Below, one piece after another: positions 1-64,000 of a stretch of DNA of 64,000 nucleotides. Under the pieces are notes generated by a model that did no database searches, was not told the origin of the DNA, and was given only the letters and a program-made list of their open reading frames with translations. Both the position numbers and the translations under genes were made by a program. Source of the DNA: Perkinsus chesapeaki (Eukaryota; Perkinsozoa; Perkinsida; Perkinsidae); contig JAAPAO010000119.1 in NCBI GenBank assembly GCA_013115145.1, positions 1-64,000 of the forward strand, in the 5' to 3' direction. Position 1 is the first letter of the stretch. Every line of letters begins with the position of its first letter.

Positions 1-75
1 AATACTACTGGTAATTTACTAGTAATAAATACTACTGGCAATTTACTAGTAATAAATACTACTGGTAATTTACGA
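1..75. repeat. 27-bp tandem repeat, about 2.8 copies
   Basis: A unit beginning aatactactgg recurs at 1, 28 and 55, a period of 27 bp with a few substitutions. It is AT-rich and lies outside any recognised exon. It may extend beyond the left edge of the window. Confidence 0.85.
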
Positions 76-863
76 GCGATGAAAACCATCGTGGTTTTCA
101 TCGGATAGTCACATGACCCAAGTAGAGTCACTTCGGTATGCTCTAATCACACAATCGTGTTTGCTTCAGAACGTGACTACAGCATCATTTGGCGACCTAC
201 TATCAATTCCCCTATCAAACCTCTTCAGTGGGATAAAGCTCAAAAAGGCGCCGTAAGTGAAAGGGATAAAAGAGTGCAAACTTAAACCCAGTATTCGGGT
301 CCAATGATTCTAGGCTCCGACTGGGGGGGGAATCTCGACAGGTGCTCAGCCATAAGGCATAATTTTAGCTCCATTGTCAGTATTGTAGTGATTCGATGAG
401 GAAATCGCGAAGAATAATTCCGCGGCAGGCTGCTGCATTGACAAGCTTCGAGAGCCTAAGATCCGGGACACAAATAGTCTATTCTCGACTATTTCACGAA
501 TTAATCTTTCACTGTCTCGCTGTATACATACTCGGGATTATCACAGTCTCTGTCGGAACAGAGAGCGGTGCATTCGGGGTCATTTGGGCTTCCAACGGCT
601 CCCAGCTAAGATGAAATTGCTATAAAAGCATTTCTAGGTAAGTCTTCATTTAGATACAGTAGTATCTAGATTGAGACTAAGGCTCGTTTGCTGTCTAGGG
701 GTATATATGGATGTGTTAGGGCCGATTATGATGTCGGACTCGGCATAACCCATTGAGCGACACTGATGGTCTCGTTATAGCTTCGCTCCGCTTTTTTACG
801 ATTTAATTCCCCATTCAGGTATGAGGGCGCTTTGGTAATTCTTCTCGTGCGTGTCATCAACAG
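76..863. other. No gene recognised; probably introns or upstream part of the SAE1-like gene
   Basis: No ubiquitin-E1 motif (nucleotide-binding GxGxxG, catalytic region) could be read in any frame here. The next gene must have more 5' exons, so this stretch is most likely intronic or intergenic. A run of eight G lies near 325. Open frames exist but none looks conserved. Confidence 0.4.
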
Positions 864-1249
864 ACTTGGTTTCTGGCCGAGTTCGAATTCTGCTTTGATA
901 GCCGAGCTCAGAGCCGAGGCGAAGGAGATAAGCAACCCGGTTATGATCAAGGTAAAATATTGTCACGCAACCAAGAGGAATTGGCAAACTTCGAAAATAA
1001 GTGTTGCATTTCAGTTCCTCGAGCCGGCGTTTTCCGTGCCACGATTGCTACAACAAGTCGCAGCAGGTCCGATTCCGCCGTGCGCAGCAGTGGTCGGTGG
1101 TTTGCTCGGTCAGGAAGTTGTTAAAGTTGTTACACGGCGTGATGAGCCTTTGATCAATGCAGGTGAGTTGATTTTCCGAATAACGGCTGAAATTTCAAGC
1201 CTTTGAATTCGATGCTCCTCGGGGAGGAAATGAGATTGAGAATAGGTAG
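864..1249 (+). CDS. SAE1: SUMO-activating enzyme E1 subunit 1-like (SAE1/Aos1), last three exons
   Basis: SAE1/Aos1 pairs with UBA2 to adenylate SUMO in the nucleus. Three C-terminal exons are visible: 864-951, 1015-1162 and 1200-1249, with introns of 63 and 37 nt and consistent phases. The strongest match is the segment IPPCAAVVGGLLGQEVVK in the second exon, typical of the E1 C-terminal adenylation-domain helix where family members read cAVvGGilaQEviK. The protein ends in an FEF-type beta strand followed by a short polar tail, with TAG at 1247-1249. The 5' part is outside the window or unrecognised. NEDD8 E1 subunit APPBP1 or UBA5 share the fold, but the sequence around GGLLGQE and the short tail fit Aos1 best. 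Identification is from family knowledge. Confidence 0.7.
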
Positions 1250-1537
1250 AGGAATATTTCATCCCTACTATTTATTGTCATATACACAAAAAATAGAAAA
1301 ATTCTGAAAAATTGAAAATTTTAAATAATTTAAAAATTTTTAATTTGAAAAATAGTCTGGAAATTTCACCTCGGTTGATTTGATTATCCTCCAGTGGAAT
1401 GCAAGCACGCTGTAGAGCTTGTGACCTACATTTCAACGGGTCAGGGTTTTCTTCAGTTACCTAATTTACGTTAGACTTACTCTTGTGGTCTCTCAGTCAC
1501 TTACACTTGTCGGACGAATGGAGCCCAAGTTGAGAAG

Positions 1538-2003
1538 ATGCCAGCAAAGGGTAAAAATGAAGTGACCGAGGTGAAGGACGATCGGGTAAGTCTTGCGGAT
1601 TCATAACATGCTCGCGCGCCGATTTGATCGACTATTCATTTTTGAATACAGTGCTCCACTCGAACGCACTGATTAGGCAGATCGCGAGATCTTCAATAAG
1701 GCAATGTTGGCATATTCGCCGCACCTATGAGTCATAGGTTATAGACTATGACTCAGTTGGCGAATTTATGGCTGCGACAGTACAACCACATGAACGCAGC
1801 GAATACCTATAGTGGGGCGTCATGCGGAACGCGATAGCAAGCCAGGAAAACAGACCATGCGTGCTGATTGCGGATTTGCCGAGGGTTGAGTCGTGTTGAA
1901 TTTGCACTAGGTAAGTTCTTAGGTACACTCGAATAAGCAAGTTGCTACTGTACTCGATGAGGATGAAACCGAAACGGCACTGGAAGTTGACGAGCTTGAC
2001 TGA
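1538..2003 (+). CDS. Short unidentified multi-exon gene with acidic C-terminus
   Basis: I do not recognise this gene. The likely first exon is 1538-1585, starting MPAKGKNEVTEVKDDR and ending at a good donor (gtaagt). Two 3' exons splice cleanly in phase 0: 1813-1884 (24 codons, including ENRPCVLIADLPR) and 1923-2003, separated by a 38-nt intron. The C-terminal 22 residues are strongly acidic and end ...EVDELD before TGA at 2001-2003. How the first exon joins the later ones is unclear, because frames between 1652 and 1740 are interrupted. An AG lies directly before the ATG. Exon boundaries in the middle are uncertain; a non-conserved small protein is possible. Confidence 0.4.
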
Positions 2004-3033
2004 TACTCATTATTATACGTTTCCTGCATTTTCGTACTTTTGTGTTGTAAGCAGAAGGCAATCGAAAGTGGTTCAATTTTCGACCTGGTGCGATTTTCAT
2101 CGAGTCGAAGATTCGGTTGTGGCAGCGCTCCTCATTGAAGAGCTCCTCTGCTAGCGGAACTCAGGATGATCGTCCATAGATCGGTTCATGTGTCTGCGTG
2201 CTGATTGAGCACTGCTGAAGCGCACGCGTGCTTTGCTTGGGCCGTCGTATTCCAATTACGGCACCCGCGTAGTGCTGAGCACAGTGACTCAGTAGAGAAA
2301 TTTCTGGTGTATTGAATCTTGTTACGTTTAAGCCCTATCCCTCTTCGAGTCTTTGATGGTTGAGAGTTAAGTCCATGGTGGCAAAGCTACAAAAGGTTGC
2401 GTCATGCCACAAAAGCAATGTCTCCTTGGTAGTTTTCATGTGACGTCGTCACACTTATTCGAGCAGTTCAACACTCACCTGGTCGCGTTCATACGCATAC
2501 CTCATTTTGTTCTTCTCTTCAATACTATTACTAGCTTACGTAGTCATCAAATGTGTCACTGTAAGAAGTGTCTTTTGAGAGATACCGACGGCAACTTTCG
2601 AGAGAGATTTTCTTCGCCTTTTACCAATAGTATAGATATAAGGAAGTATGTCATTCTAGATTCCATCTATTCTCAAGCGTTGGAGTAGAGCTGCGCTCAA
2701 TTGCAAATTATTACTGGAGCTTCGAATTGTGATTCGGTAAATTCAGTATCACAGCACGCTTGAAAGGGCGAATATCTTGTTGAAGTTGAATACTCATTTC
2801 TGTCATTGAACAGTACGACTTGGGTATTATTTATTGGGCGGGTCTTAGCTGGCAGCTATTCATCACTTCATCAAGGTATTAATTTTTATTGGTAACTGCT
2901 CAACTGCAGCACCGCCTATATTGACTGTGAAGGCTTTTCAATAGAAGATATGTTGTAGAACTCGTTCGGACGCATTCTGCCTCACTGCGTATCTCTGTAA
3001 CATGACAATCTGTTCAGGCGTTTATTTTTTTGC
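2004..3033. other. Intergenic, no gene recognised
   Basis: The longest open frame (2404-2688, 94 codons) has no recognisable domain and no supporting splice context. The last 20-25 nt before the glutamate synthase ATG contain a pyrimidine-AG site (ctgttcag, ending about 3018), a possible trans-splice acceptor. Confidence 0.4.
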
Positions 3034-6000
3034 ATGATGACCACCGCCGAAAGCACATTTGCTCAAGTCGCCCAGCCAAACTGGGAGAAGGTCCCACCAA
3101 AGCAAGGCCTGTAAGTTGCATTTTCGAATAGGTTGAAATTAGCTAAATTGTGGTGCTTTGCAGATACGATCCGAATCTCGAGAAGGATTCCTGTGGAGTT
3201 GGTGTGATAATGGACATCAAAGGCGAACCGTGTCGGAAGATTATGGATGATGCTCGAGAGATGCTATGCCGTATGAGCCATAGAGGGGGGATAATGAGCG
3301 ATCCGAGAGATGGTGATGGTGCTGGAATTTTGATTGGTAAGGGAAGTTGGCTTCGTATTAGGGGAAAGTATATAGTTCGGGAGCAGCTGTGTTGAAAGTG
3401 AGAGATAATATATGGGGTCTTAGTATGAATACATGGTCAAGCTGTTATATAGGGGAATACAAGTGGGCGAATAAGAAGAAGTCCACATAGCTACTATGTG
3501 GGCTACATCGTCATTCGCGCTTTGCAATCATTCTCTTTGTAAATTAAGGTTTTCTAGCAGAGCCACGCATTTAAGTATCAATCTCTCCAACTTGGCAGAT
3601 TACGAGTTCCTAGCCAGCGCGTGCTCGCGTCTTCGCATTGGCTTTGAAGTCTACGTTGAAATATTCTTTCCAGGAATCCCCGATTCCTACTACCGGCAGC
3701 TCTCGCCGTCTTTCCTTCCCGATGGCTCGGTGCTCCCTCCTAGCGGAGAATACGGTATGGGCAATGTGTTCTTGCCACAGGAGGAAAATAGACGTTTGGA
3801 TTGTACAGCGGTAAGTTGGATTTGAAAAGTAAATTCTTAAATTTAATTACTGGAAGTTGTTATTATTAAAAGTCATTCAAAAAGAAACTAGTTTTTATTC
3901 GGAGGAAGGTGACGAATGTACTTTTTTATGATAGCCGAATGAACAAAGTCGATTATTGAGCAATATGATAATTTCAATCCTTCTTAAGCGCTTGAATTGA
4001 GGAAGACGAACAGATATGCCTGCTGGCTTTTCTTGTAGAGGCTCGCTCGGCTAGCTGAGCGTTTCGGTCTTCGTGTCCTGGGCTGGAGATGGCCCTTGGA
4101 AGTTCAAAGTGAAATACTTGGTCCCGCTTCGAAAGGATCTGAGCCGTTCATCGCACAGGTAAGCTGCAGGATAAAGCTTGTAGTCGTTCTAAGTGGCTTT
4201 CAAGGTGTTTGTTGGTCGTATCGATGCGAATGAAGTTGTTCGAGGTGAAGGCAGCGAGACAGACGGTCGGGTTATGACGGAGGTGAGTTGGTTATTAGTT
4301 CGAGTTTGCTACCTAAACGAACTTGCAAACACACTAATTCGTATTACAGTACTTCTTGTGATAATTTCATCAATAGGAGGAGGAGTAGTTTGATAACTCC
4401 ACTCCTCACCTTTATTCCCTGGACCATGGACTCGTGCCAATAGAGGAGGGTGGCGCCTTGTCCATTGGGCCAGCAGGACGGGTCATTTGCTACTCCATGT
4501 TCAGGAAGAGGACAAGTACCTGTCCTCGGCATCACGTGTTGGAGGCGTTAGTGCGATGAAAAGGAGCAAATTGAAGCCAAACTCCAACAGGACTGGCAAA
4601 CGCTATGAGGGTAGGCAGATTGCAGAACTCCTCTGATTCGATTTCCTTGTAGGCGAGAGGAGACCACCAAAGCCGTTTCGCACGCGAGGCGCGCTGAGCC
4701 CAGAAATCTGCCAGCAACTTCCGTTGGAGTACCTCCTTTACCTTTTGAGGAAGGCTGCTGGTTCGAGAGAGAAGACGGAAATGTTTATTTGTTCGTTGAG
4801 CTCCAAGACTGTTACTTATAAAGGTGAGCCTCAGGGGGATCGGTGGAAGCGTTAGTACTTTGGTTATTGTAACTGTTTGCTTTTCTTCAACTTGGCTGAT
4901 GCTACTAGAAGCATCTGATCGTATTTATAATTTTTAGTTGTCATGTCAGTATTATTATTTATTGTAGTTTCATTTTTCGTTGTTGTGCAAAAATTACTAT
5001 TCACTATTACGCAGTCGCAGTGAGTGTAACTTAGCTTTTCTTCATCCGGTTGTTCGTTTCAAAGAACGCTGGCTCCCCTATTCAGGTCAGTTAACTTGTG
5101 CCCAGCTCTTCGTATATTATACCGATTTGTCCGACCTGAACCTAACAACACACTTGGCCATGGTGCACTCCAGGTTCAGGTGAGAGCATACCGACGTTTA
5201 GTCGATCCATTCAGTAAATAGTAGGAATGTAGCCGTTTGCAAATGCTAAAAAATAAAGAAATCTCACAAAAACTCACGTCGATTGTCTACACTTTCCCGT
5301 CCACGGTGATCAAGGAGTGACGCCGAACTTGTCATTACCGCAGCAATTTTCAGAACCGACGGTATAGGAAACTCACTACACCTATTCCAGAACTTACTGG
5401 TAACCAAAATTTGTGCCATAAATCTTCCTAAGTCTTCCATTTGAGTATCTTAAACTCGAAAACAGTGCTTTCAAAATTTGCCGTAACTTCCCAGATAAGT
5501 AGCGTCGTCTTGTTGAAGATGTCCGCAGTGGCTCGGGAACTGTATAATGAGTTTTTCGACAGCTTTAACTCGGGGATTTGGTCTTAATAGTAATCGACAT
5601 ACGTATACATCTTCAAGGAATTGAGCGGTAAACTACTTTTCTTGGGGAAAAGCGATTGTCAATAAAGGCGCGTTTCAGAATCTAGACAACGCGTACATGT
5701 TATGTTGATTATTATTATTTATATAGCTGCGCCGGGGTACCTGCGTTTAACATCTCCTCCGTTTCAAAAGTTATTTCTTTCTCAGTACAAATACATTTCC
5801 GTCGTGGTCGAGAAGCCAACCGTTCCGTAGACTGTGCCACAACGGTGAGATTAATACCCTTAGTGGCAACAAACAGGCATTGAAGAGTCGCGAAGGAGGC
5901 CTCACTGGCCTTTTACAAGTGAGGACGCGACTTGGTGGAAATGTGGAAATTAACGTTGAAATTTTGGTTGAATTATTTTCTTAGTCATTTCAAGATCCGT

Positions 6001-8725
6001 TTATATTTCCTCGTGGATTTGCCCTTATTAGTTATACCGCAGTAGCTATTTTCATTATTATGTGAAGAGATGCGGCCTGTCGAGATTGTCCAACTGTTCA
6101 AATGGGAAATATTTCTTCAAAGCTGTTATTGCTTGCTACTGCGCACCAGTTGAACGCTCACAGCCCTCCACGACCTCTGCATTGATGTTGATTAGGCATC
6201 TTTAACATCTCTGTTATTGGATCGTCTTCGATCGCATTGGAGCATTTTCAGTATTGTGCTGGCCCACCACTGCTGGGGTTGGTCCATTATGATTCATTCT
6301 CTACCGTATTTGTCGGGTTGGATGTTTTGTCTTATATCAGCCGATCCTTCCGAGTGGTATGTCTGAGAGTCAAAAAAGCGTCATTCGCAGGATTCTCACG
6401 CCTGCTGATGAAGGTGAGCAGCTCTCTGTTTGATATAGTCTATGCATATTACCAATATACAATACCTTTATTACCATTATATTAGTAATACCAATATACC
6501 AATATATAATACCTTTATTACCATTATATTAGTTATACCAATATACCAATATATAATACCTTTATTACCATTATATTAGTAATACCAATATACCAATATA
6601 TAATACCTTTATTACCATTATATTAGTAATACCAATATACCAATATATGATGCCTCTATTACCATTGTATTACTACTACCACTATCATTATATATTAGGT
6701 ATCGGTTCTGACTCCGCAACTGTTGATAACCTTTTTGAGCAACTGAATATCATCTGTGGTTGGCCTTTACCAATGGCTATGATGCTGTTGGTTAGGGAGG
6801 CCTGGAGGGGCAATGTTACTATGGGTGATGACAAGAAGGCGATGTACAGGTAAGAAGAAGAAGCACCTCATTAAAGCTTTCTCTAATCATTATCGGTGAT
6901 GGGGAACTGTGCTATTGACGAATGTGTCACAGACTGACCTCCAGAGCATCCATTCCTTGTATCTGTATCTGAGTTGCCGTACAAATCGAAAAGAGGCAAA
7001 TCGTGTGCCGTCCACGCAAATTCGGTCAGAAATTTTGAATCGATTTTTTTCTCGAAAGGACGCACTTTGCCTTCGCAAATTATGGAAAGTATTTATTGCA
7101 CATTTCGAAGGATGGTTTTTTAGGTATCTCTCGTGCTTAAGTGAGCCTTGGGACGGCCCTGCAATGCTTGCCTTTACCGATGGCGATGTCCTTGGTGCCA
7201 CTCTTGACCGAAATGGGCTCAGACCGAGCAGGTGAGCATCCAGGATTCGGGAAAAGATCGGTATGATTGCATTTCATTACGGTGTTTATTTTACTTCAAG
7301 TGTTTATCGTGGAAGGAGAGATGTAGAATGGATTCTGCGAACAGCACACGCAGTCGCTTCAACGGTAACAGTGAAGTAGCATAGCGATCGTACAGTGTAG
7401 CAATCTATTAAGAAGTACATAGCAGTTGGGGCGTCAATTATTATCGTCGCTTATGCGTTTATCGAATATCTTCCACGGATTTGGGGAATTGATTACAGTT
7501 GTCATATAGTAACAGGGTGACTTGGCCTGAATTGATGAGGAGGATTGAAGCGGTCAGGTTTATGATCACCAAAGGTGGCTTGTTTGTATTGTCCTCTGAA
7601 GTTGGTGTTGTTGACGTTGATTCCTCGGATGTCCTGCAGAAGGGTCGTCTTGGTCCTGGAAGGATGATATTAGTGGATACTAAACAAGGTCAGTTGATCT
7701 CCACTGATTTCACAACGATTGCGATATTCACCTACCGATTATTCAGTCGGATAAAATTATATAGTCATCGAACTACCCTAATGAACGCCCTGTATGAAAA
7801 CTAATAGCATGTATCAATTCAGTCGATGCGATAACCTCGGTCTCTGTCGAGCAGTGAATTCTCAGGTTCGCAGTAGTTGCCTGAGGATTCTATTTCTGCA
7901 CAACTAATATTAGCTTTGAGATAATTGCTGATGTTCACTGAGGGTACACTCCTCGACACAGTCAAAGTCCATCTCCTAAAGGCGACTTTGGAATTTAATT
8001 GTTTTTTCGAGTTGAAATTTCTTAGTTGAGCTACACAAGCGAGCTTGCTCAGAGCTTTTCCAATTTTATATGATTCCAAAAATCCCATGGAAAATTCAAG
8101 ACCAGATATCGCCGATGTTTTCAGGGCGCGTGATTCTAGATGAGGAGATCAAAAAGACGTTGAGCGCTAGCGCACCTTTCGCCGACTTCCTCAAGCAAGC
8201 TGTTTTTATAGACGCCGAATCGACAAAGAAAGTGGCGCATGATGATAATATATTTTCGACCGAGAAGAACAAGGTGGGCTACTCGATGTGATCGATTGTA
8301 TAGGTGATGCTGTTTCAATGATACCAATCTACGGAATTATATCACTCATTTCCTTGCATTTATCGCCAGTGAGAATGACTTGTTTCTCGCAACTTTGACT
8401 AGAGCCGTCCTATTGCCACTAGGAAAACTAATTGTGTGCATCTTAAGAAATTTCACCCACCTTAATCGCATACACTTTCTAAACTACTTCCCGCTTACTA
8501 TATAGAATCTCTATTTTCCACTTTACTCCATCTTCGAATGTAAATTTCCGATCAGTCTTTTACTATAGTTTCGTACCGTCGTCCTCCAGGGTATTCCTAT
8601 CACGCTCGACGTACTGGATGTCCCAGAGGCTACGTTGACCGAACAGTTGGTGATGCACGGTTATTTTTCGGAGCTAGTTGATATGGTACTCAGCCCTATG
8701 GCGCGAGTGGCTCAGGAACCGCTGG
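3034..8725 (+). CDS. GLT1: GOGAT exons 1-14: glutamine amidotransferase (class II) domain
   Basis: Exons: 3034-3110, 3164-3336, 3674-3810, 4039-4158, 4205-4282, 4715-4823, 5086-5179, 5786-5918, 6341-6413, 6699-6849, 7124-7231, 7558-7688, 8125-8273, 8590-8725 (residues about 1-556). The motif DSCGVGVI places the nucleophile at Cys36; in this family the residues before it are removed so that Cys becomes N-terminal. Further signatures are [30 protein letters not shown] (family: [11 protein letters not shown]) and [14 protein letters not shown] followed by [13 protein letters not shown], the glutamine-binding region. Arg of the usual NTLRGN is replaced by Ser here. Intron 5 carries a decayed tRNA-Arg copy and intron 9 a 47-bp minisatellite. 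Confidence 0.93.
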
Positions 8726-11700
8726 GTAAGAAAGCCACAAGTGGGCCTTGTTGCAGAGGTTAATGGAATGAATAATGTGCAACTAGATTCAAGCAAGATT
8801 CTTCTGAATATCTACAATCTCGTAGTCGCTTCCTGCTAGAATGCCAAGTAGTGCTTACTTGGGATATGAGAGCCGCATGACGCTCTCCAGCAGGAGGGTT
8901 GACAGAAAATAAGAAATAAGTCCATCAGTAGTATCAACCTACTTGTTACTACCAAGTGTTACCAAGTGTGCCGTAGTTTAGTAATTCGCTGCATGATGGC
9001 ACTTCAGTTGTGGTAGACCAACGCCAGGCGGTCTCGGATAGAGTTCACACTATATGCTCCTAGTGTCGTAAGATATTTTTGCCAAGCTCTTCATGATCAC
9101 ACCTCGACATTAGAAATATCTCTTCATCTGTTTCCCAAAGTCTGAATCAGATTCTGCTTCCCGAGCACTACGTTGAATCTTCTTATCAGGTTCAATGGGT
9201 CATGATGCTCCACTGGCATGTCTGTCTCGCCTGCCTCTATCATCCTTCTACTACATGCAGCAACTATTCGCTGAAGCCACCAATCCAGCAATCGATCCTC
9301 TTCGAGAGTCGATCGTCATGAGCCTTGAATGCCCCATCGGGCCACAGCTAATAGGTTGCACTGAGGGTTGCGGGGTAGCGGATTTCGGTCGTCCCCATGC
9401 CATCGCGTGCGGCTCGGAGCCTGCCAGGAGGGTCGTCTTGGATGAGCCAATATTGTGCCCGTGGAGATACCAGCAATTGCTAGACTTGGAGGCCGACAAC
9501 GACTCTGGCATATTCCCGTTTAGCGTTGTTGATACTACATATAGGATCGAAGCTGCAAGAGACATTAAAAGGAGCGCAGGTGAGAATAGTTTCTCCCACT
9601 TAGAAAATCGGCTTTTTATCGATTTTTCGTGGACTTTTGCTATGAAGTATTCTACTAGGAGTTTTACGCGAGAAGTAGCGAGCACGTTTGTATTCGCTGA
9701 TTTGTAGTTAATATGTATAATTACTTATTTACTGTTAGTCTGCCATGGGGTTCGAACCTGTGCCATTTCTTCAGCCCTGCGAGATTTCTCTGGCGCCTGT
9801 GCCCTGGAGTCTCGACTTCACGACATCTGTGAGGAGGCGGAGGCTGCAGTGCGCGATGGAGCGGGCGTTCTTATCTTGTGCGATCGCCGTGCTGGTAAGA
9901 TGAATTAATTTGGTATATTCTTGTCCAGAACTTTGTCGACAAATTGGCCTGCTTGATGGTTGATAATCTGCTCCACTATCATAAGACCTTAACGGGGGAC
10001 TTGAAAAATGCAGTTCGACGCAATGAAATAGGATATTTTCCCGATCTCTAAGTCAGTATCGAGTGCTGGAAAGTGAAGTTTTAATTTCGAAATTCTCCTT
10101 CAAGTGATATACACGGGAAATACTAATTTCTGATCAGGTCCTAGTAGAGTCCCAGTCGATTCCCTCCTTGCAGTGGGAGCGGTGCACCACCACCTCATCA
10201 AGTGCAGGTTAAGGAGCCAAACTGCTATTATTGCCGAGGTGAAGACAAGGGCTCTTCCCCATTCGCCACAATAATGCTGCACGGGTGCCGATAGGGTATG
10301 CTATTATGTATGCATATACTTGATTGGTTGGCCGATAGTTATCGCCTAAAACAGGGCTTGCTAAGAGAATGCTGTTCAACTGTGTGAAACTCCACCAGCC
10401 GCCTCAACTCTGTTAAATGCATAGTTCGACGCCTACTAAGGATAGTCAGAATTCAGATCACAGCATCTTGCCTCTTATTTACCTTTTCCTCCAATGGGGC
10501 TTCCCAAGTAGTCATTCTGGTATGCAGTAGTCATCGTATATATAATACGCCATAAGTCCTTACCGCTGCTCCTCAGGTGGCCTCTGTGTCGTCCATCCAT
10601 CAGATGTGTTGTCTCCTTGGATTTGGTGCCGATGCCATTTACCCTTACCTCGCCTATGCGGCCCTGACAAAGTAAGAATATTACTCTCCCATCATCGATG
10701 AATGTGGTGTAGAGTACGACCGACCAACTCGGGAATTGGCAATGAGTCGGCGAGAACTGAGCTGAGCTTGAACAAGATGGTGAAGAACTATCGGGCAGCA
10801 ACTCATGCTGGGATACTCAAAGTGAGTGTCGATTGATTAGTTTATGATTTATAAAATAATTCAATTGATAATATATTAACTTCGAAAAGCTGACTTTATA
10901 TTGATCGATTCAGTGAGTCGTTGTAATTCGTTGAAAAGTCTTTTGGGGTAGCGATAATGTTGTGGTTTACGATGAGTAAGGAGCACTAAGAGGAAACTCC
11001 CGAATATACCCTACCCGGGGATCGAACCCGGAATCTCCACCTTAGGAGGGTGGCGCCTTATCCATTAGGCCACCAGGGCGCGTGATCATTGCCTCGGGGG
11101 TTTTCCCCGTATTTCGACAGCTCAAGATACTCAGGTCATGTCCAAGATGGGTATATCCTGCCTATCCAGCTATAAAGGAGCTCAGCTCTTCCAATGCATC
11201 GGCCTCGCCGCCGGAGTCAAAAGCCTGTGTTTCGTCGATTGCATGTCCTCGCTCGGCGGAGTTGGCTTCAGATCGCTTCAAGAGGATGCATTGAGGCTCC
11301 ACACCAACGTACCAGACAGAATCGCTCGCCCTGGTTATCGATTTCGTCTTCTACTTAGGCATATCCTTCCCGACCTTTACCGCCGTTGGTTGACACCGAA
11401 ACGAGTCGAGCGGTGTTACCGGAGATGGGGCTTTATCACTTCCGTTCGGTTGGCAACAATTCGGAGCTGCACATGAACGCTCCGGATGTCATTGCCAAGA
11501 TACAGGTGATTTATTTAATGTCCTCGCCGGGGTTCGAACCTGGGTGTCTTCAGGAATCGGCTCGGAAGGATTCGCCGGCAGCTTACAAGGAGTACGAGGA
11601 ATGGGAGAATGCCTTGGTTGATGAATGCGAGCTTCGAGGGTTACTTGAGATTTGTTACGATAAATGCACACCGATTGCTATAGAGAAGGTCGAAACTGAA

Positions 11701-14700
11701 TCAGATATAGTTAAGCGATTCTGTACAGGTAAGCTCTAGTAGACTCTAGTGGACTAATTTACTTAGTGGAAATTAGAGCATTTCCCAAATCGGTAACGAA
11801 CTTCACTTTCCCACTAACGATGGTAAACGATGGATAACAATATCCACTCTTTAAATTTCCAAATAATATTCGAGTTTTGGGATCGCTTCTGTACAGTCGT
11901 TGCTTTAATCAGTAGTCCAGAGGTTCGTTAAATGACGACATTCCGGTTTTTTTAACCTGTGAAATGAAGGCGGTGCTTTGGCTTCTTAGACCTGCTTCAC
12001 TGAATAGATTCCTTCACAAAAATATTGTGTTGAGAGAATTCGAAAAAACGTAATAAGTTGACAATTCGGGAGAGTTTCTCGAAGTCTCCGGCAAATTTGG
12101 GCGCTCTCTGGTCTCTGAGGGATTTCACCTTGCCGTTAGGCGCGGTGTCCTTCGGTGCTATTTCCGCGCCAACTCACGAGGCACTCGCGGAGGCGATGAA
12201 CTCTCTTGGCGGTCGATCTAATACCGGAGAAGGTGGCGAGGATGAATCAAGGTAAATCGATAGGGTCGACGCGGTAGTTTCACGCGCCACGAAATTGCTT
12301 GGTTTCCAATCATACAGGGTATCAAGAGGTAACTTGTGTACTTGATGGGTACATTGTCAGAGAACGCTCGCTGTGAATGGTCGGAGCATACATATTTAAG
12401 ATAATGCTATCCTCAACCTCTACAGTTAACCAAATACGCAGTCACGTCATTATTATCATTTTTCCATAGTTGAAGTGCACTTTGGAATTTTCTCGACTCC
12501 TTTTGGTTGGAACGAAAAAGTTTTTGGGAATTTATTGGCACTATGTGATTTCGTAAGTGATGAAGAATGTCCTCTTCGGCAAATTAAAGTTTTGTTGGCA
12601 ATTGTAATATTCTTCTTTTCTACCTTTGCTCGATGATCTCTATTTTTATTCTATCTTTTCTTCACTGTCTTTTCTCTATACCTCTACTTCTCCACTATAC
12701 TCTATATCTCCCCGTTAAGTTACCCAAGAGCTAGTGGTTCTTTACACTAGCTCTTTACATCTTTACTCTGCTCCTTTATTACCAGCCTTCCTCAATCCTT
12801 CGTTTCTCATACGGCAAATCACTCAGGAGCTTCCAAACGCCTTGTTGGTCGCCGAAATTTTCGCCTCCTTTAAGAGAAACTCAATCTCCTTTGTCACTTT
12901 CAGATTTGGTCAAGACAGCGATACACGTTCTCGTATCAAGCAAGTGGCATCTGGTCGTTTCGGTGTAACTGCGGCATACTTGGCCGACGCCGATGAGATT
13001 CAGATCAAGCTCGCTCAGGTGAGTTCCTTTCGAACCATAATTCTCAACCCTGTTAAGGTTTACGGTTCGAAACACTTTTAAGTTAACAGTTGCCCTTGTG
13101 GTACATTTCACAACAATCGATTTCTCTTATCCGAAAGCTATGATCACACTGTTCCCACAGTGATTTGTTAAATACTCTATTTCTATCGACACCACTGTGT
13201 GCTTGTGTCTGCTGCACGCAGACGTCCAGTGTATTATTTATTGTAGGGAGCTAAGCCAGGCGAAGGTGGTGAATTGCCCGGATACAAAGTCGTTGGTGCC
13301 ATTGCTGAGATAAGGAAATCTACTCCCGGCGTTGGTTTAATATCTCCACCGCCTCACCACGATATGTATAGTATAGAAGATGTAGCGCAGTTGATATCGG
13401 ATTTGAAACATGTAGGTGGGGCTTGGAAAAATACCCTACCCGGGGATCGAACCCGGAATCTCCACCTTAGGAGGGTGGCGCCTTATCCATTGGGCCAGCA
13501 GGGCTGATGTGATTCTGTCAGACCAACCCGAGTGCCAGGATATCTCTCAAGCTGGTATCCAAGATTGGTGTGGGCATCATCGCTGCTGGCTTGGTGAAGG
13601 GAGGAGCAGGTCATGTCGTCATTTCCGGAAACAGCGGAGGTGAGTCGTCCGTAAGACCTGTTCTCACAGTACATCCAGGAACCGGTGCGGCGAAGTGGAC
13701 CAGTATCAAGCACGCTGGTGGACCATGGGAGCTAGGGATTGCCGAATCACATCAAGTAAGGACAGTCTTCACTTGAACGTTTTGTTAAACTGTATTATCT
13801 GTACTGGAGGACCGTTAGTTGGCACCAACACAACAAGTTGTATGTTCTTATATTATATCTGAGTTATCACATATTGTTGGATACTCATTTAGCACGGTCC
13901 TGATTAGAGCACAAAAACACATAGGAGTTTGTTTCCCACAAAAATAGTGCAAGCAGCTTTAATGCATAGGTTAAAACTGACCATTTGACTGAGGATCTTT
14001 TGGGGGATAGTGCTCATAATATCCGTTAATCAATCCTGTAACAGTTACGATAATCTAACTCGGAGTTAGATTATCCCTTCTATGTGTAACTCCCTATAGG
14101 TTTTAATCCTCTGTAGCCTAAAGCCTCCTGTAAATTTCCATTGGTAATATCAAGCTTCAATCTTCCCCAGCTGATTCACGTATACATTAATCATATAGCA
14201 CTCTTTGAACGTTATGTTTCTGCTGCTTCACTGTCAGGTGCTGGTATTGAACGGTCTCCGTGATAGAGTGACACTGCAAGCTGATGGGCAAATTAGAACT
14301 GCCCGAGACGTTGTTTATGCTGGATTACTGGGGAGTGATGAGATTGCTATGACCACAGTAAGTGAGGCCGGAGGAAGCCTTTGGAAAAATAATCAATTAA
14401 ATTAGAAAATGTCGGTATGAGCTCAGGTGCCCATGATCGCGCTCGGTTGTGTGATGATGCGGAAATGTCATCTCAATACCTGTCCAGTCGGAATAGCCAC
14501 TCAAGATCCGGAGCTGGTGAAGAAGTTCGCTGGACAGCCGGAGGACTTGGTCAACTTCCTTTGGTTGATGGCGGGTGAAGTCCGCAGGATTATGGCCAAG
14601 CTTGGGATAAAGCGCTTCCAGGTGAGCACCGTGCTTGATGGAAATGAAGATCTGTCAACACAATTGATCTACGAGGAATTTAGAAATGACACATCGAAGT

Positions 14701-17700
14701 TAAGCCACTTCCTCAACGACGCGATCGCTTCTTTACGGGGATTCATCCGCTTCAAAGTGTACGCTCTTCTAAGGTTTAAATTGATCTCAAGTCTAATATA
14801 TACATTACCTTCTGCGGGTGGAACTCCATAGCAGGAATTCCGGCGTGAAAATATTTCCGAGCCGATAAAAGATGGAATTTTCTGGAAGCGTTTGGTGGTC
14901 GACCATGGCTCTTGGAGAATCTCCATTACAATGCACTTTTGATCAGTACAAACGTGGCCTTGTGCTTTATCTTCGTTCACTTTTGCGATGAGCTCTCTAC
15001 CACTCTTTGCTTTCATGGTAGGATTTAATCGGTAGAACAGATTTACTTCGTATGAAGTCTGTTGTCCGCGAGAATATGAAGACTGCTGAGATCGACTTGT
15101 CTGATATGTTGAAGCCTACGTGGGACCCTCGCAGGAGGAACAGCGCTAGGAGGTAGGCCAAATTCTGAATCGATCACGTGATCGATTTCGTCTCCAGGGG
15201 CCTACGCGATGATACTTCGGTGACCGGGTCTACCATGACGGGGCTGTCGGAAGCTGCCTTTGCTGAAGAGCTGGATCAACGTATCCTCGCCAGAGCTCGA
15301 CCCATGATCGAAGGGGATGAAAAGGATCTCACTGTTGAAGTAGGCAAGTGGTGATCGACTTAGCCGTATGTGCTGCCAAGATTATTAACATTTTTAGATT
15401 AAGGACCCAATCTCGATTAATAACAGCGACAGAACCGTTGGGGCACGCGTGTCTTACGAGATCGCCAAGCATCGAGGATCAGTGGGACTGCCGGAAGGTG
15501 AGTAGGTCGACAAAAATCGTAAAATTTAATACAAAGCACTTTAGGTTTGGTAACCATTGATGATTGAAATTTTCCTTCACGCCTCTGCATTGATCCTATT
15601 GCTCATATATAGTGTCCTCTTGTCATGAGGAATTCATGCGTACGGACCTGCGGTGTATGAGATTTCCGAAATCCAAAATGAGAATTCATTATAATCAGAC
15701 GTTGATATACTATATTTTGTACTGACTAATTTTGCACCCATCTCACCAACTGCTATCCGCCTGAACTCACCATATTTCCCTTATGAGGGATTTCGCACTC
15801 GCAACTCGCCAGGATTATTGCCCTTAGGTTCACTCTTCGTGGCGTTCTTCGGTAGCGCTGGCCAGTCTTTTGGCTCGTGGTTGATGAGAGGAGTAACCTT
15901 CTCGTTAGAAGGAGAGGCGAATGATTATGTTGGAAAGGGCCTTTGTGGCGGAGATATTGATATAGTAAGACTTGATCTATATAAATACAGTATGCGCAAT
16001 CTAGAGCCACTTTTCGTGTGCATGACTCAAGTTCTCAACTACCACTTAAATCGAAATGGCTTTTGGTATGGGAACTCTCCTAGCGTCGTTGAAATTAACC
16101 ACCGACTAGGTTTTTGGAAATTTCGGTACATATCTAAAACGAGAATAAATAATATATCTCTGACGTATTTATATCAATCATATAGTGTATTATATTTTAT
16201 TAATTATTCGTAAATATAAAGTATAAGTATTAATTTTTTATAATATGGGTAACAGTGAAGTGTTTAAATACCCCTTTTTACATTCCCCCAATCGTCCGTT
16301 ATTTCCTACCTGTGGGGCGGCCCGAGCTGCAAAATAGGCTCGGCCTTGTGAAATTTTTCTTGCTGTCGAAAGCTGGCGAGTTGCAGGCATTTGAAACCAT
16401 AAGCAACATAAGTTATTAAGTACCAGGACTAACCAGAGCGTTATTCGGTCGCTGAAAACACGCGTAAGTTCGAATCGAACGCGCGACCTTTTCAAGTCTG
16501 GACGTGCGCTCTACCATTGAGCTATTGCGCCCTTCCAGCGTCCTCCGAAACCCTGCGCTCCTGAGTTCCGCCCGGAGGATAACGTCATTATTGGGAATGC
16601 ATGCCTCTATGGTGCAACCGGCGGCCGTCTTTTTGTGAACGGGCAGGCTGGTGACAGGTAAGGTCGCCATGTGTTCGAAATTTCAACTTTCATGTTTAGA
16701 TTTGCCGTCCGTAATAGCGGTGGAGTTGCTGTCGTTGAAGGATGTGGTGATCACGGCTGTGAATATATGACTCGAGGAGTTGTCGTCGTCTTGGGGACAA
16801 CTGGACGCAACTTTGCAGCGGGTAAGGAGGAGGAGAAGGCTTGTTATTATGTTATCAAATTTCAGGTATGTCTGGCGGCCTGGCATACGTACTAGATCTC
16901 GATCGAACATGTTGTAACAAGCAAACAGTGTATCTCGACCCACTTGGCGGTGATGCCCGCGAAGATAAGTAAGTATTGCTTGCCGAGTTTGCCATGGTCA
17001 ATTCCGTGAAAGTTTTGTCGGCAGATTTAACCATGAGAAAATAGTATGCTTGTATATTTAGTATATTTGTAATGTATAATATTTATAAACCCCTCCACAA
17101 AATTATATCACCTACGGTTTTCCAGCGTTAGCTCATCTAATACAAAAAGTTTAACGTTCATTTTGTGTCAGTTGCTCCTACGGGGTGTATGAAGCACGAT
17201 AGTCAAGACTGTGATGTCATTTTCGCTCGCCCAGTGAAATTTTATGAAACTGCCAAAAATCGCGCTTCCACAAATTTATTATGTTTTTTAAGATCAACTA
17301 CATTTACTATTAATAATCTTTCTTGATAACAACTTTTGACTGTTGGTAATACTAACTTAGTATCATCTAATCTTCCCAACTCCAAACCATCCATGATACG
17401 ATATTCGTGTCTGGTCAAAACCTACCGGAAATTCGTGGATTCATTTTTAAACACCATTTTAATGTCTCGATACACCTTTCAACATCGGTTTCTTGCCACG
17501 TGCATCAGCAAATCTGCCATTTTTAATAAGTCCTTGTTCATTCAAAACCCGAAACCCTACACTTCAAAACGCTTAATTCCAGTGTATCTCATAATTCAGG
17601 ATCGCACTGAAGGCCCTCCTTGCTGAGCATTTGAAAAGAACTGGTTCCCCTAAGGCGGCGGAGCTTCTTTCTGACTGGGCGAACTCAATTAATAGATTCA

Positions 17701-20700
17701 CTAAAGTAAGCGAAGAGGGCATTCGGCAACAGAGGAGGAGAAGCGAATTTTTCACGATTTGTGAGCCATTCGACGGAATGGAGAAGCTGGCCGTGGATGC
17801 GGCATCCTCTTCTACAGTTGTGATCCTCGTTAATCGTCGAAAAGTTCAAATCTGGTGAAAGTGACTACTTCCTTGCCGAGATTTCTTTATTTTAGGCGAT
17901 CAGTTTGTGCATATTACGATTGGCGATATTATGATATATTTAAATCGTTACTCAGGTATTTCCCCACGAATATAAACGTGTGATGAAGGAGGCAATCGTT
18001 GAACATGTTAAAACTGGCAGTACAGTGGCGGCCAGCATTCTCAACGACTTTGAGAATATGCGCCGTTCGTGCGTCACCACAAAGACTTCGGCCAAAAGCG
18101 TGAGTTTAGTGAAGGACGTTTGCAAAACTGTAAAAGATTTTCATGGGCAATTGAAAGGCGTCCTCTGGCTCCATTATAATGAAATGTGACATGTCTGATG
18201 TCGCTAGGATTGCCTCGCGTGCTTTTTCTTGTTCGCGAGTACAATGAGAAGTGAAATTGAAGCCTTCGATGCGTAACAGCGTTCTAATGAAACTGTCGAG
18301 GTTCAAGTAAGAAATTTAATATCTAAAGAATATCGCGGAAAAACGTAGTTGCTAATTGTTTGTTTTAGACTGGGTATTAGTAGTTGAATGTGATGTATCT
18401 TTTCGTTGTCGTCCAGCCTTTTGAGGGAGAATCTTCACGCACTACGAAGATTTCTTGGCAGATAATAACACGTTATAATTTATGGCGAAGTACCGTGGAC
18501 GGGCGAGAGGACCACACGCTGGAGGCTCTTGGCTTGGGAGATGCTCCGAAGGAGAAAGTTGGAGATCTTATCCAGAGCGTGGCATCTGGACGAGGGATGG
18601 CGAGAGCATTCAGAATGGGGTAAGTGATCATTTTGTGGCGCGCTAGAAATTCTGTCGTCCTATGAGCCTTGTACTTCGGAATGCCTATTTAATTAAACCC
18701 AGTTAGCGGGTGAAAGTATTGTGTAAACGTTTTGCTTCAAGGTGGGTGTCGAGAGGTGCATACTTGGATATATTTTCCGTACATTCGTGTGATATATCTC
18801 TGTTTGAAGGTATCGAATGTGGAGGCAAGGCCACTATAAAGGCTCTAAAGACGTTCTTCATGGTCTGGATCTGGACCACTTCCTGTCGGAAAGATTCCCT
18901 AAGCAATGGAAGAGATTCACGGAAGGTCTAAAAAAGGTAAGATGGCGCGGTTCTGGAGATTCCGCGCTCAAGAGTTCACAAGGGCAGACTTTATGCCATT
19001 ACAATTGCTTCATATTTTAACTCTCGAGAGTCTTGAACTCCGGAGTGCATCGCACATGAATGAATTAAACTACATTTCCCCACACCGCCGCTCATCAAAC
19101 CACTTCCCATGCGCTAACAGGTTCTCACAGTTGTTGGTGAGTAGCTCGCCACAATGAGAAGTTAAACTATCTCCAAAACGCATGTTCCTCGTTTCAGAAC
19201 CCCGGCGCTGGAGATCCTTTGACGCCTGCTGTGAGGCTGATTGCCAAGAACAGACCCGGTGGAGACTCGACTAATCATTCGAGAAGGCCCTCGGGTGAAT
19301 ATGCCGACACACAAGGAAGGCCGCGGTCAAGAGGAAGCTCTTTCGACATCGAAGATATGGCTGTTCGTGGAACAGGTAAGAGTTGAGGAAATGCAAGATT
19401 TGCAAGATTTTGGCTTAGATCCCAGACCTGCCAGTGTGGCATTCCCTGATAAGCGTGCTGGATTCAAGTTGTACTCGAGGAGGAATCCTAACATCTCTCG
19501 CGACCCTAAATCGAGGGTTCTGGATTGGGAGGAGATATACAGCAAGAAGCCTCATCGTTCTAGATTGTAAGTGGACTTGTGAAGCTTCTCATTCGAAGAG
19601 ATTCTTTCTAATATAATATTAAGCGTATTCAGCAATGTCATTGATAGTTACGTATCAAATCACCATATTAGGTTTTTGTATGAACAGTACTGTAGTACAG
19701 CTTATTTGGTATTGTCCGCACTTCAGTACAACTTAACATCGGCTTTTGTACTAATGATTGATTTTCGTGAGGTTCAACGGTATTGCATACCGATTTTGGT
19801 ACGAGAATAACTGTTCCAAGATGAAATGGGTGTTGGCATACTTATCCCCACGTCGTAGTTGCGAAAGCAAATACACTCTTCACAACTAGAGGGGTAGAAG
19901 CGGGCTGAATATTTCTCGGCAAAATTAAACTTACATTGATGTTTCGTTGCTGCCCACCACCGTGGCCCTCGTATCAGATACGACCAGCTTTTAACAACCC
20001 AAGCATCAAGGTGTATGGACTGCGGCACACCCAGCTGTCATTATCCTAACACGGGGGGCGGCGGTTGCCCACTGGGAAATAGAATACCAACTTTTAATCA
20101 GCTCGTATACGAGGGACAGTGGAAGCTGGCTTTGGATCGACTGTTGGATACTAATAACTTTCCGGTGAGGATCGGTTTCGCAAGAGTTGTATATTTCTTG
20201 CAAAAATAGTATTGATAGTGATAAACACTGATCTATAAGAGGCTCGTATACCAGTTGTATAAAACTAGATTTCAGGAAATTGGCTTTAAGAACAAGCAGG
20301 ATTCAAACTTTATGATAATGTTAATTATATCAAAACGAGCAGCGATCATCGATATTATCTGCAATCGAGCGAATTTTATGAATGCTAATAGTAAACTCAG
20401 TAGGCTTATTATCGGTATTGTATCCTTTATATGATATCACTGGAAACTGGGGTTACTATCCGACACTGATCATCACTGATGATTCATCAGTGATCATCAT
20501 TTCATGCTTCAGGAGTTCACCGGTACCGCGTGCCCTGCTCCATGTGAAGAGGCGTGCGTTCTGGCAATCAACGAGCCGGCTGTGACGATTAAGAGCGTCG
20601 AATTGGCTATAATTGAACATGCGTTTCAAAAGGGATGGATTAAACCAATGCCGCCATTGACAAAGTGATGTCACGCGCCACAAAATTGCTATTCGTGTTT

Positions 20701-23700
20701 TTTCTCAGGACGTATAAAACTGTTGCAATCGTCGGAAGTGGTCCAACTGGGTTGGCTGCTGCGGCGCAGCTCAACAAAGCCGGCCACAGCGTAAGCTGGA
20801 TGCTGGTAGAGTTCTAGATTCTTTTAAATCTTTGCAATCCACCGTGAAATCAAATATCAGCATGGGAAATGCGGCTCTTGTCAGCTATGAATGTGACAAG
20901 GATCAGAAATATTGAGAAGTTCCCGTTATTAGGAAAGATTCATTTCCAGCCGCCCTAGTATCTTCTTATGGAACCAAAAATGAGGGAAAAATTGTGCGCT
21001 GTATGTTAGTAATCGATCAAGTTGATAATCAAGATCCCAAGTGTTCGAACTGAGTAATGCTCATCACGCAATCACTACGGTGTAATGCTTCAACCCATAG
21101 CTTTCTATATTCGTCAGGTTACGGTATTTGAAAGAGCCGACAGAATCGGTGGTCTCCTTGTCTATGGCATTCCCAATATGAAACTTGATAAGATTGATAA
21201 AGTTCAGAGGCGGGTTGATATCCTGCAGCAAGAAGGGATCGAATTCAAGACAGGTCAGTTCTGAGGTCCACGGTCGGTCGTAGGGTCATCGACATACGGC
21301 TTTGATCAAAGGAGACTGTGACAGAAATTCCGATCAGTTCCTGTCGCCCGTGAGAATCATGAGAGGCTCAAGTTCCAGTCATCATAAATACCCGCTTGCA
21401 GAAAACTTACATTCGTAGCCAGTTCGCCTTTATTCGAACATTAGAGATCAACTGAGGAACCTAGCTGTCTGTAGATGTCATAGAAAAATTACTGAGGAAC
21501 AGCTGGTGTTACCAACTTGGTGATCACAGAACAGTCGCAAAGACTAACCTGCTGTATTTATGTCGGCCGGGTGTATTTATTTTGTTTTCGATGCTTTGTA
21601 GATATCGAGATTGGTTCTGAACCGTACACTTTAACCTCGCTAAGAAGTAGCTACGACGCCGTGTTGTTGGCCACCGGTGCTACTCAATCACGAGATGCAC
21701 TCGCAAAGATACCTGGACGAGATCTGAAGGGGATCTATCAGGTAAGAATCTCCGATATTCCTGCTCTCTTATTGAAAATTTCTGATTTCGGGCTTAGTGT
21801 TAATATTGTATCGCCATTGCGGCAATGACATTGCCAATACAGCGTACGAGTAGTTACTGATGTTATCGGTGAAGGAATGAATTGATGAGCAGTGATCGAC
21901 AGTTCACGGTTCTCGTCAGCTGTCTAGAACATACCGACTCTGGATAGTGTGGTTGACAACGGAGCCTCGTTCCTCATCCAAGGGGCTGTTTGAGGGATTA
22001 GCCGTTGCTTCTCGCGGTGTAGATCTTGCTGAAGTTTGCTGAAGATGTTATCTGGGAGTATTGTTTCAGCACAAATTCCTCAACGGGTAACAGATCCTGG
22101 CGGTGTAGCACGCCAGTTGTCCCTTCTACTGTATTTGTAGCCGAATGTTTGTCCTCACGCAATTTGCGTGAGGACATAAACCGTGATACCATGAGTCATG
22201 GTATCGTCGAAACACAAATGAACGCTCTTCATCAGAGTACGTGCTCATGCTTCAAGTAGATCCCCAAGATGATGAGATTTCAACTGTGTATTCGGCTGTG
22301 GACATATCAGAGGAGATGGACGTGAGTATTTATCACATACTCAACTAGCTGAAACTTCGATGGGCAACTCCGATTACCCGAGCTAACGGGAAACTTTCAG
22401 CCTGTCACTACAGCAATTATTGAGCTATTAAGAACACGATTTCTCGAGGTGGCGATGTGAAACCCGCGAGCTGCCGATTTATATCCTGTCAGGAGACTTA
22501 ATGATATTCGATAACTTGAGATTGGTCAGTACTTTCCCACATCCCTGACGGGCTCTGTTCGATCAGTTTGGCATAATGCCTGTAATACAGTCTCTGTGTC
22601 TGAATGGTGTTTAAATGCCAGGACTAATATGTCCGTAAAATTGGACAGGAAAATTGTCTCTTGAGCGAGCCGATGGTACAGTAGTGATTTCCAACTTCAG
22701 GCGATGGATTTCCTGACTCTCTCTCAAAAGAGCTGGCTGGACTCGGAGCTGGATGATGAAAAGTACGCGTGTAATATTTGGGCGCGTGAGATTCTATATT
22801 CAGGTTTATAGACTGCGCTGGACGTAAAGTTATCGTTATTGGTGGTGGTGACACAGCAGTTGATTGCGTGGCCACTGCTATTCGGCTCGGAGCCGAAAGT
22901 GTCCTGCAATTCTCGAGAAGGCCAGTGAGTCTGGGGTCGGCATTGTTGGCTTTAGCCCATTTATTGGAAAAGCGTTCAAGGTGAATTTGCGTCTTCCGCA
23001 AGTAGTTATATCTTGTGAAGTACCTTCTGATGGAACTCGATACGACCTGTAGAACTGTTCCCTAGTGCTGTAGTGCAAGTGCGATGAATTGACATTTTCA
23101 CCGCGCATGTAGAATCTCAGCGTGAAATTGGCAGAGTGAGCAGCTACTAGGTGACTCAGTTAATCTTAACGAGAGCCAGATCTCCCAGTTAGGCCGTCAT
23201 ATTTTTATAGGCGAGGAAAATTTCACCTGAAATTGCATCAAAGAATCCACAAGACTTTTTCATTTAAACGCTTCGGATGTTTTTTCGTAGTAACGCTCAG
23301 CTGTCTGTGTATCATTGTGATTGACTCGTAGGCTGGAACCAAGGCGGTAAGCCGATGGCCTTACTGGGATGAAGATGTCTATCGAGTTGAATACGCACAT
23401 GAAGAGGTGAAAACCGCGGGTTCGAATCCCACAAGGGGCTTCTTATTCAGTCCGACGCTATTCATTCGCGAGACCCTCGGGAGTACGAGGTCCAGTCCAA
23501 AACGTTCGTTGGTGAAGATGGAGTTTTGAAGGGGATCCAGACAGTCCGCGTGTCCTTCGATCCAATATCGAGAACCACTAAACAAGTTGAAAGTGAGCTT
23601 TTGGAATGGGCGCTGTTGTAGCTATCTGGTATAGCCATGGTCTAGCGTGACCGAGAAGAGCGATTGATGAGGGAAGAAGGCAATTAGCTAATTGAAAGCC

Positions 23701-25000
23701 ATTCATGGCTGAACCCTTTAACCTGTTGGGAAATATTTTTATGCCACCTAATTATATTTGTGTATTATCTTTTGCCACCTCATTACATTTACATAAGTAT
23801 GTAACAGGCACTTCTATTAAAGCCTTAATATGCGATCGGGTAGTCATGACAGGGCCCTTGTCATTACTGACCTCTGTTGAAGAGGCAGTTAAGGACGTTT
23901 CAGTATGCGTTCGATCTCCGAATGCAACTGTGATTTTGACTGGCTCCGATAGAGGGAGCATTTCAATCTTTACGATCAACTTTTCGGGTTTTCTCAGATT
24001 CGGAGCACACCTATCCATGCGATCTGTGCCTACTTGCCATGGGCTTCACCGGTCCCGACGAAGTACTAGACCGTGGCCAACTGCCGCGTAAGGACGGTTG
24101 TTTCGATGCTGATTATGGAACGTAAGTAGCGCTCGCCCTGGTGATCGATATTGATTCAATGAAGATACACTGTGAAAGTTGATGGGGAGGTGAGTGCGAG
24201 TCCTGAAGCTCCGGTGTTTGCGGCCGGCGACTGTAGGAGAGGCGCTAGTCTCATAGTAACCGCGTTGGCGGAGGGGAGAGATGTGGCTGCAGTGATAGAC
24301 AGGTTGGTTAAAAGGGGACTGCTTAGATTTTACCAGAAGGAACTCATTTCATGTTTCTTCCTTATGTGGGCGCATATAACATCCTTTTACTTTTCATGTC
24401 TCGGTATTGCTTTTTCGATTGCCATTAGCCTAGCGGTTGCAGTAGCAAATCGGCCAATATCGGCAAGCGACTAAAAGGGCATCACTTAACAATCCATTAT
24501 TAAGGAATAATCCCACTATTTTGTTGCAAAATAGTAACACCTACCTTATCTAGTGTACAGCCCGCCACACCACGGAGTGCGTGTTAGAGGCCGGCATCCA
24601 TCTCGATAAGTAGAGCGAATTTCGAGTTGAGTCTATCCCCACTGAACTCTTCATATTAGGTGGCGCACAAATCGAGCTAGCCCAGCCCCAACTCGACGAA
24701 AATATTTTTATCCGATTTACGTGTTTATAAATAATCAATTAATTCATAAGTATTTATAAGTGATTATTTATAATACTAATTTGCGATATGGAATCATAAT
24801 TTAATATTTTCAGTTACCTTACCTCAGCCTCCCATGAAGGTTTCTCATCAGTTCTTCCACGCTGTGTACCCCTCTCGGCCAATCCGGCGTTGTATCGTGG
24901 CCCTAACTGGTCGCGAATGGAAAGCATACATTCGACAAAACCGCTGAATATAAGACAGCCAATTTCGTCATTGAGGAGAGCGGGATCAATCTCGAAGTAG
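3034..25000 (+). CDS. GLT1: Glutamate synthase (GOGAT), fused large and small subunits, 54 exons
   Basis: GOGAT converts glutamine plus 2-oxoglutarate into two glutamates using NAD(P)H, FAD, FMN and Fe-S clusters. I traced 54 exons with GT-AG junctions and continuous phase; they sum to 7200 nt (2399 aa plus stop), which strongly supports the model. Order: class-II glutaminase with N-terminal Cys36 after a short propeptide, central domain, FMN-binding synthase domain with the Cys1237/1243/1248 3Fe-4S motif, GXGXG-like domain, a 169-residue insertion (about 1663-1831), then the small-subunit module with two cysteine clusters and two dinucleotide-binding folds. A fused chain is the layout of fungal, plant and protist NADH-GOGATs. 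Introns run from 31 to about 960 nt and several carry tRNA-like sequence. ATG at 3034 is chosen because it precedes the propeptide directly. Exon coordinates are given in the following entries. Confidence 0.95.
4417..4498 (-). pseudogene. Decayed tRNA-Arg-like copy in GOGAT intron 5
   Basis: The stretch gagggtggcgccttgtccat with the following gggccagca matches the anticodon and D-arm part of the two tRNA-Arg(CCT) copies at 11007 and 13432 in the same antisense orientation. The T-arm and 3' acceptor side are largely destroyed, so it cannot be a working tRNA. Confidence 0.65.
6445..6680. repeat. 47-bp minisatellite in GOGAT intron 9
   Basis: Units beginning ataccaatataccaatata recur at 6488, 6535, 6582 and 6629, exactly 47 bp apart, with partial units on both sides (about 4.5-5 copies). 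It is AT-rich and lies between the exon 9 donor (6414) and the exon 10 acceptor (6698). Confidence 0.9.
9190..11728 (+). CDS. GLT1: GOGAT exons 15-22: central domain
   Basis: Exons: 9190-9579, 9775-9894, 10138-10238, 10577-10671, 10713-10821, 11135-11308, 11359-11505, 11554-11728 (residues about 557-993). Recognisable segments are [25 protein letters not shown] with [47 protein letters not shown] and [17 protein letters not shown]. All are diagnostic of the GOGAT central domain, which links the glutaminase to the synthase and helps form the ammonia tunnel. Exon 15 (390 nt) is the largest exon of the gene. Introns 15, 19 and 21 contain tRNA-derived sequence; intron 21 is only 48 nt. Confidence 0.93.
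9741..9764 (-). repeat. tRNA T-arm fragment before the GOGAT exon 16 acceptor
   Basis: The segment atggggttcgaacctgtgc carries the T-loop core GGTTCGAA (B-box). It ends 11 nt before the 3' splice site at 9774. The same 19 nt recur at 38194-38212 in an intron of another gene. Confidence 0.7.
11007..11079 (-). tRNA. tRNA-Arg (CCT) sequence inside GOGAT intron 19
   Basis: Read on the - strand it is a 73-nt cloverleaf: acceptor GCCCTGG with GTAGGGT, D-arm GCCTAATGGATAAGGC, anticodon stem CCACC/GGTGG with loop CTCCTAA (anticodon CCT), and T-arm CCGGG TTCGATC CCCGG. The D-arm equals the eukaryotic tRNA-Arg(CCT) consensus as I know it. Base pair 7-66 is a G-G mismatch, unlike the second copy. It lies antisense in an intron, so it could be a nested gene or a recent tRNA-derived insertion. 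Confidence 0.75.
11506..11553 (+). other. 48-nt GOGAT intron 21 containing a tRNA T-arm
   Basis: This very short intron joins exons 21 and 22 in phase 0. About half of it is ccggggttcgaacctggg, a T-arm with its 3' acceptor side on the - strand, placed 8 nt before the closing AG. Confidence 0.8.
12140..15152 (+). CDS. GLT1: GOGAT exons 23-30: FMN/3Fe-4S synthase domain
   Basis: Exons: 12140-12251, 12904-13018, 13247-13411, 13522-13639, 13679-13755, 14238-14357, 14427-14621, 15022-15152 (residues about 994-1337). This TIM-barrel domain binds FMN and a 3Fe-4S cluster and makes glutamate from 2-oxoglutarate and channelled ammonia. Visible motifs: [48 protein letters not shown] with [26 protein letters not shown], and [16 protein letters not shown] giving Cys1237, Cys1243 and Cys1248 (C-x5-C-x4-C). 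All expected core motifs are present, so the domain looks functional. Intron 25 (110 nt) is two-thirds occupied by an antisense tRNA-Arg sequence. Confidence 0.94.
13432..13504 (-). tRNA. tRNA-Arg (CCT) sequence filling most of GOGAT intron 25
   Basis: Near-identical to the copy at 11007. The acceptor stem GCCCTGC/GTAGGGT pairs at all seven positions (two G-U), anticodon stem CCACC/GGTGG, loop CTCCTAA (anticodon CCT), and T-arm CCGGG/CCCGG with loop TTCGATC. The discriminator is A at 13432. The host intron runs 13412-13521, so 73 of 110 nt are tRNA, with 20 and 17 nt flanks carrying the splice sites. It is the best candidate for a functional tRNA gene here. Confidence 0.8.
14049..14075. repeat. 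Perfect 13-bp hairpin in GOGAT intron 27
   Basis: gataatctaactc is followed after one base by its exact reverse complement. No run of T follows, so it is not a pol III terminator. Function unknown. Confidence 0.85.
15170..15189. repeat. 20-bp perfect palindrome in GOGAT intron 30
   Basis: aatcgatcacgtgatcgatt equals its own reverse complement. It lies inside the 45-nt intron between exons 30 and 31. Related AATCGAT...ATCGATT palindromes occur near 26759, 34177 and 57375. Confidence 0.85.
15198..18099 (+). CDS. GLT1: GOGAT exons 31-38: C-terminal GXGXG domain of the large subunit
   Basis: Exons: 15198-15339, 15398-15497, 15828-15964, 16539-16657, 16700-16821, 16866-16968, 17600-17705, 17956-18099 (residues about 1338-1662). 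The beta-helix motifs are clear: [104 protein letters not shown] and [10 protein letters not shown]. It packs against the synthase domain and ends with [10 protein letters not shown], corresponding to the large-subunit C-terminus. Intron 33 (15965-16538) ends with a degenerate tRNA directly before the acceptor. Confidence 0.93.
16460..16532 (-). pseudogene. Degenerate tRNA abutting the GOGAT exon 34 acceptor
   Basis: On the - strand it starts GGGCGCA, has a good D-arm (ATAGCTCAATGGTAGAGC) and a T-arm core GCGCGTTCGATTCG. The anticodon arm is mispaired and the 3' acceptor side does not pair well, so identity is not assigned. Its 5' end lies 6 nt from the acceptor AG at 16537-16538. Confidence 0.7.
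18417..19375 (+). CDS. GLT1: GOGAT exons 39-41: 169-residue lineage-specific insertion
   Basis: Exons 18417-18619, 18810-18936 and 19198-19375 keep phase with both neighbours and encode residues about 1663-1831, between the large-subunit end and the small-subunit start. I recognise no domain. The first two exons look folded and partly helical, with a tryptophan-rich segment ([17 protein letters not shown]) and a basic end ([15 protein letters not shown]). The third is low-complexity, rich in Arg, Ser, Gly and Pro, probably a flexible linker. Known fused GOGATs have a connector here, but this one seems long. It might be a docking or regulatory module; that is speculation. Confidence 0.75.
19407..25000 (+). 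CDS. GLT1: GOGAT exons 42-54: small-subunit (FAD, NAD(P)H, 4Fe-4S) module
   Basis: Exons: 19407-19566, 19978-20164, 20513-20664, 20709-20790, 21118-21253, 21602-21741, 22701-22762, 22804-22924, 23332-23406, 23451-23592, 23998-24121, 24165-24302, 24814-25000 (residues about 1832-2399). It feeds electrons from NAD(P)H via FAD and two 4Fe-4S clusters to FMN. Cysteines: C1897, C1900, C1905, C1915 (CMDCGTPSC...CPLGN) and C1954, C1958, C1962 ([10 protein letters not shown]). FAD site: [16 protein letters not shown](P) site: [13 protein letters not shown]-terminal FAD contact: [12 protein letters not shown]. Exon 54 adds about 60 residues past the usual end, stopping at TAG 24998-25000. The intron between exons 41 and 42 is 31 nt. 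Confidence 0.94.
22150..22205. repeat. Two adjacent perfect hairpins in GOGAT intron 47
   Basis: tgtcctcacgcaa and its exact reverse complement (22150-22176, one-base spacer) are followed by gataccatga and its exact reverse complement (22185-22205, one-base spacer). They lie in the largest intron of the gene (21742-22700). Confidence 0.85.
23407..23450 (+). other. 44-nt GOGAT intron 50 built around a tRNA T-arm
   Basis: Between the gtgaaa donor and the ttattcag acceptor lies aaccgcgggttcgaatccca, a T-arm in the sense orientation of the host gene. Splicing it out restores the GOGAT reading frame (…YAHEE then [12 protein letters not shown]…), so it is a real intron. Confidence 0.85.
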
Positions 25001-25454
25001 AAATACCTGACCCGAGGATCGAACTTGGGTGGTATATGATTTGTGATCTCGAGTAGAATGTATTTTTATTATGGTTGCACTGCTCGGCATTGTCCGGCAG
25101 GCTCTTGTCTGATTTAACTGCTCAAATGTTAGAACCGAGCTAGGCTTGATCTACTCTCTTCCAAGTTAGTGGTTTCATTTCATATCTTTCATATCCAATG
25201 CGGTATTGTGTTGGGGAGGTATCTTAAGGTCGAAGCGTGCAAGATACAAAAAGGGCCAGCCTCTATCATTGGAACTCTTCGGACTTCTTCACTTAACATC
25301 GCTTATAATGTGCATGAATTTGCAGGCCTATCTGGAGATGTAGTTCATCGGCTCGTTTCTATACAACTTGAGTTTCATAACGGTCACTTCTCAATAAAGA
25401 TATTGTGGTTGATCCAATCATCCATCTTATGAAGGAATTATTTCGTCGAGTGTT
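25001..25454. other. Short intergenic region with a tRNA-like T-arm remnant
   Basis: Directly after the GOGAT stop, 25008-25032 contains cgaggatcgaacttggg, a decayed T-arm on the - strand. The rest holds no recognisable gene; an 87-codon frame at 25169 has no family signature. The AG at 25449-25450, 4 nt before the next ATG, could be a trans-splice acceptor. Confidence 0.5.
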
Positions 25455-26564
25455 ATGGCCAAACCTCACCTAGGAGAGACAAGCTACGGTATATTAGCTT
25501 TGAAGACGTTGACTTCGGGGATGGACACTCAAGGCGACCTGCCTCTGGAACTCCTCGATAAAATTTGGCGGTATGCCCGCGGTCAGGATTTAAACGTCTT
25601 CCCGAGTCTGGAATGCCCATTGAACGAGGCATTCAGCTATAGTAGATTCTTTGAACCAGTTGTGGACTTCCTGATCGAACCAAATAATACCACATTTCCG
25701 TCAACTCGCGATTCAAAAGGGCGGCTTATTGTGATGTTAATGAGTGGGAGAACGCTCTATGAAGCCACAATGGATCCTTTTGGTTTGGTTCCTATCACGG
25801 TAGGCGCTTCCCAAATAGAGATGCCGGAGTTCGGCGCGATTGTGTGCGGGAAGACAGGCGACTTTTACGGTATCGGTCGAACTGGCTTACTGCGATGGCG
25901 GAAGGGAACTTCAGAAGGCTTTCAGCTTTTCCATGATGGATTGAATGTATTCCACAGAGAAGTGAAGCTCGCGGGAAGTTACGTTGTTTGTGGCGGAGAT
26001 ACTTTGGTAACGATACTGGTCTTGGATCGTCCTGGAGGAAGCATTTGTGAGCCGCCTATCACGCTCAGTTTGACAGATAGACTGACGGCTTGGACCGCCT
26101 ATGATGTCGCTGGGAAGCTGTGTATTGTGTGGGCCTCCGGTGAGGAGTTAAGGGTTATTGAGATGTCCAATGAAGAATGTGTCCGAAAAGTGCTGGTCAA
26201 AGCCGACTGGGTCAGGAACATTCGGAAAGATATGCAAATCTGCCAGGACACTTTGTTGGTCGGGCTCGGCCTTGGCTCCGAAACGCTGTGTATTGCTCTC
26301 TTCGATCTTAACGCTGGTTTTGTAACTGACGTCATTTCGCCGCCGGTCGGACTTAATAGTTTTCGCGTTGCGGAGGGTCGGCTTTATATGCATGAAAGAG
26401 CATCCCCTTTTGGAGGTAGGATTCTTTGGAAACATCTCACTTTCGGAAGGGTCTCGGCTCTGAAGGTTGGGCGGCGGTGGAGAGTTCCTGATGTGGGTAA
26501 GGTGCTTATTGGGGCAGCATTGAGGAGTCGACAAGGGAACTTGCCTTTACGAAGCTCCACTTAA
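25455..26564 (+). CDS. Intronless F-box-like protein with probable beta-propeller
   Basis: A single open frame of 369 codons, in contrast to the intron-rich neighbours. Residues about 28-43 (GDLPLELLDKIWRYARG) resemble an F-box-type helix (LP-E-L--I). The remainder is a series of hydrophobic strands separated by turns (for example GAIVCGKTGDFYGIGRTGLL, LCIVWASGEELRVIEM, LYMHERASPFGGRILWKHL), as expected for a propeller-like fold, but I see no strict WD or kelch repeat. F-box proteins recruit substrates to SCF ubiquitin ligases; that role is inferred only from the N-terminal helix. Lack of introns suggests retroposition or a lineage-specific family. The start ATG at 25455 is preceded by an AG 4 nt upstream. 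Confidence 0.75.
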   Translation: MAKPHLGETSYGILALKTLTSGMDTQGDLPLELLDKIWRYARGQDLNVFPSLECPLNEAFSYSRFFEPVVDFLIEPNNTTFPSTRDSKGRLIVMLMSGRTLYEATMDPFGLVPITVGASQIEMPEFGAIVCGKTGDFYGIGRTGLLRWRKGTSEGFQLFHDGLNVFHREVKLAGSYVVCGGDTLVTILVLDRPGGSICEPPITLSLTDRLTAWTAYDVAGKLCIVWASGEELRVIEMSNEECVRKVLVKADWVRNIRKDMQICQDTLLVGLGLGSETLCIALFDLNAGFVTDVISPPVGLNSFRVAEGRLYMHERASPFGGRILWKHLTFGRVSALKVGRRWRVPDVGKVLIGAALRSRQGNLPLRSST

Positions 26565-27424
26565 AAGGTATGGGAAGTCGAGGAAAAAATGTCAAAGATT
26601 CCCCGAAGCATCTCTATCTCCGCACTGGGAAGATTCTCTCGAAGATTACATTTTTGGTGGGGGACAGTAAATTGACTTTTCACTGATTGTAGCACAGACG
26701 ACCTCCAGAAGGTCGATGTACTCAGTTCATTTGCATGTCACCGTACAGTACATGTTTAATCGATTGCATGATCGATTTGGTTTTCATTGTGTTAAAGTGT
26801 AGCAGTATCTTTCACCTTCCCGCGGCTCCTGTTACCTTGGGGGAAAGAGGCATAAAGGTTATATATAACTTTTGTGTACAAATCGATTATAGGCCGTGGA
26901 GATGTCACGTGGCATCGAGCACTTTATCGTCACTTGAGACCCCAGCCACACTTTATTAGAGCATCCTTGATGGGAGATTCCCCCAATTCGGAATGTAAAA
27001 TTTCATTTTTCGGGTTCTTTTATTATTTAAAATATCTTCACAGTATCTTTTTGTCTGTAAATATACAGACTGGTCAAAAAAATCATTGATACAGACTGTA
27101 TCAATTTGATATATAGGTAAACCTCGATAGAAAGTCTCTGACCCGCCGTTCTACGAAAAACCGGCAACAAATGTCTCTGTCCATGGGCATGTTTTGGTGG
27201 GGCTGAGTTGAGGAAAAAATCTGAAAAAAATATTGTTATTTTTGTCTTGTGTGGATTTTTCCGGAGAATCCTCACTAATTATACTACCGGTAGAGGAAAA
27301 TACGAGGCTTCGGAAAAACATGGGTCTCTGAGGAATATTCGCCATATATGTAATTTATTATCATGGTATATAATTTTAATACATTACTCTACTTCCTTGA
27401 ATACCTTCATACTAGTTTTCCGTG
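26565..27424. other. Intergenic, no gene recognised
   Basis: AT-rich, with a degenerate aatcgat...atcgatt palindrome near 26759-26778. Open frames here are short and overlapping on both strands, and none has splice support. Confidence 0.4.
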
Positions 27425-28832
27425 ATGACTGAGCTCCGACTCCAGCAGCTAGGACAGGCGAAGGCATTGGTAATACGGGCGGAAGGAACTTCTCACGGTA
27501 TCAATTTTAATAAATATCTGACTCTACTGGTGTAATTCTAATACGCCAATACTGGATACTAGAATTTGCTTAAAGGAGTGCTGCCTGGGAAGACAGAACT
27601 TGTATATGAATAATTATAATGATACTAGGCCTTCTTGAAGAAGGGAGCTCTGCGAATGATCAGTAATTTCTGTTGGGCTGCCGCAAGTTCGATCCCCAGG
27701 CCTGTCATTTTTCTGCGTAAAAATATTTTTTGGCCCACAAACCTTCAAGATACAATCCGAACCCGCTTTTCGTATTCTTCCTAGTATCCCCAGAGTAAAA
27801 GCTATCGATTGGTGCATAGCATGTACTCATAACATTTCTAGATCATCGAGCTGCTGGATAATTTGCAGTTCGCACGCACGGTGTTAGTAATGTGAGAGTA
27901 CACGCTCCGCTCACTTCGCTCGCGCCCCCGCTGTTGGATGGTATTAATAATCTGCACACTTCTATCCTGGCTACGGTTTGCCTGTTTGTCAAATGGGCGC
28001 CGCGTTAGGATGAAAAGTTGCTTGTAAGTAATAGTATTTCGTCTAGAGCAGACCTGCTTCATTTGATTGAGCTTCTTGGTACACAAGAAAGAGAGATTGC
28101 AGTAATTGAAAAACAAAAGGAAGTTCCCAGAAAGAATGCATTTGCGGGACTGGAATTGGGTGCTCGACGGTATGGGACAGGAGTAACACAATGTTGATAA
28201 TATCTTATCACCAAATCTTGATACAGGTGATGGAAAAGATACGTGAACTAGTAATGTAGCAGGGAGTGGAAGTGCCAGTCTATATAGTACTATATTGTTG
28301 ACATTCCTTATATTATATTTTATTATTATCTTTATAGAATGCAATAGGTAATATTTATTAAAACTCATTACATTTCTATACCAGTATCCATCATATGCAG
28401 TTTCATTGAAAAGATAATTGCAATTATTATAGTATCTTATACTTGTAATTATAATCATACGGTAATACTTGCAATAATACAGTAATACTTGCAATAATAC
28501 AGTAATACTTGTAATAATACAGTAATACTTGCAATAATACAGTAATACTTGTAATAATACAGTAATACTTGCAATAATACAGTAATACTCGCAATAATAA
28601 AGTAATACTTGTAATTATATAGTAATACTTGTAATTATATAAATTTATTTATCTCGCGCATTATCAGTGCTAATTTCCAAATTTTCGTGATAAGCTTCCA
28701 CAGGTGTTCCTATTACTTGCGGTCGTCTTGGCACTGTTGCCGATTTGGACTAAGCCAGGAATTGCCGGTGGAAAGGGAGGAGGTAGTAAAGCTGGTTTAG
28801 TCGGAAGTGATCATGCAGCGTTCTTTCTGTGA
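27425..28832 (+). CDS. Possible 57-aa single-pass membrane protein (two exons)
   Basis: Exon 1 27425-27469 (MTELRLQQLGQAKAL, donor gtaata) joins in phase 0 to exon 2 28704-28832, which starts VFLLLAVVLALLPIW, a clear transmembrane helix, and continues with a glycine- and lysine-rich tail to TGA at 28830-28832. I do not recognise a family. The intron (27470-28703) holds a 20-bp minisatellite and a T-arm-like remnant. Exon 2 is convincing; linkage to exon 1 is inferred from phase and splice signals. It could instead be an N-terminal membrane anchor of the epimerase gene that follows, if the stop is bypassed by alternative splicing. Confidence 0.35.
27674..27705 (+). repeat. tRNA T-arm-like remnant
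   Basis: gccgcaagttcgatccccag has the GTTCGATCC core of a T-loop. Flanking stem positions are poorly paired, so this is a weak member of the tRNA-derived set. Confidence 0.4.
28461..28640. repeat. 20-bp minisatellite, about 9 copies
   Basis: Units of agtaatacttgcaataatac (c/t variants at two positions) repeat in tandem. It produces a long artefactual open frame on the - strand. Confidence 0.9.
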
Positions 28833-29028
28833 TGAGGTAGACATTGCTGAAATTGGAGAGATAAATGTGAAAATAGACAAGTGAATCATTTTGGAAATCT
28901 CAATCCCGGCTTTACTTCGTGTTGAATGTTTTTGCTAGAGCGACCTCTGCTAGTAGATTCTCCCAAAAGGATGTATCGTCGGATTGGCCGTTATAGCGCT
29001 CTTCAATGAGTTTTCATCTCCTTACTAG

Positions 29029-32000
29029 CGCCGGCATCACCAACAGGTTCGTAGTATGCGACCGTTTGTTAGTCGACCCTTGTAGAGGCATACTTTTCCG
29101 GGAGGTCGAAACAGAACAGGCAGCCGCAGGAGAAGTTGTGTTAGTTACCGGCGTGAGTTGTTGATTCTGAACCCATCTCGAGGCTTTCCTGTAGGGTTCG
29201 GGGTTCATAGGCTCCAACTTAGTCGAAGATTTGCTGGAATTGGACTACCGTGTGAGAGTGTTTGATAATCTCGTTACTGGTAGTAATAATAGCGGATGAC
29301 GACGGGAAAGGTTTGGCTCTTATCCGATCGATCAGAGACCTCAAAGGTTACGTTGATTAAGGTGACCCTTACTTCACGTCGGTGCATTGCCTCTAACCGC
29401 CAATTGAATATAACAATTCTCTATTTAAACGATTTATACAAACTGGTCAGTCGGATAGTGTCTCTGTCACTCGCGACTGTGGTGGAATCTGCGAAGCTTG
29501 TGGCCTGCATTGTACAGTCAATCTTCGAATTGGAGGAATCTGCTTAGCGATCGAATTCGGATATGTCAGGGAACATACAGTACCTTCCGTTGGACCACCC
29601 ACGGTTGGAGTTTTACTTTGGTGATATCATGGATAGGAAGGAGCTCTGGAAGGCTATGAAAGGAGTTACTGGAATCATTCATCTAGCAGCCGCTAGTAAG
29701 GTGAGTCGGTCCTTGGGGGTGGCATCTTATGGGTAATCCGGCAATTGAAGGGCATGAAATGTAATTAGGGTGTGATATAATTCCATGATGATAATAATTA
29801 TAATAATAGTATAGCTAATCCTATACTGGCTTCTGTCTGCCTGGTGAAAGAGTGCTGCCCGAGAAAAAATAATAGTATAGAACTATTATTGGTGTTAGTA
29901 ACACCAACGTTATTAATTTGGTCGTAATATCCAATTGGTAATTGATCGAACTAATAGGTGGTTATTGCCGAGGGAATTCAACGAGGGCGATTCATTACTA
30001 AAGTTGTAGGATGCCGTGCGACGCTAAACCCCAACTCGTGGGATTCTCGGATTTAAAGCTCAAAGATGATGACTTGTTGTCAGGTCCTACCAAGCTTGAA
30101 AAACTCTACAATGGCAACGTTCAATGTAAATGTTAATTCAGTCGGTACTGCGAATGTCCTTGAGGTGGCTCAACAATCGGGGACGGTGAGTAAATGGAGG
30201 AGCTAGTTCTGCTGTATGATGGGCTTGGTAGGAGTATATCACTTGTAAAGGTTTTTGGTTAGTTACATCTAAGGCGTTTAATATTCACTTTTCCTTCAGT
30301 TGAGTCTCTGGCATGATCGCTGTAATATGATCATCCATGCCAGTGAACACCGAGATTGATAATGTGAACTTGCTCATAAAATACTATGACTTATTACCTA
30401 TCGCGAATTGGATATAAATATTATTACTCACTTCCGTGAAAGTTGTAGTAATATCGTCATGACACGCGCTGCCATATACGCATACATTGATATGATAAGC
30501 TAAATGTCAGGTTCAAAAGGTAGTTTTCGCTGCAAGTTCGACTTACTATGGCAACCAGGATTTACCTTATCGAGAATCTGATCACTTTGCGGTGAGTTAA
30601 TCGAATGCTTTCGAAGTACTAGTCGGAGCGGGCGCTCTCAGCTAAGCTTTGAATCAAAGAAGCCGTTGATTTCTGCGGTAAGTAGTCGCAGTATAACAGA
30701 TACGCCGATTAAGCAAATGGAAGGCTTCTCAACGTTCAGAGAGATTTGGCGACTTTCCTATAAAAAATTGGAGTTGGCAACTTTCCTATATAATGCTTGT
30801 ATTTGGTAATCGTCTTTCATACACCTTCCGATTTTCCTGAGTATGATACTAATAAGTAGATTACTTTTCCTCAGCCCTCAAGTCCTTATAGTGCCAGCAA
30901 AGCAATGGGAGAGCTGCAAATGCAAACCTTCGACAAGTAGCACCAAGGGCTCCTCTATAACCTTGCCGAGTGGGCAGCAAATCGACAAAAGTCCCTTAAA
31001 TTGGTTTTGATGAAGTATTAATGTAAATACCCTCAGTGGTAGTGGCAGGCAAAGAAACGGACCGAGATTGCGACATTCTGTGCCGAACGCTAGATTCAGC
31101 GGCGCAACGCGTTGTGCGATTAGGGACAGTGCAGGGCGACTTGGTTTTAGTTTCCGGAGTTTAATTAGGGAGTTGTCCGCTTCTTGAAAGAAACGCACAA
31201 TCGAAATTTTTTCTTTTCTGTCCATGGCCTCTCGTGGATGTAATCAATATTAGATTTTTCAAATTAGAAGATTCCACTTTCGGATTGATTATTTAATTGC
31301 CAATACTACTAGTTACGACAGCTAGAATGTTAGCTCTAGGCCAATGCATTGATGAGAAGTGATGGAAGGTTCGCGGCTCTCATCATCTATCTAGAACGTA
31401 TCAATTCAGTATAGTACGATTATTCTATCAGAAATTCCTCTATGACTCGCCTATCCGAAAAAGATACTCTTTGAATTCGCTATGTTGAATGCTTTCCTGT
31501 TTAGGATCTATAACCTCCCCACAGTATCGCTTCGCTTCTTTATGGTATATGGTCCTAGACAGCCTCGTAGTGGCGCGTATGCCATAGTAGCTGGTGTATT
31601 TGCTGGACAAAAGGAGAGAGGAGAACCTCTTACTGTTGAAGGTGGAACCGATAAGCTGATGACTGGCGTCATTGTTGCCGGTGCTTATTGTGCATGAAAT
31701 GAAAAGATATTATCGTCATTTGACTACTATTGAAATATTATACCGGATTGCTGTACCGCACCGATTGTAGGCACACAAGATGGAATGAGCTAACGACATG
31801 AATACACTCTATAACTTACTCAAATACGGTGTCTATCGTATGGTCGAAACAGACCTCCTAATTCTGCCTTTGATATAGAAAATGCCAGCGGGCAAGATGA
31901 TTCCCATTTCATATACGAATGGCTCATTTTTAGTACGCTTAAAGGCACCAAGTCGCTTTTTACGTGTGAAAGTCCAATTTCGTTTTTCAGGTGACGGTCT

Positions 32001-33145
32001 CCAGTTTCGTGATTTCGTCCACGTGAAAGATATTTCCCGAGGAATAGTTCTGGCGTACCAAAATGAGCGAGTTAGAGAAGGGCAACCGATCAATCTGGGC
32101 AGTGGGGAAGCTCGCACAGTTCAAGTGGGTAGAGGCTGAATATCTCTCGTCGACTAAAGCTCGCCAGGAACTGGCGGATTTGGTGTCATCAAATCAGCGA
32201 CGATTGCCTCCTCGAAAGAACGATCTTCGAGGAACGTTAGCTGATACTTGCCGAGCGAAGGACCTTTTGGGTAAGTATGGGAATTCGTAGCCCCTCATGC
32301 ATCTGCACGTCACCGTTGTCTACGGGGCGCCGGAAGTGCTGCGGACGCTATAATTTTGCTGTTCCATCGAGCTCAGAAGAGAGTATATATACTTCTTAGC
32401 TTTGGAAACCATCTGGAATAGTTTTTACCATGTATTAATTCAACCCGAGTACAAATTAGCCGTCCCTAAGATGGGCACTACCGAGGCGGTTTGTGCGGTA
32501 CTAACATTTCTGTATTCGATTGCGAGAGCGTTTGTCTTATTAAATTCGTCTAGGAAAAGTACATATACCCTTCAATTTTGGCATCGCAAGGCGAACTACT
32601 TTGGGAGATAACTAAGAATTGGTAATTTCCTTAAGCACAGCGCACATACAATATATATGGCAACTATACCATCTCAATATATAATTAGTAGAAGCCCAGA
32701 AGGAATCGATAAAAATGAGAACATATAAGAAAAGGCTGGCTAAAATGGCTAAAAACCACTACGGGAGCGGCGGTATTACGTAGATGTATTGGCGGAGGAA
32801 ATTATGATAAACTTCATTATCAATAAAGTGGCTTTCCAGTGGTGGTTGGGTGAGAAAGTTGTATGATTGAAATGAATGAATCTGACAGGTGTTTTCAAGC
32901 TCTACTAGACAGTAAATCTACTGGGAATTCTGTTATCCGTTTTAGGATGGTCCATTAGGAGGGATTTCCGGACAGAGATGGGCCGCATTGTAAAAGATAC
33001 GCTTGCTGGAAAAGGCTTGTATTTAGCGAAGTGGTTTGAGAAGCCCGAGACGCTGCTGTGGCTCGAGAAAAAGATTCCTGGTGAGCTTGTTGGTTGCCAT
33101 GTGAACCGAGGTGAGCTCAGGATTCGGCAAGGCCGGTCACGATGA
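29029..33145 (+). CDS. NAD-dependent sugar-nucleotide epimerase/dehydratase (extended SDR)
   Basis: Extended short-chain dehydrogenase that interconverts nucleotide sugars (UDP-glucose/UDP-GlcNAc 4-epimerase-like). Exons: 29029-29152, 29195-29279, 29570-29700, 30084-30185, 30511-30591, 30875-30936, 31505-31641, 31991-32128, 32160-32270, 32946-33145; phases agree throughout. Motifs: NAD-binding VVLVTGGSGFIGSNLVE (Gly-rich loop split by an intron), HLAA, active-site Ser/Thr in AASSTYYGN, catalytic Y-x3-K in SPYSASK, then LRFFMVYGPRQ and GDGLQFRDFVHVKDI. The intron at 32129-32159 is 31 nt. The first exon (from 29029) may not be the start codon exon. The end is TGA 33143-33145, unless the donor at 33081 is used. 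Closest overall to GalE/WbpP-type 4-epimerases; exact substrate cannot be told. Confidence 0.85.
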
Positions 33146-33570
33146 GCGAAACTCCATTATAGCTCAGCAATTGAAGATCCACGGCAATCGCTGGTTGGGG
33201 GACGCGCCAGGCCTTGAGCGATATTTACATGAATGATGTCTCCGTGTGGTCCCCTTCCGTGTGGTGTTTATCATGCGCATGCGTGCAACGATCTTTTGAC
33301 TAGGCGACGGTCTGTATTAAAAGACTCTGGGTCGTTTGCTGTTGAGCGCCTTAAGAACGCATTCTCGTTCGAACTTGTTTCGAACTGGACTGAGCTGGAT
33401 TGTTTCGGCGAGATCCAGTGGGTTTAGTCACTTCTCGGTCATCTGTGGCTCTTTGTTGATTTAACAGAGTCTGTTGTCTTTCACATTTCGGCACGAGCAG
33501 CGCAATTGACTACCCGAGCGACTTGATACTTATTCCTTTTATACCATTCTTCTATATATATATATTTATA
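33146..33570. other. Intergenic, no gene recognised
   Basis: One 64-codon frame (33233-33427) shows no domain. A TA-rich stretch (33552-33570) immediately precedes the next ATG. Confidence 0.4.
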
Positions 33571-36274
33571 ATGTCTGTTTTAACATACCAAATACGGTAC
33601 GCTGGCCGACGAATTGCCGTGGAGATTCCGCAAGATGCAAGCTACCGGGAGATGCAAGAGAAGATCTTCCAGGTTACTGGGGTTCCTATAGAGAGACAGG
33701 TAAGTCTGGATGGGTCAAGAAACTGCTAAGGACTGGCGGCTTTCGCGAAGCTAGAGGGAGAAAATTCGATTTCTTTGCACGATAGAGCAAACCCTAACCA
33801 GATAAGGAAGCTTGAGAAGCTTAGCCGGCTTTTCTTATCGCTGCTTAACCAGAACCACATAAAGCTACTGTTTTGATAATGTCGCATGTGAAGTGTAGTA
33901 GCGATTGAGATGCAAGTGTCGCTGCTGAGAGGGTAGCCTATTGCATCATCCCTATTGGTTGCGCGGGTCTTTGCTGATATTTCGTGGGGGATCTTTTAGA
34001 TAAAATGCTATATTCGTTTGTATAGGGTATTGCTAATCGTTATCAGGTCATCTCGGTAGTGGGGTTTCCCTCAAAACGGCTGTTATTGCCGAAGCCGGAT
34101 ACGCCTGTATCATCACTTCATATAGGCAAAGACGATGTTTTAGCGCTTACGGCTAGTGAAGGTAAGGAGGAACCAAATCGATCGTCTAATCGATTTCTGG
34201 ATATCTTTCGCTGTGGCCACAGAGAAGCCAGTAAGCCAGGAATCATTCTGCCCTCATGCAGGGGACATGTATTCTTATCAGGACCCTCAGAAGCATCAAG
34301 TGGCTCGACCGCTGTGTCGCGGTCTCAATCAGATGTTGCTAAGGCGAGATTCCCTATACTGGATCCGGAGCTAGTAGGAAATTCCGGCGGAAGGATTCTC
34401 TGAAATAAATTAAAATTCGGAGCAATATTTTTGTGGCGGTGCAGAACCCTCATTCGTCAGGCTCCATATCAGGTAGACCTAACCAAATTCCACAGAGAGC
34501 CTGTGGCTGGTGATAATTCATGCCTATTCACCGCTGTTATTCGATCATTGAAATTGAACGGAATGTCTACACGAGATCTCCGTGGCATTGTTGCTCGAAC
34601 GATCGAAGCCAACCCTGAGCGGTACACGGAAGCTGTGCTCGAGCAGCCGCCGAAAAAGTAAGTGGGCGGGAGACACCTTTGACACTAACGGGGTGACGCA
34701 TAATACTGGACTTCGGCGGATATGTGGGAGTAGGAGAAGAATTCTCGCGAGGAAAAAACAATTGTACTATCTTTATAGAGAATTAGGGGAAATCAGACTA
34801 TACACCGCGGTGTATATCTCTCACCATTTCCAACGTTATTTGCTCTGAATGTTAGTGGAATTTCACTTCTTTGCTCTTCCGTTACCTTGGCGGACTTCAT
34901 TTTTATAATACCGAATCCCCTATACTGGGAAGATGTATGTGCTGCAGCAGCAGGAGCAGCGTATTATATATTATATAGTGTAGATGATTTCTACTAGCCC
35001 CATAATAAAGTGCATACCGCCTTTCGTAAGCAAATGAATGGGAAAAGTATCTAATCAGTTCGCAGGGTAAAGTATGTACTTCAGCTCGCTACCATTTTAA
35101 TAAAAATCAGCGAGCTGAAGTAATAATTTTATCATCTGAATAGGCCTATTTAGTGGCATTTTATGGTTGCTATACCAAAAGGAATGTTGACTATTAGACT
35201 ATAGTTATACGGCAATGATTCGCTGGGGAAGCTTTGAGAGTCTACCGGGGGACCCTAGCACTGTTTTCTCGCTTTAGGTATTCTAAATGGATCTGTAAGG
35301 ACACGTCATGGGGAGGCTATATTGAGCTAAGTATTTTAGCTCCACATTTTGGAGTGCAAATAAATACTATTGGCATTATGACGGGGCATTTTTATAAGTA
35401 AGTTCCCAGCGACATTTTTGTGTTCTATTAAGAGTCTGGTTAAGCTTTGACGGTCTAAGTGGATTTTTTGTCGTACTTCGTCGCATTACTGGTTGTATAT
35501 ACACTCTGGGTAAAAATGGAGCTTCTGAGTAGTTCCGTAAAATCCTGCTCGTTTTTTGCATCTTTCTGTTAGTCGGAGATAAGTTGTACGGCCCAACAGC
35601 ACAGCTTCAGTCACCTTTCCACCGTAATCTGATTCACATTGATTTCGAAGAGCATTGGCTCTTATCTTTTCGGTATAACTAGTAAATCTGGAGCTACAGG
35701 AATTGATAGTGGACAATCAGATGTCGGACCAAAAAGGAATAAATTTTATTTCAACTTCGGACCTAGGAACACATTTTCTAATAAAATTTCTCCAAATAGG
35801 GAGCATTCTTCGACTTTCTAGGAACATATTTCCGTGAGGCTCGACGATGATTGAGCCCGGCGTTCTATAGGTACCCGCAAGATGTCTCCGAGAATACCCC
35901 TTGCGTGTACCTGCTACATGACGGTAGCCGTGGTATTGCCAATAGTGTGAATTCCTTCTCTCTTTAGGCGCTCATTACGACTATGTAGCTTCGCAAAGCT
36001 TAGTTGATGATAGTCGGGTATCGATATTTTCCAGTAGTGACGCTCGAGTCGCCAAGGCAGCAAAGGGCGTGGCTGATGAGTTACGAAAGAGAAAACAGTA
36101 CATTCGGAATAGATTCCGCTCAGTTTTGAAACTCCTGTCAGGTTCACTGATTTCGGCGGGTTCACTTTGCAGTGTCAAGAGTGCTTCGCCCTGGTTATCG
36201 GTCAAGGTGGAGCGATCGAACATTCTCGCCAGACTGGCCATTCTCGTTTTCAAGAGATATCTCAGGGCTTGTGA
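33571..36274 (+). CDS. OTU1: OTU-domain deubiquitinase, OTU1/YOD1 type
   Basis: Cysteine protease that trims ubiquitin chains, in yeast and animals acting with p97/Cdc48 in ER quality control. Exons: 33571-33699, 34047-34161, 34282-34373, 34461(or 34473)-34657, 35278-35397, 35871-35923, 35968-36097, 36142-36274; about 318-322 aa. Domain order matches OTU1: N-terminal UBX-like fold (MSVLTYQIRYAGRRIAVEIP…, GFPSKRLLLP), Ser-rich linker, OTU core with catalytic D-N-S-C (VAGDNSCLFTAVIRS), WGGYIELSILAPHFG, catalytic His in LLHDGAHYDYV, and a C-terminal C2H2 zinc finger (LQCQECFALV…HSRQTGH). Catalytic residues and zinc ligands are present, so an active enzyme is expected. The 5' limit of exon 4 is ambiguous by 12 nt (both in phase). 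Confidence 0.9.
34177..34198. repeat. AATCGAT-type palindrome
   Basis: aaatcgat and its exact reverse complement separated by six bases, in an OTU1 intron. Part of the dispersed AATCGAT palindrome set. Confidence 0.7.
35077..35122. repeat. 14-bp perfect inverted repeat in an OTU1 intron
   Basis: tacttcagctcgct (35077-35090) and its exact reverse complement (35109-35122) are separated by 18 AT-rich bases, a stable stem-loop. It lies between OTU1 exons 4 and 5. Confidence 0.85.
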
Positions 36275-36786
36275 TTCCAGCTACTGCTTGTGTTGTTACT
36301 GCGCTGTTTTTGTGGGGAGGACCGAAGTGGTCGTCATGTCCGATCATCGACATGAAATAAAATCGAATCTTCCGAATCTAACGCTAAGTAGTTTCGAGCT
36401 GGACGTGTGCCGTTGGATTTGAAAGTTCATTCCGCCCGTGCAAAAGTATGTAAAAAATTTGCGTCTTCTCCAGCGCGGAGTTCACCGATACTCAAGCGAA
36501 ATATATCTTCCCAGTCGTGTTTTACTGTATAAAATCCTACTCCGTATTCCCAGCTCTTTCTGGGGTGAAGGTTCGGTATTAGTTTGGTACTGCTATCGCA
36601 CTTTGTAAGGAACTATCGGCTGATCAACCCATCAGACAGACATCAGTGCGCTACTGCTGGCACAGGAAAGAGTTTGTCTTCCTTACTATCTAATATTAAT
36701 ATTTCTTAGAATTATTTTCAATATTTCTAATCTTCCTCATTTTCTGCGTTAGTTTTTTAATCTTGCAGTTTAACCTGTAGAAATCT
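36275..36786. other. Intergenic, no gene recognised
   Basis: A pyrimidine-rich stretch ends in an AG (36780) 6 nt before the next start codon, compatible with a trans-splice acceptor. No other signal seen. Confidence 0.4.
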
Positions 36787-39700
36787 ATGCAGAAATGCTC
36801 CTTGAAATCGGTAGCTGCGGTGATGCCTCGGCGAATGCAAATAGTAGCGATTCGCCGGTTGGTCGAGGCGTTTGGTCCAGATCACTCGGAATGGCGCTTA
36901 TGGCTAGAAGAAGTCAGCAAAGGCATGTCGAGCTCCTCGACAAAGTATGTCTTCCGATGACCGTTTCATACATTCGCACCGTAGCTGCATATAACCTTGC
37001 TCGGCTACAAACTGTGATGAGGAAAGCGCAAAGTTCCGTTCGGTTTTTGCATCTCGTAAAAACACACTGCGGCTCGCCCATCGCATCTCGTTAAAGTAGG
37101 GCCCGCTTTTCGTCTTTCTTAACGATCACATTTCCTACAAATCTTGGCCAGCCAGATCGTCAGATATTCCAACACATCTGTCAGGCTCTCGACTGATGCG
37201 GCCGCGGAGGCGTTGTTATCTTTGTATAGAATAAGGGATCACAATCCTGCCGTGACCGGTAGGTGCAGGGCACCCTTAGATCTCGAGTTCCTTCAGATAG
37301 AATAATGGCCTTTCTTAGCGACCAGTACTTCACTACAGATAAGAGTGATCCTCAGCACATAGTGGCATTGATTGAAGCTTGGGGTGAGCGACGGATAAAA
37401 GTGACGTTGTCACTGTCAGACTCGCCTTCAGGCTCCATTGACACGTCTGTCTGGGATGCTAAAGCTTTGCGATGTCTCGAGAAGTCGGTTGATGAAGTAC
37501 TTGATCCAATTGCCTCGACTATGACCACCTTTCAACTCGTCACTTTGTGTGATTGCCTTTCTAAGATGGTCCAACGAGGGCTTGAAGTAAGGGCAACTCA
37601 ATACAGTGGAGCCGCCTAGTCTGCTTAATATGATCAAAAAAGGGATATTTTACGTAGATAACATTCTGTTACTGAAACCAGGCTGGAATACTAATCGTAT
37701 ATAGTTTCAGACCTGTAGTACTGGCAAGCTATTGGTTATAGTTTTTACCAAAAGTTGCCTGTTCCTTAATTACGCAAAACTCGAGCCACGTTATAATTCA
37801 TCACTCTTCACAGCTCTAGAATTGACTTATACACTCTTCAAGGGAATGCAAACACTGTAACTTCGTGAAATTTTCTGAAGAAGAATAACTTCCCTCGCCA
37901 GCTAGTGCATATATCGCAACACTGACCAAAACACCCGCGGGACATGCGGACTAGTTTTGGATCTTCTGGCGCTCCTCATGCTTCTTTTTAGATTGACCCT
38001 ATGGTCGTTGCTAAGCTGGCCGAGTTTCTACGGACCAACGTAATCGTACACCGCCGTTAGTTTGGTTATCGTTACTCAATCAGATGAGGGAACTGACGGA
38101 CACCCAGCAATTGCCTGTCTTGTCGCACGCTTTTGCAATCATGCTCAGTGCCCCCGAAACGGCCAAAGAAAATAAAGAAGTAAAACGCGTTTAATGGGGT
38201 TCGAACCTGTGCGGAAATTCCCTTTTAGGTTGTCAGAATGCTATCGGTTCTGTGCGAGACCGCTAAAACAGTCTGGTTGCCTGAATTTAGCCTTAATGAG
38301 CTTTCAGCGCTGTTAACGACGCTACACCAATGCGGCGCTCCGGCCCAGGAGCTAGCTCGTGCGTCCGTTCCTGAGTTCGTCAGACTGCTCGAGGATGATT
38401 CCCAGGAGATCACAGGTAAGCTTCCCTTGGTAGGATTCGAACCTGCAGCCTCACGATGTTGAGCCGTGTCGCTCAGGTCTTATCCTAGGCAGCATCACAC
38501 TACCGTTACTGAAGCTGACCGGGCGGGTCGAAGAGACAGTTGTTGCCGCTGTAGCACGGCGACTTGGTAGGTCTATCGGGTTTTAGTTCGGCATGAACGC
38601 TCCTCTAGAATGCTTTGAGATATATTCCCTATAATGCAACGAACTACACGTTGTCAGTGACAATACCTCGACTGCTTTACACATATTTCTACAGTATCTT
38701 CGTCAAGAAAATTACTCATATCTTATTACTCAAATTCGCAGAATTTTTCCCCTCTTAAATTACGTTGTCTCCCTACTCCTTTCAGATCGTACCTCACCGT
38801 CGCTTCTATTGTCTCCACGATCCATCAGTAACATCCTGGCTGGCTCATGCGGTGATCGTCATTCTCACTCCACAACCGCTGGAGGTCTCCTCGAAAGCTT
38901 AGCTGGACGTTTAGATTCAACCGAGCCTATGGCTGCAATAGATGTGGGCATTCAAGCGCCACAAGACGCGTGCAACAGAATAGTGCCAGCTGGCAGCATC
39001 AAGCGCTGTTACGTCATTGGTTTTTAACTTAACGTTCAAGTTCAACCTTCAACTTCTTTGAGCTTCTCAGGAACTAGTATCAGATTTCAAGCTGAAAATC
39101 ATGTCGCTGGATGCTGTAGGCGTGTTCGTTTGAAAAAGGCAGAAAACATTTTTCCGATCCGTACAGTTAGTATGACATAGAACGATCGCATTTGTTTTGA
39201 GGCTGATGTTTAATATGAATAAAAGTATAATGATGTTGGTTTACAGTGTTTATATACTAGCAATTCATCACTGTATAAGTCTACAGTAACGACCAGGGAA
39301 CTATTTACCCTCAGAGATAGCGCTTTATCGGAAGTGGGCAGGTGATCCTGTTGTGGATATACAACTAAATTCAGATGAGAATATGATACTACTAGGAACT
39401 TTTAAGGCCAAAGAAAAGCAGGAGAACGTATAATGTTCCTGGAGGTGTGGAAATTATTAGAGTCCTGATGAGGCATATAAATTGCCGATCTTGCTGACGC
39501 GGGAATCTCAACCATGCAGTGTGACTTTCATATGGAATAAGACATACAAGCTATTAGTCTTGGCCGACACAGTGTGTCTCCCTTTTCAGAGTTTCAGTAT
39601 CCTTCGAGCATGTGGAGCAATACTTAAACCAGGGCAGGGAATTGGCGAGAGAACCAAGCGTTTGATAGGCATCTGCTGTGAACATCTCACCGAATCTCAC

Positions 39701-41655
39701 CGAGACTACGAGCCACGAACTCTGGTATTCTCATTACACATGTTGTCTCTGTTCTACCCTGACCAAAGCCTCCTGCGGGACCTTCTGCCGGTGACAGAGA
39801 AATTCCCCATTAATTTGCAAACCATGATTTTGGGAATCTGTGAGCGAGGCAAAGATGCCGAGTCGGCTGAAATAGTTCTGAGCCGAATAGCGAAGGTGAA
39901 ATGCCGAGACCCCGGCGAGGCCGCGAGAATCTTGAGGTCGATTTCACGTCTGCCGAGCGAGCTCTGGCAAAGATACGCGGTGCTGGTTAAAGAGCTGTCG
40001 AAATGCGCTTTGAAAGATACCAGGTCAAGCTCGCGAACCTTCGCGGTATGTTTGGCGCTCGCCAAGATGAAGCCCTCTCGCGAGGAAGTGTCAGAACTGA
40101 TGGAAAAAGTGATGCGAGCGATCATTGCTGCGGAGGACAAGCTCGACCTCGTCGATGCCGCCACGGCGACATCTATTCTTGTCCGGCTAACAGGGGAGGG
40201 GAGCAGTGCAGGTGAGCTCGAGTGCATCTTCACCTGAAAGTTGATACCTTGTAGGAACGGCCATTATGCTGCCCAGTCGCTTCTGTGACGCCGTGACAGA
40301 CTCAGTAATTTCTTGTATTCTGCGTGCGACCAGCGGTGGGTACGAATTACCTGGACGAGATCTTGATCGCATCGGACAATGTGAGTCTTTTTCACCACAG
40401 TCTGGTACCGTTCCCTTGTGCTTCGATACTCTGCCTCTAGCTCTCCTTCAATACTCGCTACATTCCTGCGAATCTCTCTAAGTGGTCTGCCGAAGCCCGC
40501 GGGCTGCCCCCAGCCCGTGGAGCTCGCCTTTGTTAATCAGGTCTCTCTGGTTTGGCCAAACTCCAGTTGCGTCCAGCTGATTCTGATGCGCTCGAGTTGT
40601 GCATTTCCTATTTGATAAACAGGGCGACAATGAAAACAGCACGGCACATTTTGAGTATACTTCACAGTGCTTGGAAACTTGATCTCAAAAAGGCCACCGA
40701 GGCAATCGAGGATAATGCCGTTGGAGTCGTATCCACCATCGATGCGGTGCGCACTATGTAAGCTATTCTCCCGCATATATTTCTATTTGCCTGGGTGTGA
40801 TCTTTAACCTCAATGTTTTGCTACTTTCAAGGATTTTCAAGTAGGTTTTTGCGAACGGTTTTTTCGGCAGCTACAAGGAAGAGTTGGGTGAGCGACGAAC
40901 ACGCCCTCGGCATGAAAAATTAAATTCGCAGACTATACGCTGGGTTGAAGGGTTTCAATCGAGCTGGTCAGATCGAAGGAACAATTTAAAAAATATCACC
41001 TTTTCTTATTTTCAAAGTGACGTATAAAGCTCGGGCACAGTAGTATTCTCCGTGTAACTTTACAGGGACTCGGCATGTCCGTGTCTTGCGTAATTTCGAG
41101 CGTCATATTTGCTAATGGCAGGATCTCGATGTTTCTTGTCTTCAGATACTGCCTGGCTTGTCTTGGTGTGCCTTCTGCCCGCATCTATCTCTCATCAGCC
41201 TTGCGTCCCGAGCTGACTTCTGTCGAGTCCTCTCAATTAATCACTGCACTGGCTGCAATTCACTTAGATTGTCCACGCATTGGACGCTTCCTCAACATTG
41301 AGCATTTGACAGTCGCCCTCGATTTGTAAGACTAGGAGCTCGCTTCTCTCCGCCCCTATTAGCATTGCTGCGTCTTCAGTGAGCGTATGAGGCATTCCTA
41401 GTTCTAGTTCGCATTCTCCCGTCGAAGAATGGCAATTTACTCCTAAACAGAAGTTCCCTTTAAAATTAACCGCCACTCTTGTCGGCCTGCTATTGCAGTT
41501 TGTTGTTCATATTTGCTTCACTCAGATTGTCACGTGCTACCAGACGGCAACACAGTCCTGTTGTGCAACACGAAGAGTTACGGAATGAGATATGTGAAGT
41601 TTTAGAGTCTATCTCGTCTCATTGTATTGTCGATCCAAAACTCTTCTGGACATGA
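36787..41655 (+). CDS. Probable mitochondrial helical-repeat protein (RAP/FASTK-like architecture)
   Basis: Exons traced: 36787-36944, 37152-37258, 37297-37586, 37992-38039, 38084-38179, 38229-38415, 38477-38566, 38786-about 38998, 39590-40211, 40255-40380, 40541-40757, 41146-41325, 41526-41655 (TGA 41653-41655). Joins after exon 8 and between 40757 and 41146 are unresolved. The N-terminus (MQKCSLKSVAAVMPRRMQIV) is basic, free of acids and amphipathic, like a mitochondrial presequence. The body is many short amphipathic helices (for example DAATATSILVRLTG, SSQLITALAAIHLDCPRIGR), the look of heptatricopeptide-type organelle RNA-binding proteins common in alveolates. I see no clear RAP domain, so the family is tentative. 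Introns 5 and 6 (49 and 61 nt) carry tRNA fragments. Confidence 0.65.
38180..38228 (+). other. 49-nt intron containing a tRNA T-arm
   Basis: Contains atggggttcgaacctgtgc (38194-38212), identical over 19 nt to the fragment upstream of GOGAT exon 16. It ends 16 nt before the acceptor. Splicing here is phase 0 and keeps a helical reading frame open on both sides. Confidence 0.8.
38416..38476 (+). other. 61-nt intron made largely of a tRNA-like 3' half
   Basis: Antisense to the gene, the sequence contains a small stem-loop followed by the T-arm GCAGGTTCGAATCCTACC and a partial acceptor side. Only the first and last few nucleotides are splice signals. tRNA identity cannot be assigned. Confidence 0.75.
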
Positions 41656-43001
41656 GTGTTTCTGACCAATGTTTCCATTATCAATAATTTGCCTCTAGTT
41701 CTTCAGACTTCAGTGTAACCAATACACAATGGTCTACACATTAAGACCAATACGTCACTGGAACACAGGTTCTGCATGATCACACTGCAACAATTCTCTT
41801 AACGATATCTAGTCATGTGAAACATCAATTCCGCGGCGGCAGGCGAAGTTGGACAGCCGATTCTGAACAATTTCGTCTTGGAATTTTCAATTTCGTCGAG
41901 ACCTAGCAAGTGCTCCCAATTCCGCTCACTTAGGGAGAACAATTTCATGACAATTTTTTGACAATCAACTAGATATTGAAAATGTGTATTCTCTGCTCGA
42001 AATATTGTCTATGAACCTTCTCAGTACAACTTAACCTTTCTTCCAATCTGGGACTTATAAGTCTTATGTGGCTAGGAGATCTGGTTGGAGAATACAATAC
42101 ATATCTTAGTATTAATTCTTGGCCCGTTTTCGGCTCAGCATGGTTTTATGTGGTTATCAACTTACCTTTCTACCGCGGGATCGTCTGGGTGCTATACGGT
42201 ACGCCCAACAGGAATCCTGCATTACGAGGTTCTTGTGAAAAAGAGAGTTAAACTCGTTTTGAGAACCGTACCGGCCAGTACAATGACGTGATATTCATGG
42301 CAGATCCGTATTGTCTCATTTCCAGCCCTTCTACAGTATCCTTACCTTTTCTTCGTTATAAGCTTCGTGTTGAGGTGTTAATAAGCCAAACAAAGTAGGC
42401 CATGCTCATTGATCTACTTATACCAGTGGAACAGAAAGAACACTCCTTTCTGCTCTATTCTCTCTCTTACGACCTTCTCGAAAGCAGAAGGCCATATCGC
42501 CAGATAATTTCCATGGAAGGATCAATGCAGTACGAGGTATAACCGCACATATTCGCCTTATTATCGACTCACGGAGAGGCCTCATTGAACCTTCGTGGTC
42601 TTACACCTCTGAGCGTGGGATATTCACCATAGCTTAGTCTCTACATTCTCATAGTACGCCTATCACATGAAAGGTAGTTATTGTCACACCGAGTTCTTAT
42701 TATCAGATTTCTGCTCTTAGTACCAAATGCTTAAGGGGAGTCCGGTAACCAGGAGATGGCGCATTTTAAGAATATTTAAGCAATATCCAATATTTGGTGG
42801 AGACAGTTCTTGTCAGGCAGCCGAGACAGCTAGGTGATTTTCATGCAACTATGCATGTAGAGGACATAGTGTTTTGCCGTCTCCTATTTCCGTCTCCGAA
42901 TGTCAGCTTCTGGCTAAATATAGCTCTCATTCACTAAACGCCATTCAGTGAACAGAAGACACTACCGACAAACTTTCTCAGCGCATTTTTTGTGTGCACT
43001 C
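41656..43001. other. Intergenic, no gene recognised
   Basis: About 1.3 kb without a recognisable coding segment. A pyrimidine-AG site (aactttctcag, ending 42981) lies 20 nt before the ATG of the next gene. Confidence 0.45.
42971..42981 (+). promoter_or_regulatory. Candidate 5' (trans-)splice acceptor of GGH-like gene 1
   Basis: aactttctcag precedes ATG 43002 by 20 nt. The equivalent sites before copy 2 (ends 44592) and copy 3 (ends 46417) lie 21 and 18 nt before their ATGs. Spliced-leader trans-splicing is known in perkinsids and dinoflagellates; use of these sites is inferred. Confidence 0.45.
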
Positions 43002-44054
43002 ATGTCTACATTATTCTCCGTCTTACTTCCGCTGTATATCCTTCTTGTGGTTGTTGATGCTGGTCAGGTCGCCGATGCCAAGCTTGTTGAGTATACTCCA
43101 TGCAGTCCGGTCGTCGGTATTCTCGCTCCTCTTGCCTTGTATGGTGGAAATCTTTTCGTACCGCCGAATGATGCTGCCATCCCAGAGTATGTCGTTAAAT
43201 TTCTACGTAGCGCTGCAGTGCAGGTTGTCGTCCTACACGAGGAAGATCCCGACCTGGAGTCCGTACTATCTCGCTTGAGTGGTGTTTACTTTCCTGGAGC
43301 TTCCGTCGATGTTGACTTCGATCAACCTTATGAACAAGCGGCCTTGAGGATCTACAACTATGCGAAGAAGAGACACTCGGAGAATGACCCATTCCCACTT
43401 ATCGGTGTTGGTCGAGGTTATCACCTCCTCGCCGCTTTGGCGGCGGGCACCCCCGATGTTATATCTAAAGATCCTCGCAACGCTAAAAATGCCCTGCTAA
43501 CTCTGCAAATAGTTGATGATGGAGGTGATATGCTCGGATCGCTCCCATTAAATGTTAAGGAGATATTGCAAACCAAACCAGTGACACACAATGACCAGAT
43601 GTATGGGGTCCTACCAGAGATGTGGGAGCGCTTTCCTGGGCTGAACGAACAGTTCCTGATGACCAGTACCAGCAAGGATCCTGTTAGTGGTAAAATATTC
43701 TCAGCCACGATCGAGTCCAGACCTGGCAAAGCCCCTATGTATGGTATTGAGTGGCACCCAGAGACTATTCCCTACCTATGGGACCCTGATAAAGTACCCG
43801 CTTCGGCCAAAACGCCTGAATCTCTGCGTGTTAGCAGCGAGGTGGGGCTCTTCATCAACAGACTGTTCTCCGACAAGCTGAACAGATTTGAAACTATGGT
43901 AAAATTGGATAATGCAGTACTCAGCAGTTACATTCGCTCATGTTATGGATGGGATATCGCTCATGGGCATTGTGTGATTGTGAAATCAAATCCAATACCA
44001 AATCCAGCTAGCCTTTTCGCTCACTCCGCCCAACCAGTACAGCTCCATGTATAA
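43002..44054 (+). CDS. Gamma-glutamyl-hydrolase-like protein 1, secreted, nucleophile lost
   Basis: GGH (peptidase C26) removes polyglutamate from folates in lysosomes or outside the cell. This intronless gene encodes 350 aa from ATG 43002, which starts a signal peptide (MSTLFSVLLPLYILLVVVDAG). The upstream GTG at 42948 is not used, because a splice-acceptor-like site lies between. Family landmarks: SPVVGILA near the mature N-terminus, LSGVYFPGA, PFPLIGVGRGYHLLAALAAG and YGIEWHPE. Where active enzymes have Cys (G-I/V-C-x-G-x-Q) this copy has Gly137 (codon at 43410), while His and Glu of HPE remain. It should therefore lack hydrolase activity and is probably a pseudoenzyme. It is tandem with two paralogs. 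Confidence 0.9.
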   Translation: MSTLFSVLLPLYILLVVVDAGQVADAKLVEYTPCSPVVGILAPLALYGGNLFVPPNDAAIPEYVVKFLRSAAVQVVVLHEEDPDLESVLSRLSGVYFPGASVDVDFDQPYEQAALRIYNYAKKRHSENDPFPLIGVGRGYHLLAALAAGTPDVISKDPRNAKNALLTLQIVDDGGDMLGSLPLNVKEILQTKPVTHNDQMYGVLPEMWERFPGLNEQFLMTSTSKDPVSGKIFSATIESRPGKAPMYGIEWHPETIPYLWDPDKVPASAKTPESLRVSSEVGLFINRLFSDKLNRFETMVKLDNAVLSSYIRSCYGWDIAHGHCVIVKSNPIPNPASLFAHSAQPVQLHV

Positions 44055-44613
44055 TGACCATTCAAGAAAGTAGCGATAAATATTTATGTGTTCCAAATTA
44101 TAGCGATGACATCAACTCGATATTATTCGGAAAAAAACTAAAAACCCTCTTTAGAACTAAAATCTGATGTTCATGATCCTTGCGTGCTTATACTGTATGC
44201 GGAAGTTTCGTTGAAGTATACATTTAAATACGTCACATGTATATGGGGCAAAATGCTTTCCTCTCAGTTGTAAAAAGTGCGCCAACTGAGCTACACCCCG
44301 GCAAGTATTAGCAACACGAGAGGCGTCCCAAGTGGCGTAACTAAGTAACATGTCTGGCCGTCCCAGCTCACAGCTGTTGACGGTGGATCTCCGCGTATCG
44401 AGTCTCGATTCGAGACGGCCAATTTCCTCCGTGCATCTCTGCATGCAAAGTGGCGTTTTTTGCCGTCTCTTCTTTCGGATTGTTTCTCTGTCTCGGGGTC
44501 GCTGTATGAAGCTATATACTGTCAAACTTATAGTGGCGGTTATTGTTGACCACCGAGCCTTTTTTAATTGACGAACAGCTTGAATGTTTCAGCATAACTA
44601 CTTTGTGCACCGT
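44055..44613. other. Spacer between GGH-like copies 1 and 2
   Basis: Contains a tRNA 5'-half fragment (about 44277-44303; GGGTGTAGCTCAGTTGGC on the - strand) and pyrimidine-rich sequence ending in gaatgtttcag at 44592. No gene recognised. Confidence 0.5.
44277..44303 (-). repeat. tRNA 5'-half fragment (D-arm)
   Basis: On the - strand CCGGGGTGTAGCTCAGTTGG is followed by CGCAC, an acceptor 5' side and D-arm like that of tRNA-Ala. No matching T-arm follows. Unlike most fragments in the window it is a 5' half and intergenic. Confidence 0.6.
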
Positions 44614-45648
44614 ATGTCCGTATTATTCAATATCTTACATCGCTTGTGCACCCTACTCGTAACGGTCGGTGCCGCCCGACTTGATGATGACACTTTTGAC
44701 GATTATACTCCATGGAGCCCGGTGGTCGGGATTCTAGTCCACCCTTTTGTGCACAATGGTACACGACTGGCTGGTGGTTTCATTCCAGAACATATCCCGA
44801 GATTTCTGGAGAGTGCTGGGGTTCAAGTTGCTGTTCTTCACGAGAAGGAACCTCATTTGGAGTCTCTGCTACCTCTCCTGAGTGGTGTTTACTTCCCGGA
44901 TGGCGTCCTTGATATTGACTTAAATCAACCTTATGAACAAGCGGCCTTGAAGATCTACAACTATGCGAAGAAGAGACACTCGGAGAATGACTCTTTCCCA
45001 CTTATCGGAATTTGTCAAGGTCATCAGCTTCTTGCCGCTTTGGCGGCGGGCACCCCAGATGCTATATCGAAGAATGCCTACAAGTCTACCAATGTCTCGC
45101 TTCCTTTACAATTTGTCGAAGATGGAGGCAAGATGCTCGGATCGCTCCCAGCAGATCTTAAGAAGATACTGCAAACCAAGCCGATCACGTATAACAACCA
45201 TGACCACGGAATCCCACCAGAGATGTGGGAGCGCTTTCCTGGGCTGAACGAACAGTTTATGATGACCAGTACCAGCGAGGATCCTGTTAGTGGTAGAATA
45301 TTTTCAGCCACAATGGAGTCCAGACCTGGCAAAGCCCCTATGTATGGTATTCAATTTCACTCAGAGACTGTTCCTTATGCTTGGAGTCCCTTGGTGAAAT
45401 CGGCTTTAGTTAAGACGCATGAATCTTTACGCATTACGACCGAGATCAGCTTATTCATTAATAGCCTCTTCCACGACAAGCCAAGCAGATTTGGAGACAT
45501 AGGACAGCTACAAGGTCTACTCGTCGAAACCTATGACCTACGTTGCGCAGTCGATACGGGTGCCGCAGAAGGTAGATGCTTCCATCACATTCCTGATCCC
45601 ACTCTGCTGGGTATAAACCTTGTAAACACAGGGTCCCTTCAAAGTTGA
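44614..45648 (+). CDS. GGH: Gamma-glutamyl hydrolase 2, secreted, active-site Cys present
   Basis: Intronless, 344 aa from ATG 44614 (MSVLFNILHRLCTLLVTVGA, a signal peptide). An in-frame ATG at 44584 lies upstream of an acceptor-like AG (44592), so the inner ATG is preferred. This copy keeps the catalytic triad pattern: PLIGICQGHQLLAALAAG with Cys134 (codon 45013-45015) and YGIQFHSE with His and Glu. It is the only one of the three that should hydrolyse gamma-glutamyl bonds, probably of folate or antifolate polyglutamates. Identity to copies 1 and 3 is highest in the central half. Confidence 0.92.
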   Translation: MSVLFNILHRLCTLLVTVGAARLDDDTFDDYTPWSPVVGILVHPFVHNGTRLAGGFIPEHIPRFLESAGVQVAVLHEKEPHLESLLPLLSGVYFPDGVLDIDLNQPYEQAALKIYNYAKKRHSENDSFPLIGICQGHQLLAALAAGTPDAISKNAYKSTNVSLPLQFVEDGGKMLGSLPADLKKILQTKPITYNNHDHGIPPEMWERFPGLNEQFMMTSTSEDPVSGRIFSATMESRPGKAPMYGIQFHSETVPYAWSPLVKSALVKTHESLRITTEISLFINSLFHDKPSRFGDIGQLQGLLVETYDLRCAVDTGAAEGRCFHHIPDPTLLGINLVNTGSLQS

Positions 45649-46435
45649 TACTCAGGGATATTAAGTGGATCGTGAGCGCCTCTATTTTTCGTGTGTTGTA
45701 TACTCTATACGAAATAACTATTGAATTTGATATGATAACCTTGAAAAACTAATGACAGATGTTCATGAATGTTGCGCGATTAAAGCGATGTTTTCGTTGT
45801 AGTATCCCAATATGTGGAATAATGCGGGCCATACATCTCAATGATTGAAACTGACGGGCCACTTATAGCACAAGTTGTGATCGAAGGATGGGTAACACTA
45901 CTGTAGAGGACGAGATGAAGAAGGACTTTGACGGTTACGCATCAGGAGTTTTGTTCCGAAGGCCTGGCCCTGGTGAATATTCCAATTGGTGTGGGTTCCC
46001 ACCCCAACACCAAAATGACCCAATTAGAATTTCTATCAATCCGAATTTAATTTGCCGGGTAAGCCCTGACGATACTCATCCGGTTCAGTCGCTGCAACAT
46101 CAAGGACTTGGATTCGAGGTCAGCGACAGATTCGGAACCTTGTGCGAACTGAGAGTTACTGGCTGTCTCTCAACTTCTCGCTCAATCGCGGGAAATCGGT
46201 GGTATGTATAATGCTGACTCATCTAGACAGCTTGCGTCGGAGAGTGGGCAACCTTCAAGCGTCCTAAAATCTTCTATAATAACATCGCCCAGTTGCGGAG
46301 ACTACGGAAGCGTGGAATGCGTTATATTGTCTCCAGTCTCGAGTCGTTCCCGTCTCGTCCTCAGCCGCCGTACACTGGGCTTCGTTATTGCTCTGCTAGC
46401 CAGGCTTATCATCTCAGGATATCAGTGAGCCATTC
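45649..46435. other. Spacer between GGH-like copies 2 and 3
   Basis: One open frame (45888-46211, ATG start, 107 codons, possible donor gtaagc after 58 codons) has no recognisable domain. A pyrimidine-AG site ends at 46417, 18 nt before the next ATG. Confidence 0.4.
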
Positions 46436-47518
46436 ATGTCCGAATTACCCTTCATCTCACATCAATTGTGTATCCTCATCGTAGCGATTGGTGCTTCTGA
46501 TCCACTTCGTGAAGGTCCTTCGAGTTATACCCAACGGATCCCCGTTATTGGAGTTCTTGCTCAGCCTTTCGCCAATTTACTAGATATAACGATGCGTGAG
46601 AGTGACGCTTTCATTCCAGAATATATGGTCAAGTTCCTGGAAAGTACTGGTTCACAGGTCGTTCCTATACACGAGAAAGATCCCGACCTGGAGTCCGTAC
46701 TATCTCGCCTAAGTGGTGTTTACTTGCCGGATGGCGTCCTTGATATTGACTTTGATCAACCTTATGAACAAGCAGCCTTGAGGATCTACAACTATGCGAA
46801 GAAGAGACACTCGGAGAATGACCCATTCCCACTTATCGGTGTTGGTCGAGGTTATCACCTCCTCGCCGCTTTGGCGGCGGGCACCCCCGATGTTATATCT
46901 AAAGATCCTCGCAACACTCCGAACGTCGCACTTCCTCTGAGAATAGTCGATGATGGAGGAGATATGCTCGGATCGCTCCCATTAAATGTTAAGGAGATAT
47001 TGCAAACCAAAGCAGTGAGACACAATGACCAGATGTATGGGGTCCTACCAGAGATGTGGGAGCGCTTCCCTGGGCTGAACGAACAGTTCCTGATGACCAG
47101 TACCACCAAGGATCCTGTTAGTGGTAAAATATTCTCAGCCACGATGGAGTCCAGATCTGGCAAAGCCCCTATGTATGGTATTGAGTGGCACCCAGGCACT
47201 GTCCCTTACGTTTGGATTCCTGGATACGAGTCGATCTTGATGAAAACACGGCAATTGTTTCAGGTTACCAGCGCGTTCGGTTTGTTTTTCAACATGCTGT
47301 TCATTAGTAAGCCGAACAGATTCGAACATGTTGAGAGCTTGGGTGCAGCGCTTGTCCAAAATTACAAGAAAACATGTGAACCTTTGGCTCTAGCGCAGGG
47401 AGCATGTACGTACCTCGTACCTTATCCTGGTCAATCCGGTATCCAAGCTCACCGTAAGAGAACGACTTTTCGCGAGAGAGCCACCAAAACCATTCGAGAC
47501 CTCTTTTCTCGCCATTAA
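46436..47518 (+). CDS. Gamma-glutamyl-hydrolase-like protein 3, secreted, nucleophile and Glu lost
   Basis: Intronless, 360 aa, starting with a short signal peptide (MSELPFISHQLCILIVAIGA). The central part is almost identical to copy 1 (SENDPFPLIGVGRGYHLLAA, MLGSLPLNVKEILQTK, DQMYGVLPEMWERFPGLNEQ). The nucleophile Cys is replaced by Gly137 (codon 46844-46846). The His motif reads YGIEWHPG, so the Glu is lost as well. Two of three catalytic residues are missing and it is predicted inactive. The C-terminal tail is longer and Arg-rich. The long intact frame argues for selection rather than decay. Confidence 0.9.
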   Translation: MSELPFISHQLCILIVAIGASDPLREGPSSYTQRIPVIGVLAQPFANLLDITMRESDAFIPEYMVKFLESTGSQVVPIHEKDPDLESVLSRLSGVYLPDGVLDIDFDQPYEQAALRIYNYAKKRHSENDPFPLIGVGRGYHLLAALAAGTPDVISKDPRNTPNVALPLRIVDDGGDMLGSLPLNVKEILQTKAVRHNDQMYGVLPEMWERFPGLNEQFLMTSTTKDPVSGKIFSATMESRSGKAPMYGIEWHPGTVPYVWIPGYESILMKTRQLFQVTSAFGLFFNMLFISKPNRFEHVESLGAALVQNYKKTCEPLALAQGACTYLVPYPGQSGIQAHRKRTTFRERATKTIRDLFSRH

Positions 47519-48732
47519 AGGCATGGTGGAGATAACTAGAATGATAAACCAGAGCAACGGTGTTCATGAAACATTGATATTCATCGTGGTGTTATTTTAT
47601 TGGAATTGTGTTTGAAGTATCAACGCTACTGGGCACGTCCTCTTACAGGTATTAACCTCTCATACTCAAGCTCAATCACGTGGAAAAGTCCCGAGCTTTG
47701 ACCCTCGGAACACTCTAACTCCTCAAGGTCTGTAATTCTGGAAGCCATAAGATATAATCTTCGTGGATAGTATTTGTACACCTCCCCATACAAGCAATGG
47801 TTATACTTGCGATTGCTGTGATTTGAACTATCCGAGTGCCTGAAGTGTGGTGATGTAGCTAGGTGATGACTATTTGCTCTCTATGAAGGAGACCAGAAAC
47901 AATGCAGAGTCGAGCTTAACTTAGAGATGACAACCGTTGCTCGCCCATCGTCGCGGATTGACCACCATTTTTTTATCTTTTTTTACCGATGCAGTGAAAT
48001 GTTCGGCGGTGTCTGTCCGAATCAACTCGAATCGTCTCATTGTTCTGTTGATTGAGGATAGGCTCGTGTAGGCAAAGATGCAGCACACAAAAATAGGTTA
48101 TACGTGGAGAGAGAGTGATTATTTACTCTACAGAGAATTGGAAAGCACGAAGTGCTTGGAGGTACAGTCCGAGCCGGAGTCGGTTCACTCCGGCTGATGA
48201 TTTACGGCTTTACCCCAGATGATTTACCCATGCACTCGTCTTGCTGTTGTGTTTATTGAGGATCGGTTCGCGAAGGCAAAGACACTGTATAGGTTGTGTT
48301 TCTATCGGACCCCTCGATTGAACAAAGTAGATCCAATGGATACTCGATAATACTCTGTCATCACGAACCATTCTTTAAGTAGCTGTGATACACCTCGTAA
48401 TGTGATACACCTCGTGCCCATCACGAGCACTCAGAGGGGCACATTAAAAAAGTGCTGCAGAGTGCTGCACTCTTAATACAAATCAAACCGGAAAAGGATG
48501 TTAATAACCCTCTCCCATGCTGCTTTACAACAAGGTGTCAAGTTAGTTAGATCGCTCGATATCCACTACCACTAACAAACGCAACAAACGTATATTCATG
48601 ATTTCTCAAAGAAGCATACTTTCCGCTGAGACCCACGAGGTCGACACAGACGGCAAGCTGCATAGATGTAATTATACTTTGCATGGTAGTAGTTATACTG
48701 TACAACACCTTCTAACAAGTGACCAGGTGCTA
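47519..48732. other. Intergenic region at the strand switch, no gene recognised
   Basis: Separates the + strand GGH cluster from the - strand genes (convergent 3' ends). No conserved frame seen. Two related stretches (near 48047 and 48245, both containing gttgattgaggat / gtttattgaggat) suggest a local duplication. Confidence 0.45.
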
Positions 48733-50650
48733 TCATATATCATCCATGATAAACGGCATTATATTATCCACCCATAGATGAAACGGCAGACAAGGTAGGC
48801 TCGACATGCGACAGCTCGACCGTCTCCGTTTAATAAGATGCTGTCGATCGCCGGAGACAAACTCGCCCAATTTCAGGAGCCACTCACGCTGATCTTTAGC
48901 GGCGCTACAATCAGTGGCACCGGTGCATAGCCAAGCATCGTTCACGCGCTTCTCAGATCGCAGTTCACCGCCGACCAACAACAGCCGGTCAGAATGCAGC
49001 GCCACACAGCGTACTAGACACCTCGCTTGCCATCGACGAGGCATTGTCTCCGGCAGCCCATCTTGTGATAAACCCAGAGGAGGCAAACCTGAAACTACGC
49101 TAATACGAGACGAATAATAAGTTTCTTACATCCGCAAGAGTCGCTTGAAGTCGCCGATGCTTTGAGCCAAGAACGGCCCTCGTCACGACTGATCCACACA
49201 TCCGAGCTGCACTGGTCGACGTCACTACTTGGCTCACCGGGAAGTGCTAAAAAAGCCAATTCCGAAACTCGCGTGGAGTTGTGTTTACCCTGCTGGGAGC
49301 TCGTCGTCGTTATTTCTCCACCGCAAAGGACCAACATTCCGCTTGGATTGTGCTGAACGACGGCCATTCCTCCTCGCGGACCAAACTCCCCATTGAGGGT
49401 TTCCTAAATCAAGATAACAACCAAACACCATCCCGAGACGCTCGCCTACTGCATGCCACGTTTCACCGCCGTCATCCGAACGCCAAACGTCCGAAAGGAA
49501 ACCGGTCATCGTTGTGCCGCCGACGATAATGAAAGAACTCCCACCTACCACTAAAGATATCTCCTGAAGGTCGAGCGCGGATCCTACCGTTTAAAGTGGT
49601 AAACCCCATGGCCCATCTGGGTTCCCATGGAGCGCTATTATGAAGTTGAGTCCAGTTCTCGCCAGAGTCGTCAGAACACCAGACGTCGTTGAGATGGACG
49701 TTATTCGTACCAAGACCGCCGCAGACGATAATTCTGAAATTGGGTAATAAAAAAACGGCGGCCGGAAAGACCGACCTGCCAGTGTCGAGAACAGCGCAAG
49801 CAAAGTTGCATCGCGGCGGAAATGACTGAGTTGGATCGTCTGGGATCATTTCAGTCCAGGTTCGACCTCCGTCAGAAGATCTCCAAACATCGTTCTTGAA
49901 ATTGAAGTGTCGATCCCATCCGCCTGAAGCAGTCTTGATGGCATGCGCCAAGCAAACCCCTACCGAGGAGCAGTAGAGCGCTGTCATGGTTAAGTGAAAC
50001 TAAGCAGTGGCCCATGCGGGGGGTCCAATCGGCCGAGGCTGCTCGGCACTCCCACGCCCGCCCACCGTCAACGCTGCAGTATCTAATAGAAAGGCTCGGA
50101 AGCGTTTGAATAGAGGACGTGCTTACACATCACTCATCGATCTCGACATGCTGTCAAGGCCGCCGGAAAGATAAACGGTATTAGCGTCCCAGCAAGCCAG
50201 GAGTGCGTGGCCGGAACGACCGTCAAAACCACCGGCGGGCAAACGATGCCAACCTGCTGCGAACGCTGCTGTGGAGGTATAATCCTGAAGAGAATGATAG
50301 ACGCCAGAGGAGGCCGTTAACTCACCAACAGAGACGAACCGACTGCATTTAGAGCACGTTTTCGCCGGCAGCACTGAGTGCTGTCGCAGGGATGGCAACT
50401 CACAACACGCTTTTGGATCCACTTCTTCCGCTGTGGCGACATCCGTAACGAGTAACTGACAATATGACTGCGTAACTATTTCTTCCAGAGCCGGCTTTAC
50501 CGATGAGTGGGATGGGCAGCATAGGACAATCGGCGTTGAGGAGCTTCTGAAGTTGACAAGGGTAAGAGCGGTTCGGTAGACCGACCAGATGGGGTGAACT
50601 GTAACGACATTATGGGAGATAACTGGTACAACTGAAACATTGTAATGTAC
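48733..50650 (-). CDS. Asp-box/kelch-like beta-propeller protein, multi-exon
   Basis: I see repeated blades with an Asp-box motif (S-x-D-x-G-x-x-W) preceded by a DVW strand: NDVWRSSDGGRTW (about 49855-49900), NDVWCSDDSGENW (about 49650-49700), SDVWRSDDGGETW (about 49457-49490) and SDVWISRDEGRSW (about 49168-49200). Between them are kelch-like strands (ALLLLGG, FRIIVCGGLG, FIIVGGTT, MLVLCGGE, RLLLVGGE). Asp-box and kelch propellers bind sugars or proteins. The frame is broken by several short introns I did not fully place. The last open segment ends at 48733. An open region reaches about 50650, with a cysteine-containing N-terminal part (KACCELPS, TCSKCSRF); the true start was not found. Sialidase is unlikely: no Arg triad or FRIP motif seen. 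Confidence 0.65.
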
Positions 50651-52048
50651 AAGTTAGAATTAGAAGATAAAGCAACGGAAGAAGGCTGGCTGCCAATCGA
50701 TTAGATGGGCGTGCGCGAAGTTCATGCGCCGTTTCAACATCATACCCGAAAAGTAAGTAGCCGTGTGTGTTAATGACACGTCATTTGTTGGCTGTAGTGC
50801 TGATTAATATCTGATCTATATCCATGCAGAGATGATCAACCAACTCATTTTCATTGGGTATCAGTGGTTGTTGGGCGGTCTCTAATTTCGCCGGTCGAAT
50901 GGGCAGAGGTCTGCTGCCTCTTCGAGATGCCAATCAATTTTAGAGTCTCCAAGTCATTCGGTGTGATACAAGGGCCACCCTTGAATCATCGGTCATCCAG
51001 AAACTAACCAATCGGGCAGTATTTAGTAACTACCGAAGTCGATATCGTACTGGTGGGGATTGTAGGCGCAATCCTATGCAAGTACAAGAGACAGTGTCTC
51101 TGATCCGAATACAAAGCAACAGTAAGACGTATGCATAGGTTAACAGTCTGATTCCAGCGATTCGAGTTGATTCGGAGAGATACTACTACGCACCGCTGCA
51201 TGAGCGGTAAAGGACGGGCAGATCGTGATGTGCTGACAATGTGCACAAATGTAATAACGAAAATAAAAGTGCAAAAGTTGACAGAGGCGTGCGATGCTGC
51301 GGCCGTAAAGCGAGGCTCGAACACATGGCACAGCTCTGGCAGGTCTTCATTAGCCGGGCGTCGGGCAACCGGACCCAACAGACATGTACGGAATGTAGAA
51401 ACCCTATTTGAGTGTTTACTCACAAACTACTTTATTGTTTCCATCCATATTTGCCAGATCTCATTGAATAAGGAGGAAAGCGAACCCCCGTGTGATGTGC
51501 ACCCCTAAGAGTCTTAGGGGTGCTACGAAAGGATAACCGATCGAATGAAAAAGAGAACAGATAACTTCTGTTCACTTCCTAGATCTACTCTCAGCTGTTT
51601 GAAGACGTAAAACTGTTTTCAAGCATATCTGCTCTGTCCATAGTATGGTCCTAAGCATTCACTTCGTCCTCCTATCTCGTCTGACATAAGCGCGTCCATC
51701 GCTAGTCCTAATGAGAAATCTCCCTATGAAATGCATCATCAAGTGCATCCCTTTTGAAAAACATCTGATGTTCTTCCACTTAGTATTGCAACCCTTGAGC
51801 ACGAAAGCCTCGTCATCGATAGCAACCGCTCAAAGTGATGCTCTAGACCAACTCCAGAACTCCCTGTCTTCCTACCATCTGGATCAAAGAACCGACTTCG
51901 GCTCGAAGTGTACCTCCAGTTCACAAATGACAGTTCACTTATCGTAATATTGAACAGTGTTTTCGTTCAACTGCATCAACACAACAGAATACACCGGCAA
52001 GCCAACGCCCTGAGGTGGTTTAAGGCTGCCGTAAAATAAGTCAACAAA
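50651..52048. other. Intergenic with a relic of a type-A surface-protein gene
   Basis: Apart from the relic at 50955-51075 I see no coding signal. The frame continuing the relic (to 51423) has no signal peptide or cysteine pattern. Confidence 0.5.
50955..51075 (-). pseudogene. Truncated relic of the type-A cysteine-rich surface protein
   Basis: The sequence around 50961-51055 aligns with the gene at 53468 (compare gtgatacaagggccaccctt here with gtgatgcaagggccaccctt there) and encodes SVVTKYCPIG before a stop where the intact gene reads ASAVTKYCPIGWCLDDQW. Only the linker end and first cysteine block remain. Confidence 0.75.
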
Positions 52049-52582
52049 TTACCCAATAGAAAACAGTACAAAGACGATAATAGCAACACCGATTGACAGC
52101 GATTGAGGGGAGCTATTTCCACTAGGGAACGGCGGCGGCGAGCGGGTAGTCAGAGTTCCAGGCGGGGGTGGATAACTGCACGGAGAAGCCACTGCCCAGC
52201 CATCTCTCGGTTCAAAGGAGAATGGTGTCGAGCGAAAGTCTTTGCAATAACAAGGCAGCTGAATATCGTGGAAGCATACACGACCCTTAGGGTCTTGCCA
52301 ATCTTTGCAAAACGTCCCTTGCGAACGTCCTTGTTCGTTAGTTGGATGGATATGACGTCGATTGGCGTCGATCTCACAGAACAAGTTCCAGCAATCCCGA
52401 AGCTTGGTGGGATTCGGATGGATACAAGGATGATCTTCGAACCATTGGTTATCCAGACACCAGTTCTCTGGACAATACTTAGGCGCCGCCGTAGTCGAGG
52501 TAGTAGTGACGCTAATAGTACTAGTACTACTCTCTTGCGCACTCATCTGGAGAATCTGTACTGCAAAAATGAAACAGATCAT
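52049..52582 (-). CDS. Cysteine-rich mucin-like surface protein, type A copy 1
   Basis: 177 aa from the ATG at 52582 (signal peptide MICFIFAVQILQMSAQ); an upstream in-frame GTG is ignored. A short Ser/Thr linker leads to a domain with ten cysteines: KYCPENWCLDNQW, DCWNLFC, FCKDWQDPKGRVCF, PCYCKDF and SPCSYPPPP. A Pro/Ser-rich region and a hydrophobic C-terminus (SIGVAIIVFVLFSIG) suggest a GPI-anchor signal. I know no named family. Probably a cell-surface or secreted protein. A tgatttgtag acceptor-like site lies 14 nt upstream of the ATG. Confidence 0.8.
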   Translation of the reverse strand: MICFIFAVQILQMSAQESSTSTISVTTTSTTAAPKYCPENWCLDNQWFEDHPCIHPNPTKLRDCWNLFCEIDANRRHIHPTNEQGRSQGTFCKDWQDPKGRVCFHDIQLPCYCKDFRSTPFSFEPRDGWAVASPCSYPPPPGTLTTRSPPPFPSGNSSPQSLSIGVAIIVFVLFSIG

Positions 52583-52712
52583 CCAGAAAGAATTCACTAC
52601 AAATCAAAAACTGTCAAAAGTCAACGATAATCTGGAATCTCACTAACAAAAAACTAATCACAATACGAAGAAAATAATGGGTTTGCTGCAACTGAGCATA
52701 CAAGTGGGAAGC

Positions 52713-53291
52713 TTATAACGCGAGACACGAAACTGTGCGACAAATAACTACTACAAATATTAACGTAATCGAACTAGTGCTGTAGGCACTCCCTCTATGC
52801 GGTGGAGGCGGACCGGGAGGACTTGGTGCCGGGGGGCGACTGGAAGTAGGGGGCACAGTGGGATAGACGCACTCTACCGAGACCCATCCGGGAGGCTGCT
52901 GCCCAGGTGAGTACAATTTCGGATCAAACTGTGTCAACAGGCTACAATTACAAGTCAGATTAGACAACGGGTAGCATACTCTACCAGCCGGGTACTGCCA
53001 ATCCTTGCAGAAAGCACCTTGAGTAGATGTATTCAAATCTTTAGCTTGATCAACACAATAGTTATTCCAACATGGTACCAAATCGTCGGGGGAGGGAAAA
53101 ATACACTGCGGCTTTTTAGACGTTCCTATCCATCGTGAGTCAACACAGAAAGTGCCAGGACAGTAGTTCCGAGGGGCACCAGTAGTAGTGGTCGGCGGAA
53201 CAGTACTGGTACTAGTGGGCGTCGTAGTGTTGTTCTGAGCCCTGCTGACCCCAAGCACTAGGAGACCAAGCCACAAGCGAACAACTAGCAT
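52713..53291 (-). CDS. Cysteine-rich mucin-like surface protein, type B copy 1
   Basis: 192 aa from ATG 53291 (MLVVRLWLGLLVLGVSRAQ, signal peptide); the longer frame to 53351 opens with TTG only. A Thr/Pro linker is followed by the type-B pattern: NYCPGTFCVDSRW, PQCIFPSPDDLVPCWNNYC, AFCKDWQYPAGRVCY, LTCNCS and ECVYP. A Pro-rich stretch and a hydrophobic tail (TLIFVVVICRTVSCLAL) suggest membrane or GPI attachment. Over about 210 nt it is almost identical to type B copy 2 (54530-54740), so the duplication or a conversion is recent. Potential N-glycosylation sites (NNT, NTS, NLT) are visible. Confidence 0.8.
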   Translation of the reverse strand: MLVVRLWLGLLVLGVSRAQNNTTTPTSTSTVPPTTTTGAPRNYCPGTFCVDSRWIGTSKKPQCIFPSPDDLVPCWNNYCVDQAKDLNTSTQGAFCKDWQYPAGRVCYPLSNLTCNCSLLTQFDPKLYSPGQQPPGWVSVECVYPTVPPTSSRPPAPSPPGPPPPHRGSAYSTSSITLIFVVVICRTVSCLAL

Positions 53292-53467
53292 AAAAATAAT
53301 AACTCTCAAAAAAATTACCGGTAGTGACTTCAACAAATTGATGAAACACAAAACGCATATCAGTGAGACGTAGCCGATACGCCAATAAGACGATTTACAC
53401 TTCTACCAGCAAAAAGGAAAAGGTGATCAAAGTGATGAAGTTCACTAAGACCAATAATATGCCGTTT

Positions 53468-54166
53468 TCAGCATAAGAATAACCCAATAGCCATGGATAA
53501 AACCAAGTACACAACTTCAGGGACTTTAGCATATGGGGCATCAGAGGCAGGTCCGAGCGTAGTGCCGCTACCACCAGTCGTCGTGGGTCCCGTTGGCCCA
53601 CTAGTAGTAGGCGACTCAGTGGTGGTGGGTTCCGGTGGTGGAGGGTAGCTGCAGGGGTCAGCCACAGACCAACCATCTCTAGGAGACAAAGAGAACGGTG
53701 TCGAGTTGAAACTATCACAATGACAACTCAGCTTGATGTCGTGAAAGCATATGCGACCTTTAGGATCCTGCCAATCTTTGCAATAGGTTCCCTGTCCACG
53801 GCCCTGAGCGTTGGTGGGGTGAATACCGCGGCGATTGGCGTCAGCAGTACAAAAGTCATTCCAACATTTACGTAGATCTTTCGGTGATGGTGTGATGCAA
53901 GGGCCACCCTTGAACCATTGGTCATCTAGACACCAACCGATCGGGCAGTACTTGGTAACCGCCGAAGCCGATGTCGTGGTGCTAGTAGTACTAGTGGTGG
54001 TGGTAGTGGTTGGGGTGGTAGCACTGGTAGTTACTGTACTGGTAGGCTCAGTAGTACTGTTCTGAGGAACAGTGGTCGAATTACGCGGCGGAGGGGACGT
54101 CTCAGTGGTGGTCTCCTGTGCAAGGACAAGAGACACGACGAATGCAGCAAAGCAACGTGACAGCAT
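53468..54166 (-). CDS. Cysteine-rich mucin-like surface protein, type A copy 2
   Basis: 232 aa: signal peptide (MLSRCFAAFVVSLVLAQ), a long Thr/Ser/Pro mucin-like linker (about 55 residues, likely heavily O-glycosylated), then the type-A cysteine domain: KYCPIGWCLDDQW, KCWNDFC, TYCKDWQDPKGRICF, SCHCDSF and DPCSYPPPP. A second Thr/Pro region and a hydrophobic C-terminus (VVYLVLSMAIGLFLC) fit a GPI signal. The linker is much longer than in copy 1, so linker length evolves fast while the domain is conserved. A cttgtag site lies 17 nt before the ATG. Confidence 0.85.
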   Translation of the reverse strand: MLSRCFAAFVVSLVLAQETTTETSPPPRNSTTVPQNSTTEPTSTVTTSATTPTTTTTTSTTSTTTSASAVTKYCPIGWCLDDQWFKGGPCITPSPKDLRKCWNDFCTADANRRGIHPTNAQGRGQGTYCKDWQDPKGRICFHDIKLSCHCDSFNSTPFSLSPRDGWSVADPCSYPPPPEPTTTESPTTSGPTGPTTTGGSGTTLGPASDAPYAKVPEVVYLVLSMAIGLFLC

Positions 54167-54256
54167 TGAGTGACCGAATCAACTACAAGAAAAATGGACA
54201 ATGTTCAAAACACAACAAAGATCAAACTTTAATCGCAAGAAACCTGCACGGAGGCT

Positions 54257-54865
54257 CTAGAGAAATGGTAACCAGGCCAATACGGCCAAGACATGCGGAA
54301 TCAGTGCGCAATAGCCGAGAAGACTCTGAGCGTCACTTGAGGGAGTCGTAGGACCGGCGGAAGTCGGCCCTGGACCGGGAGGACGGGTAGGTGTAGTGGT
54401 CGAGGGAGCTGCCGTGGTGGTAGGGGGTAGAGTGGGATAGACACAGTCAACCGATACCCAACCAGAAGGCTGCTGCCCAGGTGAAAACACCTTCGGATCA
54501 AAGTGCCTCAACGAGCTACAATTACAAGTCAGATTAGACAACGGGTAGCATACTCTACCAGCCGGGTCCTGCCAATCCTTGCAGAAAGCACCTTGAGTAG
54601 ATGTATTCAAATCTTTAGCTTGATCAACACAATAGTTATTCCAACATGGTACCAAATCGTCAGGGGAGGGAAAAATACACTGCGGCTTTTTAGACGTTCC
54701 TATCCAGCGTGAGTCAACACAGAAAGTGTCAGGACAGTAGTTCCGAGGGGCACCAGTTGTAGTGGTCGACGAAATAGTTGTAGACGTGTTAGTAGGACCA
54801 GCTGTAGTAGTCACATTCTGACTTGATCCACCGTGGAGGAATACCAACGCAAGAAGAGCGCGCAT
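54257..54865 (-). CDS. Cysteine-rich mucin-like surface protein, type B copy 2
   Basis: 202 aa from ATG 54865 (MRALLALVFLHGGSSQ, signal peptide); the longer frame to 55006 would place this hydrophobic segment internally and is rejected. A Thr/Ser linker, then the type-B domain (NYCPDTFCVDSRW, CWNNYCVDQAKDL, FCKDWQDPAGRVCY, LTCNCSS, VDCVYP), a Pro/Thr region and a hydrophobic tail (LGYCALIPHVLAVLAWLPFL) suited to a GPI signal. It is the most upstream member of the - strand cluster, giving the order B-A-B-A in transcription direction. Confidence 0.82.
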   Translation of the reverse strand: MRALLALVFLHGGSSQNVTTTAGPTNTSTTISSTTTTGAPRNYCPDTFCVDSRWIGTSKKPQCIFPSPDDLVPCWNNYCVDQAKDLNTSTQGAFCKDWQDPAGRVCYPLSNLTCNCSSLRHFDPKVFSPGQQPSGWVSVDCVYPTLPPTTTAAPSTTTPTRPPGPGPTSAGPTTPSSDAQSLLGYCALIPHVLAVLAWLPFL

Positions 54866-55006
54866 TTTCACTGAACGGAGACATGACCGAGTTGAAACTG
54901 TTGGATATCGATTAGAATGGCGCGCGAGATTTTCATCGCGTGCGTGCAAGATCTCCATGGGCCCTATGCTCGCGGGACTCCTACTGGTGGTGTTATAATA
55001 TGACAT

Positions 55007-55768
55007 GCGCTTTGTCTGAATGCAGAGGGAACTGCGATCGTTTTCTTAGACTTGGTAGCCATCCGCCAGCAATTTGCCGCAGTGTGACTCGGCGGCAGTT
55101 TCAGTCGGTCACCGAATACTCTTCGGCAGCTTCTCGATAGGTCGGACGCCTGCGCGAGGCCCTGGACGCTCGAGACTCAAGCCAAATATCTTTGCGGGCT
55201 GGAGTCGAAATATCGTCTGAAACCGAGTCTTTCACTAGCCAACTGAATGATGACACGGTGCTGTTGTACCGTAATTGGCTGCAATTGTGTAATCTGTCCC
55301 CTCTTAGTAGAACCAAAGTGACGAGAAAGTTGTAGAAACTGTTAAACTTGCATGAAAAATATAGATCAACTCTCTCGCCACGGCAGCCATGATAGCCAAG
55401 GGGCTCCTCCAACCCTCTTCACTTTATCATTGCACTCGGATGACGCGAAATGGAAAACCGGCACCACTTGTTGAGGCTTGCACGCAGTACGACCTGACAT
55501 ACAAACAAATGCTCAGGGACACTTCCCAACGACAAGAGGACCTCAAAGTTCTACCGGCCATTCGTGCGGTGATGACTAGATAAGCGAATTTAAGGAAGAT
55601 TAACAGATGCCCCAGCATTAGGGAACATGCTACGGCACAATTCCGTCTCGAAATATGTCCTCTATACTCAACAGCACGGGTGGCCTGAGACGGGGCTGAG
55701 ATGGGATTTAATTTTAAGCACCTAAAGCATTGAAGAGTTCAAATCCGTCGTAAAAGACTTAGTGCATC
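55007..55768. other. Intergenic; possible small + strand ORF
   Basis: ATG at 55389 opens 64 codons (MIAKGLLQPSS…LPAIRAVMTR) to 55583 with reasonable composition but no family I recognise. The right end holds one arm of the inverted repeat 55679-55789. Confidence 0.35.
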
Positions 55769-55789
55769 TCAGCCCCGTCTCTGGCCACC
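55679..55789. repeat. Long inverted repeat (25-bp arms, one mismatch)
   Basis: ggtggcctgagacggggctg plus agatg (55679-55703) is matched by its reverse complement at 55765-55789, with one mismatch and a 61-nt spacer. The right arm overlaps the predicted last exon of the RING gene. Confidence 0.85.
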
Positions 55790-56341
55790 TGTGACAGATG
55801 TTTCATAGTTGTGACTTACACAGAGGGCATCCGCCTCGAGACCCTCCCATCGCCGGCGAGTTTTCCTCCAACCATTCGAGAACACATCGCCAGCAAAACA
55901 GATGCCCACACACCAGTGCAGCAGGCGACTTCATCTGTGAATAGCAAATCTGAAGGAAATGAACAGTGATAGGATCTGACGAGAAGGTCTCAGAGGCCAT
56001 GATGTGTTAGGCAATCGAGGGCACTGACCAAAATGGTGGCCTCGGATCGTCGTGAGGAAGCGGCTTCTAATAGCTCAGATACGAGTCACCCCAAAATCGG
56101 ACTCATCTTCATACGTACATTTTGTTACAGAAAAGTGGTAAACAGTGATAGGGTTTGACACCGAAGTCTCTCGGGAAAAGCTTTTAAATCTCGCACAGAT
56201 TTCTCATCTCACTTCATCATATTTTTAATAGTACGCCCCGTAGACTCACCAGACATGTCAGCTGCTGATACCCCAGATTCATCTCAATCGTATCAACTGC
56301 ACCGCCTTGCTCCGTGCCGTTTGACCAAGAATATCTTCGCG
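55769..56341 (-). CDS. RING-finger protein (probable E3 ubiquitin ligase), 5' end missing
   Basis: Exons on the - strand: 56250-56341, 55820-55949 and probably 55769-55788 after a 31-nt intron. Joining exons one and two in phase 0 creates the first zinc ligand pair: LTCLICYSQMKSPAALVCGH, followed by LFCWRCVLEWLE and GGCPLC. This is a C3HC4 RING (C-x2-C, C-x-H-x2-C-x2-C, C-x2-C) with the CGHLFCWRC core typical of RNF5/RNF185 and PEX10 ligases. The protein ends right after the last cysteine (CGQRRG). Upstream exons were not placed. A hydrophobic segment at about 57037-57120 (ASLAPLIYKLQLAGFYAGLR) could belong to this gene and would favour a PEX10-like membrane ligase, but that link is a guess. 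Confidence 0.7.
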
Positions 56342-56870
56342 CTGAAAAATCGAAGCGTCGAGACGCACCGAAAAATTCAGCTCACTTTTTTCAGAAATCT
56401 TCCCACTTTTCCGACGCCATCTCTCGTAGCTCTCCAACAGTAACGTACCTGATGGTGACACAAACCTCAAAGCGTTTCGTCATTCCTGGCAACCAGTCTC
56501 AACCAGGTCCTCAAAATTGCTAACCAAATTTCGGCCTGCAGACAGAAACATTTGCACAATTTTTACGGTCATTTCTCAAATTGAGCAATAACCGTGAAAA
56601 TTCTGTCGTAAAATTTCTCAAACTGAAAATCTAAAGCCTTGAACTACAGATTAGTAATTATTGACGTATCAACTTTTACACCTCCCCATTGCACAGAAGG
56701 CAAAGCTGAGTCCCCGGCGCTTACTTAGCGTCATAAACGATAGGACTGGATACAGAAGGCCTCCCTCATCTCTGGCATCGGCTGCTAGACTAACTCGGGA
56801 GATTCCAACCACCTAAGTGAAAGCAGACGCATATGACCGTTACCTTATAGTAGTAATATTTCTGCGCTGT

Positions 56871-56900
56871 AGGCACAGGTTCAAATCCCAAGGGTGGTAT
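56871..56900 (+). repeat. tRNA T-arm fragment
   Basis: ggcacaggttcaaatcccaa has a GGTTCAAATCC T-loop core on the + strand. The stem is partly mispaired. It could lie in an intron of the - strand gene, but no exons were placed nearby. Confidence 0.5.
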
Positions 56901-57374
56901 TAATCTTCAATTTTAGTGATCTCAATCAACGTGTTTCGCTAAGAAAATAGTCGGCGACATTGAAGCCGCTGGAGAAGAAATTTCCGGAAATTTCCAGAAA
57001 TTTTCGAAATTTTTCGAAATTTTCGCGACTGCCCACCTCATCTGTGAGATATCGATTCCGAAGACCCGCATAAAAGCCAGCCAACTGCAACTTGTAAATT
57101 AAAGGAGCCAATGATGCTACAAAACCTGACAAAGAGAAGAATGCGAAAGCTTCACGCGCCACGAAATTCGTACCAGTCAGCTCCCCGACTTTAGTTGATC
57201 TCACTCTGGAATATGCCCCAGAGAACAGGAAGTCAAAGAACGACTGAGCGTTTTTGGGGCGCGCAAGAAAAAATGGTAATAAAATCTAAGACGAAACTCG
57301 CCATGAAGCGATGCGCGAGCTGCCTTACTCTCAGTATCAACTCCTGAATCCTTTCCTTCGGGCCCAGGGGAGAT

Positions 57375-57394
57375 AATCGATCACGCGATCGATT
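57375..57394. repeat. AATCGAT palindrome
   Basis: aatcgatcacgcgatcgatt: eight-base arms are exact reverse complements around acgc. It differs by one base from the perfect palindrome in GOGAT intron 30 (15170-15189). Confidence 0.85.
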
Positions 57395-57707
57395 TAGTGT
57401 CAACGTCTCCGTGAATCTGACACAAGCAAATAAGGATTGTAAATTTCACCCGAAAACGCCAGTGAAGGCGCGAGAAGTCGAGATGGCTGTTGAGGATGGG
57501 GCAATGTGGGGTGGTTTGGTTTCCAAATAATTTATAGTAGCAAACATCACACGGCAGTTATCCGAATTCAAAAGATTTTCCGATGAAACTCTCAAGTAGC
57601 CACCAAAAAAATCGACAAGAAATGTTTTCCCAATGCCGACGTATAACGGGAATCTCCGAAGGAACATCATTACGCTCCTCTACCGCTCACACTTCACAAC
57701 AAATGCA

Positions 57708-57805
57708 CTCGTATGCGGATCGTCGGCGACCCAAGCTCATGAGTCTAGCTCACAGGATGAGCTAACTCAACTGGGGTGACTCGGGAATCACGATCCGCAT
57801 ACGAG
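57708..57805. repeat. 16-bp perfect inverted repeat with 66-nt structured spacer
   Basis: ctcgtatgcggatcgt (57708-57723) and its exact reverse complement (57790-57805). The spacer contains a further complementary pair (agctcat / atgagct), so a branched hairpin of about 98 nt is possible. Confidence 0.85.
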
Positions 57806-60785
57806 CCATGATCGAACTTACTCTTCCCCCAATGTGTATCCATGCCTCACTATCGCCGAGAGACGGACGATAATCGAACAAACCAACCAAATAACTGCTG
57901 GAGAGTATTCTCTGTATTGAACCTGGAAATAATTCTGTGGCGCGCAGGAAAATATGATCTCACTAGAAATACTCTGCTAGAGCAAACAGAAACCTTGAAC
58001 CTTCTGTTTCCCGCGCTCTCAATGACGAGGGAGAGATACGATGAAAATATGTCTTCTGATCAGAATGCGTTCCGTCTGTGCCGAGCATCACCGTTGGGCA
58101 AGTTGATTAAATTGGATATTTCGCGTTGAAGTGATCAAGATAAGCTAAAATGTTTATCTACCCTATACAACTAACCTGTCTCCTAGATCCCACTCGGACA
58201 ATAACTCTCCTTTTCGGCATACTTCTCTGCACCAACGATACCAATCGACCAGAAGCGACTTGCTCATTCTGAAAAAAGATGTTCTACCAGATACTGTCAG
58301 CATTTCCCAGACAAACACTTGTAGAACCAGAAGCAATGAAGTATAATATCCGGTATCTTATCTCTCAATCAGTGCTGAGTATTGTAGTAAAAATATTATA
58401 AAGTTAAAGTATAAAGTTACTATAGTTACTTTTACTATAGTTAAAGTATATAGTATAAAGTTTTGTATATTGTTAGCTACACAAAGAGTGTTAACTCTGG
58501 AGACTAACGGAACGCCTAAACAATACTCGACAATGTCAAGGAGATTGCGCGATTGATTTCCAATCAACCTCCAAGTGATATGTTCAACATCGATGTAATA
58601 CTATTATATGATCCTGACCTATCGCCCACGACTGCCACCTAGATATCCGACTCAGCTGGTGCCCGGTAACCCTTCATCAGATTTCGAATGAGACTTCCTG
58701 CCCAACCTTCAAGTGTTCAATAGTGAAATTTCGAGCATACTTTAGTCGATAGTAACCCTTTAACAGCAGTGACAGTCTACCACTACTGGAATCACTTATT
58801 CATGATGAAGATAACTCTCTTCATCTCCCTGTACAAGTAGAACCCATCTACCTCCGAAAAATGATATTCCCGAACCAGCGAAAGTCCGTCAGATACTTAG
58901 GCGAAATTATTATAAGCAATCGAATCCCAGTCGATCGTCAACACCAAGTTCCGAATTGGGTGCATGAACCGCGAGCCATACATCCCGCGCTCAAGGTTAC
59001 CGATTTGGCGAGTAAAGAAGTCGCTTTAGTGGATAGGACATCAATTTCATGAAGAGGGATTACTACTAGGCCGCGCTCTTGACGCACAAGTGTTTGGAGA
59101 GTTATTTGATTCCGCTCATCGTAATTCAGCCATCAGCTGCACGGTAGAGTCTGTACTTATATGCGCTGTGGTATAGTGCGCAGTTTGGATAGCATTTCAG
59201 CCATTTGCCTGTAACCACCGCGAGAGCGATTACTAATCCTAGAGAAGAACTGGTCCGAGGAGACGCCCAGCTCGTGTCACACTTCAAACTGCATAAATCA
59301 CACACACTGCGCAGCATGACCGTAGGAAGTTGCGTTCTTCCAGAATTCAGGAGCTAGTGAGATGGACTCTAAGACCAATGAGATCTAATTGCAATTTAAT
59401 ACAAAGAATTATATTAATTATAAATCTTCCCCCCAATGATCTTCCTGTTAATGGTTCAATGGCGAGAAAGATTCCTTAAAGGTGAACAACAGAATTCACT
59501 TCGGAAAATTTCCCGTGTCAAATAATCAATTTCCCAATCGCACCTTCATATCCTCCAACAGAACCAATGACCGAGTCTGCTTTGGCAAATCGATGCTCAT
59601 TAGAAACAGGCGGGAGATACGAAAAATAAATAACTGTTGCAAAATATTCTCTTTTAGTAGACTATTTCTGTCTGAAAAGTCTAGCAAGCAAAGCGCGACA
59701 AACGTGCAGGAGGAAGCCAGATTGTGTGCGCGAATTTGTTATTGTGGTTATATAACTCAACACTGGCCCTGATGAAGTATTAATATAAACAGTAATAGTG
59801 ATTGAGCTAGAGAGGAGACAGCGCGCACAACATTATTTGTGTGCATATTTCATCACAGTTCTGCAACTTTCCGAATTTCATTTATCTTTCGCCGTAGATC
59901 GGCTTGAGATGTAGTATACGTATTTTCACTAGGGTGACTCTATGAGATATCGATCAACCGTTTCATTATTATATTTGGCACACTGCCATTTCAGCATGCG
60001 ATTTGGTTATGCAGCTGTCACAGTGGACGAACATCAAAACACTAAGTCCCGAAGGAACGCCTTTTACGCTGCTCTGTGATCTACGAACATATTTTCGATA
60101 AAAATTTTTGTTGTATCTCCTCCGCATTCGGAACACTTTTGTGTGGCTAGATGACTCATTCCGTCTCTGCTGGGAGAGCTCCTGGGTTTGACAGTAGCTC
60201 TTTTGAACACCCGGATTGTTCAAGCGTTGGTCTCGCACACCGGGAAGAATCTTTTTACTAGTCATGGTAAGATACCGACTAACTCAACTCGACTGCGCAT
60301 TAGAAATATTTTGATCACATTTCAGAATCGCGCTGACAATTACGTGAAAATAAAAATACACTTTCTGGTAGAGTTGATAAATAGCGTAAATCGATCAATA
60401 AGCTAGAACGTATCTAAAATCTTCCGAGTGCGCTCCTCACCGGAAAGATACTCAATTCTTTCCCGAAACCATTTCGTATATTATTGCACTTAAACTGATC
60501 GGGTAAAGTAGTAGCGAACAGATCAGCATCACCGCGCTGGCATACCTGAGAAAAACGAAAAAATTAAAACAAACAAAATAGCATTTTCAGTGTTGGTATT
60601 TTAGAAATAGAAATTCAATCACTCGGAATCATAAGGTGGAAATAAAATTACAAAAAAATGGAAAAATTATGGAGTAAATGAAAAAACTAAGATGAAAAAA
60701 TCAACGGGGTGTTTGCTATTAATGGAGAAGTACTTCAATTATGCATTCGAGCGCCAAAAAGATGAACTCAAATATACATTAAAAA

Positions 60786-60812
60786 TGCCTCTACCAGGGA
60801 TAGAACCTGGGT
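60786..60812 (-). repeat. tRNA T-arm fragment in the permease region
   Basis: On the - strand, the same sense as the permease, GACCCAGGTTCTATCCCTGG forms a good T-stem (CCAGG/CCTGG). Confidence 0.65.
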
Positions 60813-61007
60813 CTCCTCGGCAATTTTATGAAAAGTAAGTGGTTTTCCCGCCACTAGCACGCATAATATTTCATTGAGCCCGTTCGGCCGAGCGACTATT
60901 TGGGAAAAATTTCTGTATTTTTTCACCTGAAATTCGGCAAATTTCGCAAATCTTACCAAAAAAACCGATAGCAAATAACCAGCGTTAAGCAATTTAAAAT
61001 TAAAATA

Positions 61008-61040
61008 CTCCACCAGGAATTGAACCCACGCCCTTTGGCT
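61008..61040 (-). repeat. tRNA 3'-half fragment just inside a permease intron
   Basis: On the - strand, GGGCGTGGGTTCAATTCCTG begins a few nt after the donor at 61046. It has the T-loop core GGTTCAATTCC. Unlike most examples it sits near the 5' splice site. Confidence 0.65.
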
Positions 61041-61046
61041 GCTCAC

Positions 61047-63757
61047 CATCTTTTCCAACCAGCCACAGTATGCCTTCCCGAGTGAAATATTTTACAGTAG
61101 AGATAACTGGGCATTACGAAACAGAGCAAGTTGCCGCAGATTAGCCCGACCAATTCGAAGACCGTTCCCAAGGAGGAGACAATGAAAGACAAGAACACCA
61201 CACAAACCAGCATAACTGTCGTAGTGATAAATCTGAAAATACGAAAACCTTCTGCCCGGAAAAAGATTTTCCAAAAATTTTAACGAAGAATGCATCTCGG
61301 TAAAAAGAAAACGGAAAAAGCGAAAAGACATTTTGGATAAAATGTCGGCTGAAAAAATCGGAACTGAGAATGAGATGTGCGAATAAGATGTTCCAGACTC
61401 CTTAGCTTCTTACACCTGCAGCATGAACGTTGTCCACCTCATAATTTTTGCTGCCGAAGGTCACCGAAAGCTTATCAGTGCCCATGGTGGAGGGTAGTAT
61501 ATTTTCCGATTTGCATCTCTGCTGAATGACAGAGTCCCATGTCCGGGGCGCGGAAGTAATAACAATAATAGTCAACGGAACGATATTAAGGAATGCGTGA
61601 GGTGGCGTTCTCTGTAGAAATTGGAATTGGAATTTATGTCAACAGGCCACACAAATTAAAAACATACAAGAAAAATACCATCACCAGGGCTCGAACCCGC
61701 GACCTCTCGATTCCCACCTCAGTCTCCATTCAGCTCGATCACAAGTCGGCGGCTTTCCACGATAAATCAATAGTTCAACACTTCTTCGACTAGGATGGAT
61801 GGTCAGAGGTAGCGAGAAGCTGACCTAAAAAATATCTTTTGCGGCACAAAATTATCCTCCTACTCACCGATAGCGCCGCGGCAATGCACGCAACTTTAAC
61901 CGGAGTTTCACTCACCGGCATCGACGTCAAGAAATTTGCTGAAAAAAACGACGTAAAAAGCGCGCGCCCAGTTGATCGATTTCCTTACCTCCCACACTCT
62001 GGCCGTATGTCATATAAGGCAGAATCATCGTTGGAATAAAAACCACCAGACCGGTCGTAACCGCCGACACACTGACGAAATTCAATTTTTTCAGAGTCAC
62101 GTTTGGCATCTCCTCGGCCACTTGAAAAAAGTTGTGATGGCACAGAAAAGCGAACATAAATACAGGGAATCTTGCGAGCATTCCAACCCACGAAACCGGC
62201 CAAAGCGAGGCCGATTCTAGGGAAGGGTCGGCGTAGGCTACTGCCAGGATGGCGAGATAACCAAGGGAGATCAAACCAAATGCATTGGTGAATCTGAAAA
62301 GGGAGAAGTTTAGTGTGCATGAAACGGTTGATCGATTAGCATATTTTCCCTCGCTGTGCGTTCTACTACTACACTGCAAAATTTTAGGGTCGTCTCCTCA
62401 ATAGCGGACGAGAGGTCATTAAAAACGAAATATTCTATTTCATTGGCGAGGGCCGTAGTAATAGAGTTTAGGGCTCTTCACAGACAGACAGAAAATCTGT
62501 CACGCATTTTTCACGGCGGAAAACTGTGCAGAAAATAACGCCCTGAGAGGGCGCCGCAAGCGACCTTGGATCTCGATTTGTTTCTAGTCGAAATTTTTTT
62601 TCGAATTTTACGGTAAGACAGACCGCACCGAAGTTACGGAATTAAAGATTCGGACGTGAAACTATTTTCCACCGATTCGGGAAAGTTGGACCGAAACTTA
62701 CGTGGGGTTGAAATTCCGACCTTCACAGGAAATTACGAGAAATTTTCACAATTTTTTCCGTGCAGAGAAATTACGAGAAGTATGGAAAAATTGCTACCCA
62801 CTGGGAACGAAAAATGGAAAAAGGGAAAATTTCACAAAAAAATCACAGAAAAATTAAAGTAAAAGTTATGTTTTGTGTGATGCTGGTTCAGTAGTACTGT
62901 GACTTTTTCTGATCTAGAGTTTAAACTCACTCCGTAAATTTCAACCAGGAAAAATTTACGGAAAATTTCCGGAAAATTTTCGAAAATTTTCGAAAATTTC
63001 CCTACCTTGTTGTGTTGAGGCGATGTGCATAAAGGACTGGCGAGAGCAAAATAACCACCACCAGAATGAGAATCTTTTTGAGCGTTTCAGGGTCAGTCCC
63101 AGTCGGATAAATCTCCTCGAGAATCGCCGCGAAAAGCGTGCCGGCAATCAATAGGAAACCTACAGAGGCTCCGAGACCTTTGATGACGACAGATAAGTCA
63201 ACCAACCTGAAAAAATAGATGGGAAATTACGCAAAAAATATCTGAAAAATATTGGAAAACATACGCAAAAAAATATGCAGAAAAATCAAGGCAATCTTAG
63301 GAAAGCAAATTACGTGGAGATATTAAGGAAAACTCATATCAGAATTATGCAAAAAAACGAGGGAAAGATACAGACAGGATGAAAAAAGAACTTACGATTT
63401 TGGAAATCATTATCGAGGTCGAGAACCTTCCAACAAAACCATTTGAAGAACTGTATCATCTTGAGGGGTCATTTTCAAGACGAAAAATACACTTCGACAT
63501 TTTTAGGAAAAATAAAGCAACTTTCAGGGATTTCATTGCAAAATAATTGTAAAACTCACGATCGTGTGAATCAGCTAACAGGAGCCATCATTCGACCTAC
63601 CAACGTATCTTGGGGTTAACCAAGCTCACGACGTTAAAAAAAGATAGCATCCCATATGTTTGGGAGTCGTAGCTCTGAGCAATGAACGACATTAAATACA
63701 AAGAAAACCAACTTGCCACGCCAGCGAAGATACAAAATAATACGGCGAAGATAACAC
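61047..63757 (-). CDS. AAAP/SLC38-type amino-acid permease, multi-exon, partial
   Basis: Multi-pass transporter of the amino acid/auxin permease family. Exons recognised on the - strand: 63630-63757 (VIFAVLFCIFAGVASWFSLY), 63006-63206 (VVIKGLGASVGFLLIAGTLF, LKKILILVVVILLSPVLYAH), 61989-62293 (FGLISLGYLAILAVAYADP, FPVFMFAFLCHHNFFQVAEE, TGLVVFIPTMILPYMTYGQ), 61868-61938 (ANFLTSMPVSETPVKVACIA) and 61047-61232 (VCVVFLSFIVSSLGTVFELV, GLICGNLLCFVMPSYLY). The FxFxCHxNxF motif in the third exon and the C-terminal LVGxxxGxxLCFVxPxxxY motif are family hallmarks. Phases agree for 63006-63206 to 61989-62293 to 61868-61938. A conserved-looking segment at about 61411-61475 may be a further exon. First and last exons are missing. 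Introns here are A-rich and carry tRNA fragments. Confidence 0.75.
61683..61712 (-). repeat. tRNA T-arm fragment in a permease intron
   Basis: On the - strand, GTCGCGGGTTCGAGCCCTGG contains the perfect T-loop core GGTTCGAGCC. It lies between permease exons 61868-61938 and 61047-61232. Confidence 0.65.
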
Positions 63758-64000
63758 CTGAAAAATGTAGTGTGAATAAATGGATGTGTTAACGACTCGC
63801 GAGGAAAAATTGGGGAAAAATACAAAATTTTTGATGCTTTTATAATTTTCCCTTTTTAATTTTGCTATAGCATAAAAAAGCATTTTTCCCGCGGTGATTT
63901 CGAAAGATCGATTCTAAGGCTCAACTTCTCAACACAATAATTGTCTCCCCAAAATGTGGCTCGAAAATTTATTATAATTATCACTCGCTGCTTCGTTCAC
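63758..64000. other. Window end; probably 5' intron or exon of the permease gene
   Basis: AT-rich sequence with A-runs typical of the introns in this gene. The N-terminal transmembrane exon of the permease must lie here or beyond the window. No clear exon read. Confidence 0.35.

What the first reader, a model, noticed from the sequence alone, without database searches (positions are those of the whole stretch)
4417..61712. tRNA-derived fragments recur inside spliceosomal introns
At least fifteen tRNA-like pieces occur, most with the T-loop/B-box core GGTTCRANYCC. They lie in introns of at least three genes (GOGAT introns 5, 15, 19, 21, 25, 33, 50; the helical-repeat gene introns 5 and 6; permease introns), in both orientations. 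Many sit within 20 nt of the 3' splice site, and in 44-61 nt introns the tRNA part is roughly half of the intron. I see three explanations: a tRNA-derived SINE family whose 3' ends persist, introns created from inserted tRNA-like sequence (introner-like), or recruitment of the T-arm sequence as a splicing signal.
Basis: partly seen in the sequence, partly recalled or inferred. Interest (0 to 1): 0.92.

Follow-up and report, generated by a model that had tools for sequence, protein, structure and literature searches.

The report
tRNA-like seeds of tiny introns
In this Perkinsus-like parasite genome, some of the smallest introns consist almost wholly of a short sequence that looks like the end of a tRNA gene, in either direction, which suggests that small repeated sequences have been turned into introns.

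Summary
The window holds 10 exact GGTTCRANYCC sites against 0.41 expected; the 35.4-Mb genome holds 2155 against 285 for the reversed pattern. GGTTCRANYCC-N10-ATTTT occurs 419 times against 0. Two window sites are whole tRNA-Arg genes. The others sampled are mostly a directional module that reads like tRNA positions ~46-73 plus a T-run. They do not behave as tRNA copies: the T-stem does not pair, the acceptor has no partner, and no shared body flanks them; a few do look like tRNA relics.

Spliced alignment shows 48- and 44-nt GOGAT introns made of the module, one antisense, one sense. A sequence-only intron caller (score 8) finds introns of at most 60 nt at 19 of 142 sites against 7 of 500 random sites. 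Two further motifs, unlike tRNA (226 against 0, 277 against 0), also sit in 40-50-nt introns. Best reading: several short dispersed elements, one tRNA-3'-end-like, gave rise to minimal introns (introner-like). Presence/absence in relatives, transcripts and mobility could not be tested. A bound DNA site (TFIIIC) is the main rival.

The parts
11506..11553 (+). 48-nt GOGAT intron made of the antisense module (B box 11530-11540 on -)
   Evidence: spliced alignments with E. coli GltB and P. marinus GOGAT; no other match in the genome for 11470-11590
23407..23450 (+). 44-nt GOGAT intron made of the sense module (B box 23419-23429 on +)
   Evidence: spliced alignment with Vitrella GOGAT
38180..38228 (+). 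49-nt intron with antisense module (B box 38197-38207 on -)
   Evidence: sequence-only intron caller, score 7.2; sequence
38416..38492 (+). 77-nt likely intron with antisense tRNA-like module (B box 38433-38443 on -)
   Evidence: B box; splice-like ends read by eye
13432..13504 (-). intact tRNA-Arg(CCT) gene, antisense, filling most of the 110-nt GOGAT intron 13412-13521
11007..11079 (-). intact tRNA-Arg(CCT) gene, antisense, in GOGAT intron 10822-11134
4444..4486 (-). 5' half of a tRNA-Arg-like sequence without T-arm, in the GOGAT region
   Evidence: 86% to 11044-11086; orphan A box
9748..9758 (-). B box in a GOGAT intron near its 3' end (boundaries differ)
16460..16531 (-). degenerate whole tRNA-like sequence at the 3' end of GOGAT intron 15965-16538
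   Evidence: Rfam tRNA 22.1 bits, below the gathering score
25000..25025 (-). degenerate module
   Evidence: 20.2 bits
27686..27711 (+). module with one B-box mismatch and intact ATTTT
56878..56903 (+). module
60782..60807 (-). module with one B-box mismatch, apparently in the same putative permease intron as 61001-61026
61001..61026 (-). module just inside the 5' end of a putative permease intron (GTGAG starts at 61046)
61672..61697 (-). sense module in a putative permease intron (read by eye)
11309..11358 (+). 50-nt GOGAT intron with motif II (P. marinus alignment; the E. coli alignment gives 11334-11410 instead)
24122..24164 (+). 43-nt GOGAT intron with motif II (P. marinus alignment; E. 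coli and Vitrella alignments put the 3' end at 24194)
61939..61988 (-). 50-nt putative permease intron with antisense motif II
   Evidence: score 7.1
20665..20708 (+). 44-nt GOGAT intron with motif III

Best explanation
Several families of very short dispersed sequences have given rise to minimal spliceosomal introns in this genome; the commonest one found looks like the 3' part of a tRNA gene. Shown: a directional module (G46-N-C48, T-loop/B box, ten mostly free positions, A73, T-run) far above chance; introns of 42-60 nt consisting almost only of it, two of them supported by protein alignment; both orientations; two more motifs that also recur in short introns. Inferred: the module was inserted into coding sequence and became an intron at birth, because an insertion into an existing intron would leave an intron longer than minimal. 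In sense, GTRNG at or just before the variable-loop part is the 5' splice site and the T-run plus AG, directly or a few bases on, the 3' splice site. In antisense, GT plus the A-run complementary to the T-run gives the 5' splice site, and the pyrimidine-rich complement of AGGTC plus AG the 3' splice site. Also inferred: the ancestor was a Pol III-type tRNA-like transcript or gene end, and the B box stays intact because lineages that spread, or copies in place, need TFIIIC.
For: Copy number: 2155 v 285; 419 v 0; 1260 v 10 with up to one mismatch. Whole introns. Intron caller at score 8 and at most 60 nt: 18 of 98 family sites v 7 of 400 random window sites; on 142 non-tRNA sites 19 (13 sense, 6 antisense) v 7 of 500 (P = 2e-8). 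In a merged list of 38 GOGAT introns the 12 of at most 60 nt hold 4.6% of intron bases but 5 of 7 motif sites (P = 4e-6), B box alone 2 of 3 (P = 0.006); with the two disputed motif II introns taken as long, 3 of 7 (P = 0.002). Motif II 226 v 0, motif III 277 v 0. B-box orphans outnumber A-box orphans: 39 v 1.6 shuffled, against 5 v 0.9 (sample partly fetched for its B boxes; in the window alone 8 against 2), so this is not random erosion of whole tRNAs.
Against: No clear target-site duplication (mean longest junction repeat 3.76 v 3.57, sd 0.15, 29 introns). Two intron elements searched have no second match in the genome, which speaks against a recent burst. Copies share only 31-46 nt; over 34 columns outside the core the most alike pair (24) is no better than shuffles (mean 23, maximum 26). 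Only 19 of 142 sites are called as short introns; the rest lie in longer introns or unclassified DNA. For motif II the caller gives only 4 of 24 v 23 of 500 (P = 0.03), and it misread the motif II intron at 11309 (L187). No transcript or relative's genome was available, so splicing of most is predicted only.
Confidence: 0.45

Rival explanations
1. The module is a DNA-bound site, above all a TFIIIC site like the extra-TFIIIC (ETC/COC) loci, kept in place by selection; motifs II and III are sites of other factors. In a gene-dense genome such sites end up in introns.
For: B-box mismatches among sites picked by flanks alone (score 6) are 35, 11, 2, 0 for 0, 1, 2, 3 mismatches, shuffles 0, 0, 0, 0.9 (the set still holds tRNAs and repeat-family copies, and good flanks may select young copies). 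Both orientations occur. No second match of two copies. In 12 copies of repeat family A the B box diverges 3.8% against 8-11% around it.
Against: A TFIIIC site needs neither G70-G71-C72-A73 nor a T-run at a fixed distance (419 v 0), nor Y32-T33 (recalled knowledge of TFIIIC sites). It does not explain why whole introns of about 42-50 nt consist of the site. In family A 52 of 260 windows of 11 bases are as conserved as the B box, so that sign is weak.
Confidence: 0.25
2. 5'-truncated retrocopies or relics of many real tRNAs, dropped into introns and decaying.
For: The sequence matches universal tRNA positions; 3' parts outnumber 5' parts; the T-run imitates the end of a Pol III transcript. Five of 55 sites match a held tRNA in 14 or more of 16 bases of the 3' part, against about 0.4 in column shuffles, two of them (L065, L096) in 15. 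4 of 55 sites have a full A-box match upstream, against 0 of 55 in either control. L141 is 80% alike over 61 nt to tRNA-Ser genes. A 5' half at 4444-4486 and a whole tRNA in a 110-nt intron exist. In the 38 sites without T-run, pair 50-64 exceeds shuffles (20 v 10.7).
Against: T-stem Watson-Crick pairs in the 104 sites with T-run are no better than shuffled (29, 57, 29 v 34, 55, 38). The acceptor has no partner up to 150 nt upstream or 120 downstream. Over 27 positions sites are hardly closer to the 17 distinct tRNA ends then held than column shuffles (19.3 v 19.0, sd 0.13; many isotypes missing). The window shows almost no intermediate scores.
Confidence: 0.15
3. 3' ends of tRNA-derived SINE families with a real body.
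For: Family A (L081, 16 places, 12 reaching the module, about 400 nt) and family B (L108, 8 places, 7 reaching the module; fixed 3' end, varying 5' ends) carry the module.
Against: In 76 non-tRNA sites nothing is conserved upstream of about -15 or after the T-run. Apart from tRNA genes and the tRNA-Ser-like site L141, all-against-all BLAST of the loci then held gave only these two related pairs of module sites over 60 nt or more.
Confidence: 0.1
4. The T-arm sequence was recruited as a splicing signal such as a branch site.
For: The core TTCGA is near-palindromic and the B box ends 17-25 nt before the end of the intron in 14 of 19 called sense introns (counted).
Against: The directional 31-46-nt module lies in both orientations; of 12 GOGAT introns of at most 60 nt only 1 has the exact core.
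Confidence: 0.05

Closest known systems
Introners / introner-like elements (Amoebophrya, PMC7789003, passages seen; survey PMC9860276, passages seen)
   Same: Many introns share sequence; splice sites fall at or near the ends of a repeated element
   Different: The shared part is only 31-46 nt and reads like a tRNA end; either orientation; no clear direct repeats at the junctions, inverted terminal repeats were not systematically sought; the two copies searched have no second match. The main text of PMC9860276 holds neither the word Perkinsus nor tRNA
tRNA-derived SINEs (recalled)
   Same: Contain a B box of tRNA origin
   Different: No shared body, no full A box in 51 of 55 sites, T-run directly after position 73
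Extra TFIIIC (ETC/COC) sites (recalled; review PMC5356446 seen in search listing only)
   Same: Conserved B box outside tRNA genes
   Different: Here with tRNA-like flanks, a T-run at fixed distance, and whole introns made of it
Intronic tRNA lookalikes (nimtRNAs, PMC7722341, start of abstract seen)
   Same: tRNA-like sequences in introns
   Different: Those are mitochondrial tRNA homologues in the human genome; here 3' parts, filling minimal introns

Membership tests
Introner | many introns of one genome share sequence | tested here: met
   (module level only, mostly predicted introns)
Introner | near-identical copies along most of the intron | tested here: not met
   no second match of the two elements searched
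Introner | element ends coincide with splice sites | tested here: met
   in 13 of 19 called sense introns GT lies 10-19 nt before and AG 17-25 nt after the B box; a subset of all sites
Introner | target-site duplication or terminal repeats | tested here: inconclusive
   direct repeats 3.76 v 3.57, sd 0.15, in 29 introns; inverted repeats not tested
Introner | presence/absence among strains or species | not testable with these tools
   own genome has no relatives held
tRNA-derived SINE | A and B box head plus shared body | tested here: not met
   (A box in 4 of 55); families A and B have a shared body
tRNA gene or pseudogene | paired T-stem and acceptor | tested here: not met
   for the family as a whole; single sites such as L141 look tRNA-like
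Extra TFIIIC site | TFIIIC occupancy | not testable with these tools
   no binding data
Extra TFIIIC site | B box more conserved than surroundings | tested here: inconclusive
   for it; weak (52 of 260 windows as conserved)

The most novel reading that the evidence does not exclude
A tRNA 3'-end-like micro-element of 31-46 bp acts as a ready-made intron in either orientation. It has supplied hundreds of the smallest introns of a Perkinsus-type genome, together with at least two other micro-element families, so that minimal introns can be born from sequences far shorter than any known transposon.
Probability: 0.3. Interest if true: 0.9.

Novelty: new variant of a known kind. Interest (0 to 1): 0.75.

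Why it matters
Where new introns come from is an open question. Here three sequence classes, one of them tRNA-like, make up minimal introns in a lineage with introns down to 39 nt (PMC3101222, passages seen: P. marinus introns 39-1622 bp, most under 100 bp). Because the classes can be recognised by simple patterns, intron gain can be tested directly by comparing Perkinsus species and strains. If instead the sites are bound by TFIIIC and other factors, introns serve as docking places for such factors on a large scale, which would be just as unexpected.

Tried and rejected
Rejected or set back: decaying tRNA pseudogenes as the main source (unpaired T-stem; no acceptor partner up or downstream, which also argues against permuted genes), though a few sites fit; one SINE family; splicing signal (both orientations); known RNA families (Rfam: nothing at E of 1 or less in the 20 loci given). 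A recent burst of copies was sought with L118 and with window 11470-11590 only, and not found. Target-site duplications: none convincing. A tRNA-Asn-like parent for the CGAAAGGT subclass was sought: 14 places with at most one mismatch, 8 of them with a TGTTAACC loop and a different stem, so no parent was shown.

Caveats: loci L062-L141 were chosen because they have ATTTT, so the T-run frequency is inflated; the unbiased figure is 419 exact of 2155 B-box sites. GGTTCGAACCC is near-palindromic and can be counted on both strands, so 2155 overstates the number of places, and it includes tRNA genes (62 above the cut-off listed, a lower bound). Of the 126 non-tRNA sites, 28 without T-run were dropped from the family of 98. 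One search uses 142 sites: sites near locus ends, loci L163-L186 and L101, L108, L123 were dropped; L081 was kept. The intron caller has false positives (7 of 500 random sites at score 8) and joined some introns wrongly. In one search two predicted introns (15206-15253, 18073-18098) look wrong and were left out of the merged list, in which tRNA-bearing sites were not counted among the 7 motif sites. Boundaries of 11309-11358 and 24122-24164 differ between references; one search gives the result with both taken as long. The A-box and B-box consensus strings are recalled or taken from the finding.
Full report
Organism. The best protein matches are Perkinsus: a folate gamma-glutamyl hydrolase-like ORF 46% to P. 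chesapeaki and the predicted GOGAT protein 82% over 76% of the query to P. marinus. The window is C23:1-64000 of a 35.4-Mb, 884-contig assembly.

Is it there? Exact cores: 10 in the window v 0.41 expected. Genome: 2155 v 285 reversed. With ATTTT ten bases downstream: 419 v 0, and 1260 v 10 with up to one mismatch. A matrix scan gives 12 window hits of at least 18 bits v 0.05. Two window sites are intact tRNA-Arg(CCT) genes, antisense in GOGAT introns of 313 and 110 nt.

What is the module? In 76 non-tRNA sites (11 of 87 sites were ARAGORN tRNAs) information lies in about -9 to +25 around the B box: G46, C48, the B box, YRS, four free positions, GGC, A73, T-run (T-run share inflated by the choice of loci). 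A subclass with CGAAAGGT upstream (71 v 0 in the genome) continues, in 27 sites held, to Y32-T33 and A37-A38 and stops there. So the sequence reads as tRNA 32-73 plus terminator. Yet the T-stem does not pair: 43, 64 and 32 of 98 against shuffles of 47.9, 63.3 and 41.5 with G-U allowed; 41, 77 and 45 of 142 Watson-Crick against 45.9, 63.5 and 50.0 (pair 50-64 is above its shuffles there, chiefly in the 38 sites without T-run, 20 v 10.7). The acceptor has no partner. Results on the other side: five of 55 sites match a held tRNA in at least 14 of 16 bases of the 3' part v about 0.4 shuffled, 4 of 55 have a full A box v 0 in controls, and L141 is tRNA-Ser-like, so a minority are probably tRNA relics. 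The ten bases after the B box are very diverse but not random: pairs alike in 9 or more of 10 number 20 v 4.3 shuffled.

Introns. Alignment to GOGAT proteins supports two: 11506-11553 (antisense module) and 23407-23450 (sense module). A caller using coding flanks plus splice signals puts 18 of 98 family sites in introns of at most 60 nt at score 8 v 7 of 400 random window sites, and 19 of 142 (13 sense, 6 antisense) v 7 of 500. Of 29 called introns with score 6 or more and at most 75 nt, 19 are 42-50 nt; in 13 of the 19 sense ones GT lies 10-19 nt before the B box and AG 17-25 nt after it. In a merged list of 38 GOGAT introns between 7.5 and 24.3 kb the 12 of at most 60 nt hold 4.6% of intron bases.

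Not only tRNA. Two other recurrent motifs turned up: II, AGCGCKCGCCC-NNNT-RATCGAT (226 v 0 for its searched form), and III, YCRCGCGCCACRAAATT (277 v 0). They also lie in GOGAT introns of 50, 43 and 44 nt by the P. marinus alignment. Together 5 of 7 motif sites in GOGAT introns are in the short ones (P = 4e-6; B box alone 2 of 3, P = 0.006); if the two motif II introns whose ends differ between references are taken as long, 3 of 7 (P = 0.002). By the intron caller at score 6 and at most 60 nt, motif II is 4 of 24 v 23 of 500 random sites (P = 0.03), weak; motif III at score 4 is 8 of 28 v 34 of 500 (P = 0.0008). Rfam has no match in 20 loci tried.

Constraint or youth? Sites found by flanks alone (score 6) have B-box mismatches 35, 11, 2, 0 (tRNAs and repeat copies not removed). 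Two intron elements have no second match, so they are not fresh copies. Two repeat families carry the module; in 12 family A copies the B box diverges 3.8% v 8-11% nearby and the ATTTT part 0 of 53, but 52 of 260 windows of 11 bases are as conserved. 3' pieces outnumber 5' pieces: 39 orphan B boxes v 1.6 shuffled against 5 orphan A boxes v 0.9 (the sample includes loci fetched for their B box; in the window alone 8 against 2).

Reading. An intron only a little longer than the module, in either orientation, is best explained if the module's arrival created the intron. Hence introner-like, at 0.45. The persistent B box is not explained by that alone; either spreading lineages need it or TFIIIC binds it in place (0.25).

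Literature. P. marinus introns range from 39 to 1622 bp, most under 100 bp (PMC3101222, passages). Amoebophrya introners have inverted and direct repeats (PMC7789003, passages). Searches for introner with Perkinsus (one paper, PMC7789003), Perkinsus with introns and SINE (10 papers), two of Perkinsus, short introns, retroposon (31 papers, 8 listed) and tRNA-derived with introns, introner and spliceosomal (none) listed nothing that by title and start of abstract describes this; only the library named there was searched, and supplements were not.

Noticed in passing
window 11324+, 24131+, 61962+; genome 226 places: Motif II AGCGCKCGCCC-NNNT-RATCGAT, recurrent, in short introns in both orientations; not tRNA-like.
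   Followed up: partly
window 12280+, 20671+, 57152+; genome 277 places: Motif III YCRCGCGCCACRAAATT, recurrent, also in short introns.
   Followed up: partly
L081 and the 16 places: Dispersed repeat family A of about 400 nt with the tRNA-like module in its middle (12 of 16 places reach it).
   Followed up: partly
L108 and the 8 places: Repeat family B: fixed 3' end, varying 5' ends; the L108 copy's likeness begins at the B box.
   Followed up: partly
L194 and L180: A motif III-like sequence lies directly beside the B-box module (L194) and beside a motif II-like sequence (L180), as if motifs can be stacked.
   Followed up: no
window 42924-47518: Three tandem single-exon ORFs with 78-86% DNA identity over 300 nt; one searched, best match folate gamma-glutamyl hydrolase of P. 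chesapeaki.
   Followed up: partly
window 52049-55045 (-): Tandem ORFs for small Cys-containing proteins with T/S-rich ends; no Pfam match for the two tried.
   Followed up: no
window 6403-6731 and 28406-28659: Tandem arrays of 47-nt and 20-nt AT-rich units, the first inside the GOGAT region.
   Followed up: no
window 55672-55796: Long hairpin with 29-nt arms, 93% complementary.
   Followed up: no
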